A stretch of 64,000 bases of DNA, from NCBI RefSeq assembly GCF_026210795.1, contig NC_089447.1, forward strand, positions 994,501 through 1,058,500, in the 5' to 3' direction. Shown here piece after piece: positions 1 through 64,000 of the stretch (position 1 is the stretch's first letter; the number at the start of each line of letters is the position of its first letter). This DNA is from Rhizophagus irregularis (lineage: Eukaryota > Glomeromycota > Glomeromycetes > Glomerales > Glomeraceae). The notes under the pieces were generated by a model, which was given only the letters and a program-made list of their open reading frames with translations, was not told the DNA's origin and did not search any database. The position numbers and the translations under genes were made by a program.

Positions 1-1563
1 TGGTTTTTTTTGTTACACACTGTATGTCTTTTATTTTATACTAAAATTATCTATATTTACTATAATACTGTAAAATTTGAAGAATATTTGGATTGTATTT
101 CAAATTTAGGTGATAATTTTTGCATAATAAATCTTTAATAATATTATATATTATAATTGATTAATATTGATATTTCTGCTAAAAATGTAATTACAACTAA
201 GTCTTACTAATCACAACTCACAATTTGCAACTGAACTATATTTTTTTTACATAACTATAATTACATAATTATTTGAAAAACAATTAAAGCATCAACCTTA
301 ATTTTTGCCAATAATCTGAATTGACTTTATGAAAATCAGCCAAGAAAATTTCTGAAATATTTTTATAATACTTTTAGGAAATATATCTAAAAATCACATT
401 GCAAAAAAATAATACAAGTGGAAAAGGTTGCAGGTATTTTTAAGATTATCAAACTTAAGCAATTATGAATTAAAGTTGAATTTAACAGCTTCTCTTACCA
501 ACAAAAAACATGAACTCATTATTAATAGTATAACCTGATATAAAGCATATTTTATAAATCTTATTACTAATGGATTTAAACAACATTATAAATTAAAAAA
601 TCTTTTGCTTAATATAATAGGTTTCATAATCTACCAGGTAAAGACATTAGAACAATTTGCTAAGATGGTGCATTATATACATCATCTATCTAATTAGTTA
701 ACATAACTACCTGGCAGTATACATATGGAATTCTATTAGAGAATAATAAAAGGTTTATAAATTAATAATATTTGAGTAGGATATAGATTTTACTCTATGT
801 ATAATTTCTAGTATTTACTTTAATAAATTTATAAATATATTGCAGTTAGCAAAAAAAAAAAACAAATAATCTGAATTCTTTCCATTTAATTAATAGCAAT
901 GGATTTTGAAAGAGATTGTTATTATATAGTAATCTTTATTGTTGTGACTTTTTAGCCCACTTGTTAAGGGTTTTTACTGAAGTTTCATAAAAAAGTCTCT
1001 AAAATTTTATCTATCAAGACAATTATTTAATAAAAGAATATGCTTGAAGGTATTTTTGCATTGTAAAATTTTGGCAAAGCAGATTATATACTTGTTTGTA
1101 AGAACTGATAAGTTTAATTACTTTTACAGATGAATAAAGATTATTTAAGATATTGTTTTGTAAGTACTATTTTTGAAATTTCTAATAAATGAATTTAAGG
1201 TAAACTTTAGTTAAGTCTTTTAACTTTTCTTTTCTTTCTTTTACAATAATCTTTACAAACTTTTTTTATGTAGAAAGATTTTCCTGCCTTCCCTCCACGA
1301 AATGCAGTAATTTATTTATTATGATCCATAATGATTTTATTTTTGATTTTTTCGTTTATTTTTTTGATTTTTTTTCGTTTATTTTTTTGTTTATTTTTTT
1401 ATTTATTTGTTTATACTTGGAAAGTAAATTTTATCAGTATAAATATGACATGATTGGTCGATAAATACAATTCTCATCTTGAAGTCATGTGACATTCGAT
1501 ATATAAATCGGTACCATACAGTATTTTTCTTTTTAAGTTCTTTAACTCGAACGAATAAAAGAT
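1..1563. other. AT-rich intergenic region upstream of the MBIP-like gene
   Basis: Very AT-rich sequence with many homopolymer runs. I see no splice-consistent coding segment, RNA gene or terminal repeat. The last 150 bases before the ATG at 1564 presumably carry the promoter of the next gene. A T-rich stretch with repeated GTTTATTTTTTT motifs lies at about 1340-1410. Confidence 0.6.
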
Positions 1564-3845
1564 ATGGAAGAAGAAATTCGTGAGAAGGTAGTTACAGAAA
1601 CTGTTGAAACTATTTCAATACCTGAACAAAAACCTCAAATAACAATAGAAACTCCTCAACAAGAAGTTCAATTAAATGTAAAGAAATGGCACGAAATTTT
1701 CTCGGATTTTTTCATTAAGGTAATGTTTGTTTTTTTCAAAGCATTTTATTAAATTTTGATAATTAATTTAAGGAATAGAAATCGACTCTTTTTAATAGAT
1801 TGGAATGATCGAAACTAATAGAGCTTTATTAATGGAATTAATTGTCTTATCAACGAATAATGAAAAACAAATTCCAAATCATATTGATTGGTTATTGAAA
1901 GAATTAACGGTAAAATTTCCTTTATTTATTCGTTGTTCTATTATCTATTATTTTTTTTATTATTACATTAACAAAAAATAAAATTTTCTTCGAAAAAAAG
2001 GCATTGAAATCAAGAATTGGTGATTCTTCTTCTTCAGAGTCTGCTAAGAGAAAAATTGAACCGGAAAAAAATGGTTTGTCATATGAAAATTTTTTTGTGA
2101 AAATAATTGTTATTAAGTATTGATTTTTGATTAATTAGGTGAAGGAAGTCTGGCAAAAAAAGTTCAAATACTAATGAATCCACAAGAAGTTCAAATCAGA
2201 ACAACGAATTCTGAGGTAGATTTTATGAAGTTTGAGCATATATGTATACATATATTTGATTCTAATTTGGATAACACGCCATATATATACATACACATAG
2301 CTCGAGCAACGAATTGATAATTTCATACAATTAAAGAAATCAGAAATAAATAATAGTAATCGTGCCGAATTTTTGAGGAAGTCAACTAATCCTCTAGATC
2401 CTAATGGTAAACGTATACTCATCCATTTATTTTAGTATATATCTATCTATGAGAAAATCTATTCATAAATAAATTAATCAAACGCAGATGAACAATCATG
2501 CGCTCGGTCTGATGCTGCCGAAATAAATCGAAATATACAAATGAAACTTGATGTAGTAAATAATGAAGATGGACCTTTAGCTCGTTCGACATTTACTTCA
2601 ACTAATCACAATCGAAGCGATTCTATTAAAAGGTCTTTAGCCGAATTACCCAGAGGTGTTGAGGAAAGATTTCAAAACATTGAAAAGCATTTAGATATAG
2701 GTAAATAATATTTTAATTTGAATTTTTTCATTATACATGTATGTATTTAATGCAGATAAGTTTAAGTTTCTTTGCTCGTAAAATATCATGCAACAATTAG
2801 TTACACCTGTTCCTCTTAGTGTTTACGAACGATTAAAAGCGTTGGAGGATAAAATAATGCAACTTGAACGAGATTATCCTACCTGGTCAGCTATACATTT
2901 TAATCAGCCAAATCGTCAGGTGAGATAATGATCTTGATCGAAAGATATTATGCACTTGATTAATAACCTGTTGATTCACAGTATTCAACTCCCGTGATGA
3001 CAATGATGCAGACACCCATAAATAATCCTCCCTCTTCAGTTGTCACGTCTACATTTTCAGTCACGCCAACGACACAAACCTATCCATCGATTGATGTGAA
3101 ACGTACTTCACCCAGCTTGGTATCAACAAATCTATATAATTCAAAGAATCCACGCATTGCACCACGTCCGATTAAACCTAAAGGAAGAGGTCGAGGACAA
3201 TCTTCATTGACGCGATCAGTTATGGAACAACTGAAATTAATTAATCGTACTGACAATGAAAAGCAAAATGATAATAATGGAACATTTACTCCTATATTAA
3301 CGAAACCTTCAAATGAGACTTCAAAATCACAAATACAAATACTTCCTCAATCAACTCCACAATTGTCAATACAACAAAGAGCTCCTCAAGTTCAAATACA
3401 ACCCCAGTTACGTCCTCAAATTATACAACCATCAGTTAATAAATCAAGTGTTACACCAATTCCTATAGCACCTAAACCTTCTGTGCAACAACAACAAAAA
3501 AAGATCATAGCGGAAGAAATAATGGCATCAAAGGTATCAATTATTAGAGAAGATCGTAGCGCATCCCCAATAATCGATCCAGGGAGTAATAATGAAACTG
3601 TTTCTAAGGAAGACAATATGATGGAAATGGACGTAGAATCCAATGAAGTGAAAAAATCTCACGATATATCAGGTGAAGATGAAAGTTCTATAGTTATTGA
3701 AAATGATGATCTAAGTACGAATAGTACAAATACAGAAATTACGCTGATTAATGGCAATGTTACAAATGATATAAATGGTACTGATGCTACCGATCTTGTT
3801 TCGAACACTAATGAAAATAAAGAACTTGAACAAATTAAAAACTAA
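1564..3845 (+). CDS. MBIP-like protein (ATAC-complex subunit homologue), 8 exons
   Basis: Exons 1564-1719, 1799-1909, 2001-2073, 2139-2215, 2301-2406, 2488-2700, 2801-2919 and 2982-3845 join in one frame to 572 residues, all with GT-AG introns of about 60-100 bases. The middle resembles animal MBIP (MAP3K12-binding inhibitory protein, a subunit of the ATAC histone acetyltransferase complex). Landmarks are the basic helix I-D-N-F-I-Q-L-K-K-S-E-I-N (about 143-155), the motif C-A-R-S-D-A (179-184), G-V-E-E-R-F-Q-N-I-E-K-H-L (231-243) and the coiled coil Y-E-R-L-K-A-L-E-D-K-I-M-Q-L-E (254-268). Exon 8 is a long, mostly disordered Pro/Gln/Asn-rich tail with a K-G-R-G-R-G-Q segment and an acidic end. 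Animal MBIP is about 340 residues, so the tail is extra. By analogy it acts in the nucleus in histone acetylation. The start is the first ATG of the open exon. Confidence 0.75.
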
Positions 3846-4450
3846 AAAAACTATTTATAATTAATTACATGTAATAAATCAAATAATTTTTGTTGTCACA
3901 TTTGAATATTTTTTTTTTATTTTTATTTTTATCTAATTTTTTTATTTTTTTTTCTTCTATGACTAATTTGTTCTATATCCTTAAACTGGATCTCTAATGT
4001 TTCTATTTGAAGGAAAAAAATAAAATAAAATAAAAGGGAAAAATTACAAAGGAATAATGAAATAAGATTTAGAAAATTAAACTAATTTCTCTAATTCTAA
4101 TAAACTTAAATGTCAAAAAAAAAAAATTTACAAAAATGTTCCTTTTTTTTTAAACCTCATTTCGTTGAAAATTAATTAAATTTTTGTCTAAATGAAAATG
4201 ATGATTAACATTAAGAAAAGAGATTTTTTGAAAGATTAATATCTACAATTAAAATAAAGATTATAGTAAGAAATAAAATTATAATATTAAAATCTAAATT
4301 TATTTTTTTGAGTGGTTTCGTTTTTTTATGGTTAATATATTTATGGAAACCATTCATCAGGTAATTATTAAGTGAAAAGAAAAAAAAAAGAAAAAAAGAG
4401 GTTAGTAAAATTAAAAGAAGTTTCATTATATATGATCCATCAATATTCTG
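3846..4450. other. Intergenic region between convergent genes
   Basis: About 600 bases of AT-rich 3' flank shared by two convergent genes. It has runs of T and A that could serve cleavage and polyadenylation on either strand. I see no gene in it. Confidence 0.6.
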
Positions 4451-5386
4451 TCATACATGATCTATTCTCATTGTGTCATTATTATTCAGATCACCATCAT
4501 TTTCGTTGGTGACACTAGAAATTAAAGAGGTTTCTCCAACGTGAGCTTCCAGAAAATATTTAAAATCTTTTTCTGGTTCATTCTTAAAATTTAGCCAAAA
4601 TGAATGCGCAGAAAGACAAGATAGTAAATATGCAGCTCTACAATTGTGATGAAATAAAAGATCAAGATTTAATATTTATAATAAAATCAAAACAAACACA
4701 AATTATTATATATATATAAAACATACTTTAGATCATCCATTTGGCGTCGTTTTTTCTGATCGATAACGCGCTCCTTTTGATTCTGCTTATCTGAAGAGAT
4801 AATGGTACCTTGTGAATGATGGTTACGAGTAGTTCGAGATGAGTACCTTTTTTGTATTTTATCATGTGACACTTGTTTTCTATATTGAATTAGATCAAAA
4901 TATTTAAAAATGAGATCCAAAAGGTTTAAAATGGACTTAATTGTAATAAGAAAAAAAGTAATAAATCATATTTACAACGCATCCTGTTGGTGACGCGGTC
5001 TCAAGAAGAATTTGGTAAGTTTGCCTTGGTTGACTTTTAGGATAGGTGCTTTTGTAGGACCTACTGCGTTGAGAAGCTTGCTAATTTCACCACTGACAGT
5101 GTTTCGCGGAGTTGCACCACTATAAATTATAAAAAGGACGACATTTTGAAGTGAGTTTTAATTAAAAATATAAAAATTTTTTTGAGACGTGCGAGATGAT
5201 GTCATTACGAATTCTAAAATTCAGATGGAATGGTACTTACTGAAAAACAACTAACTGACGTCTCGTCATTTCGTCAACTAACTCTTGTAAAGAGAGTGGA
5301 TGGTTGGTTGTTTCAAGAACCGCAATGACGCCAGAGATTATTTTACTATGACCGTGATATACGTATTTTGAAGTTTTGGACGGCAT
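4451..5386 (-). CDS. Small winged-helix (HARE-HTH/Gds1-like) protein, 4 exons
   Basis: Exons on the minus strand at 5386-5241, 5119-4976, 4879-4727 and 4637-4451 join in frame to 209 residues. Residues about 15-95 have the pattern of a HARE-HTH or Gds1-type winged helix: a first helix I-I-S-G-V-I-A-V-L-E, then H-P-L-S-L-Q-E-L-V-D-E-M, then T-P-R-N-T-V-S-G-E-I-S-K-L-L, and a wing ending G-K-L-T-K-F-F-L-R-P. Such domains usually bind DNA or chromatin. The second half is basic (K-K-R-R-Q) and then acidic/Asn-rich, with no domain I recognise. The start is the first ATG, giving M-P-S-K-T-S-K. It converges on the MBIP-like gene. The gene model is well supported by splice phase; the family assignment is tentative. 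Confidence 0.6.
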
Positions 5387-8300
5387 GATGTGACAAAGAT
5401 GGAAGAATGAAATTCTAAAATTCTAGTAATTGTAAGAGTAATAAGTGGCAATAAAAAGACACGATATAATAAAGTAAATAGAAGTATAAAGAGAAACGGA
5501 TCAAGTGTATGGAAGGAATGAAAATGGCAGGGATTGTTTTTTTTCTTGCCAAGTTTACTAGGAATTTACAGTAGGTTGGTTGTCAATAAAATGGATAGTT
5601 GTTTGCTACGTATTTATGTATGTCGGTCGCGTCGAGATAATTTGTACGATGAGAGGTTTTTTTTGGCACCAATTCGTGGTACAATGTTCAATCTTTAATA
5701 CCGGTAGTAACCTGACTCCCGATGTGTACGTGTAACACGCATTATTTATGCCAATAAAAAATTCATATTATAAAACTTAACCGCAGGGAGTGCGTTAAAT
5801 TTCAACTCTAATCTCTTAAAAAGTAAAAAATCCATTTTTCCATTAACTTTAAATGAAATTTGTACAAGGTAATCAAAAAATTGATTCAGGAGATCATATC
5901 TTTTTAACTTAAAAAATAAATCTATTTATTTAATAAAAAAAACAATCTTTTAAAAAAAAGGGAATTTTTTTTTTTATCTTTCAAGGAATTAGACTTCCAT
6001 TTCTACCTTTTATTATATGATACATTTCAAAGTATTAAAAAATGTGAAAAATTTACAAGTCTAATATGAAATATTTGCTAGTTTTTAAAGAGATGATGAA
6101 AATAAGTTGATTTAAAAAAGCCGATTTAGATTATTTAGATTGAAAAGATTCTTTATATAGGTATAATCCATTAAATAAATAAGGTTTAAATCCAAAAATC
6201 GGTATCACCTTATAAAGCGTTAATATATTAGATTTTAATTTTGAAAAATTTTCGATTATTGTTACACGAGTTATATTTCAAAATTGTTAATTATTAGATT
6301 TGTTAGAATTTTTGAAATAGATATTCACCTTTGTGGACCCAGTAAGATCGTCAAGGCATGGCAAGTCTGGTGATTCCCAATGAAAAGAGAGGCACATATA
6401 TTAATAATGTATTATTCAAATATTTCAACAGATATTTTCTGATGGAACAATACTATTAAGATTGTTACTAGTATTTGTTATTATATCATATTGTACATGT
6501 TTCAAATCCAAACACAAAAAAATGAGTTACGCAAAAAAAAATTCTTTACGCGTGCCATGTCAACGAAAGAATCAAAATATTAAGATATATTTTCTGCGTT
6601 TCAAAAAAGAAAAAAGAAAAAAAAATATTGAATATTTATAATAATTTTGCAAGTATAAATTACTAATATAAAAAGATTACCGGTTAAAATAACCGCCGCT
6701 TTTCCCGATTTTAGAGCCGACTTAATGATAAGTTCAAAGAACATCCTAAATTTGATGGTTTACACCTGGAATGTTAGGATATCATGAAAATACTTAAAAT
6801 ATACCGAAAAATGGCAACAAGTATCAATATATAAAGAACACAAGAGATTAGTAATTAATTTAATCAAGATTTACCGATAACGTTTAAGAATCGTTAAACA
6901 TTGTTATCTTATTTTAACGCGAACTTAAAACGAAATAACTAAACCAAGTTAAAAAGTCAAAAGACAATCACGGAAACTTTACTGAATATGACAATGTGCG
7001 TTTATAAAAATAGCCCATTATAGGGTTTATCTTTGTCCGGGAATTAAAATAATTAAAATTTGCATGATTATTTTGAACTTTGCATAATTCATGTGATAAA
7101 TATGTAATATGATTGGCTGTTTACTGCATGCATGCTCAGGCTATGTGTTATAGCAAGTTATTACTTAATTTCGGAATTTAGAATCTTCTAATGCTATATA
7201 ATATATAAATTATTACCATATAAGTATATACGTATACATATTCTTTGTTGTGAAAGACAATTTGGAATTTTTTCGCATCAGAAATGAACACATTCTAGAA
7301 AGACACCGTTTTAAGCTATCTCTTGGGCGAACAAAGCATTTTATAGTCAATAGTTGTGGATAATATCTCTCCTTACAAAGTAGGTTATTTTTATTTAAAA
7401 GAATAATTAATATTAAAAATAGGATAATTCTATTTTTTGCATTATAAGCCTTATTCTCTTTATTCTTAGTATTGACACTTTATAAGGTAATTATTTACTT
7501 TAAATGCCCAATTTTTAAACCTTATTTTGTATACTATACTAAATAAATGCTCATTAAATATATATTAATAAAAAATACTACAAGTTTTGAATGCCTTAAA
7601 ATTATTTTAATATTATTAATAATAACAATTAAAAACAATTACAACAATGAAATATTTATGAACGAACAAGTAATTAAAATATTAATTGTATATGCATTTG
7701 TATCTTATTGATTGATAGCAAATTCGATCTCATCTAACATTTACTATAAGTATTTAACGTGGCATTTGTTGTTATATTAAAAAAAAAAACATTTGCATGT
7801 GTCACATTCAAAAAAGATCATCGGGTTCTAAAAGAAAAATATCCCTCAGTTAAAACAAAAATTGAAGGGTGTAACATATTGGCTACTTATGAAACGTTGA
7901 ATCAAAGGAATCTAGTTTAGTCATAATAGTAAGGATCAACAAGATTAATACGCGCGCGTAAGCGCAGTAAACATTTCATTGTGGCGTTTCTTTTATCGGT
8001 TGATCATTTTTTTGGTGATCCGGAATAAAGATATAAAAAGATAGCCGATTCATATTAATCACGATAGTTTCGTTCTTGATCCACGCGTAATATTTACGCA
8101 TTTATTTATCGTGTAAATCACTTTCCTTTTTTCATATTTAAAACCAATAATAGTATTTTAAAAATAAATATATTACACGGGTCGGAATTTTCCGAGTTAC
8201 GTAAGTTATGTATTCCCAATATTCCACAAATCAATTCCTTTAAATAAAAGACGCAAAATTTAAACTATAAAGAAATCATTGTCTTAATTCTTACATTTTA

Positions 8301-8542
8301 TTGATAAATAATCAAACTAAAAATGTTATTATTATCATTATCCGTTATTTTAAAAAAAAATATTCCCTTCTTTCTTATTCGCTTATGTATTAGCTCTTTA
8401 AACCTTTTTTTGGTTCTATTTTTTATTTATTTATTTTCATTTTTGTGTTATTTATTCGTCTAATCGTTTGAAAGAAAAAAAAACACGTAAAAAATTTTAC
8501 AAATTTAACTAAAATAAATAAATATAGAAAATATATAATTAC
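5387..8542. other. Long intergenic region
   Basis: Just over 3 kb of AT-rich sequence between two divergent genes. I see no frame-consistent exons, tRNA or terminal repeats. An ACGCGT site (the MCB element bound by yeast MBF) lies at 8083-8088 and a CG-rich GCGCGCG run at about 7951, both upstream of the Mbp1-like gene. Their distance (about 0.8-0.9 kb) makes a regulatory role uncertain. Confidence 0.45.
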
Positions 8543-8687
8543 CATGAAACGCGATCTCATTTAGTGATGTTAATACAATGTCTAATAACGTAGTATTAGA
8601 ATGAACATTAGAACTTTTTAAAACATCTAGAATTTTATTATGATATAATGTATCAATATCGACATGTTTGCATGGTTCACGTTTAAT
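8543..8687 (-). other. Possible orphan coding exon
   Basis: On the minus strand, a 145-base open stretch is bounded by an AG acceptor (8689-8688) and a GTAATT donor (8542). It would encode K-R-E-P-C-K-H-V-D-I-D-T-L-Y-H and a following L-L-D-I-V-L-T-S-L-N-E-I. Codon use looks gene-like and differs from the surrounding AT-rich sequence. I could not find convincing flanking exons, so it may be a gene fragment, a relic or chance. It lies about 170 bases upstream of the Mbp1-like start, on the opposite strand. Confidence 0.25.
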
Positions 8688-8697
8688 CTACGTCAGC
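8687..8697 (+). promoter_or_regulatory. TACGTCA-type motif upstream of the Mbp1-like gene
   Basis: The 11-mer TCTACGTCAGC lies 160 bases before the ATG. The identical 11-mer occurs about 210 bases before the ATG of the gene at 14086. TACGTCA resembles an ATF/CREB (bZIP) half site; the regulatory meaning is inference. Confidence 0.3.
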
Positions 8698-8855
8698 TGA
8701 TTTAAGATACCCCATTTTGCTATAATTACAAATTTGATCACAAACACGACATAATAAAGATTCGTTCCTTTAGTCACCAACCCTTAGGACCGCGCAATTT
8801 TTTGTTAAAAACTTTCCCCGTTTCATATTTCACGTTATTAAAACTTTTTTGAAAT

Positions 8856-11454
8856 ATGACTTCTGAAGTACAGAATCATATTGAAATTTCTGAACCTGAC
8901 CTCAGCTCTCAAATTTATAAAGCAACTTATTCAGGAGTTCCAGTTTGGGAGTTTCGGTAAGTGCGAAAATATTTCATCAGTGTTCGCTTACTATTTAAAA
9001 CTTTGACGCCTTAAATTTATGACCAAACATATTTCTGATATTTAAAATATTGTAATTATTGTATTTATGAACTTATTACTTTCTAGTGTTAAAAATGTAG
9101 CCGTTATGCGACGTAAAACTGATTCATGGCTCAACGCTACTCAAATTTTAAAAGTTGCGGATTTTGATAAGCCTCATCGAACTAGGATTTTGGAACGTGA
9201 AGTACAGAAAGGGGAACACGAAAAAGTTCAGGGAGGATATGGAAAATATCAAGGTTAGTAATACCTTTTATTATAGAATGTTCTTACATATGAACAAAAT
9301 TCTCCTATAAGCTTTATATAGATCTTAAATATTATGATTTTCTTTTTTTTTCATTTATTATTTATATAAGTCAAACTTGTAAATCACGGATATATAAAAA
9401 AAACAAATGAAAATTATTTTATCACGTATATTATAATATAAAAAAATGATTTTTTTTTGGTCATTTTTCATTAATTATTTTATATATGTATATATTTTAA
9501 AAAAATATGAAATACGATAAAATGAATATTAATAAATGTATCCCTTAATAATATATTGTTTTTAATCTTTTCTTTTTTAATATAGGTACTTGGGTTCCAT
9601 ATGAGACAGGTGTGGATTTAGCGGAAAGATATCATGTTAAAGAACTTTTGCAGCCTATAATTGAATTTCAACCAACTTCAGAAAGTCCACCTCTTGCACC
9701 CAAACACATAACTGCCGCGTCCAATAAACCGCGTAAACCACGTGAACCTAAAGAGCCTAAACCAATTAAACCTAGACCGCCTAAAAAGACAAAAAAAGTC
9801 GAGCCAATAGAAGATGTCATGGAAGTTGATTCTGATCATGAAACAAATGAAATAGTCAGTGTTGAATCTAATACCAACGTGACTGTTTCCCCAATATCCT
9901 CTTTAACAACTACTCCCGCTCCAGTAGATTCTTCAAATGATTTAACAGAATCGGATGATGCCATTCCCGTTCAAAAAACAAAGCGAAAGCGTAAACAACC
10001 TGAACCTGCTACCGCGTCAAATAATAATACTAATGCGCCTAATCGTCCATCTAAAATAGCTAAGAATGTCACGACTGCCCCAGTTCAACAATATCAACAA
10101 TATGAAATGCTTTTATGGTCATATTTTACAACGAATGGGACTTCAATACCGGATTTTATTCTCAATCCTCCTTCAGATTTTGATCCAAACATAGTAATTG
10201 ATCAACAAGGACATACAGCACTTCATTGGGCTGCTGCGATGGCAAATCTTGAAATGACTCATCTTTTAAGCAAAGCTGGTTCAGATCTCGATCGTGGCAA
10301 CATTCATGGGGAAACTGCTCTGATGAGGAGTGTTATGTTTCCATACAATTTTGATAACAAGTGTTTTAGTGATATGGTACAAATTTTGCATACGACGATA
10401 CCAAATCTAGACATAAATGATCAGACTGTATTACACCATGTTGCAATATTTGCTTCCTCAAAAGGACGTATAGCTCCTTCTAAATATTATATGGAGATTT
10501 TGCTTTCAAATTTAGCTTTACATCCTAATGAAGAATATCGTAAAGCCATAATTAATAAGCAAAATCATGAAGGAGACACCGCTCTAAATATTTCTGCAAA
10601 ATTTGCTAATAAAAAATTAGTTCGATTTCTCATGGATGCTGGAGCAGATCCTCAAATTCGGAACGCGATAGGTAAAAATGCTGAAGATTATATAGTAGAG
10701 TTGGATCATGAAGCCAAATCTCGAGCAGCGGCCGCAGCCGCTGAACATCATCATCAGGTTCAATTACATAATATTCCGCCAGTAAGTAGCATAGAAAGCC
10801 AAGAACCTCCTGTCACAACAATAACAGCTGGAGAAACGCCAGTTACATCATCAACGGGTGTTCAAATTTCGCAAAACTTTATTCCAAGTATTACTTCGAT
10901 TTTGCAGGAGTTTGAAAATTCATATCAATTACAAATACAAGAAAAGGAACGAGAATTATCGGCTTCTCGCGCACGATTAGATAATGTCAATAACGATCTA
11001 AACAAAACTAGAAGTGTTATTGACGCGTTGAAAGACAAATACCGCGTTCTCCCTGCACGGAAAGAACGAATAAATGATTTATTCGGCATGGTGAAAGATA
11101 ATGTGGAAAAGCGAAGGCAGCACCGACTTGACGCTACTATTTTAGAAGAGATGAAGAATGTTGCGCCTTTTCAAGGTGGCAATGCCGAAAAGTAAGAAAA
11201 ATAATGATTTATATAATATTTATTTTTTATTGATCTCAAAATTTATTTTATAATTGTCTCTAATTAGATTAGCGGAGCTCAGGCATCAACTAGAAGAACT
11301 TAAATCTGGTAGACGACATTTGATAGGAGAATTAGTTAAGGTTAAGACTATGGCTCCTGATCGAAATATGACCCCATATAAGAGGGTTATTGGCTTGTTT
11401 AGTGGAGACTCTGGAACGTCTTCTGCTCCTCCTCAGATGGAAATGTCTATCTGA
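8856..11454 (+). CDS. MBP1: Mbp1/Swi4-type APSES transcription factor with ankyrin repeats, 4 exons
   Basis: Exons 8856-8956, 9087-9253, 9586-11191 and 11268-11454 join in frame to 686 residues. The APSES (KilA-N-type) DNA-binding domain spans about 20-115: [14 protein letters not shown], then [19 protein letters not shown], and [14 protein letters not shown] Pro/Lys-rich disordered linker with a K-R-K-R-K segment follows. Ankyrin repeats occupy about 290-465 ([20 protein letters not shown]), then a coiled coil about 525-640. This is the order found in the MBF/SBF DNA-binding subunits, which pair with a Swi6-type partner to drive G1/S genes. The length is close to the family norm of roughly 650-850. 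The exon 1 start gives the expected short leader before the APSES domain. The symbol reflects the family; Swi4 and Mbp1 cannot be separated here. Confidence 0.9.
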
Positions 11455-12002
11455 TGGTTTGGAATTTTTTTTTTAAAAAAAAGAAAAGAAAAAAAAAATT
11501 AAAATTAAAATTAAAACATTACTAAAAAAATATAGATATCAACGTGCATATGCAAATAATAATAATAAAAGGAGTGATTTGGGAAAAGTGTTTGTGCACG
11601 TAAAAATTCTTTCATTTTATGTTATGTAAATATAATGAACATTCTTCAGGAAGATTAATAAATATTATATTATTTAAATTCACGGTATTTTTAATTTTTT
11701 AATTAATTATATTATATTGTCTTAATTGTTATTTAACGCGTCCTATATGAAATGATATCATTAGTTTGATATCATTTTATATTCTTCTACGCTTTAACGC
11801 GTCTAGTTTTGTTTTAAATTTTCTAATCTCATTATTTAAATTGTCTAATCTCGCATCATTCAATTAAATTTTAATTGCTTGAATCATAAATTTTCTCTAA
11901 TTCCAAAGAGATTTTAAACATCATTCCATATATATATATATGGGTATATGAACAAATTGATTAACTTTATATTACATTATTGGAGATAGTTGTTAAAAAT
12001 CT
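11455..12002. other. 3' intergenic region between convergent genes
   Basis: AT-rich 3' flank. It contains two copies of the 11-mer TTTAACGCGTC (11732-11742 and 11793-11803), each with an ACGCGT box, around an inverted repeat with arms at about 11747-11760 and 11767-11780 (ATGAAATGATATCA, 13 of 14 paired). The rest shows nothing beyond a short TA microsatellite at about 11930-11940. Confidence 0.5.
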
Positions 12003-13067
12003 TTAAGCAGGAGCACCATAAGCTTCTGGTAATCTTTCTATTGTATATCTTCTTTTTGAAATATACATGATTGGGATACCGGGAATCTTACGAATGCGGC
12101 GCTTCAAATCTCGATCACACGTTGCCACTATGTAACATTTATGCTATAAAAATAAAACGAATTTTTTTAGTTGGACTAAATCAAGTGGTTCAAAAAATGA
12201 AATAATTGGTGATTTTGATAATTACTTGAGATACACGCTGTACAAGGCAGTCATCAGCATATGTTCCCTTATGCATACACGGTAATCTTTCAAATCTTGG
12301 ATCACGAGCAACCCTGGTTTTAGGAACAAAAAAAAATAAGTATAACTTTACATCAAATTTTTTTATATCATATATGTTTTTGACAAAAATATACCTCAAT
12401 GCGATTCTATATTTTGGCCCTAATTTCTCTAATTCTGCCATTACACAATCAGTGATACATGGGATACCTATCGTTAAAACGAAGGGTGTCAATGAGATAA
12501 AAATTGTTTCCAAAAAAGATCAATATAATACATATAATACATACATTTGGCATATAAGCAGTCCATCATCGACCGTACAAGTTCCAGCTTATTTTGAATT
12601 GAGAAATTAATAAAATTTGTATCCACCATTACTCGATAAGGTGGACCAAGTGCTGTATTATATCTAAAGAATAACGACGAAGCTACCTGCGGTCTTTAAT
12701 AAAAAATTAAGTGAACATGTGAACATATGATATTTTGACTTGACATTTGAAATCATGTGGATAATTTTTTTTCTTACACATTACGAACAGATTCTTTAGT
12801 TTTTTCTTCCTGTCTCTTCTTTTGTTTTTCTTGTATAGATTTACTGATTTAATTTAAATAAACAAAGATAATTTATCTGTTAATGTTTATGTACGCAAAT
12901 ATTTAATCTTTTCAAATAAATTATATACTAACAGTCTTGAATCGGCCGGATTTATCAATCGTTTTACTTCGGCAAATTTTCTCGTTTTCTTTGCTTTCCC
13001 CTAATTATATTAATATAATTTTTAATTTTTAGATCAACAATAAATTTGAGATGTAGTATCTTACCAT
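12003..13067 (-). CDS. FCF1: FCF1/Utp24, PIN-domain nuclease of the small-subunit processome, 7 exons
   Basis: Minus-strand exons 13067-13065 (ATG alone), 13000-12933, 12843-12778, 12693-12545, 12467-12395, 12313-12226 and 12143-12003 join in frame to 195 residues, close to the usual 189-198. FCF1/Utp24 is the PIN endonuclease that helps cut pre-rRNA at sites around the 5' end of 18S rRNA. Visible are the basic leader [10 protein letters not shown], the active-site strand [46 protein letters not shown] and the terminal E-A-Y-G-A-P-A. Acidic residues expected of a PIN site are present (VDTN, YADD, DRD). The first exon is only the start codon. It converges on the Mbp1-like gene. Confidence 0.95.
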
Positions 13068-14085
13068 TTTTTTTTCTCTTTGGCGAATTTCAAAGTATGG
13101 ATCAGTTAAAAATTATGAGATTGTGTAACTGTAACACTCAATAAGTTTCGTCACGTGAGAATGAACTTTGCGATTGTAATGTACTTTTTCGAAACTTTTT
13201 AATAACTAATAACTGACTTATTGCTGTACTTGGTGGAGGAAGGCACGCAATATGACGTATGATAAGCTCGTTCTTTGTCCCGTAGCCGTAGAGCGCTTTT
13301 AAATTCCTAGGAGAACATGAATATAAGACTTGAAAGACAACTTTAGCTAGGATGGTGTTGATATTGAAAACTTTGTAAATGAAATGAGAAGAATTCATAA
13401 TAAAAATTGGTGGTTGAAAGCACGTTAAATGGTCAAAAAAAAGAGAAGAATTTGGTTAATAGTAATTAGAATCCAAAGAAACTGGATATAATGAACTTGT
13501 ATGATGTTTCTGCGAATTTCAATAATTTAGGTGAAACTTTTGGAAAACAATTAGATTTCTATTTAAGGAATAACGTGTATTGTCAGTATATACGTGTAAA
13601 AATAGAGGATAAATAATATACACGTCAAATCCAGCCAAAATTATGAATTATACTGTATATATGCTAAGAAAGTTCTCTGTTCTTTTGCCGGTCAAACACA
13701 AGATCAAAGGAAGCAATAATGAATATTTATTTGGGTGAATACATTATGAATCTAGATAAATTACTTGAGTAAATAAATATTTTATCTTGGGATTTGGACT
13801 GCTACACGGCTCTCTATAAAAGATCTATATACTGTATCATAAATTTTTTTTTAAAAAAATTGAAAGTCTACGTCAGCAGAATTTCAACGAATATCACGTG
13901 CCACGTGGCGGTTAGAATTGTCTACGTAATTGTTATTACACCTATTTTAGTAATTATTAATATATTAATGTAGCACTGCGAAATATTTTCGTGTCCTAAT
14001 TTCCTTGGGTACTTTCGTGTTTTTTAGGATTGAGTTGTCGAAAGTACAAAAGTATCTATCTTTATTACATTAATGAGATTTTAAA
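13068..14085. other. Divergent promoter region between FCF1 and the 14086 gene
   Basis: About 1 kb between two divergent start codons. The only sites I would single out lie at 13867-13907, near the right-hand gene. No gene is supported here: an 86-codon minus-strand frame at about 13140-13400 has no recognisable family. Confidence 0.45.
13867..13907 (+). promoter_or_regulatory. TACGTCA motif and paired CACGTG boxes
   Basis: TCTACGTCAGC (13867-13877) is followed by two CACGTG E-boxes at 13895-13900 and 13902-13907, spaced 7 bases start to start. All lie 180-220 bases before the ATG at 14086. CACGTG is the core bound by Cbf1/Pho4-type bHLH factors. Two palindromes this close in such AT-rich DNA are unlikely by chance; function is inferred. 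Confidence 0.35.
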
Positions 14086-15233
14086 ATGGAGCAAAATAAT
14101 AGCGGTATCGTTGAACAAAATAATGAATATAAAGAGTTCGTTGAAAAGATATACACTAAGCAGGCTGATAGCTGCATTTATAACCAACAGTCACTAGCAG
14201 GTAATATTTTCGCTTAAATGTTTATGTTCTATTTTAAGAACAATGTATGCGTATAATTACTAAATACAGAATGTGGATTGTACATTCAAGACGATAACGC
14301 GATTCTTCAAACCGTGCAATGTAGTTCACAGATTCAACCTGTAAATTTCAGTACTTCTTTAGTATCAAATCAAGAGAATCAAGAATATGCTGCTACTACA
14401 CAGATACTCAATGTACAGCAAACCCAATGTGAAACAACACAGACAGATATGACAGATATTAAAATTGAACCAGTTGAATCACCAGAGTCAATTAGCCCAC
14501 AATGGATCATGTCGGCTCCCTTGAAGTATCAGGCTAATTATTTATCTGTTGGGTCAATTTCGAGTCCTTACCATTCCCAGGTTATAACAGCAGCAGCTCC
14601 AAAGATATCAGAAATTCAGGAAAACGAAATGATTAATACACCAAAATCAAATGTTACGGTGTGTACAGAAAATTTAAAACCCATCGAACTAACAAAAAGT
14701 ACGTCCTATATTATAAGTTATACATATATACGAAAACAACGTTAATTTTTTGTATTTATTGACAGGTTCGCCGTCAAAATTTCGTGCAGTAGAATTCGTT
14801 TTAAATAATCTCGGTAAAAATTATTTATTCTCAGAAATGAATTTATTTTCGTGGCCAACATTCTAACATATCATTTTTATAAGACTCAGTACCTGGTGAA
14901 GAAAAATTTTATGGTTGGAGTGATAAAGCAAAGGATTTTGCAAATACTCAATTGTCGAAAGAGTCGCATGAAAGTGTTTATGCGCAAAAAATTAATTCAA
15001 ATGTAAAAAATTCAAACAATTCTCAATCGACATCAGTTGTTATGGCTGAACAAACTGATCTGTCACATGTTGGACCATCAAAAAGAAAATCTGATAAATC
15101 CTCCTCAAAGAGAAAGAATAAAGTCCTGAAAAATACTAATTGGGCTGCAGAAAAGGATCGTACTTTGAAAACATATTCAAATAATTTGATGAGAAAGAAA
15201 CCAAAATCCTGGCAGCCTCAAGAGCATTGCTGA
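14086..15233 (+). CDS. Unrecognised 313-residue protein, probably nuclear, 4 exons
   Basis: Exons 14086-14200, 14270-14698, 14766-14813 and 14884-15233 join in frame to 313 residues. I recognise no domain. The N-terminal half is rich in Gln, Asn, Thr and Ser (M-E-Q-N-N-S-G-I-V-E-Q) and contains D-I-K-I-E-P-V-E-S-P-E, which looks like a sumoylation motif (I-K-x-E) beside a possible Ser-Pro phosphosite. The C-terminal third has clustered basic residues (K-R-K-S-D-K-S-S-S-K-R-K-N-K), a plausible nuclear signal. It is transcribed away from FCF1. The consistent splice phases make the gene model fairly firm; function is unknown, and a transcriptional regulator is only a guess. Confidence 0.6.
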
Positions 15234-15682
15234 TGAGGATCTGTCTTCATATATTTAATTTATTTTGGATAAATTATGGTATGTATATATTTTTGATCCG
15301 TCGATACAATACAGTTTATATAACGTATTGCACGAACGTTTAATTTATTTAAAAATATATTAATTAATTATTATATTGAAATAAATATTCCAGTTTTTTT
15401 TTTTTTGCATTATAGAAGATTTTATAGATTTTATGTATTTAATTCAATATATTTTACATATTAATATTTTATTATCATATATATATAACATCATCAATTT
15501 CAATTATGCATTAAACTATATTGGCAATTAAATTATAATTTATACTTAAGATGTTTATCCCTGTGGACGCACTCCAATTGAATCTTGAGAGAGCATCCAT
15601 TTGAGAAGGAAATTTATCTCATGTTTCAACTATTACTCGGTATGTTCCTCAATTATGAGATTGTTCAAACTATAACAAAATA

Positions 15683-16103
15683 ATGATTCCCGTCTTATTT
15701 TCTTTTTTTTCAATAAATAATCCGGTTGATCAAGCCGTTGCCTTTCGATTCCATACTTGCTATAGGAACAGACGTCATGCTAACGGAAAATGGTTAGGAG
15801 TTATCAATGGCCTTTCGGTCGTAGAATTTTATATTGAAGAGAATATCGGTGAGAGAGAACCACGAGATTATATTGCTAGTCAAACACCGTTATCTGTTCA
15901 ACAAAACCAACGCAATCAATCAAAACATGCGCAGTGTGAGCGAGGATTCATTAAATATGAACCATGCAACTGTAGATCCTATTATGTTGAAGAAAACTAC
16001 TTCGGAGAAATATTGTCTAGCATTACTTGTACCCACGGGTCGAAACAACAATACAATCCGATCTTTGTACGTTCCATTTGGGTGTGATATCAGTACAGTT
16101 TAA
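15683..16103 (+). CDS. Doubtful hypothetical ORF or coding debris
   Basis: Two overlapping plus-strand frames are open here: 15683-16087 (134 codons) and 15834-16103 (89 codons). The base composition is less AT-rich than the flanks and codon use looks coding. No family is recognisable and no splice arrangement links the frames cleanly. One reading runs frame 1 from V-D-Q-A-V-A-F-R-F-H-T-C to about 15840 and then shifts into frame 3. It is probably a decayed gene or transposon fragment. Confidence 0.2.
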
Positions 16104-16569
16104 CAAATATATATTTAGTCCTAAAAATTTACTATTAAAGATTTTTGGATTTTGTGATACATACATGTCGATTCGAATCAATTGCCGGATGAATTTACTC
16201 TCATTACGATTTTTCAACTAAAAAACGATTCTTTTTTTAAAATGCAATTTTTATAATTATTTATATTATTTTACTTTATAAACAGGGATATTAAATAAAT
16301 TATATTTATTAATTAATGACTTTAAGTGCTTAATAGTTTATTAAAAAGATGCGACTTCAATACCAATACCAATGGCTATGACTATGTCCTGAATATTTTG
16401 AAATGATTCCTTGAGTTCAGTTCTTTGTATTCGTACTTTCTTTAACCCATCTGACAAAAGTTTACATTGTTTGAGATTGTGACGTATTTGGATGCGTCTT
16501 TAGGTCCAACTTGTTGAAAAGTCCCTTACTTGTTGCCGATGGATGATAATATATTAAATGTTAGTTTTA

Positions 16570-16754
16570 CAGTGAAATTCGATATCCCAGAACCTCGATA
16601 TAACGGATCATAAGTAAAATCTTGATATATCGGAACTTGGGTCTGGAACGGATTATCATAATCTATAATTAATTTACCCTTGATATATCAAATTTCTTGA
16701 TATACGGATTTTACTAGTGGAACGGATGGTTCCATTATATCGAATTTCATTATG
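16570..16754. mobile_element. Short TA-flanked MITE (Tc1/mariner-like)
   Basis: A 185-base element with terminal inverted repeats CAGTGAAATTCGATAT (left) and, read inward from the right, CATAATGAAATTCGATAT. The shared core TGAAATTCGATAT is perfect over 13 bases. TA dinucleotides flank both ends (16568-16569 and 16755-16756), as expected for Tc1/mariner-pogo target duplication. There is no coding capacity. Internal ATATC/GATATA motifs repeat in both orientations. Confidence 0.6.
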
Positions 16755-17245
16755 TATATACAAACTTGTAGAATTTTTTTTTTTGAATCACTTATTAGTG
16801 GATTATGCAACCCAAAGTCCACTATCCAAATCGTTTAGCAGAATAATATGCATAATTTAATTCTAAATCAATAGGTTCCTGATTCAAGATTTTTTAAGAA
16901 TTATATGATGATGACTATTAGTAAATGCTTGTGCATTGTTTCTACCTAGTCTCGTTTTTTTTTTTGAAGAAGACATAAAAAGTGTCCACTCTAAAATTTC
17001 ATAATTATTTTTAGAATAAATTTATAAAGCGTAGCAATCGATGGTAAATGAACCCATTGTGATATCCATTTAGTAAAATATTCGAAGACCTCAATTATTC
17101 CTTTTTCTAAATTTAAAGAGTTTCCCAATTCATCATTTGATATTGAATTTATAGCATTCAATAATTCATTAGAAAAAGATTGTTTTAATCCATTCTTGAA
17201 TTGTCTGATGCTAACCAATTGATCATTGTATAATTTGTGACTTTA

Positions 17246-17630
17246 ACCTAACGAGATCCAAGTGGTAATTGTATTTGAATCTAAATCAATCATCATATAA
17301 ATTACGAATAATATTTAATGGTTTGTCTTTATCACTAGTATCATAACTGTCATGAAATTCAACTGAATCTTGTCCAATTAAAACTGTATTAAGGACTATT
17401 TTTTTGTCTAATTTAGCATCATTAATCCAATCATTTAAGTCTTACCATTTTACTAATAAATCAATAAGCAAATTGAATCGATATTACTTTACATACAGTT
17501 CACCTTAACGAGATCTAAGTGGTAATTGGTATTTAATCCAAATCAATCATCATATAAATTACGAATAATATTAGCATTAATATTTAATGGTTTATCATTA
17601 GTATTGTAACCGTCATGCCAATTATAGGGA
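17246..17630. repeat. Diverged direct repeat
   Basis: About 100 bases at 17246-17350 (starting CCTAACGAGATCCAAGTGG) recur at 17507-17630 (starting CCTTAACGAGATCTAAGTGG). They share a long identical stretch around AATCAATCATCATATAAATT. The second copy has a small insertion before ATATTTAATGG. The repeat lies in minus-strand coding-like debris and looks like a local duplication inside a decayed element. Confidence 0.55.
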
Positions 17631-19559
17631 TGTGATAGTTTTGTATTATTCGAAAGCTTCTGTTTCAAATGATTTAATACAATTTGTACAATATGTAAGG
17701 TACAATCAACTCACAATATATTTAAACCCATTTTTTTTATTGAAAAGAACAATAACACCTTTTTCATCACCTGAAAGAGATGTTGTAATATCTGAGGGAC
17801 ACTTCTTAATGTCTAAACCATCCTGCGATTTGGGATATTTGAGAGCTGATATAAACGTTAGAGGTATCTTGATGGCATGTGCGTAATGTGAAAGTAGATA
17901 GCCAATTGCGAGTTACCTCTCCAATCAAATAAGTTAATTTGAGAACCATATATATATGTATATATATACATTCAACTGACGATTGACCTATTTGATAAAT
18001 ACTGATAACAAGCCAAACAGTATTTTTGAAATGTACTCGCGTTCATTTATTTTAAAAATAGATTTGATTTTTCTTTAAAAGTAACATCAGAAATATTTTG
18101 TGATTATCGAATTAAAGACCGAATTTCAGATACATGCTTTGATTTACGAAGATGACGTGAGCAAACACAAAGTGATTGTGTACGATGAATGAGATGTTCC
18201 ATCTTGTTTTTGTTGAAAGTTGGCATTTATAAAGACTTTGTGATATATGCTATTTTGAAATAAGTTTTCCTTTATTTGGACCTTTAGAGTAACGCATAAT
18301 TGTAATGATTTGATGCTAAAACTACTACTTCAGATAGTTGTTGAACTCCGAAGAAATTAATTTAATTTGTTTTTACTTAATTTTGACAGATTTGTTATCA
18401 GATCTAAAAATCTTGACTCACCCATTTCATTTATAAAACTCTATTGATTTTTATTTTTTTGTCATCTTTTTCATCTCCAACTTTTATTCAATTGACGGGC
18501 ACGACTTTGAACCTAAATTTTTTTTAAGTCTAACAACTTGGTTTAAGTTATCATTCAATACATTATAGCCTAAAAAGCAATGAGACACTTCGTTTTCTTG
18601 AAAAATACAAAAGAAAAATTGTTTTTATTTAGAGAGCTGTATCCAAAAGACTTTATTTATTGTTTCTTAAAATATAAATGATACTTTTTGTTGAAAAAAA
18701 CGAACTGTACATGAAGAGACAATAATTTTAGAATATTTTTGTAAGATTTGAAGTGAAAATAATAGGAAAGGCATAATATTATTAAAGTTCAAATTTAGTG
18801 AATGATTGTATCAGAATTTCGGAATTACAAAAAAAATCTTTGATAGTAAAAACATTCCATCGGAATTAGAAGCAGAACCTTCCGCATCCCACAAGAGAAC
18901 GACGCCCGCGAAGGTCTTATCAGATAAGCACTTTCGAAAAAAAAGGTTTTACGATTATGATGTGAAACACACTCATGCAAGCTCCTGAAATTGCTACCAA
19001 AGAAACAATAGAAACAATTCATTTTTCGTGATCAATTAATCAGAAATTGATTAGATCAGTAATTAATTTGTTGGCCTCGAAAATAAATCGGACGGCTTTT
19101 CACATGCAAAAGAAAAACGTTCGAGAAACATATGAATCATTTCAAAAAAGGAGATCTTAATTGTTACATAATTATTGCATTATTAAACAAACAATAATAA
19201 AAACAAACAACAAACAAAAGCAAAAAAAAATGTACTGGCGGACATGCATGATAAGGCGTGATTCGTAAATAATTTTTTTTCTTTGCAGGTGCCGAACACG
19301 AATTGATACCGGCATATTGATTATTTAAACGGTAAATTTTCTAAAAAAATTAAATAAAAAGAATTTTTTAATATCAAAAAAAAAAATGATCTCAAAACAT
19401 AAAAAACATAAACACACAGCTATTACAGCTATTACAGCTATTGCTATAGCTAATTACTCTTCAAATATCATAAAAGATATTAATTTTAAAATTTCAAAAA
19501 GAAATTTATTTAATGATCAAAATTGATCAATAATTTTAAAAATAAAAAAATTATTTTTA

Positions 19560-19637
19560 AGAACCATTAAACAACTGTTTTGCAAATGGTATTAAACCAT
19601 TTGCAAAACAATTGTTTAACAGTTGTTTAATGGTTCT
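19560..19637. repeat. Strong hairpin (inverted repeat)
   Basis: The arms AGAACCATTAAACAACTGTT and AACAGTTGTTTAATGGTTCT pair perfectly over 20 bases. The inner arms GCAAATGGT and ACCATTTGC also pair, with about 5 bases at the centre and a short asymmetric bulge between the two stems. It stands alone in AT-rich sequence far from any gene end, so a foldback MITE is more likely than a terminator. Confidence 0.7.
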
Positions 19638-20756
19638 TCTTTTTATTAAATACAACTTCTTTATAGATCCCTTTTTTGGATAGGTATTAAAAAATTTTAT
19701 AAGTTCAGAGAACCTCTATTGATTGATTATTCCCATTATCTCATAAATTTTCCTTCTTTTAAAAACAAATTCTATTATCAAAAATAACTCTTGTCTTTTT
19801 TTTTAAACAAATTCCAATAGTGATTTTTCATACAATAGATTTTATCGTTTTTTTTCTTGAATGTAATTTCAGTTTTTTTTTTGATATAATAAACGATTTT
19901 TTTAACTTGTCAATACCATGTGGATAATTTTGTCTAACTAATTTTGGATTATCGCATACTGTCAAAGTATCACGTACTGTTTAATTACGTATCTGTGTAG
20001 CAACAAAATAAGGTTGTTGCACAAAAAAAATTGAATGATGTTAATTAATTGGTCGTGTAATATTATAAAAGATAATCCCCTCCCAAAGTATTAAATTAAA
20101 GTGTACAATTCCAGCCTTTTCATATGAATTTTCAAACTTTGTAGTTTGTACATGTGTAACATTTCAAAAATTTCGCCGTCCATTGATTGATTTCCTTATA
20201 ATATTCCGTATTTCTTTTGAATTGATTTTTTTTGCAATTAAAAATTCGTCTACTTAACTTAAATTAAAGTTCTTATTTTGGGCTGATAAAATAAACAATT
20301 TATAGTTTCTTCTTTTTAAATATCTTAGCATTCGCCAATTGAAATGTTAAATGAATTTAAGTTAACGTTTCAATCCTTTATGAAATAAAATTATCGAATC
20401 AGAAATATTCAGTAAAGCACAATTATATATCATTGGTTAGGGATCAAATTTTATCTTGAACCTAATCCCTATAAAAACTTTGTTCCGTGTTTTTTTTATT
20501 CCATGTTATTCCCGTTAAAATGTATCACATTCACGGAATTAATAGCCTCAAGACAAATAGATAAAATATAATAACAAATTCATTCGTAACTATTAAAGAG
20601 TATAAATTCCAAAAAAAAAATGCAGTGAATGCAGTGATCATAGTTGTGCTACGTTGCAAATGTCAAAATTAAAAAATCATATGAAAAAGTGACATTTTTA
20701 GCTTCTTCTCTTTGGCAAATTTTGATACGTTGTAGTTTTTCAGAAGAAAATGGGCT

Positions 20757-21360
20757 AAAAAAGGTATTTCCGAGCGAATAAACTCACGAAATCATCACGA
20801 ATGAAAGTCCTGCAGCATATTCCTTTTTCCCATTGCCTTTTGCAATGTTAAACCATCAGCACTGCAATAGGAAGTGATGGTTTTCTTCAAATAAAATTTC
20901 TTGAATAGTACCCACTGAACCATTGACCAAACCGGCTTCTGTCCACAAGTTAGATCTGAGCATAACCCTCGCACCTCTTGCCAACAATAATTGAGTCTCA
21001 AGTCCTTTTTCCTAAGTCTGAATCAACATTACGTGCCTCATTACCGCCTGTATAAACTGCATTGATTCTGGTAACAAGGCAATTTAGCATTCTAAGCTTA
21101 TTAATGTTAAATTGTCGACATCGGACTCTCCGAATGTAATACAGTTGGTGCATCAGCAAATCGCGTGGAAAAGACTTTCCTGTCATATATCGCATTACGC
21201 AACCTCAAATAATATGGCTCTACTCGCATACTTGGATATGTACTGTAGAACAGTTGTTCATACTGAGAATCGATCTCAATTCAACGTTTGCGCGTCAATC
21301 TTGAAGTTGCAGCCGGACATGTGGGTTTACGAACGGATCGTTCCTTACTGTTACTAATTC
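20757..21360 (-). pseudogene. PIF1-type DNA helicase fragment, frame-broken
   Basis: Reading the minus strand across frames gives pieces typical of the C-terminal part of PIF1-like helicases (cellular or Helitron-borne). They are F-A-D-A-P-T-V-L near 21150, L-R-M-L-N-C-L-V-T-R-I-N-A-V near 21080, N-E-A-R-N-V-D-S-D-L near 21020, then A-R-V-M-L-R-S-N-L-W-T-E-A-G-L and V-N-G-S-V-G-T-I near 20900-20975. At least two or three frame shifts separate them, and the Walker motifs upstream are missing. GC content is higher than the flanks. This is a truncated, decayed copy and cannot encode an active helicase. A plus-strand frame over 21112-21357 is its shadow. Confidence 0.55.
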
Positions 21361-22408
21361 GAGTTTTTCGTTATCATCGCGATCATCGCATATGTAAGTA
21401 TTTTCTATGACTTCCTTCGGATAGCCAAATCTGCAACACGAAGACAATACGACGGATTGCATCGTGTATTGTAGGCATCGCGCAACTCTTCAGGACAGTT
21501 TTTGACAAGGGTGGCTATATATAAATATGAGATAACTGACCAAAATGACGATCATGTTAAATCCATATGAACTCTCAAGGATAACTGATATTAATCACAT
21601 TAAAAAATTTCAAAAATTTTTTTTTTGAAAAAAAAAAATTAATGTTATAATGATGTCATATGACACGAAATATAATCATTTATAAAGCACAAGATATATA
21701 TATATATATTATTTAAATTTTTGTTATCAAAAAAAAATATTTTGTTATATTAGTAAAAATAGTATATTTAAAATTTAATCTCTTTTTATTTACATATTCT
21801 AGAGTTACGATCCGGATGAATTCGAAAGGGCACATTTTGGTAATTATACACGGATTTTAATTAATAAAGATTAAATTTTTTTTTTTATATATCTATATTA
21901 TAAGACTGGCATCCCAATGCACAATCTAGTAGTTTAAAAAATTACTATTTAATATTAAAAAAAAGAGAAAATAAAAAATGGATTGATTTTTCATCCGATC
22001 AATCCGTTTTAATTTTCTCTCTACTTTTATTTTTGAAGACAATTGTTTTTTTATTATATTATGTATTGATAGATGATCATAAGATATCTAAAAAAAAAAA
22101 TTTCTTTTTATTGACTTAATATTCATAAAATGGCTGAAATGTGTTTATTTACGGATTATTTATTATCTATTTATTTGTGAATATTGTATTAAACTATTAT
22201 TTTATTTTTTATATACACAATTAATTATATATATATGAAATATTTTAGTTATAAAATTACAAAACTTTGAAATTTTTTATATTGTAATTTGTAACTATTC
22301 TTTAAAAATTATTCTTTAAAAATTAGAGAACCTATTGTATTTATTGGAAGAAGGTTATATAATAAACCTATTTAATGCAATAAATTTATTATAATTAAAC
22401 TTGATTAA
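21361..22408. other. AT-rich intergenic region
   Basis: I see no gene, RNA or terminal repeat here. There is an AT microsatellite at about 21695-21710 and poly-A/T runs. The right side is the 3' flank of the Med1 gene. Confidence 0.55.
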
Positions 22409-22530
22409 TCAAGTAATTTGCTCATTAAAATTTTTTATTACCTGCATCTTGTAAACTGATATTATTAAATCTATTACAATATAAATAAATTAATCTTTTC
22501 ATTAATATTGATTAAAATAAAAAGAAATTT

Positions 22531-25500
22531 TCAATTAAAACTTACAATATAAGAATTCATAACGTTTTCATCTATCATCATATTACTTTCTATTTCTTCT
22601 ATTTCATCCAAATTTAAATCTATATTTATTCCATCAATATTCATTTCCTCAAACTTTGTTTCTTCCAACTTAGTCTCTTCCAATTTTGTCTCTTCTATTT
22701 TTATCTCCTCAACATTCTGTGGTTTTAATAAACTATTTAATAAATGATTAATTAACATTGGAATATCTTGATATGTTTGTAATACTCCAGTTAATTCTTC
22801 ATTCAAATTACTAATATCACCAAAACCAGTTGCATAGCATAATAGAGAATCTTCGTGTAAAATAGTAACGCTTAAATGAATAGTAATTTGTGGAGATATA
22901 ATCTTTGAAGGTAGTTGAATATCCAATGATAATCCAGTAGGTGAATTAATTGTTTGAACTTTTATCTGTATTTTTGCTAAAATTTGTTATTCGAATTTTG
23001 TGATTAAAAGTGATTAAAGAAAATTCGTTTAAAAATGACATTTTATTTACATCAAATGAAAAGTAAAAAATAATAAAAAAAGTTCGTTTTTATTAATGAT
23101 TTGAGAGTATTTAAAATAGAATGGAGCTTTTTTAACAACGTTACTAACCTTCTGCATCTTCTGCATCTGGCGAAATCTTTTCAGCATGATCATGTTTAGA
23201 TGGTCTTGTTATTGTTATTTGTTTGTAAGTTGAAGAATTAAAACAACTTTGATATAGTTTATTAAAAAGAAGCTGTTGTCTTAATATCTAATAATTTGGA
23301 AGAAACGGATAATTAAATTGAATTCATTCATTTTATATAACATTGGATAACTAATATGCAAGAAAATAAACCTTAATGAGCCCATATACTTGAAATAGAT
23401 TGGAAAATGGAATACGATCAATCCTTCTTGCCTTTGTATTACATTTACTGTCTAAATTGAATACTTGAAGATATAGCGAATCATCGAATTTCTAATAATT
23501 CGCAATATCAAATATTCATGAATAAAAATGAGATTAATTCTAAAATTTACCCAAAGAAAAAAAACTCCACCTTTTCCCATTGGTGAATTATCTTTGGAGC
23601 TCGAGATGTAGAACTATGCTTTATAGGAGGGATAATTCCTTCTATCTGTTAATTAAAAAGAATAATAATTAGACTAATCTTGACTACAAAGGTTATGTAA
23701 GTAAATTATCAGACATTTACTAATTGGTGATTTATGTTAGTACAACCAGTTACTAAGTTGTATAAAAAATACCTATTACGTAAGCCTGATAAAACAGTTA
23801 CTCGGCACAACGCGACCTCGTAACTGCGGCACTATCGTGCCTTACAATAAGAATACGATCAGTGAAATTTGCTGAGCTGCGCTCAGTAAATCCCACCAAT
23901 CATATTGCTTATTGCAAATACAACAGTTGCTCGGCACTTTGTGCCGAGTAACTATTAATTACTCACCAACAGTTGCTCTAATGATAAAGTTTGAGGATCT
24001 TTTTTTTGAAACGCGCTGCTTACAAAATATCCTGTTAACAAATTAATATAAAAGTAAATGAATAAATAAATGAATAAATAAAACTATTTTAATAAACTTA
24101 TAAAATTGTTCAAATTTAATTACCTCTATTGACAATACCAGCATAACTTCCAATATGTCTAGCTACGTTATCAGAAACATATACCGGTGGATCAAGCCAA
24201 ACGACAAATTCTATAAGTGCGGAAGCAAAAATTGTAGAATCTTCCTTTGGATGTAAAAACTTTAAAGGAGCTTGAAGTAAAGAAAATTGCACTTCTGGAA
24301 GTTCTGGACTAATATAGTAACTATAAAATTTTTTGTATATTTATATTATTAATTTTACTAAAAAAAAATAAAAATATGCAATATAATAGATGATCTTACT
24401 TTTCCATTAATTCAATTTCGTTTTCTAATTCATCATTAAGCAAATATTGATTTCTACCAGGTGGCAAAAATAAGTGTGGTGTTCGAGATTTTTCCATCGA
24501 AATCCACATTCGATGAAGAGATCGAAATGACTCATGCATTTCACCTAAATAAATTTAATAAAATTAGCCGAAACCCGAAATAATTTATAACCTTTAGAGA
24601 TATGTACAGTACCTTGAATTATAATGTCCTTGATGAACTTCCAATCTATTTCCATAATTTGATGTTTAGGAGCCCAATATGCGATCGAAGGACCTACTCG
24701 ATCAACATTGAACAATGGTATTCCATGACCTTCGGTCAATATTTTTTGAACATCTCCATTTGTAATAGCACTAATAATCATTAGATAAATTTAACATATC
24801 CTTTGAAACAGTTATGTCGACAAAAAATTAAATGTAATAAGCTTACAATTCTTTTTCATAAATTGTTTTTATATCATTACTTATGCATTTTATACAATGA
24901 AAACAATCAACTGGCTGAATTAATTTCGACATTGTCTCCAATGTTTTTAAAGTTTCAAGATTTTTCTTAAATAAATTAAATTGTTTGAAATCGCTAAAAA
25001 AGAAAAAAAAAATTTAACAAAATGAGATTAATTTATGTTAGAAAAAAAAAAGACATTTTAATAAAAAGTAATTAATACCTTAATTGCTGAGTCAATAAAT
25101 TATTAACCTTTTTAATTTTAAATATAAGTAATATAAATTAATTAATTTGATAACATAAATATACGAAATATTTTGATAAAATAATACACACACGATCATC
25201 TTTATCATTTTGACGAGCATCAGTCGCATACGAAACAACAACTTTAATAATTCGATTCAAGATTTCGTCATATTTTATCTACAAGAAATAATCCAATTTG
25301 AACAATCAAGTCTTTTTAAAACGTAAAAACGCGTAAAAAGATAAATGGAATAAGACTTACATCTAACACTATAATCGCTCCACTCATCGTCAATACTGTC
25401 TCTCCTGGCTCTCCAGTATCATGATATATTAAAAGTCTTTAAAGTAGTGCAAGAAATTAGCAATAAAACAAAACGAATTAAATATATTATAGATAATAAA

Positions 25501-26140
25501 TTTTTGTTATATACCCAAGTTGTTTTCCCAAACTTTCGATCTGTTGTATAATAAATTTAAATGCTGTCGAATTATCATGACATGCATCTAAAGCCAAACT
25601 TTTACATGTCTTGATACTATCTTTTAATTCGGCAAGTGAATCAAGACGTTCTGTTTCTTTCTTTTAATTAAATTAAAAAAACAATAATTATTTATATATC
25701 TACATTTAATAAAAAAATTTTCTTAAAAAATAAAATAGTTTACTTTGAGTTGATTAATATAATTACTTAATGATTGTTCTGACCCTTGAATTCCAGTCAA
25801 CATATTATTCTTAAATTGAGTAATTATTTCTCGCATAAGTGTGATTTTTTGTGGAATTTCTTCGAATAACTCATTTAAGTTTACTGGCCCAAATGTATGT
25901 ACAGCTGTTAACAACAAAGGTAAAAAGTTTTTTTAATAGAATATCGTAAATGTGACCATTAAATATTAATATATAAATACCATTTGCAATCGCAATATTT
26001 GTCTGAGATTTATCCGATTTATCCCCTTTATCTCCTTGTCCTTTAGGAAAATTTAAGCCCCATTGCTCCTGTGAATTTTTAATTATACTTTGTAGTTCAC
26101 GAATTAATGTATGTATTGACTTGGCTTCTGTTTCAGTCAT
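22531..26140 (-). CDS. MED1: Mediator subunit 1 (Med1), 15 exons
   Basis: Minus-strand exons: 26140-25981, 25904-25744, 25660-25515, 25436-25361, 25278-25192, 25107-25079, 24993-24847, 24770-24613, 24544-24400, 24320-24124, 24031-23967, 23645-23571, 23491-23372, 23287-23149 and 22976-22531. They join to 716 residues. Med1 is a middle-module Mediator subunit that contacts activators in the nucleus. The fungal Med1 pattern is visible: a helical N-terminus, E-S-L-G-K-Q-L-G-L-L-I-Y-H-D, a strand V-L-T-M-S-G-A-I-I-V-L-D, then I-I-K-V-V-V-S-Y-A-T-D-A, L-T-E-G-H-G-I-P-L-F and G-P-S-I-A-Y-W-A-P. The tail has three imperfect L-E-E-T-K units and is acidic. Exon 12 uses a GTGGAG donor to stay in frame; the better-looking GTAAAT site 19 bases on would shift it. 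The 3' end could instead splice at a GTAAGT (22545) to a tiny exon 22447-22409. Confidence 0.7.
23796..23953. mobile_element. MITE inside a Med1 intron
   Basis: A 158-base element with perfect 13-base terminal inverted repeats, AGTTACTCGGCAC (23796-23808) and GTGCCGAGTAACT (23941-23953). It has no coding capacity and is richer in GC than the intron. The right end also folds on itself: AGTTGCTCGGCAC at 23924 pairs with the right terminus across a TTT loop. It sits between the 23967 donor and the 23645 exon, only 13 bases inside the 5' splice site, and explains why this intron is over 300 bases when most of its neighbours are 55-100. Confidence 0.65.
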
Positions 26141-27648
26141 AATAACAATTCTTTCGGAGTTGTGAGTTGGATCGCAAATTGACAGATTGACAGATGATCT
26201 TCAAGACCTGGGAGGTAATACAGACTGTAGGATAAACGGACCAAATCTAAAAATATATACAGTCAAGACCTATATCCCGATATCCTATTTGCCCGATTGC
26301 CCGATAAATTTTCCACATCAAAGAAAATGGCTAAAAAAGAAGTTTACAGTAAGTATTTTCTGCTATTTCAAGGATTTAGTTTTTTTCATATATAATATAA
26401 TGTTTCCTTTAATGCATATCAGGAAAAAAGTTAATATTTATTTACAATCAATAATTATAAGAGTGAATGGAGCCTTTCAACAATAAAATCTACATATCTA
26501 AGACAGGTGTAATAATTTCTTTTTTAGCATCTTAACTAAATTCATCAATAGATAAGCATAGCTTGGACTTTTTTGTAACCGGTGGAGATGACCTTTCATT
26601 ATGATCAAGAAAAGTGATGAAGTCATGCAAAAAATTGCAAAGCTTGTCAAAATTGTTTGATGTGAAAAAGAATGAAAGAATCAGTACTCAGTAAAACATT
26701 TGGTATGATGTGAAATGACATGAGTAACTTGGGAATCAATATAATGGAAGATCTTGCAAACTTCCTCTATTACCATCCAGAATGAGATGTACCATCAATA
26801 AAGACAATGTTGAGTTGACATTGTCGTGGAAATTAGATGTCGTGTAGGGAAAAAATTGGAATAAAGTTGGTAGTTGCGTCTATATATTATAATATGAATA
26901 AGAGGAATAACGATACAATTAACTGATTCTAATTAATTTCAAGAGCTGTTTTTGCACATTTGGAGGCATAATGATTTAAGAAATTGATAGACTTCATTAT
27001 TCATCAAGTTAATTGATATAGATGATGATGATGATATGAATGTAGTTTGAACAGATTATTATAAATGATAAATATGAACCTATTAAAATTGTTATATATC
27101 TTTTGCGAATCTAATATTTTTAAAATCATGCTATAAACAAAAAAATAATAATACGGAATCAAAGCGATTTGTTGTGACACCGTAACACCGTGAAAGATCC
27201 TCGAGTTAACTTTTTAGGCAAAGGTTCAAAAAGTTTATTGTGATTGTGAGTCGATGAGTCGGTAATCACAATTAATAAAATAAGTTTTTTGAGAATAAAA
27301 TTGTTACCCTTTATTATAGTGAATTTTTATATAATGAATAACCTGCTATAATGAGAAAAGTTCAAGTACAGATTTTTTTTATATATATTAAATGACCCTC
27401 AGTATAGTGAATTTTTTCTCACTATAACGAATTTTAATCTCCAGCCCATGGGATTCACTATAGTGAGGGTGAACTGTACTTAATTTCTCAAAAGAACCTC
27501 GTTCTGCCTTTTTCCTATTAACGAATTCTAAAAAAAAAAAAAACTTAATACAAATATATATATATATTTCATTTTTTGCTTAGCTAATTTTTAAAAAATA
27601 AAATATATATATATTATATATATCCATTATTCCATCTACATATAATAA
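26141..27648. other. Intergenic region upstream of Med1
   Basis: Contains the Med1 promoter on its left. The 26520-26900 stretch is less AT-rich and looks like old coding debris, but no frame is open for long. A lone CAGTCAAGACC preceded by TA (26258-26270) resembles the ends of the pogo-like elements elsewhere here, without a partner. A degenerate MITE lies at about 27297-27476. Confidence 0.45.
27297..27476. mobile_element. Degenerate TA-flanked MITE
   Basis: The right end, read inward, is CAGTTCACCCTCACTATAGT followed by GAAT, with TA outside (27477-27478). The left end (about 27297 on) has the matching but decayed CCCTTTATTATAGTGAAT. Inside are further ATAGTGAATTTTT motifs in both orientations. 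It fits a Tc1/mariner-pogo MITE of about 180 bases with an eroded left terminus. Confidence 0.5.
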
Positions 27649-29281
27649 CTAAAATAAACAATCATCCTGATCATCAGGATCATAAATCTCAATAAATTTC
27701 TTTACTTTAGCCTCCGTAGCCTCACTAATAAATGATGGAATAAATAATTCCGGTAAAGATCTATAAGTAAATCCAATAGATTTTAAATTTCTTTTTGCTT
27801 TAGCATATTTGAGAATAACCTCCAAATGTTCATTAGTAAATCCGACACTATAATTTAATATCAATCTTTCTAATGGAGACGAACAATTTAATAAAAATCT
27901 CTTTAACGTAAATGCTGATATTTCCAAATCCATATCAAACAATCGTAAAGATTTTGGTAAACAAAATCCCAATTTATCAAATTGATTCCCAAAGCTCAAT
28001 CTTGAATTTCGAATAATTAAAGACTTAAGTTTCGTAAAAGACGGAATTATTTTGAATAATTTTTGAGTAAAATAATATTTAATTATAAAGATTTTTAAAT
28101 ATGTAATATTTGTACAATAAGATTTCAAAATGTTCAAAATTTCCGGTATAGATTCCACGACAATTTTATCAAAAGTTATCTCCTCAAGATCCATACAGGA
28201 ATCTTTTAAAATAATTTCAATAACTTTAGGATTAATTGGTACTCGTACCAAAGTAAGTTTTGATAATCGAATTTTAGAATTTAGAACAAAAGGTTCCCAA
28301 AATATATTTGGATCATTTGTTCGACAATCGAGAAGTTCCAAAGTTTTTAAATTACTACACATCATTAAACCTTTTGACGATACATCGGTCAAATCTGTAT
28401 CCTCAAGTCTTATAGAAACTATAGAGTGAGCTTGTGAACTCAAACTATCAACCTAATAAGAGATGAATAAGAGATGAATAAGTAATGAAAGTTAATGATA
28501 ACAATAAATAAATAAATGAATGAACGAATAAATAAATAAATTAATTAATGAATAATGAATAATACATATTTACCAAACGTAATGTACCACCAGAAAGGGA
28601 ACAAAATGTAACAGATTGTAATCCATTTTGTTTTTTAATTAAATCTGAAAGGTGGGAATCATTTGGTTTGTGATAATGTAATACATTCAATACAGTTATA
28701 TTTTTGCAAATTTTTGATAACTGATAATAAAATGTAGGGTTTAAATAATAATTTCCGCAATGAAGTTCTCTAATATTTTTAAAAACATTACGAGATCCAC
28801 TAGAGAAATTTCTAATATCGGGCATTAAATAACATTTTTCATGGGTAAACCATCTCAAAGTTCGCATATTTTTACATTTTCTTAATAATATTTTAAGGAA
28901 ATATCTGAAGAAAGGACTCATTTTCAAATTTCTCTTGTGTCCAAAAGAGCGTACCCATTCTTCTGTAGAGGTTTTGAGAGGCCAAAAATCAAATTCATTT
29001 AAAAATGAAGGATAAGAAAATAAAGAAGGTTTATATTTAATTTTAATTTTTAATCCATAGTTGTACAAAGAATCTCTTTCCTTATCTGAAAAACATGATA
29101 TATAAGTACGAATAAGAACTGGAGAACTATGTTCCAAGAAAGCGAAAGGTTCACTCCACAACTTTGGGGTTACTTTTCTGCAAAATAACCGATTTACAAG
29201 TAAGAAAGAATAAAGTGTATTTTTGTCATTTATATATTGAATTATTTCATCAAAGCAATCTTCCGTTAGTTTAGAAAACAT
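27649..29281 (-). CDS. F-box/LRR-type protein, 2 exons
   Basis: Minus-strand exons 29281-28574 and 28452-27649 join in frame to 503 residues. The N-terminus is an F-box-like motif (M-F-S-K-L-T-E-D-C-F-D-E-I-I, then L-Y-S-F-L-L-V-N-R-L-F-C and W-S-E-P). Irregular leucine-rich repeats follow to the C-terminus (L-K-T-L-E-L-L-D-C; L-E-E-I-T-F-D-K-I; L-K-S-L-I-I-R-N-S; L-E-R-L-I-L-N-Y-S). Proteins of this form are usually SCF ubiquitin-ligase receptors: the F-box binds Skp1 and the LRR binds the substrate. Large F-box families are known from arbuscular mycorrhizal fungi. Substrate unknown. The intron (28573-28453) is AT-rich with AAATAAATGAATGAA-type repeats. Splice phase 0 on both sides supports one gene rather than two. 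Confidence 0.8.
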
Positions 29282-31544
29282 ATTTCAAAAATTAATGAAC
29301 AATAAAAAAGGAGAGAGAGAAAAAAAGTTCGAATAACGAATTTATGAATGGGTTTCTGGGTACACAAGCATACTTCATTATGACAAATTAGGTAAAGAGT
29401 CGTCATACAAAAATAGCCACTGTAGAATAAAACTTTTTCCTTAAAATTTAGTTTCAACTGATCAATTTTTGCAAACTTTTAACAATAAGTATATTATTGT
29501 TTTGTTCATGAAAAAATTCTCCTGCATTAAAATATTAAAATTTAAAATAAAATATTCATGATCAAAAATTTCCTTGATGTTTCTATTTGTGGATATTAAC
29601 GTGTCAAACGAGGACACGAAAACGATCAGAGGCTTATACTATATATAGTAAAAAATTAACCTAAAATTTTCAAATGCGATTGGCTAATAAGGAATATTAA
29701 GACTCTTAAAATTTTGAATTAACCATTTTCAGAAGCAACACAAATTAAAATGAAAATAAATTAAATCATGAACTAATGTGGGGAATCCAATCTGATTGGA
29801 TAGATTCTGAAATCGGAAATGATATCATTATAAAGTCCAAAATGCGCATATATATAGGCAAAGGACATTTTGTGTGACCTTAATGCAGTGTTGGCATTTG
29901 GCCGCGGCCAAGATTTTTTTGGCCATTTTGGCCGCGGCCAAACGGCCAAATGGCCAACCCCGGCCAAATGCTAAACGGCTAAAGAAATAACTAGTACCTT
30001 GTTGGCATTTGGCCGCGGCCAAAACTTTTTTGGCCATTTTGGCCACGGCCAACCCCGGCCAAACGGCCAATGTTAGAAATAATCCAGTGTTCTAATTACT
30101 TAATTACTGAATATGAATATTTCGATTAAATATATGTAAATTACGTGACACAATATTTTCCTAATGCAAAATAATTAAAAGAATGGATTATCGAAAATAA
30201 TTGAATCGAATCAATTATCCGGACAACCAACTTTTTAAAATTACTTGAGAAATTCATTATTATTAATTATTATAAGCAACTTAAAAAATTGAAGGTTTCA
30301 TTACAAGCTATTCTAATTCTATGTCCAGAAAGATAACAGAGATGAATTTAAAATTTTTCATCAAATTCTTATTGGAATTGGATAATAATTTTAATTTTCG
30401 GTACCCCTACAACTAAGTGTAACCGTATTAATACGAGAAATTCTTTGGACGTGGGGAAATGTTAAAAATAAAGTTCTTTTTATAGTTTGTTAGATATTAA
30501 AGTATAAGTTGATCGTATTTTTACAAAATTTACATTTAACTTACCTTATAATGGTTCTATTTTTACTTATCATATCGCGGAAATAAACGGTCTATACACT
30601 ACATTATTATCAGCAAGGATTTACATAGCTCCTATAAATACTTATCTATTGGTAAATGAATAAGATAAATATGGAACGATCTTAACATAATCGTGATGCT
30701 TTGCATTAGATCTTGGAAAATATCAGGTTATAATACATTTTTGGGATAATAATTATGTTAACAGGTTATTAACCAGTTATAAAATTTTTATTTGTAATAT
30801 CAAAAGTTTGAACTTACCCTTATATAATCTCAAATATTTACTAACCAAAAAATTTAAAACATTTTTTAGGATTTTCCCTAAGGAAAACCGATATGACAAA
30901 ATTCACGGAAGACCCGACCTTCATTATATTATATTTAGTATTAAAAAAAAACAATTGATTTACCTTGCATAATTAAGAAAAATACCCTTTTAATTATTAT
31001 GATTGATAAACAAAATTTAAAATTTTCCAGAGTTGGATTCTGCCTCCCGTTTGAAATAAATTTGTGTGTTATAAATTTAATTGAACCCTTTTTTTTTAAT
31101 TGACGAATTGTATATCAAATTTTTATTTGCGGCAATGTAACTTTAAGCGGATTATCATTTTTTTTAAGTGTTTCATCTTTTTGCATGGTTCACCCCATAA
31201 TTTTTCAGAATAATTTAAAACTTCTTTGAAATCCGGTACAAAATAAATATTTCTCCCCATAATTAAATTTTCAGAAGTAATGGAACATTTTTATGTCGTA
31301 TAACGATCTTTCATTGTTAAAATCAAGATAAAGAACAGGTTTGTTAGTGTAATATAAATAAGAAAAAAAAACCTGTTATCCCTAAACAGTTTGAAAATTT
31401 TTATTAAAGAGCGCATCCTCGCACTTTTTCGCTAAGGAAAACAAAAAAAAAAAATAATAAAAAAAGAATATATATTGAGATATATTTCTTTTTTTCTTTT
31501 TTTTCTTTTTTTTACAATATCACTTTCTTTAAATTTATAATAAA
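29282..31544. other. Intergenic region
   Basis: Apart from the GC-rich tandem repeat at 29891-30075 I see no feature. The last 150 bases are a pyrimidine-rich TTTTCTTTTTTT tract just before the gene at 31545, probably promoter or leader sequence. Confidence 0.5.
29891..30075. repeat. Two-unit GC-rich palindromic repeat (likely hAT-type MITE)
   Basis: Two units of about 111 bases start at 29891 and 30002, both with TTGGCATTTGGCCGCGGCCA. Each contains the palindrome GGCCGCGGCC and many GGCCAAA/TTTGGCC inverted motifs, so the region can fold extensively. It is a GC island in AT-rich DNA. CAGTGTTGGC at the left edge resembles hAT termini. I cannot define matching right termini or a target duplication, so the class is uncertain. 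Minus-strand frames here are repeat artefacts. Confidence 0.55.
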
Positions 31545-32429
31545 ATGAGTCAAAATTATAATATCTCTAGTAATTGTCAAAATGAAGGATATGAACCTTT
31601 TATCACGGGTAATAATTATTCCGTTGGTTTACAACAAGCGAGGGATGTAATTCAAGAGCCATTTCTAAATAATCAAGTTCATTATTCTCATTGTAATGTC
31701 GTAAATCCTCCTAATAATTGCTTTTACACGTCTGATGATAACAATTTATCAACGCAACATGAAGATGTTAATGCTATTTCAGATCATGATAAACAACAAC
31801 CCGTATCCCCACATACTCCTCACGCTCAACTTTCTTTTACACAATCCTCGCAATTTTATCCGCAAATCTCTGCTCCTAAACAACGGTTAATCTATAATAA
31901 TAATGTTATTACCCGACAAGTTCCTCAATTTTCGCATGATGGTTTACATGATTCATCAACCACAAATAACTCTCAAATGAATTGTACCGAATATACTGAA
32001 CTCTTAAAGATTGAAATTTCTGGAATTGAAATTGTCGTTAGGCAAAAGACTTTACCAAGATTGAATCAAAGTCATTGGGAGACGCAACAACAACAACAAC
32101 GGGATGAACAACCTCCAGTAAATTTATCAAATCGTACTGAAAGATCTCAGAATCATAGAATGCATCCTTATAATATTCCTAATGAACAAAATCATAGAAC
32201 TATTAACAGAAATAATTCTAATGTTATTTTTCGACAACAACGTCATCAATATTATTCTATGCGTCAACAAAAAAATAATGTTTCCGAAATTGATCGAACT
32301 TCCGTTAATGAAAATACTAATAATATTAATATTACGCAGAATACTCTCGTCAATCAATCCGCTGTCTTTACACGACAACAAACAAATGCTTTTGAGGAAT
32401 GTAATAATCTTATTAATCAAAATTCGTAA
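31545..32429 (+). CDS. Asn/Gln-rich family protein, member A
   Basis: A single-exon ORF of 294 residues starting M-S-Q-N-Y-N-I-S-S-N. It is mostly low-complexity Asn, Gln and Ser with no known domain. At about 150-167 it has a short non-repetitive core, L-L-K-I-E-I-S-G-I-E-I-V-V-R-Q-K-T, matching the core of three other genes in this window (34835, 56485 and 59817). It is the most diverged member and lacks their shared C-terminal G-Y-N-N-x-x-G. No signal peptide or membrane segment is visible. The Asn/Gln content is prion-like, so assembly or condensate formation is possible but unproven. Frames at 32127-32450 and 32182-32442 are shadows. Confidence 0.65.
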   Translation: MSQNYNISSNCQNEGYEPFITGNNYSVGLQQARDVIQEPFLNNQVHYSHCNVVNPPNNCFYTSDDNNLSTQHEDVNAISDHDKQQPVSPHTPHAQLSFTQSSQFYPQISAPKQRLIYNNNVITRQVPQFSHDGLHDSSTTNNSQMNCTEYTELLKIEISGIEIVVRQKTLPRLNQSHWETQQQQQRDEQPPVNLSNRTERSQNHRMHPYNIPNEQNHRTINRNNSNVIFRQQRHQYYSMRQQKNNVSEIDRTSVNENTNNINITQNTLVNQSAVFTRQQTNAFEECNNLINQNS

Positions 32430-33899
32430 AATTATATTATGAAATATCAATCAATTAATATCACATTCTTTTTAATAATATCATTGATTACATTATTATG
32501 ATAAATATGAATATGTATATACAGATCATATAATTCCTTGAAATCTTTGATTTATTTTTTATAAAAATTTGTCAATATATGATTTTATTATATAAGTCTT
32601 TATTAAAAAATTTCAACTTTTATTATTATTATTGTTAACTATTCATTATTACTGTAATTATTTATATTTATTTTATGTTGTAAGCAAATAAGTTTTAAAT
32701 TGATATGTATTGTACTAGCGGAATTTCGTAATTCCTTAAGGAGTTCAAAAAATAAAGAAGTATATTACTATTAATACAGATAATTTAATTTTTTATTGGT
32801 AAAGGATCGTCAAGAAAAACTTTATTTGATGGATCTAGATTTCTTATAATGAAAACTTCCTAACAGCTTAATCATTCCATTATAAATAATTTAACTTCTT
32901 GAATACAAATGCTAATCATTTTCCATTACATTTCTAAATGCATTTACATCCTTCTATTGCATTGTAGTACGAAAACTTATATAATTATGTGGACTGAAAA
33001 TTTTGGATCCAGTCGTAACAATGGAAATTTTGCAATTCAAAAAAAATCCCCTTTGGACTCTGAGTTATTATATAATAAATAATTAGCATGTGTTTTATTT
33101 ATTATAATTAATTGGTTAAGAAATTGCTTATTTACATAAAATTAAATTTTGTTTACATCCAAAATATTTACTTTTTTTTTTGTGGGTTTTTTTTTGTTTC
33201 CCGGAGTAAAATCGGAGGTCCATTATTGTACATATAAGTGTAAATTTATTTTTATCCCCTGCTTAGTGTCCTTCCACAAATATTCCTTTTTGGATGACCC
33301 CTAAAAAAAACAACAAATTGTTGATTGATCGCATAATCTGTCTCAGCTATGCATACATCATAACTATATTGAATCACTTTTTACGTTTGGTATTAATTCA
33401 TATATTGAATATATACAGTATATTGAAAAGATTGTAATACTTCGATTAATCCCGTCATATGATCCAATTTATCTTTTCGGAAAATATATTTCTCCATTTA
33501 TACTCTATCATTAATTGAATGACACAAACTTGGATTTTGTGATTTATTTTGGTTAGATGTATGATATAAATTAAAAAATATATATATTTAAAGATTTCTT
33601 AATAAATTGCATGTTTTTGTAAATCAAAAATTTTCTGTGATGATCGTCAAAATTGATCACGTAATCCAAACTTCGATTTTTTTTTCGAATACACGTGATT
33701 AGTATATCGTCACCTGTCAACTATTTCATAGGATATTTTAATGAGGATGTTCATATTTCATAAATTTATAGCTGTTATGCCTGATGACCCCGGAAGACAA
33801 TTAACTTAACGATTTTCTTTTGTATCGCGCACTAACATGGATTCTTGCCTTCCAGCGTCAATAGATTTTTCTTTTTAGTCATTTTTGATAAATGTAAAA
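32430..33899. other. AT-rich intergenic region
   Basis: I see no gene. GTACTAGCGGAATTTCGTAA at about 32713 shares its centre with a coding stretch of the family member at 59817 and may be a tiny relic. The right part leads into a segment duplicated at 55.6 kb. Confidence 0.4.
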
Positions 33900-34633
33900 T
33901 AATCGAAACATTTGAAAAAATTGTTATTATTTGAAAAATCCTTATATTAGTAGTATTGGAAGCATCGGAAGCAGTATCTAATCTTCCTCCAGTAGTACAA
34001 AAATTTGATCGGAAGCTTCCAATACACAGATCAATATTTCCAAATCTTCCAATTCAATAAAAAGTCATTGGATGCCTTCTAAGCACGGCACTAAAACACA
34101 TTTTACCTATAGTTTTGAGAACTTTTGTTCAAGGCCCAATATAATAACTTTTGAAAAAAACATAGTCAAACACCATTTTAACTGTAAGTATAAATTGTAA
34201 AATAAAAAAAAAACAATAGAACTTCCATATTCTGCACACAATGACAATAATCTGTGATCCGTACTCTTTTTAACTGCAAAAAAAAATTCAAAATTTCAGA
34301 ATTAAAGCAATTTTTCACAAAGTGCTAAATTGAGTGCTGATTTATCTGCCAAATCTGCAATCTTTTTACTGTTTTAGAATAATAGTTGATAATATTTCTG
34401 ATATTTTCTTTTCTACATCTTTTTATGTTCAAAATAAAAATAAAACTAAATACTAGAGTAAGTTCAGAAAAAGCAATATGGTTTTAACAGCTTTTATAGT
34501 TAACACTGGAATTTAATATAAATAAAAATAAGCGGTTATATAAAACAAAAAAATATTTAAAAATATGGAAAATAACTAAATATTATTTTATTCAGTTTAA
34601 TAAAGTAAGCAATAAAAAAAAAACATACATATA

Positions 34634-34736
34634 AAGTCAACTCCCTCTAAGTGCACCCCCTTGGGTCCATAATGAAAATTTCATTTAGAGAGGGTGTGCA
34701 TTTAAAGAGAGAAATTTTATGTGAGTGCACTTAGAG
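34634..34736. mobile_element. Short MITE absent from the paralogous copy
   Basis: About 103 bases starting AAGTCAACTCCCTCTAAGTG (TA at 34632-34633) and ending GTGCACTTAGAG with TA at 34737-34738. The left end matches the CAGTCAACTCCCTCTA terminus of the larger elements at 37362 and 54211; the right terminus is shortened. The paralogous position near 56395 runs straight through poly-A and GTATGTA without it, so the copies act as filled and empty sites. It lies about 100 bases 3' of the family gene. Confidence 0.55.
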
Positions 34737-34834
34737 TACATATATTCTGCTATTGTAAATTCTTGTAACAACTCTTTCTAGTGATAACGACAATCAATTT
34801 ATCTAATTAAGATACAGTATATTATTCAAAAAAT

Positions 34835-35410
34835 TTAACCTTGGAAGTTATTATATCCAAATTGTTGATGATTTTGATATTGCAAATTATCCGTATTCAT
34901 GTTATTTACGGAATTTACGTGGCTATTACTAACGAAATTTCCGTTAATATAGTTTTGATTTTGATTTACTAATTGTGATGGCATGATCGCAACTGGAGAG
35001 TAAGAATTCATAGAAGATTGATGTTGCGCATTCAAATTGTTTAAATTCATAACTTGGTTAGACTTTGGTCTAACAATAATTTCAAATCCAGGAATTTCGA
35101 ATTTAAAGATATTACATTGATTTACTTGTGGCTGAAAAGAATCGAAAGTCGTCGAATTCGGTAAGTTAACAAAATGATTTGAAACTGGTTGTCCATTACT
35201 ATTATAATTATTACTTTGTGATACATGGGGACAACATTGCGGAACTGAACTGACAGTATTAAGAGAATTTATAAAAGGTACTTGGGAAATATTATTACTT
35301 GTCATGGAATGAGAATCAGTATGATTGTAAAAAGTATCTAAATTATTACGACTATCCGCTTGTAAATCAGTTAATCGTAAATTACTAGAAAAATTTGGAT
35401 TTTGACTCAT
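34835..35410 (-). CDS. Asn/Gln-rich family protein, member B
   Basis: A single-exon ORF of 191 residues on the minus strand. It starts M-S-Q-N-P-N-F-S-S-N-L-R-L-T-D-L-Q-A and ends Q-F-G-Y-N-N-F-Q-G. The conserved core N-I-F-K-F-E-I-P-G-F-E-I-I-V-R-P-K-S-N-Q lies at about 101-120. Around it is Asn/Ser/Gln-rich sequence with a C-C-P-H motif near 60. It is about 80% like member C (56485) over the whole length. Insertions and deletions between them fall between codons, which suggests selection for an open frame. There is no domain I know, no membrane segment and no signal peptide. The short leader TTTCAAAATGAGTCAAAAT is shared with C. Confidence 0.75.
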   Translation of the reverse strand: MSQNPNFSSNLRLTDLQADSRNNLDTFYNHTDSHSMTSNNISQVPFINSLNTVSSVPQCCPHVSQSNNYNSNGQPVSNHFVNLPNSTTFDSFQPQVNQCNIFKFEIPGFEIIVRPKSNQVMNLNNLNAQHQSSMNSYSPVAIMPSQLVNQNQNYINGNFVSNSHVNSVNNMNTDNLQYQNHQQFGYNNFQG

Positions 35411-37361
35411 TTTGAAAGATTTATTTTAATATTTTTGAGAGATGCGAAGATTGCGACGGCCTTTTATAATAATGACGTTCACTTCGTCAGATTATATTTC
35501 TTTTTTTTGGGATTGGTTTTATTTTATTCTATTTATTTATTTTGGTTATGATTGTTATGATGTGTTAAAATATTTTACGTTAAAAAATAAAAATAACGTG
35601 TCAATTATATTAATTAGCACTTCTCGCAAAGAAACAAATTGTTTTTAAAAAAAATCAAATTCCTTTTTTTATTTTTTTTCGAGTATTTCGAGTAGGGCAT
35701 TTTATAGATATTTAGTCAAGCTTTTTGTTGTACAGATAAAAAATCCCCCCCTTCCATATGGAAAAAATTCGGATATATATATATATATATTATTAATAAG
35801 TAAAGTATGTTGATCATTCAAATTATCTTTGTTGTAATGTGTGACAGGTTACGCCACTTAAAAAAAAAAACGTTAAGTCAAATGTTACACCCTTTGTCGT
35901 TCTAAGTAGGTTTGTTTTTGTTTTTGAAAAAGAAAAGAAAATTATCTGTGGCGCATGTGCCGATCATTTTGTCCCAGTAGCAAAAAAAATTCACTCACGT
36001 GATTTGTGCCATTTTTAATTGGCGCTCACATGTATCATAACAGATAATGATTATCTTGGAAAAAAACAACATATTAATCATTTTATTACTTTTACAATAC
36101 ACTTGAAAATAACTCTTTTCAGTTTTCACTTTATTAAATTTAATTTTAATAAATAAATAATATTATTGATATTTGGAGTTAAGTATACTGTTGCTAATTA
36201 TTCTTAAAAATTAATATTTAAGTAGTGTGTTCTATAAGAATCAAAATTTTTCCTCTAAGATTTAATTTAATTCACACTTGACTCAAATTCAATTAAGGTT
36301 ACTGGAAAAATTAGGGGTATTAGCAAATTGGTGAAATGCTAAAATGGCGAAACTTTGCCAAAACTATATGAAAGTCTTATTAAAAAGTTGGTGAAACTCT
36401 GGAAAAAAGCGAAACCTGACAAAATTTATTATAAATGCTGAAACTGCCAAAACCTTGCCAAAACTATAATAAAACTATAGTAAAATTTTGGAGAAACTAA
36501 TTGTAGAATTTTGGAGAGGTTTAGCAGGTAACCTTAAACTCAATTAAACTTCAAAAAATATTATCACAGAATCTAGTGATCTGATTTTAATAATTTTTTT
36601 AATCAATAACTCTTATTATTCCGATTAAAATAAAAAAAAATGAACTGTTAGATTAAAAGTTATTCATAAAAAATGTTTTTACCTTTTAGGATTAGGGTTT
36701 AATAAGACAATTCCAATGAGCTATATTTCATCCTTTTCTGATCACTGAGTGTCTGAGTCAAAAGTTAGCAAACTGCTTGATTGGTAACTGATTAATATCT
36801 GGTTTTTCACCTTTTGACCTGTGCAAGCCAATCAAATCTTATTTAAAAAAAATTCAAGCTTTACAGGTCTTATCAAACCTTATTGATTAATTAATTAATT
36901 ATAATCTTAATTAATAGAATTTAATAAAAGCTTGTAAAAACTTATCTTTTTAGATAAAATTTATTTAGCTTAAAATGGTTCATAAAGAACACTAGTAAAA
37001 TTTATTAAAGAATTTTATTTAATTTATTATTAGTCTTATAAATTTTTTAGGCTTAAATTCCAAAATGTAATCTTTATAAGTAAAAATAAAGTTATGGACA
37101 AAAAAAAAAGAGTAATCTAAAATGCAAAAAGCATTTTTATCTATAAAATCATTAAAATAATTACTAGTATATAATTTAATTTTATGTATTATGATAAAAA
37201 GGTATTTGAAAATTATACTTTTAAGGTAAACTTAATATAGCAGTTATACATGCCACCCAAATTATTTTGAGCTGCCATAATTATAAGTAAAATCCTAAAT
37301 TCAATTATGATATCCCAAATTATTTTAGCACTTTATATAGTAAATTAAACTAAATGAATTA
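35411..37361. other. AT-rich intergenic region
   Basis: Holds the MITE at 36293-36537. About 55 bases at 36716-36770 (from CCAATGAGCTATATTTCATC) resemble a motif in the 147-base units of the pogo-like elements and in the foldback at 46206. I see no gene. Confidence 0.45.
36293..36537. mobile_element. MITE with TTAAGGTTAC termini and internal repeats
   Basis: Perfect 10-base terminal inverted repeats TTAAGGTTAC (36293-36302) and GTAACCTTAA (36528-36537) bound 245 bases. The interior is made of diverged repeats of GCCAAAACTATA and TTGGTGAAAC/TTGGAGAAAC. No target duplication is clear and there is no coding capacity. Confidence 0.5.
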
Positions 37362-37397
37362 CAGTCAACTCTCTTTATAGTCACACATTTGGGACAG

Positions 37398-37415
37398 TCC
37401 ATATTTGGTGATTAT
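37398..37415. repeat. LINE target-site duplication, left copy
   Basis: TCCATATTTGGTGATTAT, identical to 45412-45429. The intact element at 54211-55171 has this sequence once (reverse strand, about 55116), which confirms that it is duplicated target DNA. Confidence 0.9.
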
Positions 37416-37886
37416 GAGCAAACAGTCTTATGACTTTATCTTTTATTATTAAATTTAAACGAAAAGTACAATAAACAGATCGAACAATATTACAAATATC
37501 AAATATAGAAAATAAACATAAAAAATAAAAAGAACTAGCTTCACGATTCATACAAGTAAAGAAATCTAAACAAAATAAAATTAAGTAAAGAAAAACTAAA
37601 CTATTACAGAAACGCATACCCCATCTTTACCCGAAGGCCAGTGTGAGTCAACTATCCAGCATGTCCTAAGATCCAATCCGTTACCAAAAAGAGATCCTAA
37701 GTAGAGGCTGAACTGTTAAGCGGCGCCAAAAATCCAAATGCGAAATCCAAGATCCCCCACGGATTATAGAAGGAAACCCAAGAACCCAGGAATCCAAGGA
37801 AGCTGTCGCCAAGGAAGGTGTCGAAGAGTCAAGAGGAATGTTAGAGGAAGGTCGAAGAATAGAAGAAGGCCCAAGAGCTGACGATT

Positions 37887-38630
37887 TCATTTTTTTTGTA
37901 ATGCGCAGCTAATTCCCAATGATGAAAGAAAATGGATCAGGCACAACCAGATTTGAACATAAAGGTCAAAATGAAAGTCGTGCAAAGGTGTACCCAAGAT
38001 GGACCATATGGTAGGTGAAGAAAAATAAGTTCCAAGAAATTCTGTCAAAAATTTCGGTATAAGTCCTCTTGTGAGTCGCAGGCAGGAAATTGAAGGAGGG
38101 TCACAATCCCAACAATTAAGAGCCATAAATTCAGCAGCAAAAGAGTCCGGTAAAGAGATTAAAGATGACGCGGAAAGGAAATTATCAAGATAAGTAGTCC
38201 GAAGAGCCAATAGTAATGTTTTAAAAGATTGTAAAGGGCTAAATTCAGGTAAAATATAAGAACAAGTCCACAAGTGGTCTAAAGTCTCAGGGAAGGAATT
38301 ACATTGAGGACAAAGCCAACTTGGATTATAAAGATGAGGCTTTCGTCTCTGAAGAGTTGTAAGCGTTGGAAGCATATCTAAAAGTAGCTTGATACGGAAA
38401 GGCCCACAAAACTCGGAGCGGCCATTCCGATGAGAGACAAATTGCTTATTGTTATTGAGACAAAATATGGTGCAAGTCCAATCAATATCAGAAGTTGAAG
38501 AGTAGGAATTAAATCTTGGTAATACAGCAAGAGTTAAAAGACTTTTGGCGTCAAAAATATCTCTAATAAATTTCCGGATATTCATATCCACAGGTAAGGA
38601 ATTAAATTGTAAAATGCAAGGAGCCATCAA
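37887..38630 (-). CDS. LINE ORF2 C-terminus: zinc-binding RT tail
   Basis: A 247-codon frame carrying the LINE C-terminal finger C-P-Q-C-N-S-F-P-E-T-L-D-H-L-W-T-C (C-x2-C-x8-H-x3-C, the zf-RVT pattern), preceded by L-L-D-M-L-P-T-L-T-T-L. It is one base out of frame with the RNase H piece: the P-D-S-L-L-S-S reading continues across the TGA at about 38664. It is part of the ORF2 polyprotein, not a separate gene. The finger probably takes part in RNA or target binding. Confidence 0.75.
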   Translation of the reverse strand: MMAPCILQFNSLPVDMNIRKFIRDIFDAKSLLTLAVLPRFNSYSSTSDIDWTCTIFCLNNNKQFVSHRNGRSEFCGPFRIKLLLDMLPTLTTLQRRKPHLYNPSWLCPQCNSFPETLDHLWTCSYILPEFSPLQSFKTLLLALRTTYLDNFLSASSLISLPDSFAAEFMALNCWDCDPPSISCLRLTRGLIPKFLTEFLGTYFSSPTIWSILGTPLHDFHFDLYVQIWLCLIHFLSSLGISCALQKK

Positions 38631-38661
38631 TTCCGGTGGTGGACAAGAAGAAAGAAGTGAG

Positions 38662-39474
38662 TCAGGTATGAGCGGCTTTGGCTAATGCATCCACATGATT
38701 ATTCAAAGGGTCGTCAGCATGAGCAGGAACCTTGATCAAGGTAACATCCAGATTCTTTTGCAACATAATAGCGTTGCATACACTGGACCACAAAAGGTGG
38801 TTGGATTCTTTAAGCATTCTGGGAATAAAAGGAGCATCCACATATAAAGACCATAAAGAAAGTAATTGAGCACAATCAGTGGCGACAGTAATCTTTGAAT
38901 TCCGAGAAAGGGAGTCCAATCCGTGCAATAAAGCAAAAACTTCTGAACGTAAAGCGAAGGAAAAATGGAAGAGACGATATTATAATGGGATTCCAAAATA
39001 AATCCATCAGGATCTATAGCAGTCCATGCATAAGCCATCAAGGATGCCGGATGACTAGGAGGAGAAAGGAAGGAACCATCAATATAAAGTGTAGACACCG
39101 AAGAGGGAAGTTGGATATCAGAAATCCTAAGCACTAGTTCATTCGTAGAAGGTAAGCGAATCGGAGCAAAAAGATGAAATAATAAAAGAGATTTGGCATA
39201 GCCTAACGAGGCAGAAAGTGAAACTGAACGAGTATCCACATGTATATAAGTACGAGGTTTCGTAGGATAACGGATCAAACTTGATAACGGAACATAAGAG
39301 AAACATCCTTCGTAGGACATCGTTGATCAAAGTTTTCCTTGAGTGAGAGGATCGCTGAAAGAGAGCACAAACCCCTTGGCATGCAGTAAATTCAGAAAGT
39401 AAATCATCAACCGATGATGCAATCCAATGTGAAATAAGAGCTTCATTACGTGGAGCAGGATAGGTAGTAATCAC
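38662..39474 (-). CDS. LINE ORF2 RNase H region, frame-broken
   Basis: Three frames together encode an RNase H domain. 39474-39139 holds the linker, 39320-38736 holds the first strand L-Y-I-D-G-S-F with Y-A-W-T-A-I-D, and 38928-38662 holds G-L-D-S-L, V-A-T-D-C-A-Q-L-L, K-V-P-A-H-A and H-V-D-A-L-A-K-A-A. The D, E, D, D catalytic set can be placed across frames. At least two single-base shifts separate the pieces. RNase H would remove the RNA strand during cDNA synthesis. Confidence 0.7.
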
Positions 39475-39547
39475 ACGGCCAACGAGGAAAGAGTTAGTAT
39501 TGCGATTAAAAGAAATAGCCCATTGAGGGTTAAACCAATAAGTTCGA

Positions 39548-42500
39548 CTAATATCTATAAAAGAAATAGAAGGCTACAGTATGAGAATTAGGAATTCTAA
39601 ATTGTTGTAAAATAAAAAAAGAAGGTGAATTAGGAATAACAATAAGATTGAACAAATAATTAAACCAAGCAGGCGCAGATCCTTTGTTCGATACTCGTTT
39701 AAGAAAGCGTAAATCTTTCCATGAGAGAAGTCGAGAGCCACACGGTGTAATCAATTGAGCAAGAAAATGAGTGCAGAAATTTATCCGAACATTTTTCATG
39801 GAAGTATATAAATCTTTTGGTAAAATAGACCGAAGTGGAATCGCCGGACGTAAATCTTTCCTCGGAGGTCGGAACAGTAAAGACCACGTGATATTTAAAC
39901 GAGAAGAGAACAATAAAGAATTAAATAAAGAATGTGTTCGCAAAGAAAAGGTGTGGGACCATGGTTCCAGGTCAATAATAGAGGGGCAGACATCACAGTC
40001 CAAAAAACCTTGGAGATAAGTAATCATATAATTAGCAAAGAGCTTATATGAAGGGTGAGAAAAAATTTTCTCTGCTGAAGCCACATGAGATGACAGAAAA
40101 CGACCAAACGCATGTTGAAGAGAGAAAGGCAACAGTGTGAAGAGTGTGGAAAGAGGAGTGACTGAGGCCAAACCTGCCTTCTGACGAATAAGAGAAAGCA
40201 TTGGAGAAACCATGCGATTAATGGTGGATTCTGCAAATAATGTGGTTTGTAGGCGAAATTCTAGCCGCGGAAGTAGGACAACGTTATAAAGATAAGCTAT
40301 ATGTTGTGCTAAAAGTTTTTTAGGACTGAGTAGAGCGGCCATGTCTTTGACCATGGAAACAATTTGGTTATGAACGAAACGAGAAGAAGCCGAAAGGTTA
40401 AACCAAACACCTAAAAACCGAAAAGATGCAGATAAGGCTAACGCCTTTAAAGTAAGGGTATGAATCGTATTTAAAGAAGATGGGAATAGATCAAATACAA
40501 TAGTTTGAGAAAATTGTTCAGAAGAAAGAAGGATATATTTTGCTGAATTTGCTTGAGTATTATTTAAAGTGTAAAATTCAGCAGTAATGGAAAGGCGATC
40601 TTCAATTCCTTGTTTAGATGAAGCAATCAAAGTAGAGTCATCCATAAATGTAATATGTGAAATAGGAAGATTATGTTGTTCATATTCAATTGGAGAATAA
40701 TCCAATAATGCAGAAGATTTCAAAATAAAAGGATCACAGGCTTCTCGATTAAGTGTGGTAAGTAATGGATCCAAGTATATAACCCATAATAGTGGAGAGA
40801 TGATTTCACCTTGGTCAATACCAATTCTAACTCTATATCCAGAAGTATCACCATGATGTGTAATAATTTTATTATTACGCCTTGTAAAAAGGTTAATGAT
40901 AAATTTGATCAATAAAGACGGAATATGCAGACGGATTAAAGCCAGTCTAAGCATGTTCAAATCAATTGAATCAAAGGCCTTAGAAATGTCCTGAGAAACA
41001 ACCCATAGTTCTTGGTCATCGCTTTTATCAAAGCGTCGTTGATGAATAATAGCATCAAGCATCTTAATAGGAATGTCGGTGGAGCCGCCTGGTAATCCGG
41101 CAAAATTACCACCTTGGAGCACTTGATTGTCAGCCAGGATTTTTGATAGTCGAGTTGTAACGACCTTAACCACACATTTGCGTACTGTTTCCAATAGAGC
41201 GATAGGTCGCGTATTCTTCAATTGGGCGTCAAATTCATGAGGCTTTGGAATGGGATAAACAAGCGCTTCACGCCAATCGGCAGGGATATCTCCATGAATG
41301 AGACAAGCATTGGCTAATACAAGGGACAAATCGAAAGTTTCTCCAGTTAAATGTTTGAGCATCTCATAAGAGATCTTGGAAGGACCAGAGGCTTTATTAT
41401 TAGGCATAGAATTGAGAGTGTTTTTCCATTCATCGGCCAGAATAGGAGACATAACCAAGTTATATAAGGACGAATCAATATCTGGAAGAGGAGTATACGC
41501 TCGTTGCCATCGTGGAGGAAATGAATCCGTAGAAGAATACTGGACCAAAGGAGGAGTGACAACCGATCGGAAGTGTTTAATAGCAGCTTGTTTGATATCT
41601 GAAGGATCAGTAAGTAATGTGAGTTTGGAGTCAATAACAACCAAAACTCTATCAAGGACAATAGAACGATGTTCCACTGATAGGGCTGAAGAAATAAAAG
41701 AGCCCGGGGATGTAGAGAAATGTTCATCTCTAAGAGCAGTATAATATTCAATGGAATCTACACGATGCTGATGAAATTGTGTGGAAAGATAAGCTGAGAC
41801 CAAAGCTTTTTGTGAACGTAAAAATTTAACAAAAGTAGGAAGCGGTGTTGTACTATAAGAAGGTATAGTATAATCTGTTAAAAGAGACTTAAGGAGGATT
41901 AATTGGGTTGGTAAGGAATTAATCATTTGTGAAATTTGAGCAGGACGACTAGGCCTAGATGTGGTCAATTTAAACAATAATCTATCCAAGAATTTGTTGA
42001 CAGCAATAAGCATGGTAAGTTCAGGAGGATATTTATGGTGATGAGTATTGGATACATGTTGGAATGGTAGAGAATCAATGGCACCACCAAGAATAGAACG
42101 TTTAAGAGCGTGCCAAAGTTTGTCCAATGAAAGAACTGAAAGTGAAGATACTGAAGGATGGTGTGTGGTCAAGTATAACTCAAGACGTGAGTTTACTTCA
42201 TTGGAAAATTTGTCCCAAGTGTCATCTTTCAAATTTTTGTAAAGAAAGATGGTGCGTTGTTCGCTTTTCTGCTTTAATCGAGCTTTGGATAAAATAGCGA
42301 AACATGAGCTAAAATCAAAGGCCGTTAAAAGTACACGGTGATCAGTAAATTGATTATCATTCAGCTTAGGACAAGTTTCAACTTGAGAAAAAAGACCAGG
42401 AGCAGGGAATCCAGGGGATGACCAGATATAATCAAGTCTTGAAGAACCATTCTGGTGATAAAAGGTAGGACTAGGACCTAAAGTTGATGAAATATGGGAT

Positions 42501-43606
42501 TGGTGATCTGTAAAATATCGAGAAGAGAGTGATCGTAAAATTTTCAAATGATGTTGAGGAAGATGTGAATGTGAAATTTCATCTGCATTAAAATCACCAA
42601 GGACGACTACGTGATAGTTATTAGAACGGGCTTTATCAAGCCATAAATTAAGTTGTGCAAAAATAGCATCTCGTTCTTTATAATGAATAGAGTGATAGGG
42701 AGGAATATAAACAGAAATAATAGAAATTTTTGTCTGATGAAAAAAAAGATCTAATTTTAAAAGACGACCTTTCCAGGGATCAATCTTCTGAACATGTTTA
42801 TGTAAAGGATGACGAAGTAAAAGACCAACACCATCATGTGGTCGTGAATTAGAAGGGGAAGGAGCCCAATAGGACTTGAAATTATATAAGGAATGTTCAT
42901 GTTGATAAATAAATTTAGCACCAGAAGAAGTAAGGCGAGTATCGTTTAAAGATAAAACGCTAAAGGAAGAATGCAAAAAATAATTTAACAAATGCAATTG
43001 TCGGACGGGGGAACACAAACCATTAACATTGATTTGTCCAAAGTTAATAAGAGGAGAAGAAAAAGAAGGAGAAGAAAAATTATTAAAACTATTATTATTA
43101 AGTATCGCACTATTAGGGGGGTGAAATCCCTGTGATACACCCGATACAGATTGGTGTTCAATCATTGGAAGGGGAGGGTTTTGAGGGAGAGAAGGAGTCC
43201 AATTTTTCCATAATCGAACCAAGTTGGGCAGAAAGATTCTTTTGTGTATTAGTGACATTAAAAATTTCCGATTGCAAACGAGAAGTGTCAGCACGGGGGC
43301 AGCATTAGTAGGTCGGGAGATAGGTAAAGGGACGTGTCTTCTTGATAGAACAGAGTTAGGATCCAGAGCTGAGAAGGAAGCATCAGGGGAAACGTCCATA
43401 AGAGAAGAAGAGGTATTGGGAGGAAGATTGATTCCAGAATTCATGTCTCGGGTTGGAGCATCATCCCATCCATTATCATAAGAATGAGTATAATTTTCAT
43501 GATCATCCTGAGGCGAATGCAATTCAGAGTCGCCAGGGGCGTCATAATTCATCATTGATTCCAGCTCAGAGAGTCTATATTCATGAGCCGTAATAGTGTC
43601 ATTCAT
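39548..43606 (-). CDS. LINE ORF2: AP endonuclease and reverse transcriptase
   Basis: An uninterrupted 1352-codon frame. Residues about 190-430 form an exonuclease-endonuclease-phosphatase fold: I-N-V-N-G-L at the start, V-V-V-L-G-D-F-N-A-D in the middle, then R-L-D-Y-I-W-S-S and F-T-D-H-R-V-L. This enzyme nicks target DNA to prime reverse transcription. The reverse transcriptase lies at about 720-1010: V-Y-P-I-P-K-P, R-P-I-A-L-L-E, the first catalytic strand S-Q-D-I-S-K-A-F-D-S-I, G-I-D-Q-G-E-I-I-S-P-L-L, and the active-site turn F-M-D-D (usually F/Y-A-D-D). A thumb region follows. The frame ends at 39548, where the RNase H region continues out of frame. The start is the ATG at 43606, 63 bases after ORF1 ends. 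Confidence 0.9.
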   Translation of the reverse strand: MNDTITAHEYRLSELESMMNYDAPGDSELHSPQDDHENYTHSYDNGWDDAPTRDMNSGINLPPNTSSSLMDVSPDASFSALDPNSVLSRRHVPLPISRPTNAAPVLTLLVCNRKFLMSLIHKRIFLPNLVRLWKNWTPSLPQNPPLPMIEHQSVSGVSQGFHPPNSAILNNNSFNNFSSPSFSSPLINFGQINVNGLCSPVRQLHLLNYFLHSSFSVLSLNDTRLTSSGAKFIYQHEHSLYNFKSYWAPSPSNSRPHDGVGLLLRHPLHKHVQKIDPWKGRLLKLDLFFHQTKISIISVYIPPYHSIHYKERDAIFAQLNLWLDKARSNNYHVVVLGDFNADEISHSHLPQHHLKILRSLSSRYFTDHQSHISSTLGPSPTFYHQNGSSRLDYIWSSPGFPAPGLFSQVETCPKLNDNQFTDHRVLLTAFDFSSCFAILSKARLKQKSEQRTIFLYKNLKDDTWDKFSNEVNSRLELYLTTHHPSVSSLSVLSLDKLWHALKRSILGGAIDSLPFQHVSNTHHHKYPPELTMLIAVNKFLDRLLFKLTTSRPSRPAQISQMINSLPTQLILLKSLLTDYTIPSYSTTPLPTFVKFLRSQKALVSAYLSTQFHQHRVDSIEYYTALRDEHFSTSPGSFISSALSVEHRSIVLDRVLVVIDSKLTLLTDPSDIKQAAIKHFRSVVTPPLVQYSSTDSFPPRWQRAYTPLPDIDSSLYNLVMSPILADEWKNTLNSMPNNKASGPSKISYEMLKHLTGETFDLSLVLANACLIHGDIPADWREALVYPIPKPHEFDAQLKNTRPIALLETVRKCVVKVVTTRLSKILADNQVLQGGNFAGLPGGSTDIPIKMLDAIIHQRRFDKSDDQELWVVSQDISKAFDSIDLNMLRLALIRLHIPSLLIKFIINLFTRRNNKIITHHGDTSGYRVRIGIDQGEIISPLLWVIYLDPLLTTLNREACDPFILKSSALLDYSPIEYEQHNLPISHITFMDDSTLIASSKQGIEDRLSITAEFYTLNNTQANSAKYILLSSEQFSQTIVFDLFPSSLNTIHTLTLKALALSASFRFLGVWFNLSASSRFVHNQIVSMVKDMAALLSPKKLLAQHIAYLYNVVLLPRLEFRLQTTLFAESTINRMVSPMLSLIRQKAGLASVTPLSTLFTLLPFSLQHAFGRFLSSHVASAEKIFSHPSYKLFANYMITYLQGFLDCDVCPSIIDLEPWSHTFSLRTHSLFNSLLFSSRLNITWSLLFRPPRKDLRPAIPLRSILPKDLYTSMKNVRINFCTHFLAQLITPCGSRLLSWKDLRFLKRVSNKGSAPAWFNYLFNLIVIPNSPSFFILQQFRIPNSHTVAFYFFYRY

Positions 43607-43668
43607 CCAAGAGACTGTTTCCTCTAGAGTGTGGAGGGTAGTAGCGATCTCTTTAATTTTGCCTTTAA

Positions 43669-45275
43669 TTATGAAGCAACATGTTGAGGAAGCGTAGGGG
43701 CAGGATTGTTAGATGAAGAAGTAGGGTGTATAGAACTGATAGGATGAGGTCTGTGTGGAGGTTGGGCAGAACCAGAAGAATTATCATTGTCCCTGGAATT
43801 ATTATTATTATTGTTGGTTCTGTTATTACTTCGTGAAGTGTTGGGACGAGAAGTGTTATTAATATTGTTGTTGTTGTTGGAACGGAATGAAGAGGAATTA
43901 TTATTGCGGGATCTAGAGTTGGAACGCGATCTTGAACGGGAATTGGAATTGTCACGTGATTGGCGCGAATCCTGACGACCACGTCTAGGTCTAGCATTGA
44001 AACGAGAATAAAGCTTGTTGAGGCGATCGTCCACTTTCCGTGTGGGACGAGGATTGCATACAGAGGGAGAACATCCAGGACGCCCACAAACATGGCATAA
44101 AGTTTGTGCTTCATTGGGAGGATGCCATGTTAATCCTTTGCCGCGGAAAGCCACGGTCATTTCTTTGGCAGCTTCAAGAGATTCGAACGAGGAGAAATTC
44201 AAATACACATAGGGTTTAGGCTTGTATGAGCTGATAGACAAAGGAACGTTAAGAGCCTTAGCGTTAACTTGAGTAGCAATTTCTATCAGATCAGCTTCTT
44301 TAATATTTTTGGGGATGCCGGCAAGGATAGCAACATGTTCTCTGCGGCTATCGCGTTGGGTTTTCGAATAAGACGCCGGGCAGACGCGTAAAGAATTGCA
44401 CCAAGGCAGATGATCGCCCAAATATCATGAAATTGGGTAATTGCGTCCGCGGAGGAAAACTGGATATGTCCATTGTAGTAATGCTTTCGAGGAGTAAGTT
44501 TGCACTTGATTACAGTGCCATATCGGGAAAAGGCCTGACGGACTTGAGTCTCGGTAAGGAAAAGTGGGATATCAGTAACAAATAAAGACTTCGCTTCGTC
44601 ATTGAGTTTGGCATCTGCAGGGGAATAATGAATAAAGGCTAAATTGAGAAGATCTACACGTGGTGAACTGACACAATCGGTATAATCGTGTTGATCATTA
44701 AAGAAGACAAGGATTTTTTTATTATCGCCTGATCTATCGCAGCGTGCACGGGCGCCATAAGAGGAATAGCGGGAGAGTGAGCAATCGCTTCGTCACGTGG
44801 AGCGATTGGTGGTGAATTTAGTTGTGAACGCGTCAGGCGCGTCGCGTAAATATGCCGCAGCATAATAACGAGAAGGAGCAGACTTAATAGCGGCAGCATT
44901 ACCATCGGGAGATGGTCGCCGTTCAGGGACATCAAAGGCGACAGTTTTGCCTTTACCACTGGTGTTAGAGGGAGCATGGATAGAAGCGTCAACAGTTTCA
45001 ACAGGAGTGGTAGTATTTTGAGGAGATGTAAGCACTTGGACTTTGTTGATAGGAAGACCTGAGGGAGCGGTAGAAATAAGGTTGGGAGCCGAAGCAGAAG
45101 GTGAAGTTATATCGACATTCGCAGCGTCATCGGAGACAACGCGTGAACGTTTGTTAGGCGCGCCAGCGGTAGTCGTGGGAGACAAAGGTCGGTCTCCAGA
45201 AGGAGTAGAAGTAATAGGACGCGGTGGCGGTGGAATATCCGGGTTAATAACAGAAGGAGCTGGAGGTGTAGTCAT
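43669..45275 (-). CDS. LINE ORF1: RRM and Cys/His-finger nucleic-acid-binding protein, frame-broken
   Basis: Three overlapping frames reconstruct ORF1. 45275-44793 starts M-T-T-P-P-A-P and is Pro/Ser/Thr-rich and disordered. The next frame, about 44790-44430, carries an RRM-like stretch (S-L-F-V-T-D-I-P-L-F-L, then Y-G-T-V-I-K-C-K-L and G-H-I-Q-F). 44421-43669 carries a second RRM-like stretch (V-A-I-L-A-G-I-P, Y-V-Y-L-N-F-S-S-F), a finger C-H-V-C-G-R-P-G-C-S-P-S-V-C, then a long Arg/Ser/Asn-rich tail. Such ORF1 proteins coat the element RNA. Two frame shifts separate the pieces; no extra nonsense codons are evident within them. Confidence 0.75.
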
Positions 45276-45411
45276 AGTTTAAAGCTCAGTAAAGAGGAAA
45301 GCAACTGTGGAATATTAGTATTTGAACGAGCACTTAGAAATTTTCGAACGAAAATTTCAAAATAAAATTTATTAGTATTTTCAAAAATTCAGGAAAGAGT
45401 TGCGATGATCC

Positions 45412-45429
45412 TCCATATTTGGTGATTAT
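45412..45429. repeat. LINE target-site duplication, right copy
   Basis: TCCATATTTGGTGATTAT, 18 of 18 identical to 37398-37415. It marks the 5' end of the minus-strand LINE and the return to the split pogo-like element. Confidence 0.9.
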
Positions 45430-46205
45430 AAAGAAATGTGACTATATAAAAAATTTCTTATATTTGTATATCATAATTCCTGCCAAAAATTAACATAATT
45501 TTAGCCAGAATTATACTTAAAACTTTATTGTATCATAACTTCGCCAATATTAATCGTAGAGTGATGATCTTACCGCCATTCGATTCGTCTTGATGAGACG
45601 GTTCTAATGGTATAAAATACGTCGAAATCCAATCACTAGATTAATTTCCGAAATTAAAAAAATATTAATGGTTTTTGTGTAATAACTCTGCCAATATTAA
45701 TCGTAGAGAGATGAGCTTACCACCATTCGATTCGTCTCGATGAGGCGATTCCAACGAGCTATAAATCGTCTTTTTACAATCACTAGGTACTGAGAAATCT
45801 AGCAAAATGTTAAATGGCGCAGTAAACGTAAATCAAGAAATATTATAATGCTGATGTTCAACATTTTGTTGAATAACTCGTCAGTCAGTGATCGGAAAAG
45901 GATAAAACTACCACCATTCGATTCGTCTCAGTGAGACGATTCTAACAAGCTATGATACATCTTTGTACGATTATTAGATGCCAAGTTATTTAATATATTC
46001 TTTATATAACTGTGATTATAAACGGTTCTTTTTAATATAAGATTTTTGAGGATAGGTGTGATAGTGACTATAGATAGATTGTGACTATATAGGATAAATT
46101 TTAATAATAAAGTGTTTTGAACATTCAACTGGTGTGACTATATAGTAGAATGTGACTATAACGGGAGTGACTATAGAGGGAGTTGACTGTATAGCTAAAG
46201 TTCCC

Positions 46206-46588
46206 AATGGTTTAATTCAGTTTTATTTTTCAATTCTTTTCTGATTAGTCAGAATCTGTTTTACACAATAACTTGCCATTCAGTAATTATAAAAAGCCAA
46301 TCAATAGCTCGTTAGAATTATTTTGTCAAGATGGTTTGAATGGTACCAAAATCATCTTTCTAGCATTGATAGATGATGAGTTAATTTTACCAATTTTTCA
46401 AAAATTAACTCACCATCTATATTAATGTTAGAAAGATGATTTAATACCATTCGAACCGTCTTGATAAGTTGATTTCAATGAGCTATTGATCGGCTTTCTA
46501 CAATCACTGAATGTATGGCGAGTTATTATACAAAATGGATTCTAACTAATTAGAAAAGAACCAAAAAATGGAACTAAACTAAACCATT
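46206..46588. mobile_element. Foldback element
   Basis: An imperfect 383-base inverted repeat with arms of about 185 bases. The left arm runs AATGGTTTAATTCAG through CAATCAATAGCTCG and ATCATCTTTCTAGCATT; the right arm repeats these in reverse (GAGCTATTGATCGGC and TAAACCATT at 46580-46588). The centre is AAATTAACTC around 46400. It abuts the end of the pogo-like element (46189) and contains CCATTCGAACCGTCTTGAT, close to the core of that element's 147-base units. It has no coding capacity. Confidence 0.65.
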
Positions 46589-47172
46589 CAGAGTTTTAAT
46601 TATAGCATTTTAAATTATAATTAAAGATAATAAATATGACTATACTAATATTTATTGAATTTAGATTTCACTATCAAAATTAAACAAATATTTTGCTAAA
46701 ATTATTAAACAGTCAGCAGTCATTTCAGATCACTTGCTGATCAAAATTATTTGTAACTTTAATTAAATATTTCATCATGTAGCTAAAAAAAGAAATTCTT
46801 AATACAACGCTTATACAAATTAAGTAAATTAATAGTTTGTCATGTATATTATAAATTTTTATCATCATTTTCTCTTTAGTAATAATAAATTTTTTTTTTA
46901 CATATACAAGAAAATTTATTTTAAAAATAAAGTTTTTTTTCAAATGTAACTTAAAAGTAAATGTAAAATACAGTTTAATCAATAAAAGTATATGTAATTT
47001 TATGAGAAGAAAAAGATTTACTAAGTTAAAAAAGGCAGTTATTGTGTAAATTGCAAAAAGTCAATTTTTATAATAAAAAAAAATTTTTAGCAAAAGCTTT
47101 TTTTAACTAGTAACTATTTTGTTTCTAACTATAATTTGATGAAACATATTAGTCATAAATACAAATAGTATA
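46589..47172. other. AT-rich sequence without features
   Basis: I see no gene or terminal repeat here. An 85-codon Lys/Ile/Phe-rich minus-strand frame (46725-46982) is what such AT-rich DNA gives by chance. Confidence 0.5.
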
Positions 47173-47732
47173 ATATAAATTAGAGGTTAAAACTGGTTCA
47201 AAAAGTCTTAACCGGTTAATAACTGGTTAACCAAACTTTTAACTGGTTAATTAACCGGTTAAAACTCAATTCTAGTCAGAATTAAAATTCAGCCAGGATT
47301 AGTATCAAATATATTTTTAATCTGGCCAAAATTAGGCCAGACCAAAACTCTAACTATCAAAACAAAACTCTAGCTGAAAGACGAAATTCAAGCCAAAATT
47401 GTCCAGCTGACACTATGAATTTCAGCCCGCATTATGAATTTTATATAACACAAAAATTTCCACCATCTGGTCCGTTGGTATCTTACCTAGTGGCTAAACT
47501 TTTATCTGAAGTCTCGTGATTTATAATTCTAGCTGGCACTGTAAATTTGGCCAGAATTACGCATTTTAACCAGTTAATTTAACTGATTAATAATTTAAAT
47601 GATTAATTTAATCAGATAATTTAACTGGATAATTTAACTGGTTAAAAATTGTTTTTTAACCAGTTAACAAATATTTTAACCGGTTAACTGTTTTAACTGG
47701 TTAATTAATCAGTTCCAACCTCTAATATAAAT
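47173..47732. mobile_element. hAT-type MITE with 8-base target duplication
   Basis: The element 47181-47724 (544 bases) has ends TAGAGGTTAAAACTGGTT and, read inward from the right, TAGAGGTTGGAACTGATT. ATATAAAT is duplicated on both sides (47173-47180 and 47725-47732). An 8-base duplication with TAGAGGTT-type ends is the hAT signature. Both subterminal regions carry many AACTGGTTAA and TTAACCGGTTAA motifs, as expected of transposase-binding repeats. No transposase is encoded. Confidence 0.8.
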
Positions 47733-48280
47733 AAGTAAAATGTTTTTTTTATATTTAAAATCACATTAAAATAAAAGATATTTATAGGAAAATTTTAACG
47801 CTCACCCCAGGTGAAAATCACCTGATCATGTGATTTAAATTTTGTGATTTTGTTTAAATTTTTTTTATATGGAAAATCTTAAAATTTTAAAAGTAATTTA
47901 AAAAATTCTTTACATTTTTACATAATAAAATATATAAATAATTAATTGATAACGTGTAGAATTTTTTTCTCTTTCTAATGAATATTTTATTATAATTATT
48001 AAGTAAAAAATGATTAACTTTCATTAGAAGTAACTGTGTAAAAAAAAAAACACTTATATTTTTTCCCCAAACCTCCCACCCACCATAGGACAGATAGTCT
48101 TTATATAGTTTTTTCCGAACCCCTTAAAAAATTAAAAAAAATGCATTGCACCGTTATACACTTTCGTGTTCGCTCTAATTAAGTAATTTGTGACGCAATT
48201 AAATTATAAATTAGTAAACGCACATATATACATTATTTTATTGATATTAAATCAACAAATACCTTGACGAACTTGTATAT
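47733..48280. other. Gap before the MULE region
   Basis: AT-rich. It contains CTCACCCCAGGTGAAAATCA at about 47803, matching the TCACC-AGGTGA palindromes at 51258-51416. It could mark the left border of the MULE, but no convincing terminal repeat pair is visible. Confidence 0.4.
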
Positions 48281-48380
48281 ATCCATATACTACATCTTGT
48301 ATTTAATATCCATATACTACGTCTTGTATTAATATCCTTATATCTTGTATTAATATCCATATACTATGTTTTGTATTAAT
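48281..48380. repeat. Tandem repeat, four units of about 26 bases
   Basis: Units at 48281, 48308, 48334 (shortened to 21 bases) and 48355, with the consensus ATCCATATACTACGTCTTGT plus ATTAAT. It lies about 120 bases 3' of the MULE transposase remnant on its coding strand. Confidence 0.75.
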
Positions 48381-48498
48381 ATTTTCGCATCTACCTTCTA
48401 CCAATTGGGCATTTTTTTTGGTAATGTCCAGATTGACCACATAAAAGACATTTTCGCTGTACTCTTGTAGTTTAATTATCATTTATTTCTGTAACTTC

Positions 48499-51128
48499 TC
48501 ACATTGGAATTCTTCTTTTTGACAATTCTAATACACTCTTTAATCTTCTTTTAGAAGGAGCTCCCCGAATTTTAGTAACATTAGGATCAGTAATCTGATC
48601 AATTAAATCTTTTTGTAATGAAATTATGTTAGCATTCTGTGCAGCTCTTTCTATACCATTAATTTCTTCTAAATTATCATCATCACCAACTTCTATACTT
48701 CTTTCATGTTTTGATGCAATAAATTCTTTCAATAACCGAATTAATTCACAATCACTATTAGTTTCTAAAGCAATATTAACAGCTGTTTTTGCTATTGAAA
48801 ATGCTATACCAAATCGATTTCTTTGAGAAGTATTTTGCTGATGAATACTTTTATTATCATCTAATCCTTGAAATTGTCGCATGTTTTGAAGTATAAAATT
48901 AATTTGATAAGATGATGATGATGAAGAATTATCATTTGATTCTATTGCAGTAAGAATTGGCAAATTTTCAACGTTACCCTCTAAGTTTGTTAAAATACTA
49001 TCTTTATACCATCTATTTGGTATAATACTAATATGAAACTTCGCTATACCTGAATATAACATAACATGCCAAAAATGTCGACAAATTATACCTTTAGTTA
49101 CACTTTCCATACATGTACAAAGATGACTGCCATCATCTAATAATATTACTAAATTTTCACGTTTTGAAAGTCCACCTACACGACGTATTCTCCATGTTTC
49201 AATAATATTTATAGAATCAATACCATTTAAAAAAGATTGTAATATTATTTGTGGTTCATCAACTACATCTTCTATAAAATAATTATCAACAGTATCAGAT
49301 TCTAAAACCTATATATTATATATAATAATATAATAAATAAACTTAATTAACAATAATAAAATACTATGTAATTCAATAAATAAATTTAATACTTACATTA
49401 TCAAATGATAAAACTAGTTGACCTTCATAAGTAAGTGATTGAGAAATTTGAAATCTTTGCCAGGATAATACAAGAGGCGTTAAAAAATGATTGAGAATTG
49501 CATCAATATTAGAGAAAAATTGTGAAGCTAAATGTGGTAATCCAACCGTTGTTTGTTGTGCCTTAAGGTCAACTAATTTACAATATTGAGATTCATCATC
49601 ATGTCTTTTATTGATTGCTTTTTCAACATCACAAAGAGAACTAGTACTATTTACTGCCTTTTTAATAATACCATTAAATGATTCAACGCTTTGAGTACTT
49701 TGGATACCCGCATTGAATTGAAATGGTGAATACGATTTGGCCCAACTAGAACGATTAGAATATAATACTTTAGTTATATATGAACAGCTTTCTGGAAATG
49801 TACTCATCATAACTTTCCAATGTTGTTCAAATAACTCAACACTTAATGTATTTCTACATAAATAAAATGCCTTACTAAAAGATGGAAATGCTTCACCTAA
49901 TTTATTTTTAAGATGTTTGATAATATTTTGCCAAATATGAAAAAGGCAATAAAAGTGAGGTGTTGTTGGAAAAACATGAGATGCAGCATTAATTAAACCA
50001 GGTTCTGAATCCATCTAAAATGCTTTTGGAGTTGTTTTATCAGTTGCTTCCATTAAACATTTCAAAATCCAAATATATGTTGACGCCATCTCATCTTCTA
50101 CCAAAGCATTAGCTACATTTCGAAATTTTCCATAATTATCTCTCACCATAAAGACACTCAAATACATATTATATTTGTTAGTTTTACAGGTATTATCATT
50201 TAACACCACATCATGGAATCTTTGATACAAATCCTGTTGAAATGGTGACATCCAAAAAATACCAGATAAACGTCTTTCATTACCAGAATGCCGAACAAAT
50301 ACCTTCCAATTTGAATCTTCAGTCATTTTTTCAAAAAGAACATTAAGTAATAAACCAGAATCAAGGTTTTCATCTTTATTATTTCCATGTAACTTGTAAA
50401 TTGAATTATAGACGTCCTGTTTGTGAAAAACATGTTCTGGGTATTTTTTTTTAAGAATTTCTAATTGTACAATAGGCGCAACTTTGCAATCTGTAAAAAA
50501 TGCTAAGTCTTGCATCATGTCATCATTAAACTGTCTATATCTAGCATTAAGATGAGCTATTTGGGCTGAGTTTAATTCATGATTATGGGAATCTATTAAT
50601 GTTGTACATCTTATACGTTGTTCAGTTTTTGGTAATTTAAAATTACAATGCCATTCACAATTGGTTTTGTTAGAGTTACGCAAATGATGTACATTTTGAT
50701 TAATTATTTTTCAACCTTCATAATTACCATTTAAGGAACAACGAAATGATTTATGACGAATAATAGAATGATCATTTATGTCTTTATTATTTCGATATAT
50801 TTGATAACCAAATCCTCTTTCCAAACAGTAATTATACATAAATTTATCAACAGACATCCAGTCATCAAACATATCTCCAATATGAAGATTATATTGATAA
50901 ATAGGAAAGTTTGAATTATTATTAGAATAGTTAAAAGTATTTGTATTATCAATAACTGGGTTTATAGGTTCTACTTCTAGTTCAATAAAAACATTATCGT
51001 TAGGAGATATAATAGTATTTCATATGCCATGCTTTACACCACTTTCAATAAAAAAGCCGGGTCGTTGGTGTAAAAACATCTTCAATATCTTTTAGAAAAT
51101 TTATAAATGATTCCCAGTCCAATTTCAT
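48499..51128 (-). pseudogene. MULE transposase (FAR1-like), disabled
   Basis: The minus strand encodes the FAR1/MULE order. First is a C2HC (WRKY-GCM1-like) DNA-binding finger: S-F-R-C-S, then C-E-W-H-C-N-F and S-H-N-H-E-L (about 50560-50760). Next is the MULE DDE domain with V-V-L-N-D-N-T, D-S-E-P-G-L-I-N-A, C-L-F-H-I-W-Q-N-I and S-V-E-S-F-N-G-I-I. A SWIM finger, C-T-C-M-E-S then G-I-I-C-R-H-F-W-H, lies at 49100-49060. A GTAAGT...ATAG intron spans about 49398-49309. Stops break the frame near 51060, at 50713-50711 (TGA) and at 50017-50015 (TAG, just before the DSEP motif), and the first 70 codons are out of frame. It encoded a cut-and-paste transposase; this copy cannot. The C-terminal 203 codons are still open. 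Confidence 0.8.
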
Positions 51129-51239
51129 TATGGTGAAAGAGGCGTAAATATAAAATATCACCGTGTAAATTATCACATTAATATTAATAGGGGTAATAGT
51201 AACTTTACAAGAAAAAAATTTTTACGCATTTGTATCAAT

Positions 51240-51467
51240 ACAAATGTAATACAAAATAAGGTGAAAATCACCACAGGTGAAATAAAAATTTTTAATTATT
51301 AAATTCACCTAGGGTGAAAAAATTTAAAAATCACCCAGGGTTAAATTAAATTTTTAATTATTAAATTCACCTAGGGTGAAATTAATTAATTTTTATTAGT
51401 AAAATCACCTAAGGTGAAATTTAAATTAATTCATATTTATAATATATTTAAAAAAGGATAAATCTAA
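51240..51467. repeat. Cluster of TCACC-AGGTGA palindromes
   Basis: Five imperfect copies of the palindrome TTCACCTAGGGTGAA lie at about 51258, 51303, 51332, 51366 and 51403, spaced 27-45 bases and separated by TTTTTAATTATTAAAT. They sit just outside the 5' end of the MULE coding region, and a similar motif lies at 47803 on the other side. They may be subterminal repeats of that transposon. Confidence 0.5.
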
Positions 51468-51782
51468 TTGTAACAGCCTGTTACGCATCTTATTTGTAAC
51501 AACCCCAATTTTATCCAATTAAAATTTAAGATCAGGCGTAATGTAAACAAAAATAAAAGATCAGTCATGTAACTAAGACAAAAAAATTTTTTAAAAAATT
51601 TCAAGAAACTGCTTATAACTTAAAATTTTATCTATGAAACTGTCTTAAATACATTAAGTAAAAGTTTTCCAAATTAAATTTTGCATATAAAAATTTTATT
51701 TGTGAAACACATATTAAATTTATTATTAAAAAAAAATAAAAAAAGGATGTTACAAATAAGATATGTAACAGGCTGTTACAAA
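51468..51782. mobile_element. MITE with 34-base terminal inverted repeats
   Basis: The left end begins TTGTAACAGCCTGTTACGCA and runs to 51501; the right end (51748-51782) matches it inverted at 32 of 34 positions. Each terminus itself begins with a palindrome, TGTAACAGCCTGTTAC. The element is 315 bases with no coding capacity. No target duplication is obvious, so the superfamily is open. Confidence 0.7.
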
Positions 51783-51894
51783 TACATTTTTTCTTTAAAA
51801 AAAATAAGTAAAAAAAAATAGTTAAAAAAAGTTTTCTTAATACTTTATTAATTTGCTATATCAAAATAACTATATAATTAATAACCTTCACATT

Positions 51895-52200
51895 CAGGAC
51901 CCTGGATATCTCCAAAATAGTCATCGTCCAACACTTTCGGCAGATTAAGCCCATTTTTAGGGGGCTCAAAAAATTGTTTTTTGTAAATATCTCGGCATCT
52001 AGTAGTCCAATTTTGATGAACAATTTTTTAAATTGTAGAGCTAAAATGAGGGCTACAAAATAAAAAAAAGTTCATTAAAATTGAATCACTGGATGCTGAG
52101 ATATTTACAAAATATGATTTTTTGAGTTTTAGCAAAAAGGGGTGTTTTTGGCCAAAAGTTCATTATGACCTTTATATTATATATCCGGAGTTCTCCTTTA
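51895..52200. mobile_element. Foldback MITE, copy 1
   Basis: Starts AGGACCCTGGATATCTCC and ends near TCCGGAGTTCTCC, an imperfect inverted pair. The centre is a long hairpin: AATATCTCGGCATCTAGTAG and GAATCACTGGATGCTGAGAT pair across a loop that includes TTGTAGAGCT and AGGGCTACAA. The same layout recurs in the same orientation at 53069-53356. Confidence 0.6.
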
Positions 52201-53068
52201 CTGATCAGATGAATAAAGTAAAGTTTTTGACTTTTAAAAGGGTTAAAAATATTTTTATTTTTGCTTGAATAAACATGTTTACTATTGTTGGAAAAGTGTT
52301 ATATTGCATAAATATAATATTACTTTTAACCTGAAATTTTGATTTTAACGAAATTTAGGCCAGCATTATGAATCTGGCCAGAATCAAGAAAATTTTGGCC
52401 AGAATTATAATTTAAAAATTAATGAATTTTAATTAATCAAACTAATTTACCAAATATTAAATAAATAAATATATACCCAAAGACTATATCATATTAAGAA
52501 TTTGTATTATAATATCATAGTACAAAAATTTTCATCACTAATTTTGCTGAAATAACTAATGATTGTAAAATGTACTTTAATTTCTATAAAAGATACTAAT
52601 TAATATTAAAGAAAAATAATACACTAGAGTAAGAAAAAAAATAGTTGTGGATAAAGATAGAGAAATAATTAGTAAAAATAACTAATATTAAGAAAGATAT
52701 AAAAAGAAAAAAAGAAAAGAAGAACTCTAAAAATAAAAAAAACTCTAAATATATAACAAATTAAATATATAATCAATTTTTTACAAATAAATAAAAACAA
52801 TAATCTAGTAAATATAAAATGTTTTTTAAATTAAACAAATAAGTAATATACAGTAATTAGAATAGCCTTTTTTAATAGTTTTAAAATATTTCTTTGATTA
52901 GTGAAATATTAGTCTAAAAAAAATAAAAGGTAATAAGCATTAGAAAGTTTTTTTAAAGTTAAGAGGTTCAGATTTCAGAAAAGTAAAAAAAAAAGTAAAT
53001 ATAATAGTATTCTTTTTTGTAATTAAAGATATATAGTGAGTAATAATCTATTATTATAACAGATCATA
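52201..53068. other. AT-rich sequence without genes
   Basis: About 870 bases of A-rich sequence between two foldback MITEs. It contains short GCCAGAATTA motifs (52356-52405) like those in the hAT-type and pogo-like elements (TGGCCAGAATTA). I see no gene. Confidence 0.45.
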
Positions 53069-53356
53069 CTAGGACCCTGGACATTACATATACAACTCAG
53101 TGGTAACTTTTTCTAAATTTCACAAAAAAAAAATCAGTTTTTTGCGATTATTTTGGCATCCAGTGATCTAATTTATACAAACTTTTTTTGTTTTGTAGCT
53201 CTCATCGAGCTCTACAAAATAAAAAATAATCTGCATGAATTGGATCACTGGATACCGAGATAATTGCAAAAAACGGAAAATAAAAAAAGAGCAAATTGGA
53301 TCTTTTTTGGCAAAAAGTCAGTTATGAGTTCTATAAGAGATGTCTGGAGTTCTATC
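53069..53356. mobile_element. Foldback MITE, copy 2
   Basis: Starts AGGACCCTGGACATTACATA and ends at GTCTGGAGTTCTAT; read inward, the right end is AGAACTCCAGACATCTC. The hairpin centre pairs GCATCCAGTGATCTAATT and AATTGGATCACTGGATAC, and the loop pairs TTTTGTAGCTC with GAGCTCTACAAAA. It is diverged from copy 1 by about a third but has the same architecture. Confidence 0.6.
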
Positions 53357-54046
53357 ATACTATACAAATGTAAATTTTACTTGTTTTTATTTAATTTAAA
53401 TATTTTTTTTAAAAATATTTATTTATTTCAATATTTCAATTTTATTTAAATAATAGCTTTATTTTACAGTTACTTTAATTTAGTATTTATTATCAAAATT
53501 TAAACTTTAATAATTTTTTATATTTATTATAACAATTACTTTTATTATTAATAAAGTATAATAAAAACTTATTATATTTTAATATAATTATGTATTCAAA
53601 AAGTTATCTTAAAAGATGACTTTTTGAAATTTTTTTAAAAATTATTTTAAAATATATAAACCAAAAATTTAGAATTTTTTATATTTATACTTTTTAAAGT
53701 TATATTAGAAAATGTGAACTGTTATAAGTTTAAAGTGAAATACTAATAAAATTTGTGATTTTATTAGATATTAAATAATTATGTAATAGACAGAAAAATT
53801 TATATGATCAATTTTTTTTTTATAATATATAGATATATATTGTTTTTTACTTCACTCTAAACAATTAATAAACTATTTAACTAATAATTAATTATAATAT
53901 TTCTGTATTATTATATTATATGACTTACTATTACTGATTTTTTTACTAGTAAAAAGGTTTTTATACAGTTATTTAATCTAATAATCAATATAACTATAAA
54001 TGTAAATATGATAACAATAAATAAATATAATATAAAATAAATATAG

Positions 54047-54140
54047 TAGGTCCTGTGGTAACTTAACTAACAAAGTAGGGCAATTGCTAAGAGTAATCTG
54101 TTTCACATGTGATCTACCTACTGAGTTAAATAACCACCTG
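54047..54140 (-). other. tRNA-like relic (possible SINE head or tRNA pseudogene)
   Basis: On the minus strand, TTTAACTCAGTAGGTAGATC resembles a tRNA D arm with its A box (compare TAGCTCAGTNGGTAGAGC). AAACAGATTAC then follows where an anticodon arm would be. The T arm is unrecognisable (TTAGCAATTGCCC in place of GGTTCGAATCCC). Not a functional tRNA. Confidence 0.3.
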
Positions 54141-54210
54141 ATAGTGCACACATAGGTAATTTTATATTATGACGAGATTAATAATATTAGATGGGATTTA
54201 GTTTTATATA

Positions 54211-55171
54211 CAGTCAACTCCCTCTATAGTCACTCCCGTTATAGTCACATTCTACTATATAGTCACACCAGTTGAATGTTCAAAACACTTTATTATTAAA
54301 ATTTATCCTATATAGTCACAATCTATCTATAGTCACTATCACACCTATCCTCAAAAATCTTATATTAAAAAGAACCGTTTATAATCACAGTTATATAAAG
54401 AATATATTAAATAACTTGGCATCTAATAATCGTACAAAGATGTATCATAGCTTGTTAGAATCGTCTCACTGAGACGAATCGAATGGTGGTAGTTTTATCC
54501 TTTTCTGATCACTGGCTGACGAGTTATTCAACAAAATGTTGAACATCGGCATTATAATATTTCTTGATTTACGTTTACTGCGCCATTTAACATTTTGCTA
54601 GATTTCTCAGTACCTAGTGATTGTAAAAAGACGTTTTATAGCTCGTTGGAATCGCCTCATCGAGACGAATCGAATGGTGGTAAGCTCATCTCTCTGTGAT
54701 CAATATTGACGGAGTTATTACTTAAAAACCATTTAATATTTTTTAATTTCGGAAATTGATCTAGTGATTGGATTTCGATGTATCTTATACCATTAGAACC
54801 GTCTCATCAAGACGAATCGAATGGCGGTAAGATCATCTCTCTACGATTAATATTGGCAGAGTTATTACACAAAAACCATTAATATTTTTTTAATTTCGGA
54901 AATTAATCTAGTGATTGGATTTCGACGTATTTTATACCATTAGAACCGTCTCATCAAGACGAATCGAATGGCGGTAAGATCATCTCTCTACGATTAATAT
55001 TGGCGAAGTTATGATACAATAAAGTTTTAAGTATAATTCTGGCTAAAATTATGTTAATTTTTGGCCGGAATTATGATATACAAATATAAGAAATTTTTTA
55101 TATAGTCACATCTCTTTATAATCACCAAATATGGACTGTCCCAAATGTGTGACTATAAAGAGAGTTGACTG
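54211..55171. mobile_element. Intact pogo-like nonautonomous element
   Basis: 961 bases with termini CAGTCAACTCCCTCTATAGT and, inward from the right, CAGTCAACTCTCTTTATAGT. TA lies on both sides (54209-54210 and 55172-55173). Further TATAGTCAC motifs lie beneath each end. The centre has four tandem units beginning CTAGTGATTG or similar (54423, 54614, 54761, 54908). Units two and three are exactly 147 bases, each containing a GTCTC-ATC-GAGAC hairpin and GAATCGAATGG. This is the inverted sibling of the LINE-split copy at 37362-46189. No transposase is encoded. Confidence 0.85.
54423..55015. repeat. Tandem 147-base units within the pogo-like element
   Basis: Unit starts are 54423, 54614, 54761 and 54908; the first is 191 bases with an insertion, and units two and three are 147. 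Each carries a short palindrome (CGTCTCATC-AAGACGAATCG or similar) followed by GGTAAGATCATCTCTCTACG. The split sibling has three units in place of four. Confidence 0.8.
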
Positions 55172-55173
55172 TA

Positions 55174-56484
55174 TTTTACTTTATGTATTTATAAATTATA
55201 TTTTGTTTAATAAATTATCAAATGCGCAGCGGAAAAAAAAATAAAATAAAATAAAATAAATATAACTAAATAATTACTATAAACTAAATTAAATATTATA
55301 ACTATTCTACTATTTTATTAATTTATTTTATTCTATTTAATATTTACAGCTATAATATAGTATAAAATCTAAATCACATAATATATTTAATTATTCAATA
55401 GAATTAAATTATATAATTTACTGCAAGAAATAATATTTAATTAATTCATTTATTATTAAGTAATTAAGAATATTAATAACAGAATTAAATACAATTTTAA
55501 ATAGCATTGAGCATTCATTATTTCATTTTACTTTTTTCAATTATTATTTTATTTGAAATATACTTTTATATATTTTATTTTTAGTTGTTTTTGCAAAATG
55601 TAAAATAAATAAAATATTTGAAAAAATTTTTATTATTTAAAAAATTTTTTATATTAGATTAGTACTATTGAAAACATTGGATGTAGTATTTGATTTTCCT
55701 TCAATAGTACAAAAATTTGATCAAAAACTTTTAATATATATAAACTATTGGAAAACTGAAATCTTTCAATATCTCAATATCTCCAAATCTTTCAATTTCC
55801 AATAAAAAGTTATTGAATACTTTTTAAGTACATCATTACAACATGGCACTAAACCACATTTTACTTATAATTTTGAAACTTTTATTCAAAGGTTCAATAC
55901 AATAACTTTTGAAAAAATATAGTTAAATGTCATTTTAACTATAGGTATAAGTTAGAATTTAACAAATAACATATTGGCTGATTGGAAAAATCAAGCCAAT
56001 TAATATTTAAGCTCAGTTGATGGGTTCATTATATAACTGATGGGTTACTTATTGTAATTAGCATATAAAATTATGGGAGGCTTTTCTGATCAGCCAATAT
56101 GATTATTTTATAATGTAAAAGAATGCAACTTCCATACTCTGCACATAATGACAATAATTTAAGTTCAGATGGTTTTAACGGTTTTAGTTAACACTGAAAT
56201 TTAATATAAATAAAATTTTAAATATAAGCAGTTAGTATATAAACAACAAAATTTTTGTTAAATGTTACAAATGGTTATAAAATAAGATAATATATAATGA
56301 TAAAATATAAAAAAATTGAATAAATAATATTTAGTTATATTACATATTTTTTAAAAGTAAGTATGAAAAAAAAAAATATATATATATATATGTATGTATG
56401 TATATTCTGCTATTGTAAATTCTTGGAACAAAGTAATGAAAGTAATGACGATAATCAATAAAATACAGTATATTATTCAAAAAT
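55174..56484. other. Intergenic region including the start of segmental duplication copy 2
   Basis: The part from about 55610 on is homologous to 33900-34830. A MITE (55970-56101) interrupts it. An AT/GTAT microsatellite lies at 56370-56400, where the other copy carries a different MITE. I see no gene. Confidence 0.5.
55970..56101. mobile_element. Short MITE with CATATTGGCTGAT termini
   Basis: Perfect 13-base inverted ends CATATTGGCTGAT (55970-55982) and ATCAGCCAATATG (56089-56101) bound 132 bases with no coding capacity. The homologous site near 34200 lacks it, so it inserted after the segmental duplication, or was lost from the other copy. Confidence 0.65.
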
Positions 56485-57081
56485 TTAACCGTGGAAGTTA
56501 TTGCATCCAAGAATATTCTGTTGTTGATGAATTTGACATTGCAAATTATCCGTATTCATGTTATTTACAAAATTTACATGACTCTTATTAACGAAATTTC
56601 CGTTAATATAGTTTTGATTTTGATCTACTAATTGTGATGGTATGGTCGCAACTGGAGAGTAAGAATTCATAGAAGATTGATGATTTTGCGTATTCAAATT
56701 GTTTAAATTCATAATTTGATTAGACTTTGGTCTAACAATAATTTCAAATCCAGGAATTTCGAATTTAAAAATATTACATTGATTTACATGTTGTTGAAAA
56801 GGATCAAAAGTCGTCGAATTCGGTGAGTTAATAAAATAATTTGAAGCTAGTTGTCCATTAGTATTATAATTATTACTTTGCGATACATGAGGACAACATT
56901 GCGGAATTGAACTGACAGGATTAAGAGAATTTACAAAAGGTGTTTGAGAAATATTATTATTTGTCATGGAATGAGAATTAGTTTGATCGTAGAAATTATT
57001 TAAATTATTACGACTATCCGCATGTAAATCAGTTAATTGTAAATTACTAGAAAAATTGAGATTTTGATGATTTTGACTCAT
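56485..57081 (-). CDS. Asn/Gln-rich family protein, member C
   Basis: A single-exon ORF of 198 residues starting M-S-Q-N-H-Q-N-L-N-F-S-S-N. It is the closest relative of member B, with the same N-terminal Q-L-T-D-L-H-A-D-S-R-N-N-L-N, C-C-P-H-V-S-Q-S-N-N-Y, core N-I-F-K-F-E-I-P-G-F-E-I-I-V-R-P-K-S-N-Q and terminal G-C-N-N-F-H-G. Differences from B are mostly single residues plus small in-frame insertions in Asn/Gln tracts, so the reading frame has been kept while the flanks drifted. No known domain, membrane segment or signal peptide. The context AAAATGAGTCAAAAT matches B. Confidence 0.75.
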   Translation of the reverse strand: MSQNHQNLNFSSNLQLTDLHADSRNNLNNFYDQTNSHSMTNNNISQTPFVNSLNPVSSIPQCCPHVSQSNNYNTNGQLASNYFINSPNSTTFDPFQQHVNQCNIFKFEIPGFEIIVRPKSNQIMNLNNLNTQNHQSSMNSYSPVATIPSQLVDQNQNYINGNFVNKSHVNFVNNMNTDNLQCQIHQQQNILGCNNFHG

Positions 57082-57528
57082 TTTGAATATTTTATCTTAA
57101 AATATATTTTAGATATGTATTGTATATATTTTTTGTTGAAATAAAGATGATTGCGATGGTCTTGCTTTTGATCCTTTTATTATTAAAAAAAAATATATAT
57201 ACATATCAACTGCAGTGAAATCAAAACTTTAGAACTTGATGCAAAATTTAAATTGTGAACATCTGTTTGATCAATCAGTATATCGACCATGACAAAGCAT
57301 AATATACAAATAAACAAGATACAAAGAAATATGTATTTAATAATGCATCAAAATGTAATAAATAATACTCAAAAATGTATAGTGGTTAACTGGTTAAATT
57401 ACACGTTAAATTACACTGATTCATTTAGTCTTTACTCTTTATAATTCGAATGTTATTTAAATTTACTATATCAGGATTAAAAAAACAAGTGTAAACAAAT
57501 TTTTTCTTCGGAAATGTTTATTTTTCAA
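57082..57528. other. Promoter-side flank of member C
   Basis: AT-rich. The first 20-30 bases belong to the duplication. I see no gene in it. Confidence 0.5.
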
Positions 57529-57545
57529 AACCAATGTCAGAAAAT

Positions 57546-58270
57546 TTTTTTATTTTTATTTTTAGAAAACAGAAAAGCGAAACGGTAGATTCAATTACGC
57601 GGACAACATAAAATGAGTCTATATGTAATTCTATCACTACACGTCAAGCCACCCCGAAGCGTGACGAATTCTGTCCAGAGATATAGGGTGGCCCAACATA
57701 GTTGGGACCACCCTATATCTACACCTCTAACCCTCCCCTAAGGGGGTAATGCATTGGTCGTCTATGCTCCCAGTCTACACTACCTCAGGTTAGAGTCGAC
57801 CGCAAAGTATTCACAGCTCTTCAAATTGGTTGACCACTAAGTGGTTGGTAGTCCCGCCCCTACCTATTATATCCCCTAAGGGCCTTTTTCGGGTACCAAG
57901 ATGTTTTAACAAGAGCTATATGAACCTTATGGCAATCCGAATATCCTGAATTTACAGCTCAGATGAGACTCACAGGCTTGTGCAGAGTGGTAGCACCTAC
58001 CAGCTCCAGACGTTCGGTCGAGTCAGTGACCAGTCCTAGGACTCGCCATACCAGTCTACCAATGATCACATCAACCACCTCACCATCGGTTGGCATCATT
58101 TCAGCTCCCCCTAAGGGTACGGGATCTTCAACGCAGTTGGTGGCTGCGCACGCAGTAATATTCATAGCAAGGATCGTTGGCTGGACGATCTGAACCTGCG
58201 TCCTATTGATTGGTCAGATCAATAGGGAGTGTAGACGCCTTAGGCCATTACACTAGGGACGCCAATCCTT
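57546..58270 (-). mobile_element. tRNA-derived SINE-like retroposon
   Basis: A 725-base, relatively GC-rich element on the minus strand, bounded by a perfect 17-base target duplication AACCAATGTCAGAAAAT (57529-57545 and 58271-58287). Its 5' end (58270 downward) reads like a tRNA: A box TAGTGTAATGG at 58255-58245 and a weak B box GGTTCAGATC at 58196-58187, separated by a CCTATTGAT/ATCAATAGG hairpin. The 3' end is the A-rich CTAAAAATAAAAATAAAAAA typical of retroposons. The body has three CCCTAAGGG-type palindromes and a hairpin GATATAGGGTGG/CCACCCTATATC at about 57680-57720. It would be transcribed by RNA polymerase III and mobilised by a LINE. The 68-76-codon frames within it are not genes. 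Confidence 0.75.
58187..58255 (-). promoter_or_regulatory. Internal RNA polymerase III promoter (A and B boxes)
   Basis: The A box TAGTGTAATGG (58255-58245) fits TRGYNNARNGG well. The B box GGTTCAGATC (58196-58187) matches the first five positions of GGTTCGANTCC and departs afterwards. The spacing of about 50 bases is within the tRNA range. Confidence 0.5.
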
Positions 58271-58287
58271 AACCAATGTCAGAAAAT

Positions 58288-59816
58288 GCCGTACGCATAA
58301 AAGATAATGTATTGAAAAGCTAATCATGTGATTTTCCGATGATCCGCTATTTGACTTAACTTGCATAGATAAGAAATTTTAAGTATTATAACACAAAGAT
58401 AATTAATATTTTTGGATCAATCAAAAAATAAAAATAAGTTATACAAATGTTTATATATAGTATATATTTTTTTAAAAAAAAAGCTACAAAAAGAGCAGAA
58501 ACTTTAATTATAATACAGAAATATGTAAGATCATTTAATAATGAAAGATCATTTAAAAAAAAATCCTACCAGAAAAAAAATTAAAAATTTATCAGTGGTA
58601 AATTTTTTTTATTCGGAATTCACCAATAATAAGTTGAAATGTGTGGGTGTGACCATGACTTTGAATTTTATGCATCATTATGTCCTAATTTTTAATATAT
58701 CAGATATGCACATTTATTATACATAAATAAACACAAATTTTGTATATGATATCTCGGGATTGTTTATTAAGGAAACCTTTTTTTAGTGGGTGAAATCCTA
58801 TTATCGAATAATACTTGTTAATTAATATTACCACATGAAGAATTTAACCTTTAATATTATTAATCAACCACTTCAACGATAATTAAACTATAGCAATCTT
58901 GTAATCCGAAAATATTAAACTACCGTCATTTATGCTACTTATTCTCACCTCAACGATAATTAACTATAAGGGATCGAATATATCAATCTACCGTCATGTA
59001 TGCTACTTATGTTATAATCTATAACTGAAGTAACTCGTAGATTAAAAAGATTGACAAATGTGATTATGCGTAGAATACGTATGATCTAAATATAATTCGT
59101 ATTTACAATTTGCATTATTTCTCTAAAGTTTTTTTCTGCATCATTTCTACGTATTATTTTTGTGTATATATTTACAAAATTCATGGCTAGTTTATACATA
59201 AATTACTAGATAAGTTATTGGCGACATTTCTAAAACACGTTATATTTCGAATCATATGAAAATATGTTGATTGCGCATATTTGTTTACAACTTATACAGA
59301 TTTTAAACTTTTTACCATATAAAAAGAAGTTCAGGGATTGAAAATTCAAAATCAAAGTTTTCTTCAAGCGTACATTGGTTTGGTAAAGTAAGTGAATAAA
59401 ATTTAGAGTTCGGTTTACACCGAAATAATGCGTGATCATCATAAAAATAAGTAGTGTGATATTTATAATGATAAATCCTGCGATGTGTGGACAGTATTAG
59501 GAGCCGGCGTATGGAATCGATGTAGAATATGCTTGTATATATCAGTTTAATCACAAATTTTTCTGGAAAATAAAAGATTTATCTTTAAAAATGAAATTGT
59601 AAAATGTATGTATTTTATTAATTATAGTAACAATTGATTTTTTATTTGTTTAAAGATAATTGTAAAATGAATGGTATCAGGTATTACTAAGTAAAAAATA
59701 TGTATTTTAATTAATTATAGTAACACAAAAAAAAAATTACTATAAATGGTAATATATATGGTTAAATTATATGTTTTAAATAAAATAAAATTAAATATCA
59801 TAATTTGTTATTATAT
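58288..59816. other. AT-rich intergenic region
   Basis: Contains a diverged direct repeat of about 65-75 bases (58871-58942 and 58948-59010, both ending CTACCGTCATNTATGCTACT). A second short direct repeat, around TTAATTATAGTAACA, lies at 59616 and 59711. I see no gene. Confidence 0.5.
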
Positions 59817-60356
59817 TTAACCTTGATGGTTATTATACCCAAGAGAATTTTGTTGTTGAAATTGATATTGAGAGTTATTCATAATAAAAGATTGATTATT
59901 ATTATTATTATAAATATTTTGCATATTCATAGTATTCATGTTATTTACAGGATTTACATAACTTCCACTAGCGGAATTTCCATCAACATAATTTTGATTA
60001 GCCGCAACGGAAGAGTAAGAATTCATTGAAGGCATGTTTAAATTATTTAAATTGTTTAAATTGTTTAAATTCATAAATTGATTAACCTTTGGTCTAATAA
60101 CAATTTCAAAACCAGGAATTTCGAATATAAAGATATTACTTCGATTTAATTGTGGTTGAAAAGTTGTATCCGGTAAGTTAACATTTGGATAGTATCCATT
60201 AGTATTATTAATATTATCATGAAAATGATTTTGCAAAGTATTAAAAGCATTCATGTTAAGAGAATCAAAATTGTAAAAAGGGTTTAAATTGTCTTGACCA
60301 CCCGCTTGTAAATCAGCTAATTGGGGGTTATGAGAGAAATTGTGATTTTGATTCAT
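59817..60356 (-). CDS. Asn/Gln-rich family protein, member D
   Basis: A single-exon ORF of 179 residues starting M-N-Q-N-H-N-F-S-H-N-P-Q-L-A-D-L-Q-A. The core N-I-F-I-F-E-I-P-G-F-E-I-V-I-R-P-K-V-N-Q is followed by F-M-N-L-N-N and a short L-N-N repeat, then P-S-M-N-S-Y-S-S-V-A as in B and C. It ends L-G-Y-N-N-H-Q-G. Compared with B and C it lacks the C-C-P-H stretch and has its own Asn tract (I-Y-N-N-N-N-N-Q). It is intermediate between A and the B/C pair. No known domain, membrane segment or signal peptide. Confidence 0.75.
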   Translation of the reverse strand: MNQNHNFSHNPQLADLQAGGQDNLNPFYNFDSLNMNAFNTLQNHFHDNINNTNGYYPNVNLPDTTFQPQLNRSNIFIFEIPGFEIVIRPKVNQFMNLNNLNNLNNLNMPSMNSYSSVAANQNYVDGNSASGSYVNPVNNMNTMNMQNIYNNNNNQSFIMNNSQYQFQQQNSLGYNNHQG

Positions 60357-62179
60357 TTTAAATATATTTGTGTAAATTGTAAAAATTTTAATTTATTTTT
60401 TTTTTGTTTTTTTTTGTTTTTTTTTATTTTTTTATTCTCTTTTTTTTCTGCTTTAAATAATTCTCCGTTGAATGATCAACAGTTACTTTTGGCGCAATGG
60501 AAAAACTTTTATTTACAAAATAAATTCAGCGTGATTTATTTTGTATTACTTTAATAAAAATTTTTAAAATACAAAAAAAATAATTTAATTTAATGTAAAT
60601 TTATAGAAAACAACAATAATAATATAGTACTCGCGTCAAGTCCCCATACATTTGCGGAATTTCCATCAACATAGTTTAGATTTTTGATTTGTAATGATAC
60701 ATCCGTAATAGAAAAAGTATGAATCCAAACATTTTTACATTTTATGACATCCCGCAGTCAAAGATGTTTGAAGAATGAATAAGTGTACGTAGATAATCTC
60801 GATCTTTCAATAAAACCGAAACTTTCGATATACTAGAGTTTGATTATTAAATCATAAGAATAAATTTATATTCGATATATCGAAAAAATTGAAATTTTGA
60901 CACATTTTTGAAGATTTATATTGATATATTTTGATTAATTGCTTTTCGCGATAATAAAAAAAAAGAAAAAGGGAAATTCCTTGATTAGGATTTAATAATT
61001 ATATAAATACATATAATGACTTATAGAATAATATATAAATCGTAGATTGAGATTTCAGACACATTGATTTTCTTTTAATTCAAATTCTTTGAAAAATTAA
61101 TTAACTTTGAGATCAAATTTTTTTTTTTGTGTATCAAAAAATGATTATCATTAATAATAACAACGTTTTTATTTGTTTTGTTATTAAATGAGTTTATCAT
61201 AACAATTATGCAATAATAGAGATTTCCTTTTTTGATAAACTCAAAGGCATATAGTTATTCGAAATTTCAAATCTTTTTTTTTTTTTAAGGATTACCTTAA
61301 TCCGTCATATCACTCATATGTTGCGATTGGAATTGATACAACGTCACACCAATTTCACTTAAATTTGTCTTATACAGCATTTTATCGCAAGAATTTTGGT
61401 CTTATTTTTGAATTTTGACTGATTCTAACTTTTGCATAAAAAATTTTGAAAAAAGTTTAGGAGGTGCTTATTTTCGAGGGTTGCTTAATTTGGTAGTTAT
61501 TGGATGTGAAGGTAAACGTAATACTTTTATATATAACCATATTTTATCCCAATCCTTTTTACTGGCAAAATAACGTTCTACCAAGATCGTAATGATCCTA
61601 ATAGACTGAACAGCAGTTGTTATAACATAACATGATAAATCATCAATCTAAAATTAGACGAAACACTAGATAACAAATTTTCCTATTTAGAAATTCTTTT
61701 GTTTTGTTTTTATTTCCAAAACAGGATTAGAGAATATCATAAACTTACCATATTTATGCTTTATATATAATTATATATGTATTGTATAATGTAATTGCTA
61801 ATTGCCTTATAAATTAGTAAAATGTTTATTTTATAATCCAAAAAAAAAATATACGTAAAAATATTATAAAGTTAAGAAATTACGTACATATATAAAAAAT
61901 TATAATGAAAAATTCCATTATGCAACATAAAAAAAAAACCCCCCCCGAAATATTCAACTGACCAATAAAGAAGAAATGATTTACATTTTGTACATTCTGC
62001 ATTAACGCACAAAGCTATTTATATACATTAGTCTTATTGTGATAGCTTCAAAAAAAAAAAAAATTTCTTTTCTTCTTTCCAAGAAATTTCTATATTCTTT
62101 ACACTTTCACTTTTTTTTTTTTAAAAAAAAAGAAAGAGGGAAGCAAAAAGAATATATATTTATTTATATTTAAAAAAAA
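60357..62179. other. Intergenic region with a family relic
   Basis: Upstream flank of member D (a strong T tract at 60385-60450), then AT-rich sequence. A short relic of the Asn/Gln-rich family lies at 60646-60691. The last 100 bases before 62180 are purine/pyrimidine tracts of the DUF218 gene promoter. Confidence 0.45.
60646..60691 (-). pseudogene. Relic of a fifth Asn/Gln-rich family member
   Basis: The minus strand encodes L-N-Y-V-D-G-N-S-A-N, matching N-Q-N-Y-V-D-G-N-S-A-S of member D. Sixteen or more consecutive bases are shared (GCGGAATTTCCATCAACATA). The surrounding sequence is not open, so this is a fragment left by duplication. Confidence 0.5.
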
Positions 62180-62390
62180 ATGTCATTATTACCATTATTT
62201 AATAATACTCAACCAACTTTATCATCACCAAATAGATTCTTTTTAAATAAAAATTTAAAAAGTAATATATTATTCGGATTCTTTACTATATTAATAATAT
62301 GTTCTATAACAATTAATTTATATCATTTTATTAATTGTTATTTAGAAGATGATTTAGAATATCTTATAATAGACAATAATAATAATAACA

Positions 62391-62432
<42 letters not shown>

Positions 62433-63657
62433 GTAATAATAAAGAAATTTTATATAATAATAATAATAATTCAACCCAAATTTTTTTACCTGATGTATCA
62501 TACCCTAAATTAAAAGATTTAATTATCGTAACAGGTCATGCAATTTATTTGGGTGGTAGTAATAATCATGAAATAGGAAATGATGAAGAGAATGAAGAAA
62601 ATTGGATTTTGGAAGATTATCAAAAAGGAAATGGTCAAGTTAAAGCTTTTATTAATCATGTTAAAAAAGGAATTGAATTAGTTAAAGAAAATGATGAATC
62701 TTTATTAATATTTAGCGGGTAAGGTTATATATATATTATTAGTTACTAAAAGAAAATGAACTTTTTTTTTTTTTGAAAAATTCTTATTTTATTTTATTTT
62801 ATTTTTAAAAAAAATTAAAAAGAGGACAAACTAGACCATCCGCTGGACCACGAAGTGAAGCACAAAGTTATTATGTTAGTTAGTTAATAATAATTTTTTT
62901 TTTATATTTTAAAAAGAAAATTCCTTTTTTTTTCTAATATTAAAATTTTTTTTTTAGATATTAGCGCAATCACTTAACCTTAATTTATCCTCAACCATAA
63001 ATTCCACCACATCATTAAATACAAGAATAATAACTGAAGAATATGCAAGAGATTCATATGAAAATTTATTATTCTCAATATGTAGATTTAATGAATATAC
63101 AAATAGTTATCCAAGAAATATAACTGTAATAGGTTTTCAATTTAAAAAGAAAAGGTTTTCAGAATTACATAGATTCGCGTTGAAATTTCCTTTAGATAGA
63201 TTTAATTATATTGGTATTGATCCTGATAATACAAGTCCTTTAGGTAGATTTGTTGGTGAGGTAATTATACCCTAATATTTAATTTATTTAATAATATTCT
63301 TTTGAAAAATTTTTATTATTATAAAATTATTAAATTTTTTATTTTTTTTTATTCTTTTTAGAGTGTCAATTCTTTGGGACCTTTTAAACAGGATTTATAT
63401 GGTTGTCATGGTAAACTATTAGATAAAAAATTGACCAGGAATCCTTATAGAAGAAGGTAAGCATTTGATGACATTCAGATTTCTAATTATATATATATAT
63501 ATATATTTTTTTTTAAATTTTTTTTTTTTTAAATTTATTTTTTTTTTTTGATAGTCATCCTTACCAAATTAGTTGTCCAGAATTATCTCCATTACTTAAT
63601 TATTGTCCTGAAGATCGAATACAATTATACCCTGATACATTACCTTGGGAATATTGA
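62180..63657 (+). CDS. DUF218-family membrane-anchored protein, 5 exons
   Basis: Exons 62180-62718, 62823-62874, 62958-63260, 63362-63456 and 63555-63657 join in frame to 363 residues. One membrane segment (about 31-51, I-L-F-G-F-F-T-I-L-I-I-C) makes it a likely single-pass (type II) protein. An Asn tract of about 20 residues follows at 65-90, from an AAT microsatellite. The DUF218 fold begins at D-L-I-I-V-T-G-H-A-I-Y and continues through L-L-I-F-S-G-G-Q-T-R, A-G-P-R-S-E-A-Q-S-Y-Y, then A-R-D-S-Y-E-N-L-L-F-S, N-I-T-V-I-G-F and R-F. This G-G-Q-T-R and S-E-A pattern is typical of the family (compare bacterial YdcF and SanA), whose fungal members have no settled function. The C-terminal P-L-L-N-Y-C-P is also common in fungal homologues. 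Confidence 0.85.
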
Positions 63658-64000
63658 TATCAATTATGTATTATTTGATATTATTTGATATTATAAAATA
63701 ATAATATATATTTTTAGTGTAAAAAAAAAATATAATATATTTTGTATACTCTTAATACTCTTTAAAAAGACAATTTATAATTAATACATAGTTTTAATAA
63801 AAAATGAGAATTTTTAATTTAATAAATAAAATATCATGGTATATAGTATATATATATATATAATAATAGTATATATGTGTGTGTATAAATCAAATATAGA
63901 TTCTATAATTTAACATTATGAGAAGAAATTTACAATAACTATTTAAAAAAAAATTAATAGATCAAATTAATAGTTTAACTTGATAATAATTTATATAATT
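63658..64000. other. 3' flank of the DUF218 gene
   Basis: AT-rich, with a TATATA/TGTGTG microsatellite at about 63845-63885. No gene is visible before the window ends. Confidence 0.55.

What the first reader, a model, noticed from the sequence alone, without database searches (positions are those of the whole stretch)
31545..60356. Clustered Asn/Gln-rich gene family with a short conserved core
Four intact single-exon genes (31545, 34835, 56485, 59817) share the start M-[SN]-Q-N, a core near F-E-I-P-G-F-E-I-[IV]-[VI]-R-P-K, and in three of them a terminal G-[YC]-N-N-x-x-G. The rest is low-complexity Asn/Gln/Ser sequence that changes by in-frame insertions. I know no described family with this core. 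Keeping the frame while the flanks decay points to function; the composition suggests prion-like or condensate-forming proteins with a small binding motif. Function is unknown.
Basis: partly seen in the sequence, partly recalled or inferred. Interest (0 to 1): 0.75.

Follow-up and report, generated by a model that had tools for sequence, protein, structure and literature searches.

The report
Fungal family of prion-like hairpin-motif proteins
A root-symbiotic fungus carries dozens of small, apparently selected genes for asparagine- and glutamine-rich, probably unstructured proteins built around one short conserved motif that looks like a sticky hairpin; I found no description of the family, and what it does is not yet known.

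Summary
The window lies in the Rhizophagus irregularis DAOM197198 assembly. Three genes (34835, 56485, 59817) carry FEIPGFEI(I/V)(V/I)RPK; the fourth (31545) is a diverged, probable member. Searches give at least 87 loci with the core or a remnant, on 14 of 32 contigs, mainly C20, C22 and C6; 50 intact single-exon ORFs were analysed. Consensus: EIFxF(D/E)IPG(F/I/S/Y)K(I/V)I(I/V)I(P/T), one, two or four copies per protein.

Selection acts on the protein: pooled dN/dS 0.42-0.60, core 0.10-0.17 in three groups but 0.74 in the window group; other frames give higher values in three of four groups; indels are multiples of three in 70 of 74 in CDS, 62 of 176 in flanks. TATAAAA precedes 33 of 50 genes, 5.9 expected, mostly C20 and C22.

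No convincing relative in Pfam, PDB sequences, bacterial or viral contigs. Best reading: prion-like proteins whose core is a beta-hairpin sticker for self-association. Functional genes: well supported; mechanism: inferred (about 0.4). Folding, expression and other fungi were not testable.

The parts
31545..32429 (+). diverged, probable family member, 294 aa, core KIEISGIEIVVRQK at 32007-32048
   Evidence: relative on C26 (L066)
34835..35410 (-). family member, 191 aa, core KFEIPGFEIIVRPK at 35063-35104, end GYNNFQG
35462..35468 (-). TATAAAA, starting 58 bp upstream of the ATG of the 34835 gene
   Evidence: position -58
56485..57081 (-). family member, 198 aa, core KFEIPGFEIIVRPK at 56725-56766, end GCNNFHG
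59817..60356 (-). family member, 179 aa, core IFEIPGFEIVIRPK at 60087-60128, end GYNNHQG
60654..60682 (-). 29-bp match (93% identical to part of the 59817 gene), perhaps a remnant of a decayed copy just upstream of that gene
   Evidence: weak, single short match

Best explanation
A lineage-expanded family of small single-exon genes, many with a TATA box, encoding soluble, probably disordered, Asn/Gln/Ser/Thr/Pro-rich proteins that carry one, two or four copies of a roughly 22-residue core. The core reads as a beta-hairpin or beta-arch: strand EIFxF(D/E)I, turn P-G, strand (F/I/S)K(I/V)I(I/V)I. The most likely mechanism is sticker-and-spacer: the core, the most conserved and usually the stickiest segment, pairs with other cores, of its own kind or of other members, so that the proteins assemble into condensate- or amyloid-like bodies inside the fungus; core number and spacer length tune assembly. 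SHOWN by sequence: family, arrays, purifying selection on frame and (outside the window group) on the core, TATA boxes in the C20 and C22 groups, several core numbers per protein, no signal peptide by hydropathy. INFERRED: disorder, hairpin fold, homotypic assembly, intracellular site, regulated expression. Functional coding genes: about 0.93; homotypic assembly as the mechanism: about 0.4 (the confidence given here).
For: Genome-wide family. dN/dS all/non-core/core: C20 group 0.43/0.47/0.13 (127 pairs), C22 group 0.42/0.48/0.17 (37), C6 group 0.48/0.53/0.10 (21). True frame against the two others: 0.36 against 0.96/0.79; 0.40 against 0.75/1.03; 0.48 against 0.64/0.92. Indels in-frame 70 of 74 in CDS, 62 of 176 in flanks, 16 disjoint pairs. 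TATAAAA in 33 of 50 at -160 to -60, Markov mean 5.9, maximum 11. Among 71 distinct pattern-selected cores the turn is I70, P69, G68. The strongest 9-mer aggregation window overlaps a core in 46 of 50. Two cores in C22 members, each constrained in seven proteins (0.19 and 0.07); four in L070; two in L086. Low K and R, almost no Trp.
Against: Only 2 of 50 proteins have a hot spot stronger than 95% of their own shuffles, so the aggregation signal is one of position, not of height. Proline in the centre is unusual for an amyloid core (general knowledge). Nothing about folding, assembly or expression was measured. All 50 ORFs were chosen for being intact, which favours in-frame indels, and cores were picked by patterns, which raises apparent conservation and lowers core dN. 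In the window group the core dN/dS is 0.74, and its one close pair gives 0.63 in the true frame against 0.98 and 0.56. None of the four window genes is among the 33 with a TATA box in the tested span.
Confidence: 0.4

Rival explanations
1. The core is a docking peptide (short linear motif) that adds a beta-hairpin to the groove of a folded partner; the N/Q-rich rest is a flexible tether. Core duplication raises avidity.
For: Short, near-invariant core in low-complexity sequence; the consistent difference between core 1 and core 2 in seven C22 proteins is kept under purifying selection. The species has very large kinase, BTB/POZ, Kelch-like and Sel1-like families that could supply partners (PMC8647823, passages and section 7). 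TRP-like channel genes lie near family loci slightly more than expected: 23 of 87 within 50 kb against 8.7, p 0.03; 31 within 100 kb against 15.0, p 0.04; 8 within 20 kb against 3.7, p 0.18; uncorrected, and the C20 array holds several.
Against: No partner identified. HMG-box genes show no closeness (0 of 87 within 50 kb). About 45 kb of DNA between array members gave only an APH-like kinase, a TRP-like channel, a DUF3504 ORF and transposon-like pieces among the ORFs looked at.
Confidence: 0.3
2. The core is a nuclear export or other trafficking signal and the proteins are small regulators (for example co-activators) with prion-like activation regions.
For: A loose export-signal pattern overlaps the core in 44 of 50; N/Q/S/T-rich low-charge regions are common in transcription co-regulators (recalled).
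Against: The pattern is unspecific; the residue after P-G, one of its key positions, is F, S, I, Y or V; no basic cluster in 50 and no DNA-binding Pfam domain in 22 members.
Confidence: 0.12
3. Neutral or selfish repeats: AT-rich low-complexity ORFs carried by transposons, without function.
For: Transposon-like ORFs lie between the genes (by eye); many loci are decayed; orphan genes of this species tend to lie closer to transposons than core genes (PMC8647823, section 7).
Against: dN/dS well under 1 and frame-specific in three groups, in-frame indels, TATA boxes, flanks of most pairs much less alike than the CDS.
Confidence: 0.05
4. Secreted symbiosis effectors or surface proteins.
For: Lineage-expanded, low-complexity, fast-changing, like SP7-like effectors and AGLs.
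Against: Hydropathy in the first 35 residues reaches 1.6 in 2 of 50, and one of these has its core there; a 19-residue stretch reaches 1.6 in 1 of 50. Unconventional secretion is not excluded; no dedicated signal-peptide predictor was run.
Confidence: 0.08

Closest known systems
[quoted passage not shown]
   Same: Short (about 21-22 residue) motif, in two copies near the C-terminus (here in the C22 group), in sequence expected to be disordered; motif read as strand-turn-strand (PMC4518210, abstract and passages)
   Different: No HeLo or other Pfam domain and no HET-s match; core hits lie in open frames of at most 300 aa; no NLR noticed in the neighbourhoods sampled
Yeast-type prion-like domains (Q/N-rich)
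   Same: N+Q 25.6%, low K and R, almost no Trp
   Different: Carry a near-invariant hydrophobic IPG core under purifying selection; stand alone without a folded domain
SP7-like effectors of arbuscular mycorrhizal fungi
   Same: Expanded low-complexity family in the same species; condensate localisation reported for SP7-like proteins (PMC11333574, passages)
   Different: SP7-like proteins have a signal peptide, in several cases a nuclear localisation signal, and hydrophilic repeats; in this family no signal peptide or basic cluster was seen
AGLs, small secreted disordered proteins of Glomeromycotina
   Same: Small disordered families of the same lineage; amyloid-like repeats among the predicted properties (PMC8786786, abstract and outline)
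   Different: AGLs are secreted and rich in P/G (or G/N) tandem repeats; here N/Q/S-rich with a single core type
Orphan ('Class B') genes of R. irregularis, high-copy group
   Same: No known domain, high copy number, often in transposon-rich surroundings (PMC8647823, section 7)
   Different: That is a bin of unrelated genes; this is one defined family with a motif

Membership tests
HET-s / HRAM amyloid signalling motif | sequence match to HET-s-type motif | tested here: not met
   No HET-s family among Pfam hits of 22 members (E up to 0.1) or of 7 double-core segments (E up to 1); in PDB sequences only a SWI3 chain at E 0.25 and 0.64. That Pfam and PDB hold HET-s entries is recalled
HET-s / HRAM amyloid signalling motif | motif also at the N-terminus of an NLR, usually next door | tested here: inconclusive
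   92 core hits, all in open frames of 27-264 aa; 50 hits of a second core query, longest frame 300 aa; no NLR noticed in about 45 kb of array DNA, but only selected ORFs were scanned with Pfam
HET-s / HRAM amyloid signalling motif | forms beta-solenoid amyloid | not testable with these tools
   structure prediction switched off; needs experiment
Prion-like (Q/N-rich) proteins | Q/N-rich, charge-poor composition beyond what AT-rich DNA gives | tested here: met
   N 15.9, Q 9.7, K 1.2, R 1.2% in 50 proteins. Of the other window ORFs of 150 aa or more, two are also N-rich (18.4%, 22.8%) but with R 14.1% or K 5.6%; two F-box-like ones have N 5.5-7.3 and K 8.9-9.7%
Prion-like (Q/N-rich) proteins | self-propagating assembly | not testable with these tools
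   needs experiment
SP7-like effectors | N-terminal signal peptide | tested here: not met
   hydropathy of first 35 aa: 2 of 50 at or above 1.6, one of them with its core there; no dedicated predictor available
HMG-box (MATA) family | HMG box in the same protein | tested here: not met
   no HMG_box hit in 22 members, E up to 0.1

The most novel reading that the evidence does not exclude
An NLR-independent, prion-like recognition or memory system of arbuscular mycorrhizal fungi: dozens of hairpin cores that assemble only with matching cores, so that the set expressed marks nuclei or strains (self/non-self in a shared cytoplasm) or stores a heritable state. Fast-changing arrays, one to four cores per protein, and two conserved but different cores in the C22 group fit this; nothing here tests it.
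Probability: 0.07. Interest if true: 0.9.

Novelty: new variant of a known kind. Interest (0 to 1): 0.57.

Why it matters
Arbuscular mycorrhizal fungi carry many genes without known domains. This defines one such family by a motif that can be searched, shows by sequence alone that its proteins are under selection, and gives a testable biochemical idea (a hairpin sticker in a prion-like chain). If the cores self-assemble with specificity, it would be a large natural set of paralogous assembly motifs in one cytoplasm shared by many nuclei, where identity and memory are open questions.

Tried and rejected
Relatives elsewhere: one scan each of bacterial/archaeal genomes and of viral contigs with a 22-member alignment gave 99 and 71 pattern matches and no confirmed relative. 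Other fungi are not held, so restriction to this lineage is untested. Weak Pfam hits were set aside as low-complexity or chance: five families, each in 1 of 22 members, best Pox_G7 0.0015 and DUF3863 0.004 (DUF3863 is below its cut-off), and DUF4796_N in 4 of 7 double-core segments at best E 0.058. The PDB hit SWI3 (E 0.25 and 0.64) was not followed.

Partner genes: an HMG-box fragment beside one member (L059) and HMG genes at C20 2.51-2.83 Mb suggested a link; against 61 of the 150 listed HMG boxes (those on the 14 family contigs) 0 of 87 loci lie within 50 kb. A TRP-like channel gene inside the C20 array led to a search (142 matches, 72 of 190 candidates scored); 43 merged loci on the 14 contigs gave the weak, uncorrected closeness told under the docking rival, the only such test run, with two gene sets at three distances.

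Dropped or weak: the charge table at the end was wrongly indexed and is not used. dN/dS pairs are not independent; one search kept 188 pairs with dS under 0.8 and more than 80 codons, pairs with at least 65% identity. The C20, C22 and C6 groups each include one member from C1, C2 or C27. The 50 ORFs needed a start before the core and at least 110 aa; shorter clean forms were left out, L066 was added by hand, and the starts of L057 and L058 are uncertain. L086 was found later and is in no statistic except. Of 86 merged loci two (C22:315562, C6:3317900) were not read as DNA; some loci are only remnants. No tree was built.

Papers: none held contains any of six core strings. Searches for prion-like, asparagine-rich, orphan, tandem and low-complexity terms showed no paper on the family among the 20, 20, 10 and 12 listed of 98, 214, 1,588 and 48. 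Searches were for context. Seen: PMC10234402 passages and sections 18-19; PMC8647823 passages and section 7; PMC4518210, PMC9815663, PMC11333574 passages; PMC8786786 abstract and outline. Supplements were not open to me, so gene tables could name family members unseen.
Full report
Where the window comes from. The window is C19:994501-1058500 of a genome of 146,748,485 bases in 32 contigs. The published R. irregularis DAOM197198 assembly has 32 scaffolds, 146,773,001 bp and scaffold N50 5,085,394 (PMC10234402, passages); contig C13 here is exactly 5,085,394 bases. The identification is therefore firm, though the totals differ by 24,516 bases.

The four ORFs. All are as described. Genes 34835 and 56485 are 82% identical proteins, 59817 is 60% identical to 34835, and 31545 only 31% in a gapped alignment. 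31545 resembles the family by its start and its diverged core, and has a relative on C26 with the same variant core. That relative was its only other genome match, at E 1.19, so membership is likely but not proven by score.

The family. tblastn with successive members gave 9, 78, 7, 66, 50, 38 and 2 matches at E up to 10. A core-only query gave 92 matches, all with E below 0.2 and in open frames of 27-264 residues; a second one gave 50, longest frame 300. So the core was not seen in a larger open frame; exons were read one by one. Merging with twelve places from other calls gives 86 loci on 14 of 32 contigs: C20 31, C22 20, C6 14, C19 5, C13 4, and 1-2 on nine others. One more on C13 (1,325,077) came (read). 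These are lower bounds, and some are remnants only. DNA was read for all but two of the 86 (window). Fifty ORFs met the intact criterion of a start before the core and at least 110 aa. The others are short forms, broken frames or fragments.

Anatomy. Lengths are 115-294 aa. Among 71 distinct cores, which were picked by a pattern and so are partly conserved by choice, the turn is I70, P69, G68; F, L or I stand at the two key positions before it and mostly I or V at the four after the charged residue; that residue is Lys in 60 and Glu in 8. The C19 form FEIPGFEIIVRPK is thus a minority variant. The last core lies mostly 28 residues from the end in C20 members, 5 in C22 members and 35-52 in C6 members. 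Core number varies: C22 members have two about 30 residues apart; L070 and L071 show four about 25 apart; L013 has two 113 apart; L086 has two about 72 apart (counted by hand). Different spacings in different subfamilies suggest that the core was duplicated several times independently (inference). In seven C22 proteins the two cores differ from each other consistently (FEIPGIKIIVIPT against FDIPGSKVIIITL) and each is constrained (dN/dS 0.19 and 0.07).

Selection. Nei-Gojobori dN/dS, pooled over pairs that passed the filters: C19 0.60 (3 pairs), C20 group 0.43 (127), C22 group 0.42 (37), C6 group 0.48 (21). Outside the core 0.59, 0.47, 0.48, 0.53; in the core 0.74, 0.13, 0.17, 0.10. The C19 core value rests on few changes and does not show constraint. 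Reading the same alignments in the other two frames gives 0.96/0.79 (C20), 0.75/1.03 (C22), 0.64/0.92 (C6) against 0.36, 0.40, 0.48 in the true frame; the single C19 pair gives 0.63 against 0.98/0.56. In 16 disjoint nearest pairs, gaps inside coding sequence are multiples of three in 70 of 74, in 300-bp flanks in 62 of 176 (Fisher p 7e-20); the intact-ORF criterion favours this result. Coding identity is 0.85-0.97 while flanks run from 0.46 to 1.00. Together these show translated, selected proteins in the C20, C22 and C6 groups; for the window genes the case rests on kinship with them.

Gene signals. TATAAAA peaks 60-120 bp before the ATG and occurs at -160 to -60 in 33 of 50 genes; first-order Markov resamples give a mean of 5.9 and a maximum of 11 of 50, and the downstream control 3. 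By group: C20 18 of 18, C22 8 of 9, all others 7 of 23. Paralogues are not independent. None of the four window genes is among the 33; 34835 has the box at -58. AATAAA lies within 300 bp downstream in 44 of 50 (upstream 31); AAUAAA is the main poly(A) signal of this fungus (PMC10234402, section 18).

Protein character. N 15.9, Q 9.7, S 11.6, T 8.4, P 7.6, K 1.2, R 1.2%, W 4 of 8,710 residues. AT-rich DNA alone would raise Lys as well as Asn (reasoning). Two F-box-like window ORFs (by eye; no Pfam match) have N 5.5-7.3 and K 8.9-9.7%; two other window ORFs are as N-rich (18.4 and 22.8%) but carry R 14.1% or K 5.6%. No signal peptide by hydropathy and no basic cluster. The strongest aggregation window overlaps the core in 46 of 50, but only 2 of 50 exceed 95% of their own shuffles.

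Neighbours. No partner was identified. HMG-box genes are not close (0 of 87 within 50 kb). TRP-like channel genes are somewhat close (23 of 87 within 50 kb against 8.7 by circular shifts, p 0.03, uncorrected; p 0.18 at 20 kb), largely in C20; this is a lead, not a result.

Mechanism. A sticky, conserved strand-turn-strand in a soluble spacer, present in one, two or four copies, is best explained as a homotypic sticker (about 0.4). A docking peptide for a folded partner is nearly as likely (about 0.3). Proline at the turn fits a hairpin or arch and argues against a plain steric-zipper amyloid.

Comparison. Resemblance to HET-s-type motifs is in architecture only: no sequence match, no effector domain, and no NLR noticed in the limited neighbourhood sampled. 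SP7-like effectors and AGLs are disordered families of the same lineage, but secreted. I therefore call it a new variant of a known kind: an expanded low-complexity family, with a core motif for which I found no description (and the searches named in Tried and rejected).

Noticed in passing
57650-58290, minus strand: G+C-richer element whose start reads like a tRNA-derived SINE (A-box-like TAGTGTAATGGCC, B-box-like GGTTCAGATCG; by eye). ARAGORN and Rfam (gathering) report nothing in the window.
   Followed up: partly
39548-45275, minus strand: Non-LTR retrotransposon-like region: 1352-aa ORF with an F-M-D-D motif and endonuclease-like part (by eye), plus N/R-rich and P/T-rich ORFs. A Pfam scan failed.
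   Followed up: no
48499-50518, minus strand: Three ORFs that look like pieces of a MULE-type transposase (by eye) between family members.
   Followed up: no
L082 (C20:3268100-3277500): TRP-like ion-channel gene inside the C20 array; weak Ion_trans hit just below cut-off. A search gave 142 matches on many contigs; 23 of 87 family loci lie within 50 kb of one, p 0.03 uncorrected.
   Followed up: partly
L059:1274-1501, minus strand: Truncated HMG-box ORF next to a C6 family member (HMG_box E 0.0026, below cut-off); no general closeness of HMG boxes to the family.
   Followed up: yes
62180-62722, plus strand: ORF with an N-terminal hydrophobic segment, a long Asn run, and an IIVTGHAIYLGG stretch; no Pfam match at E 0.001, perhaps the first exon of a larger gene.
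   Followed up: partly
9819-11192, plus strand: Ankyrin-repeat protein gene (Pfam).
   Followed up: yes
L013 (C14:628000-631000), 1220-1702, minus strand: Family member with an internal duplication: two cores and two YNNxQG-type ends in one 160-aa ORF.
   Followed up: partly
L012, L014, L036, L058 and others: A second, weaker shared stretch (like YEQQPMFSFIN) before the core in several members (by eye); not analysed.
   Followed up: no
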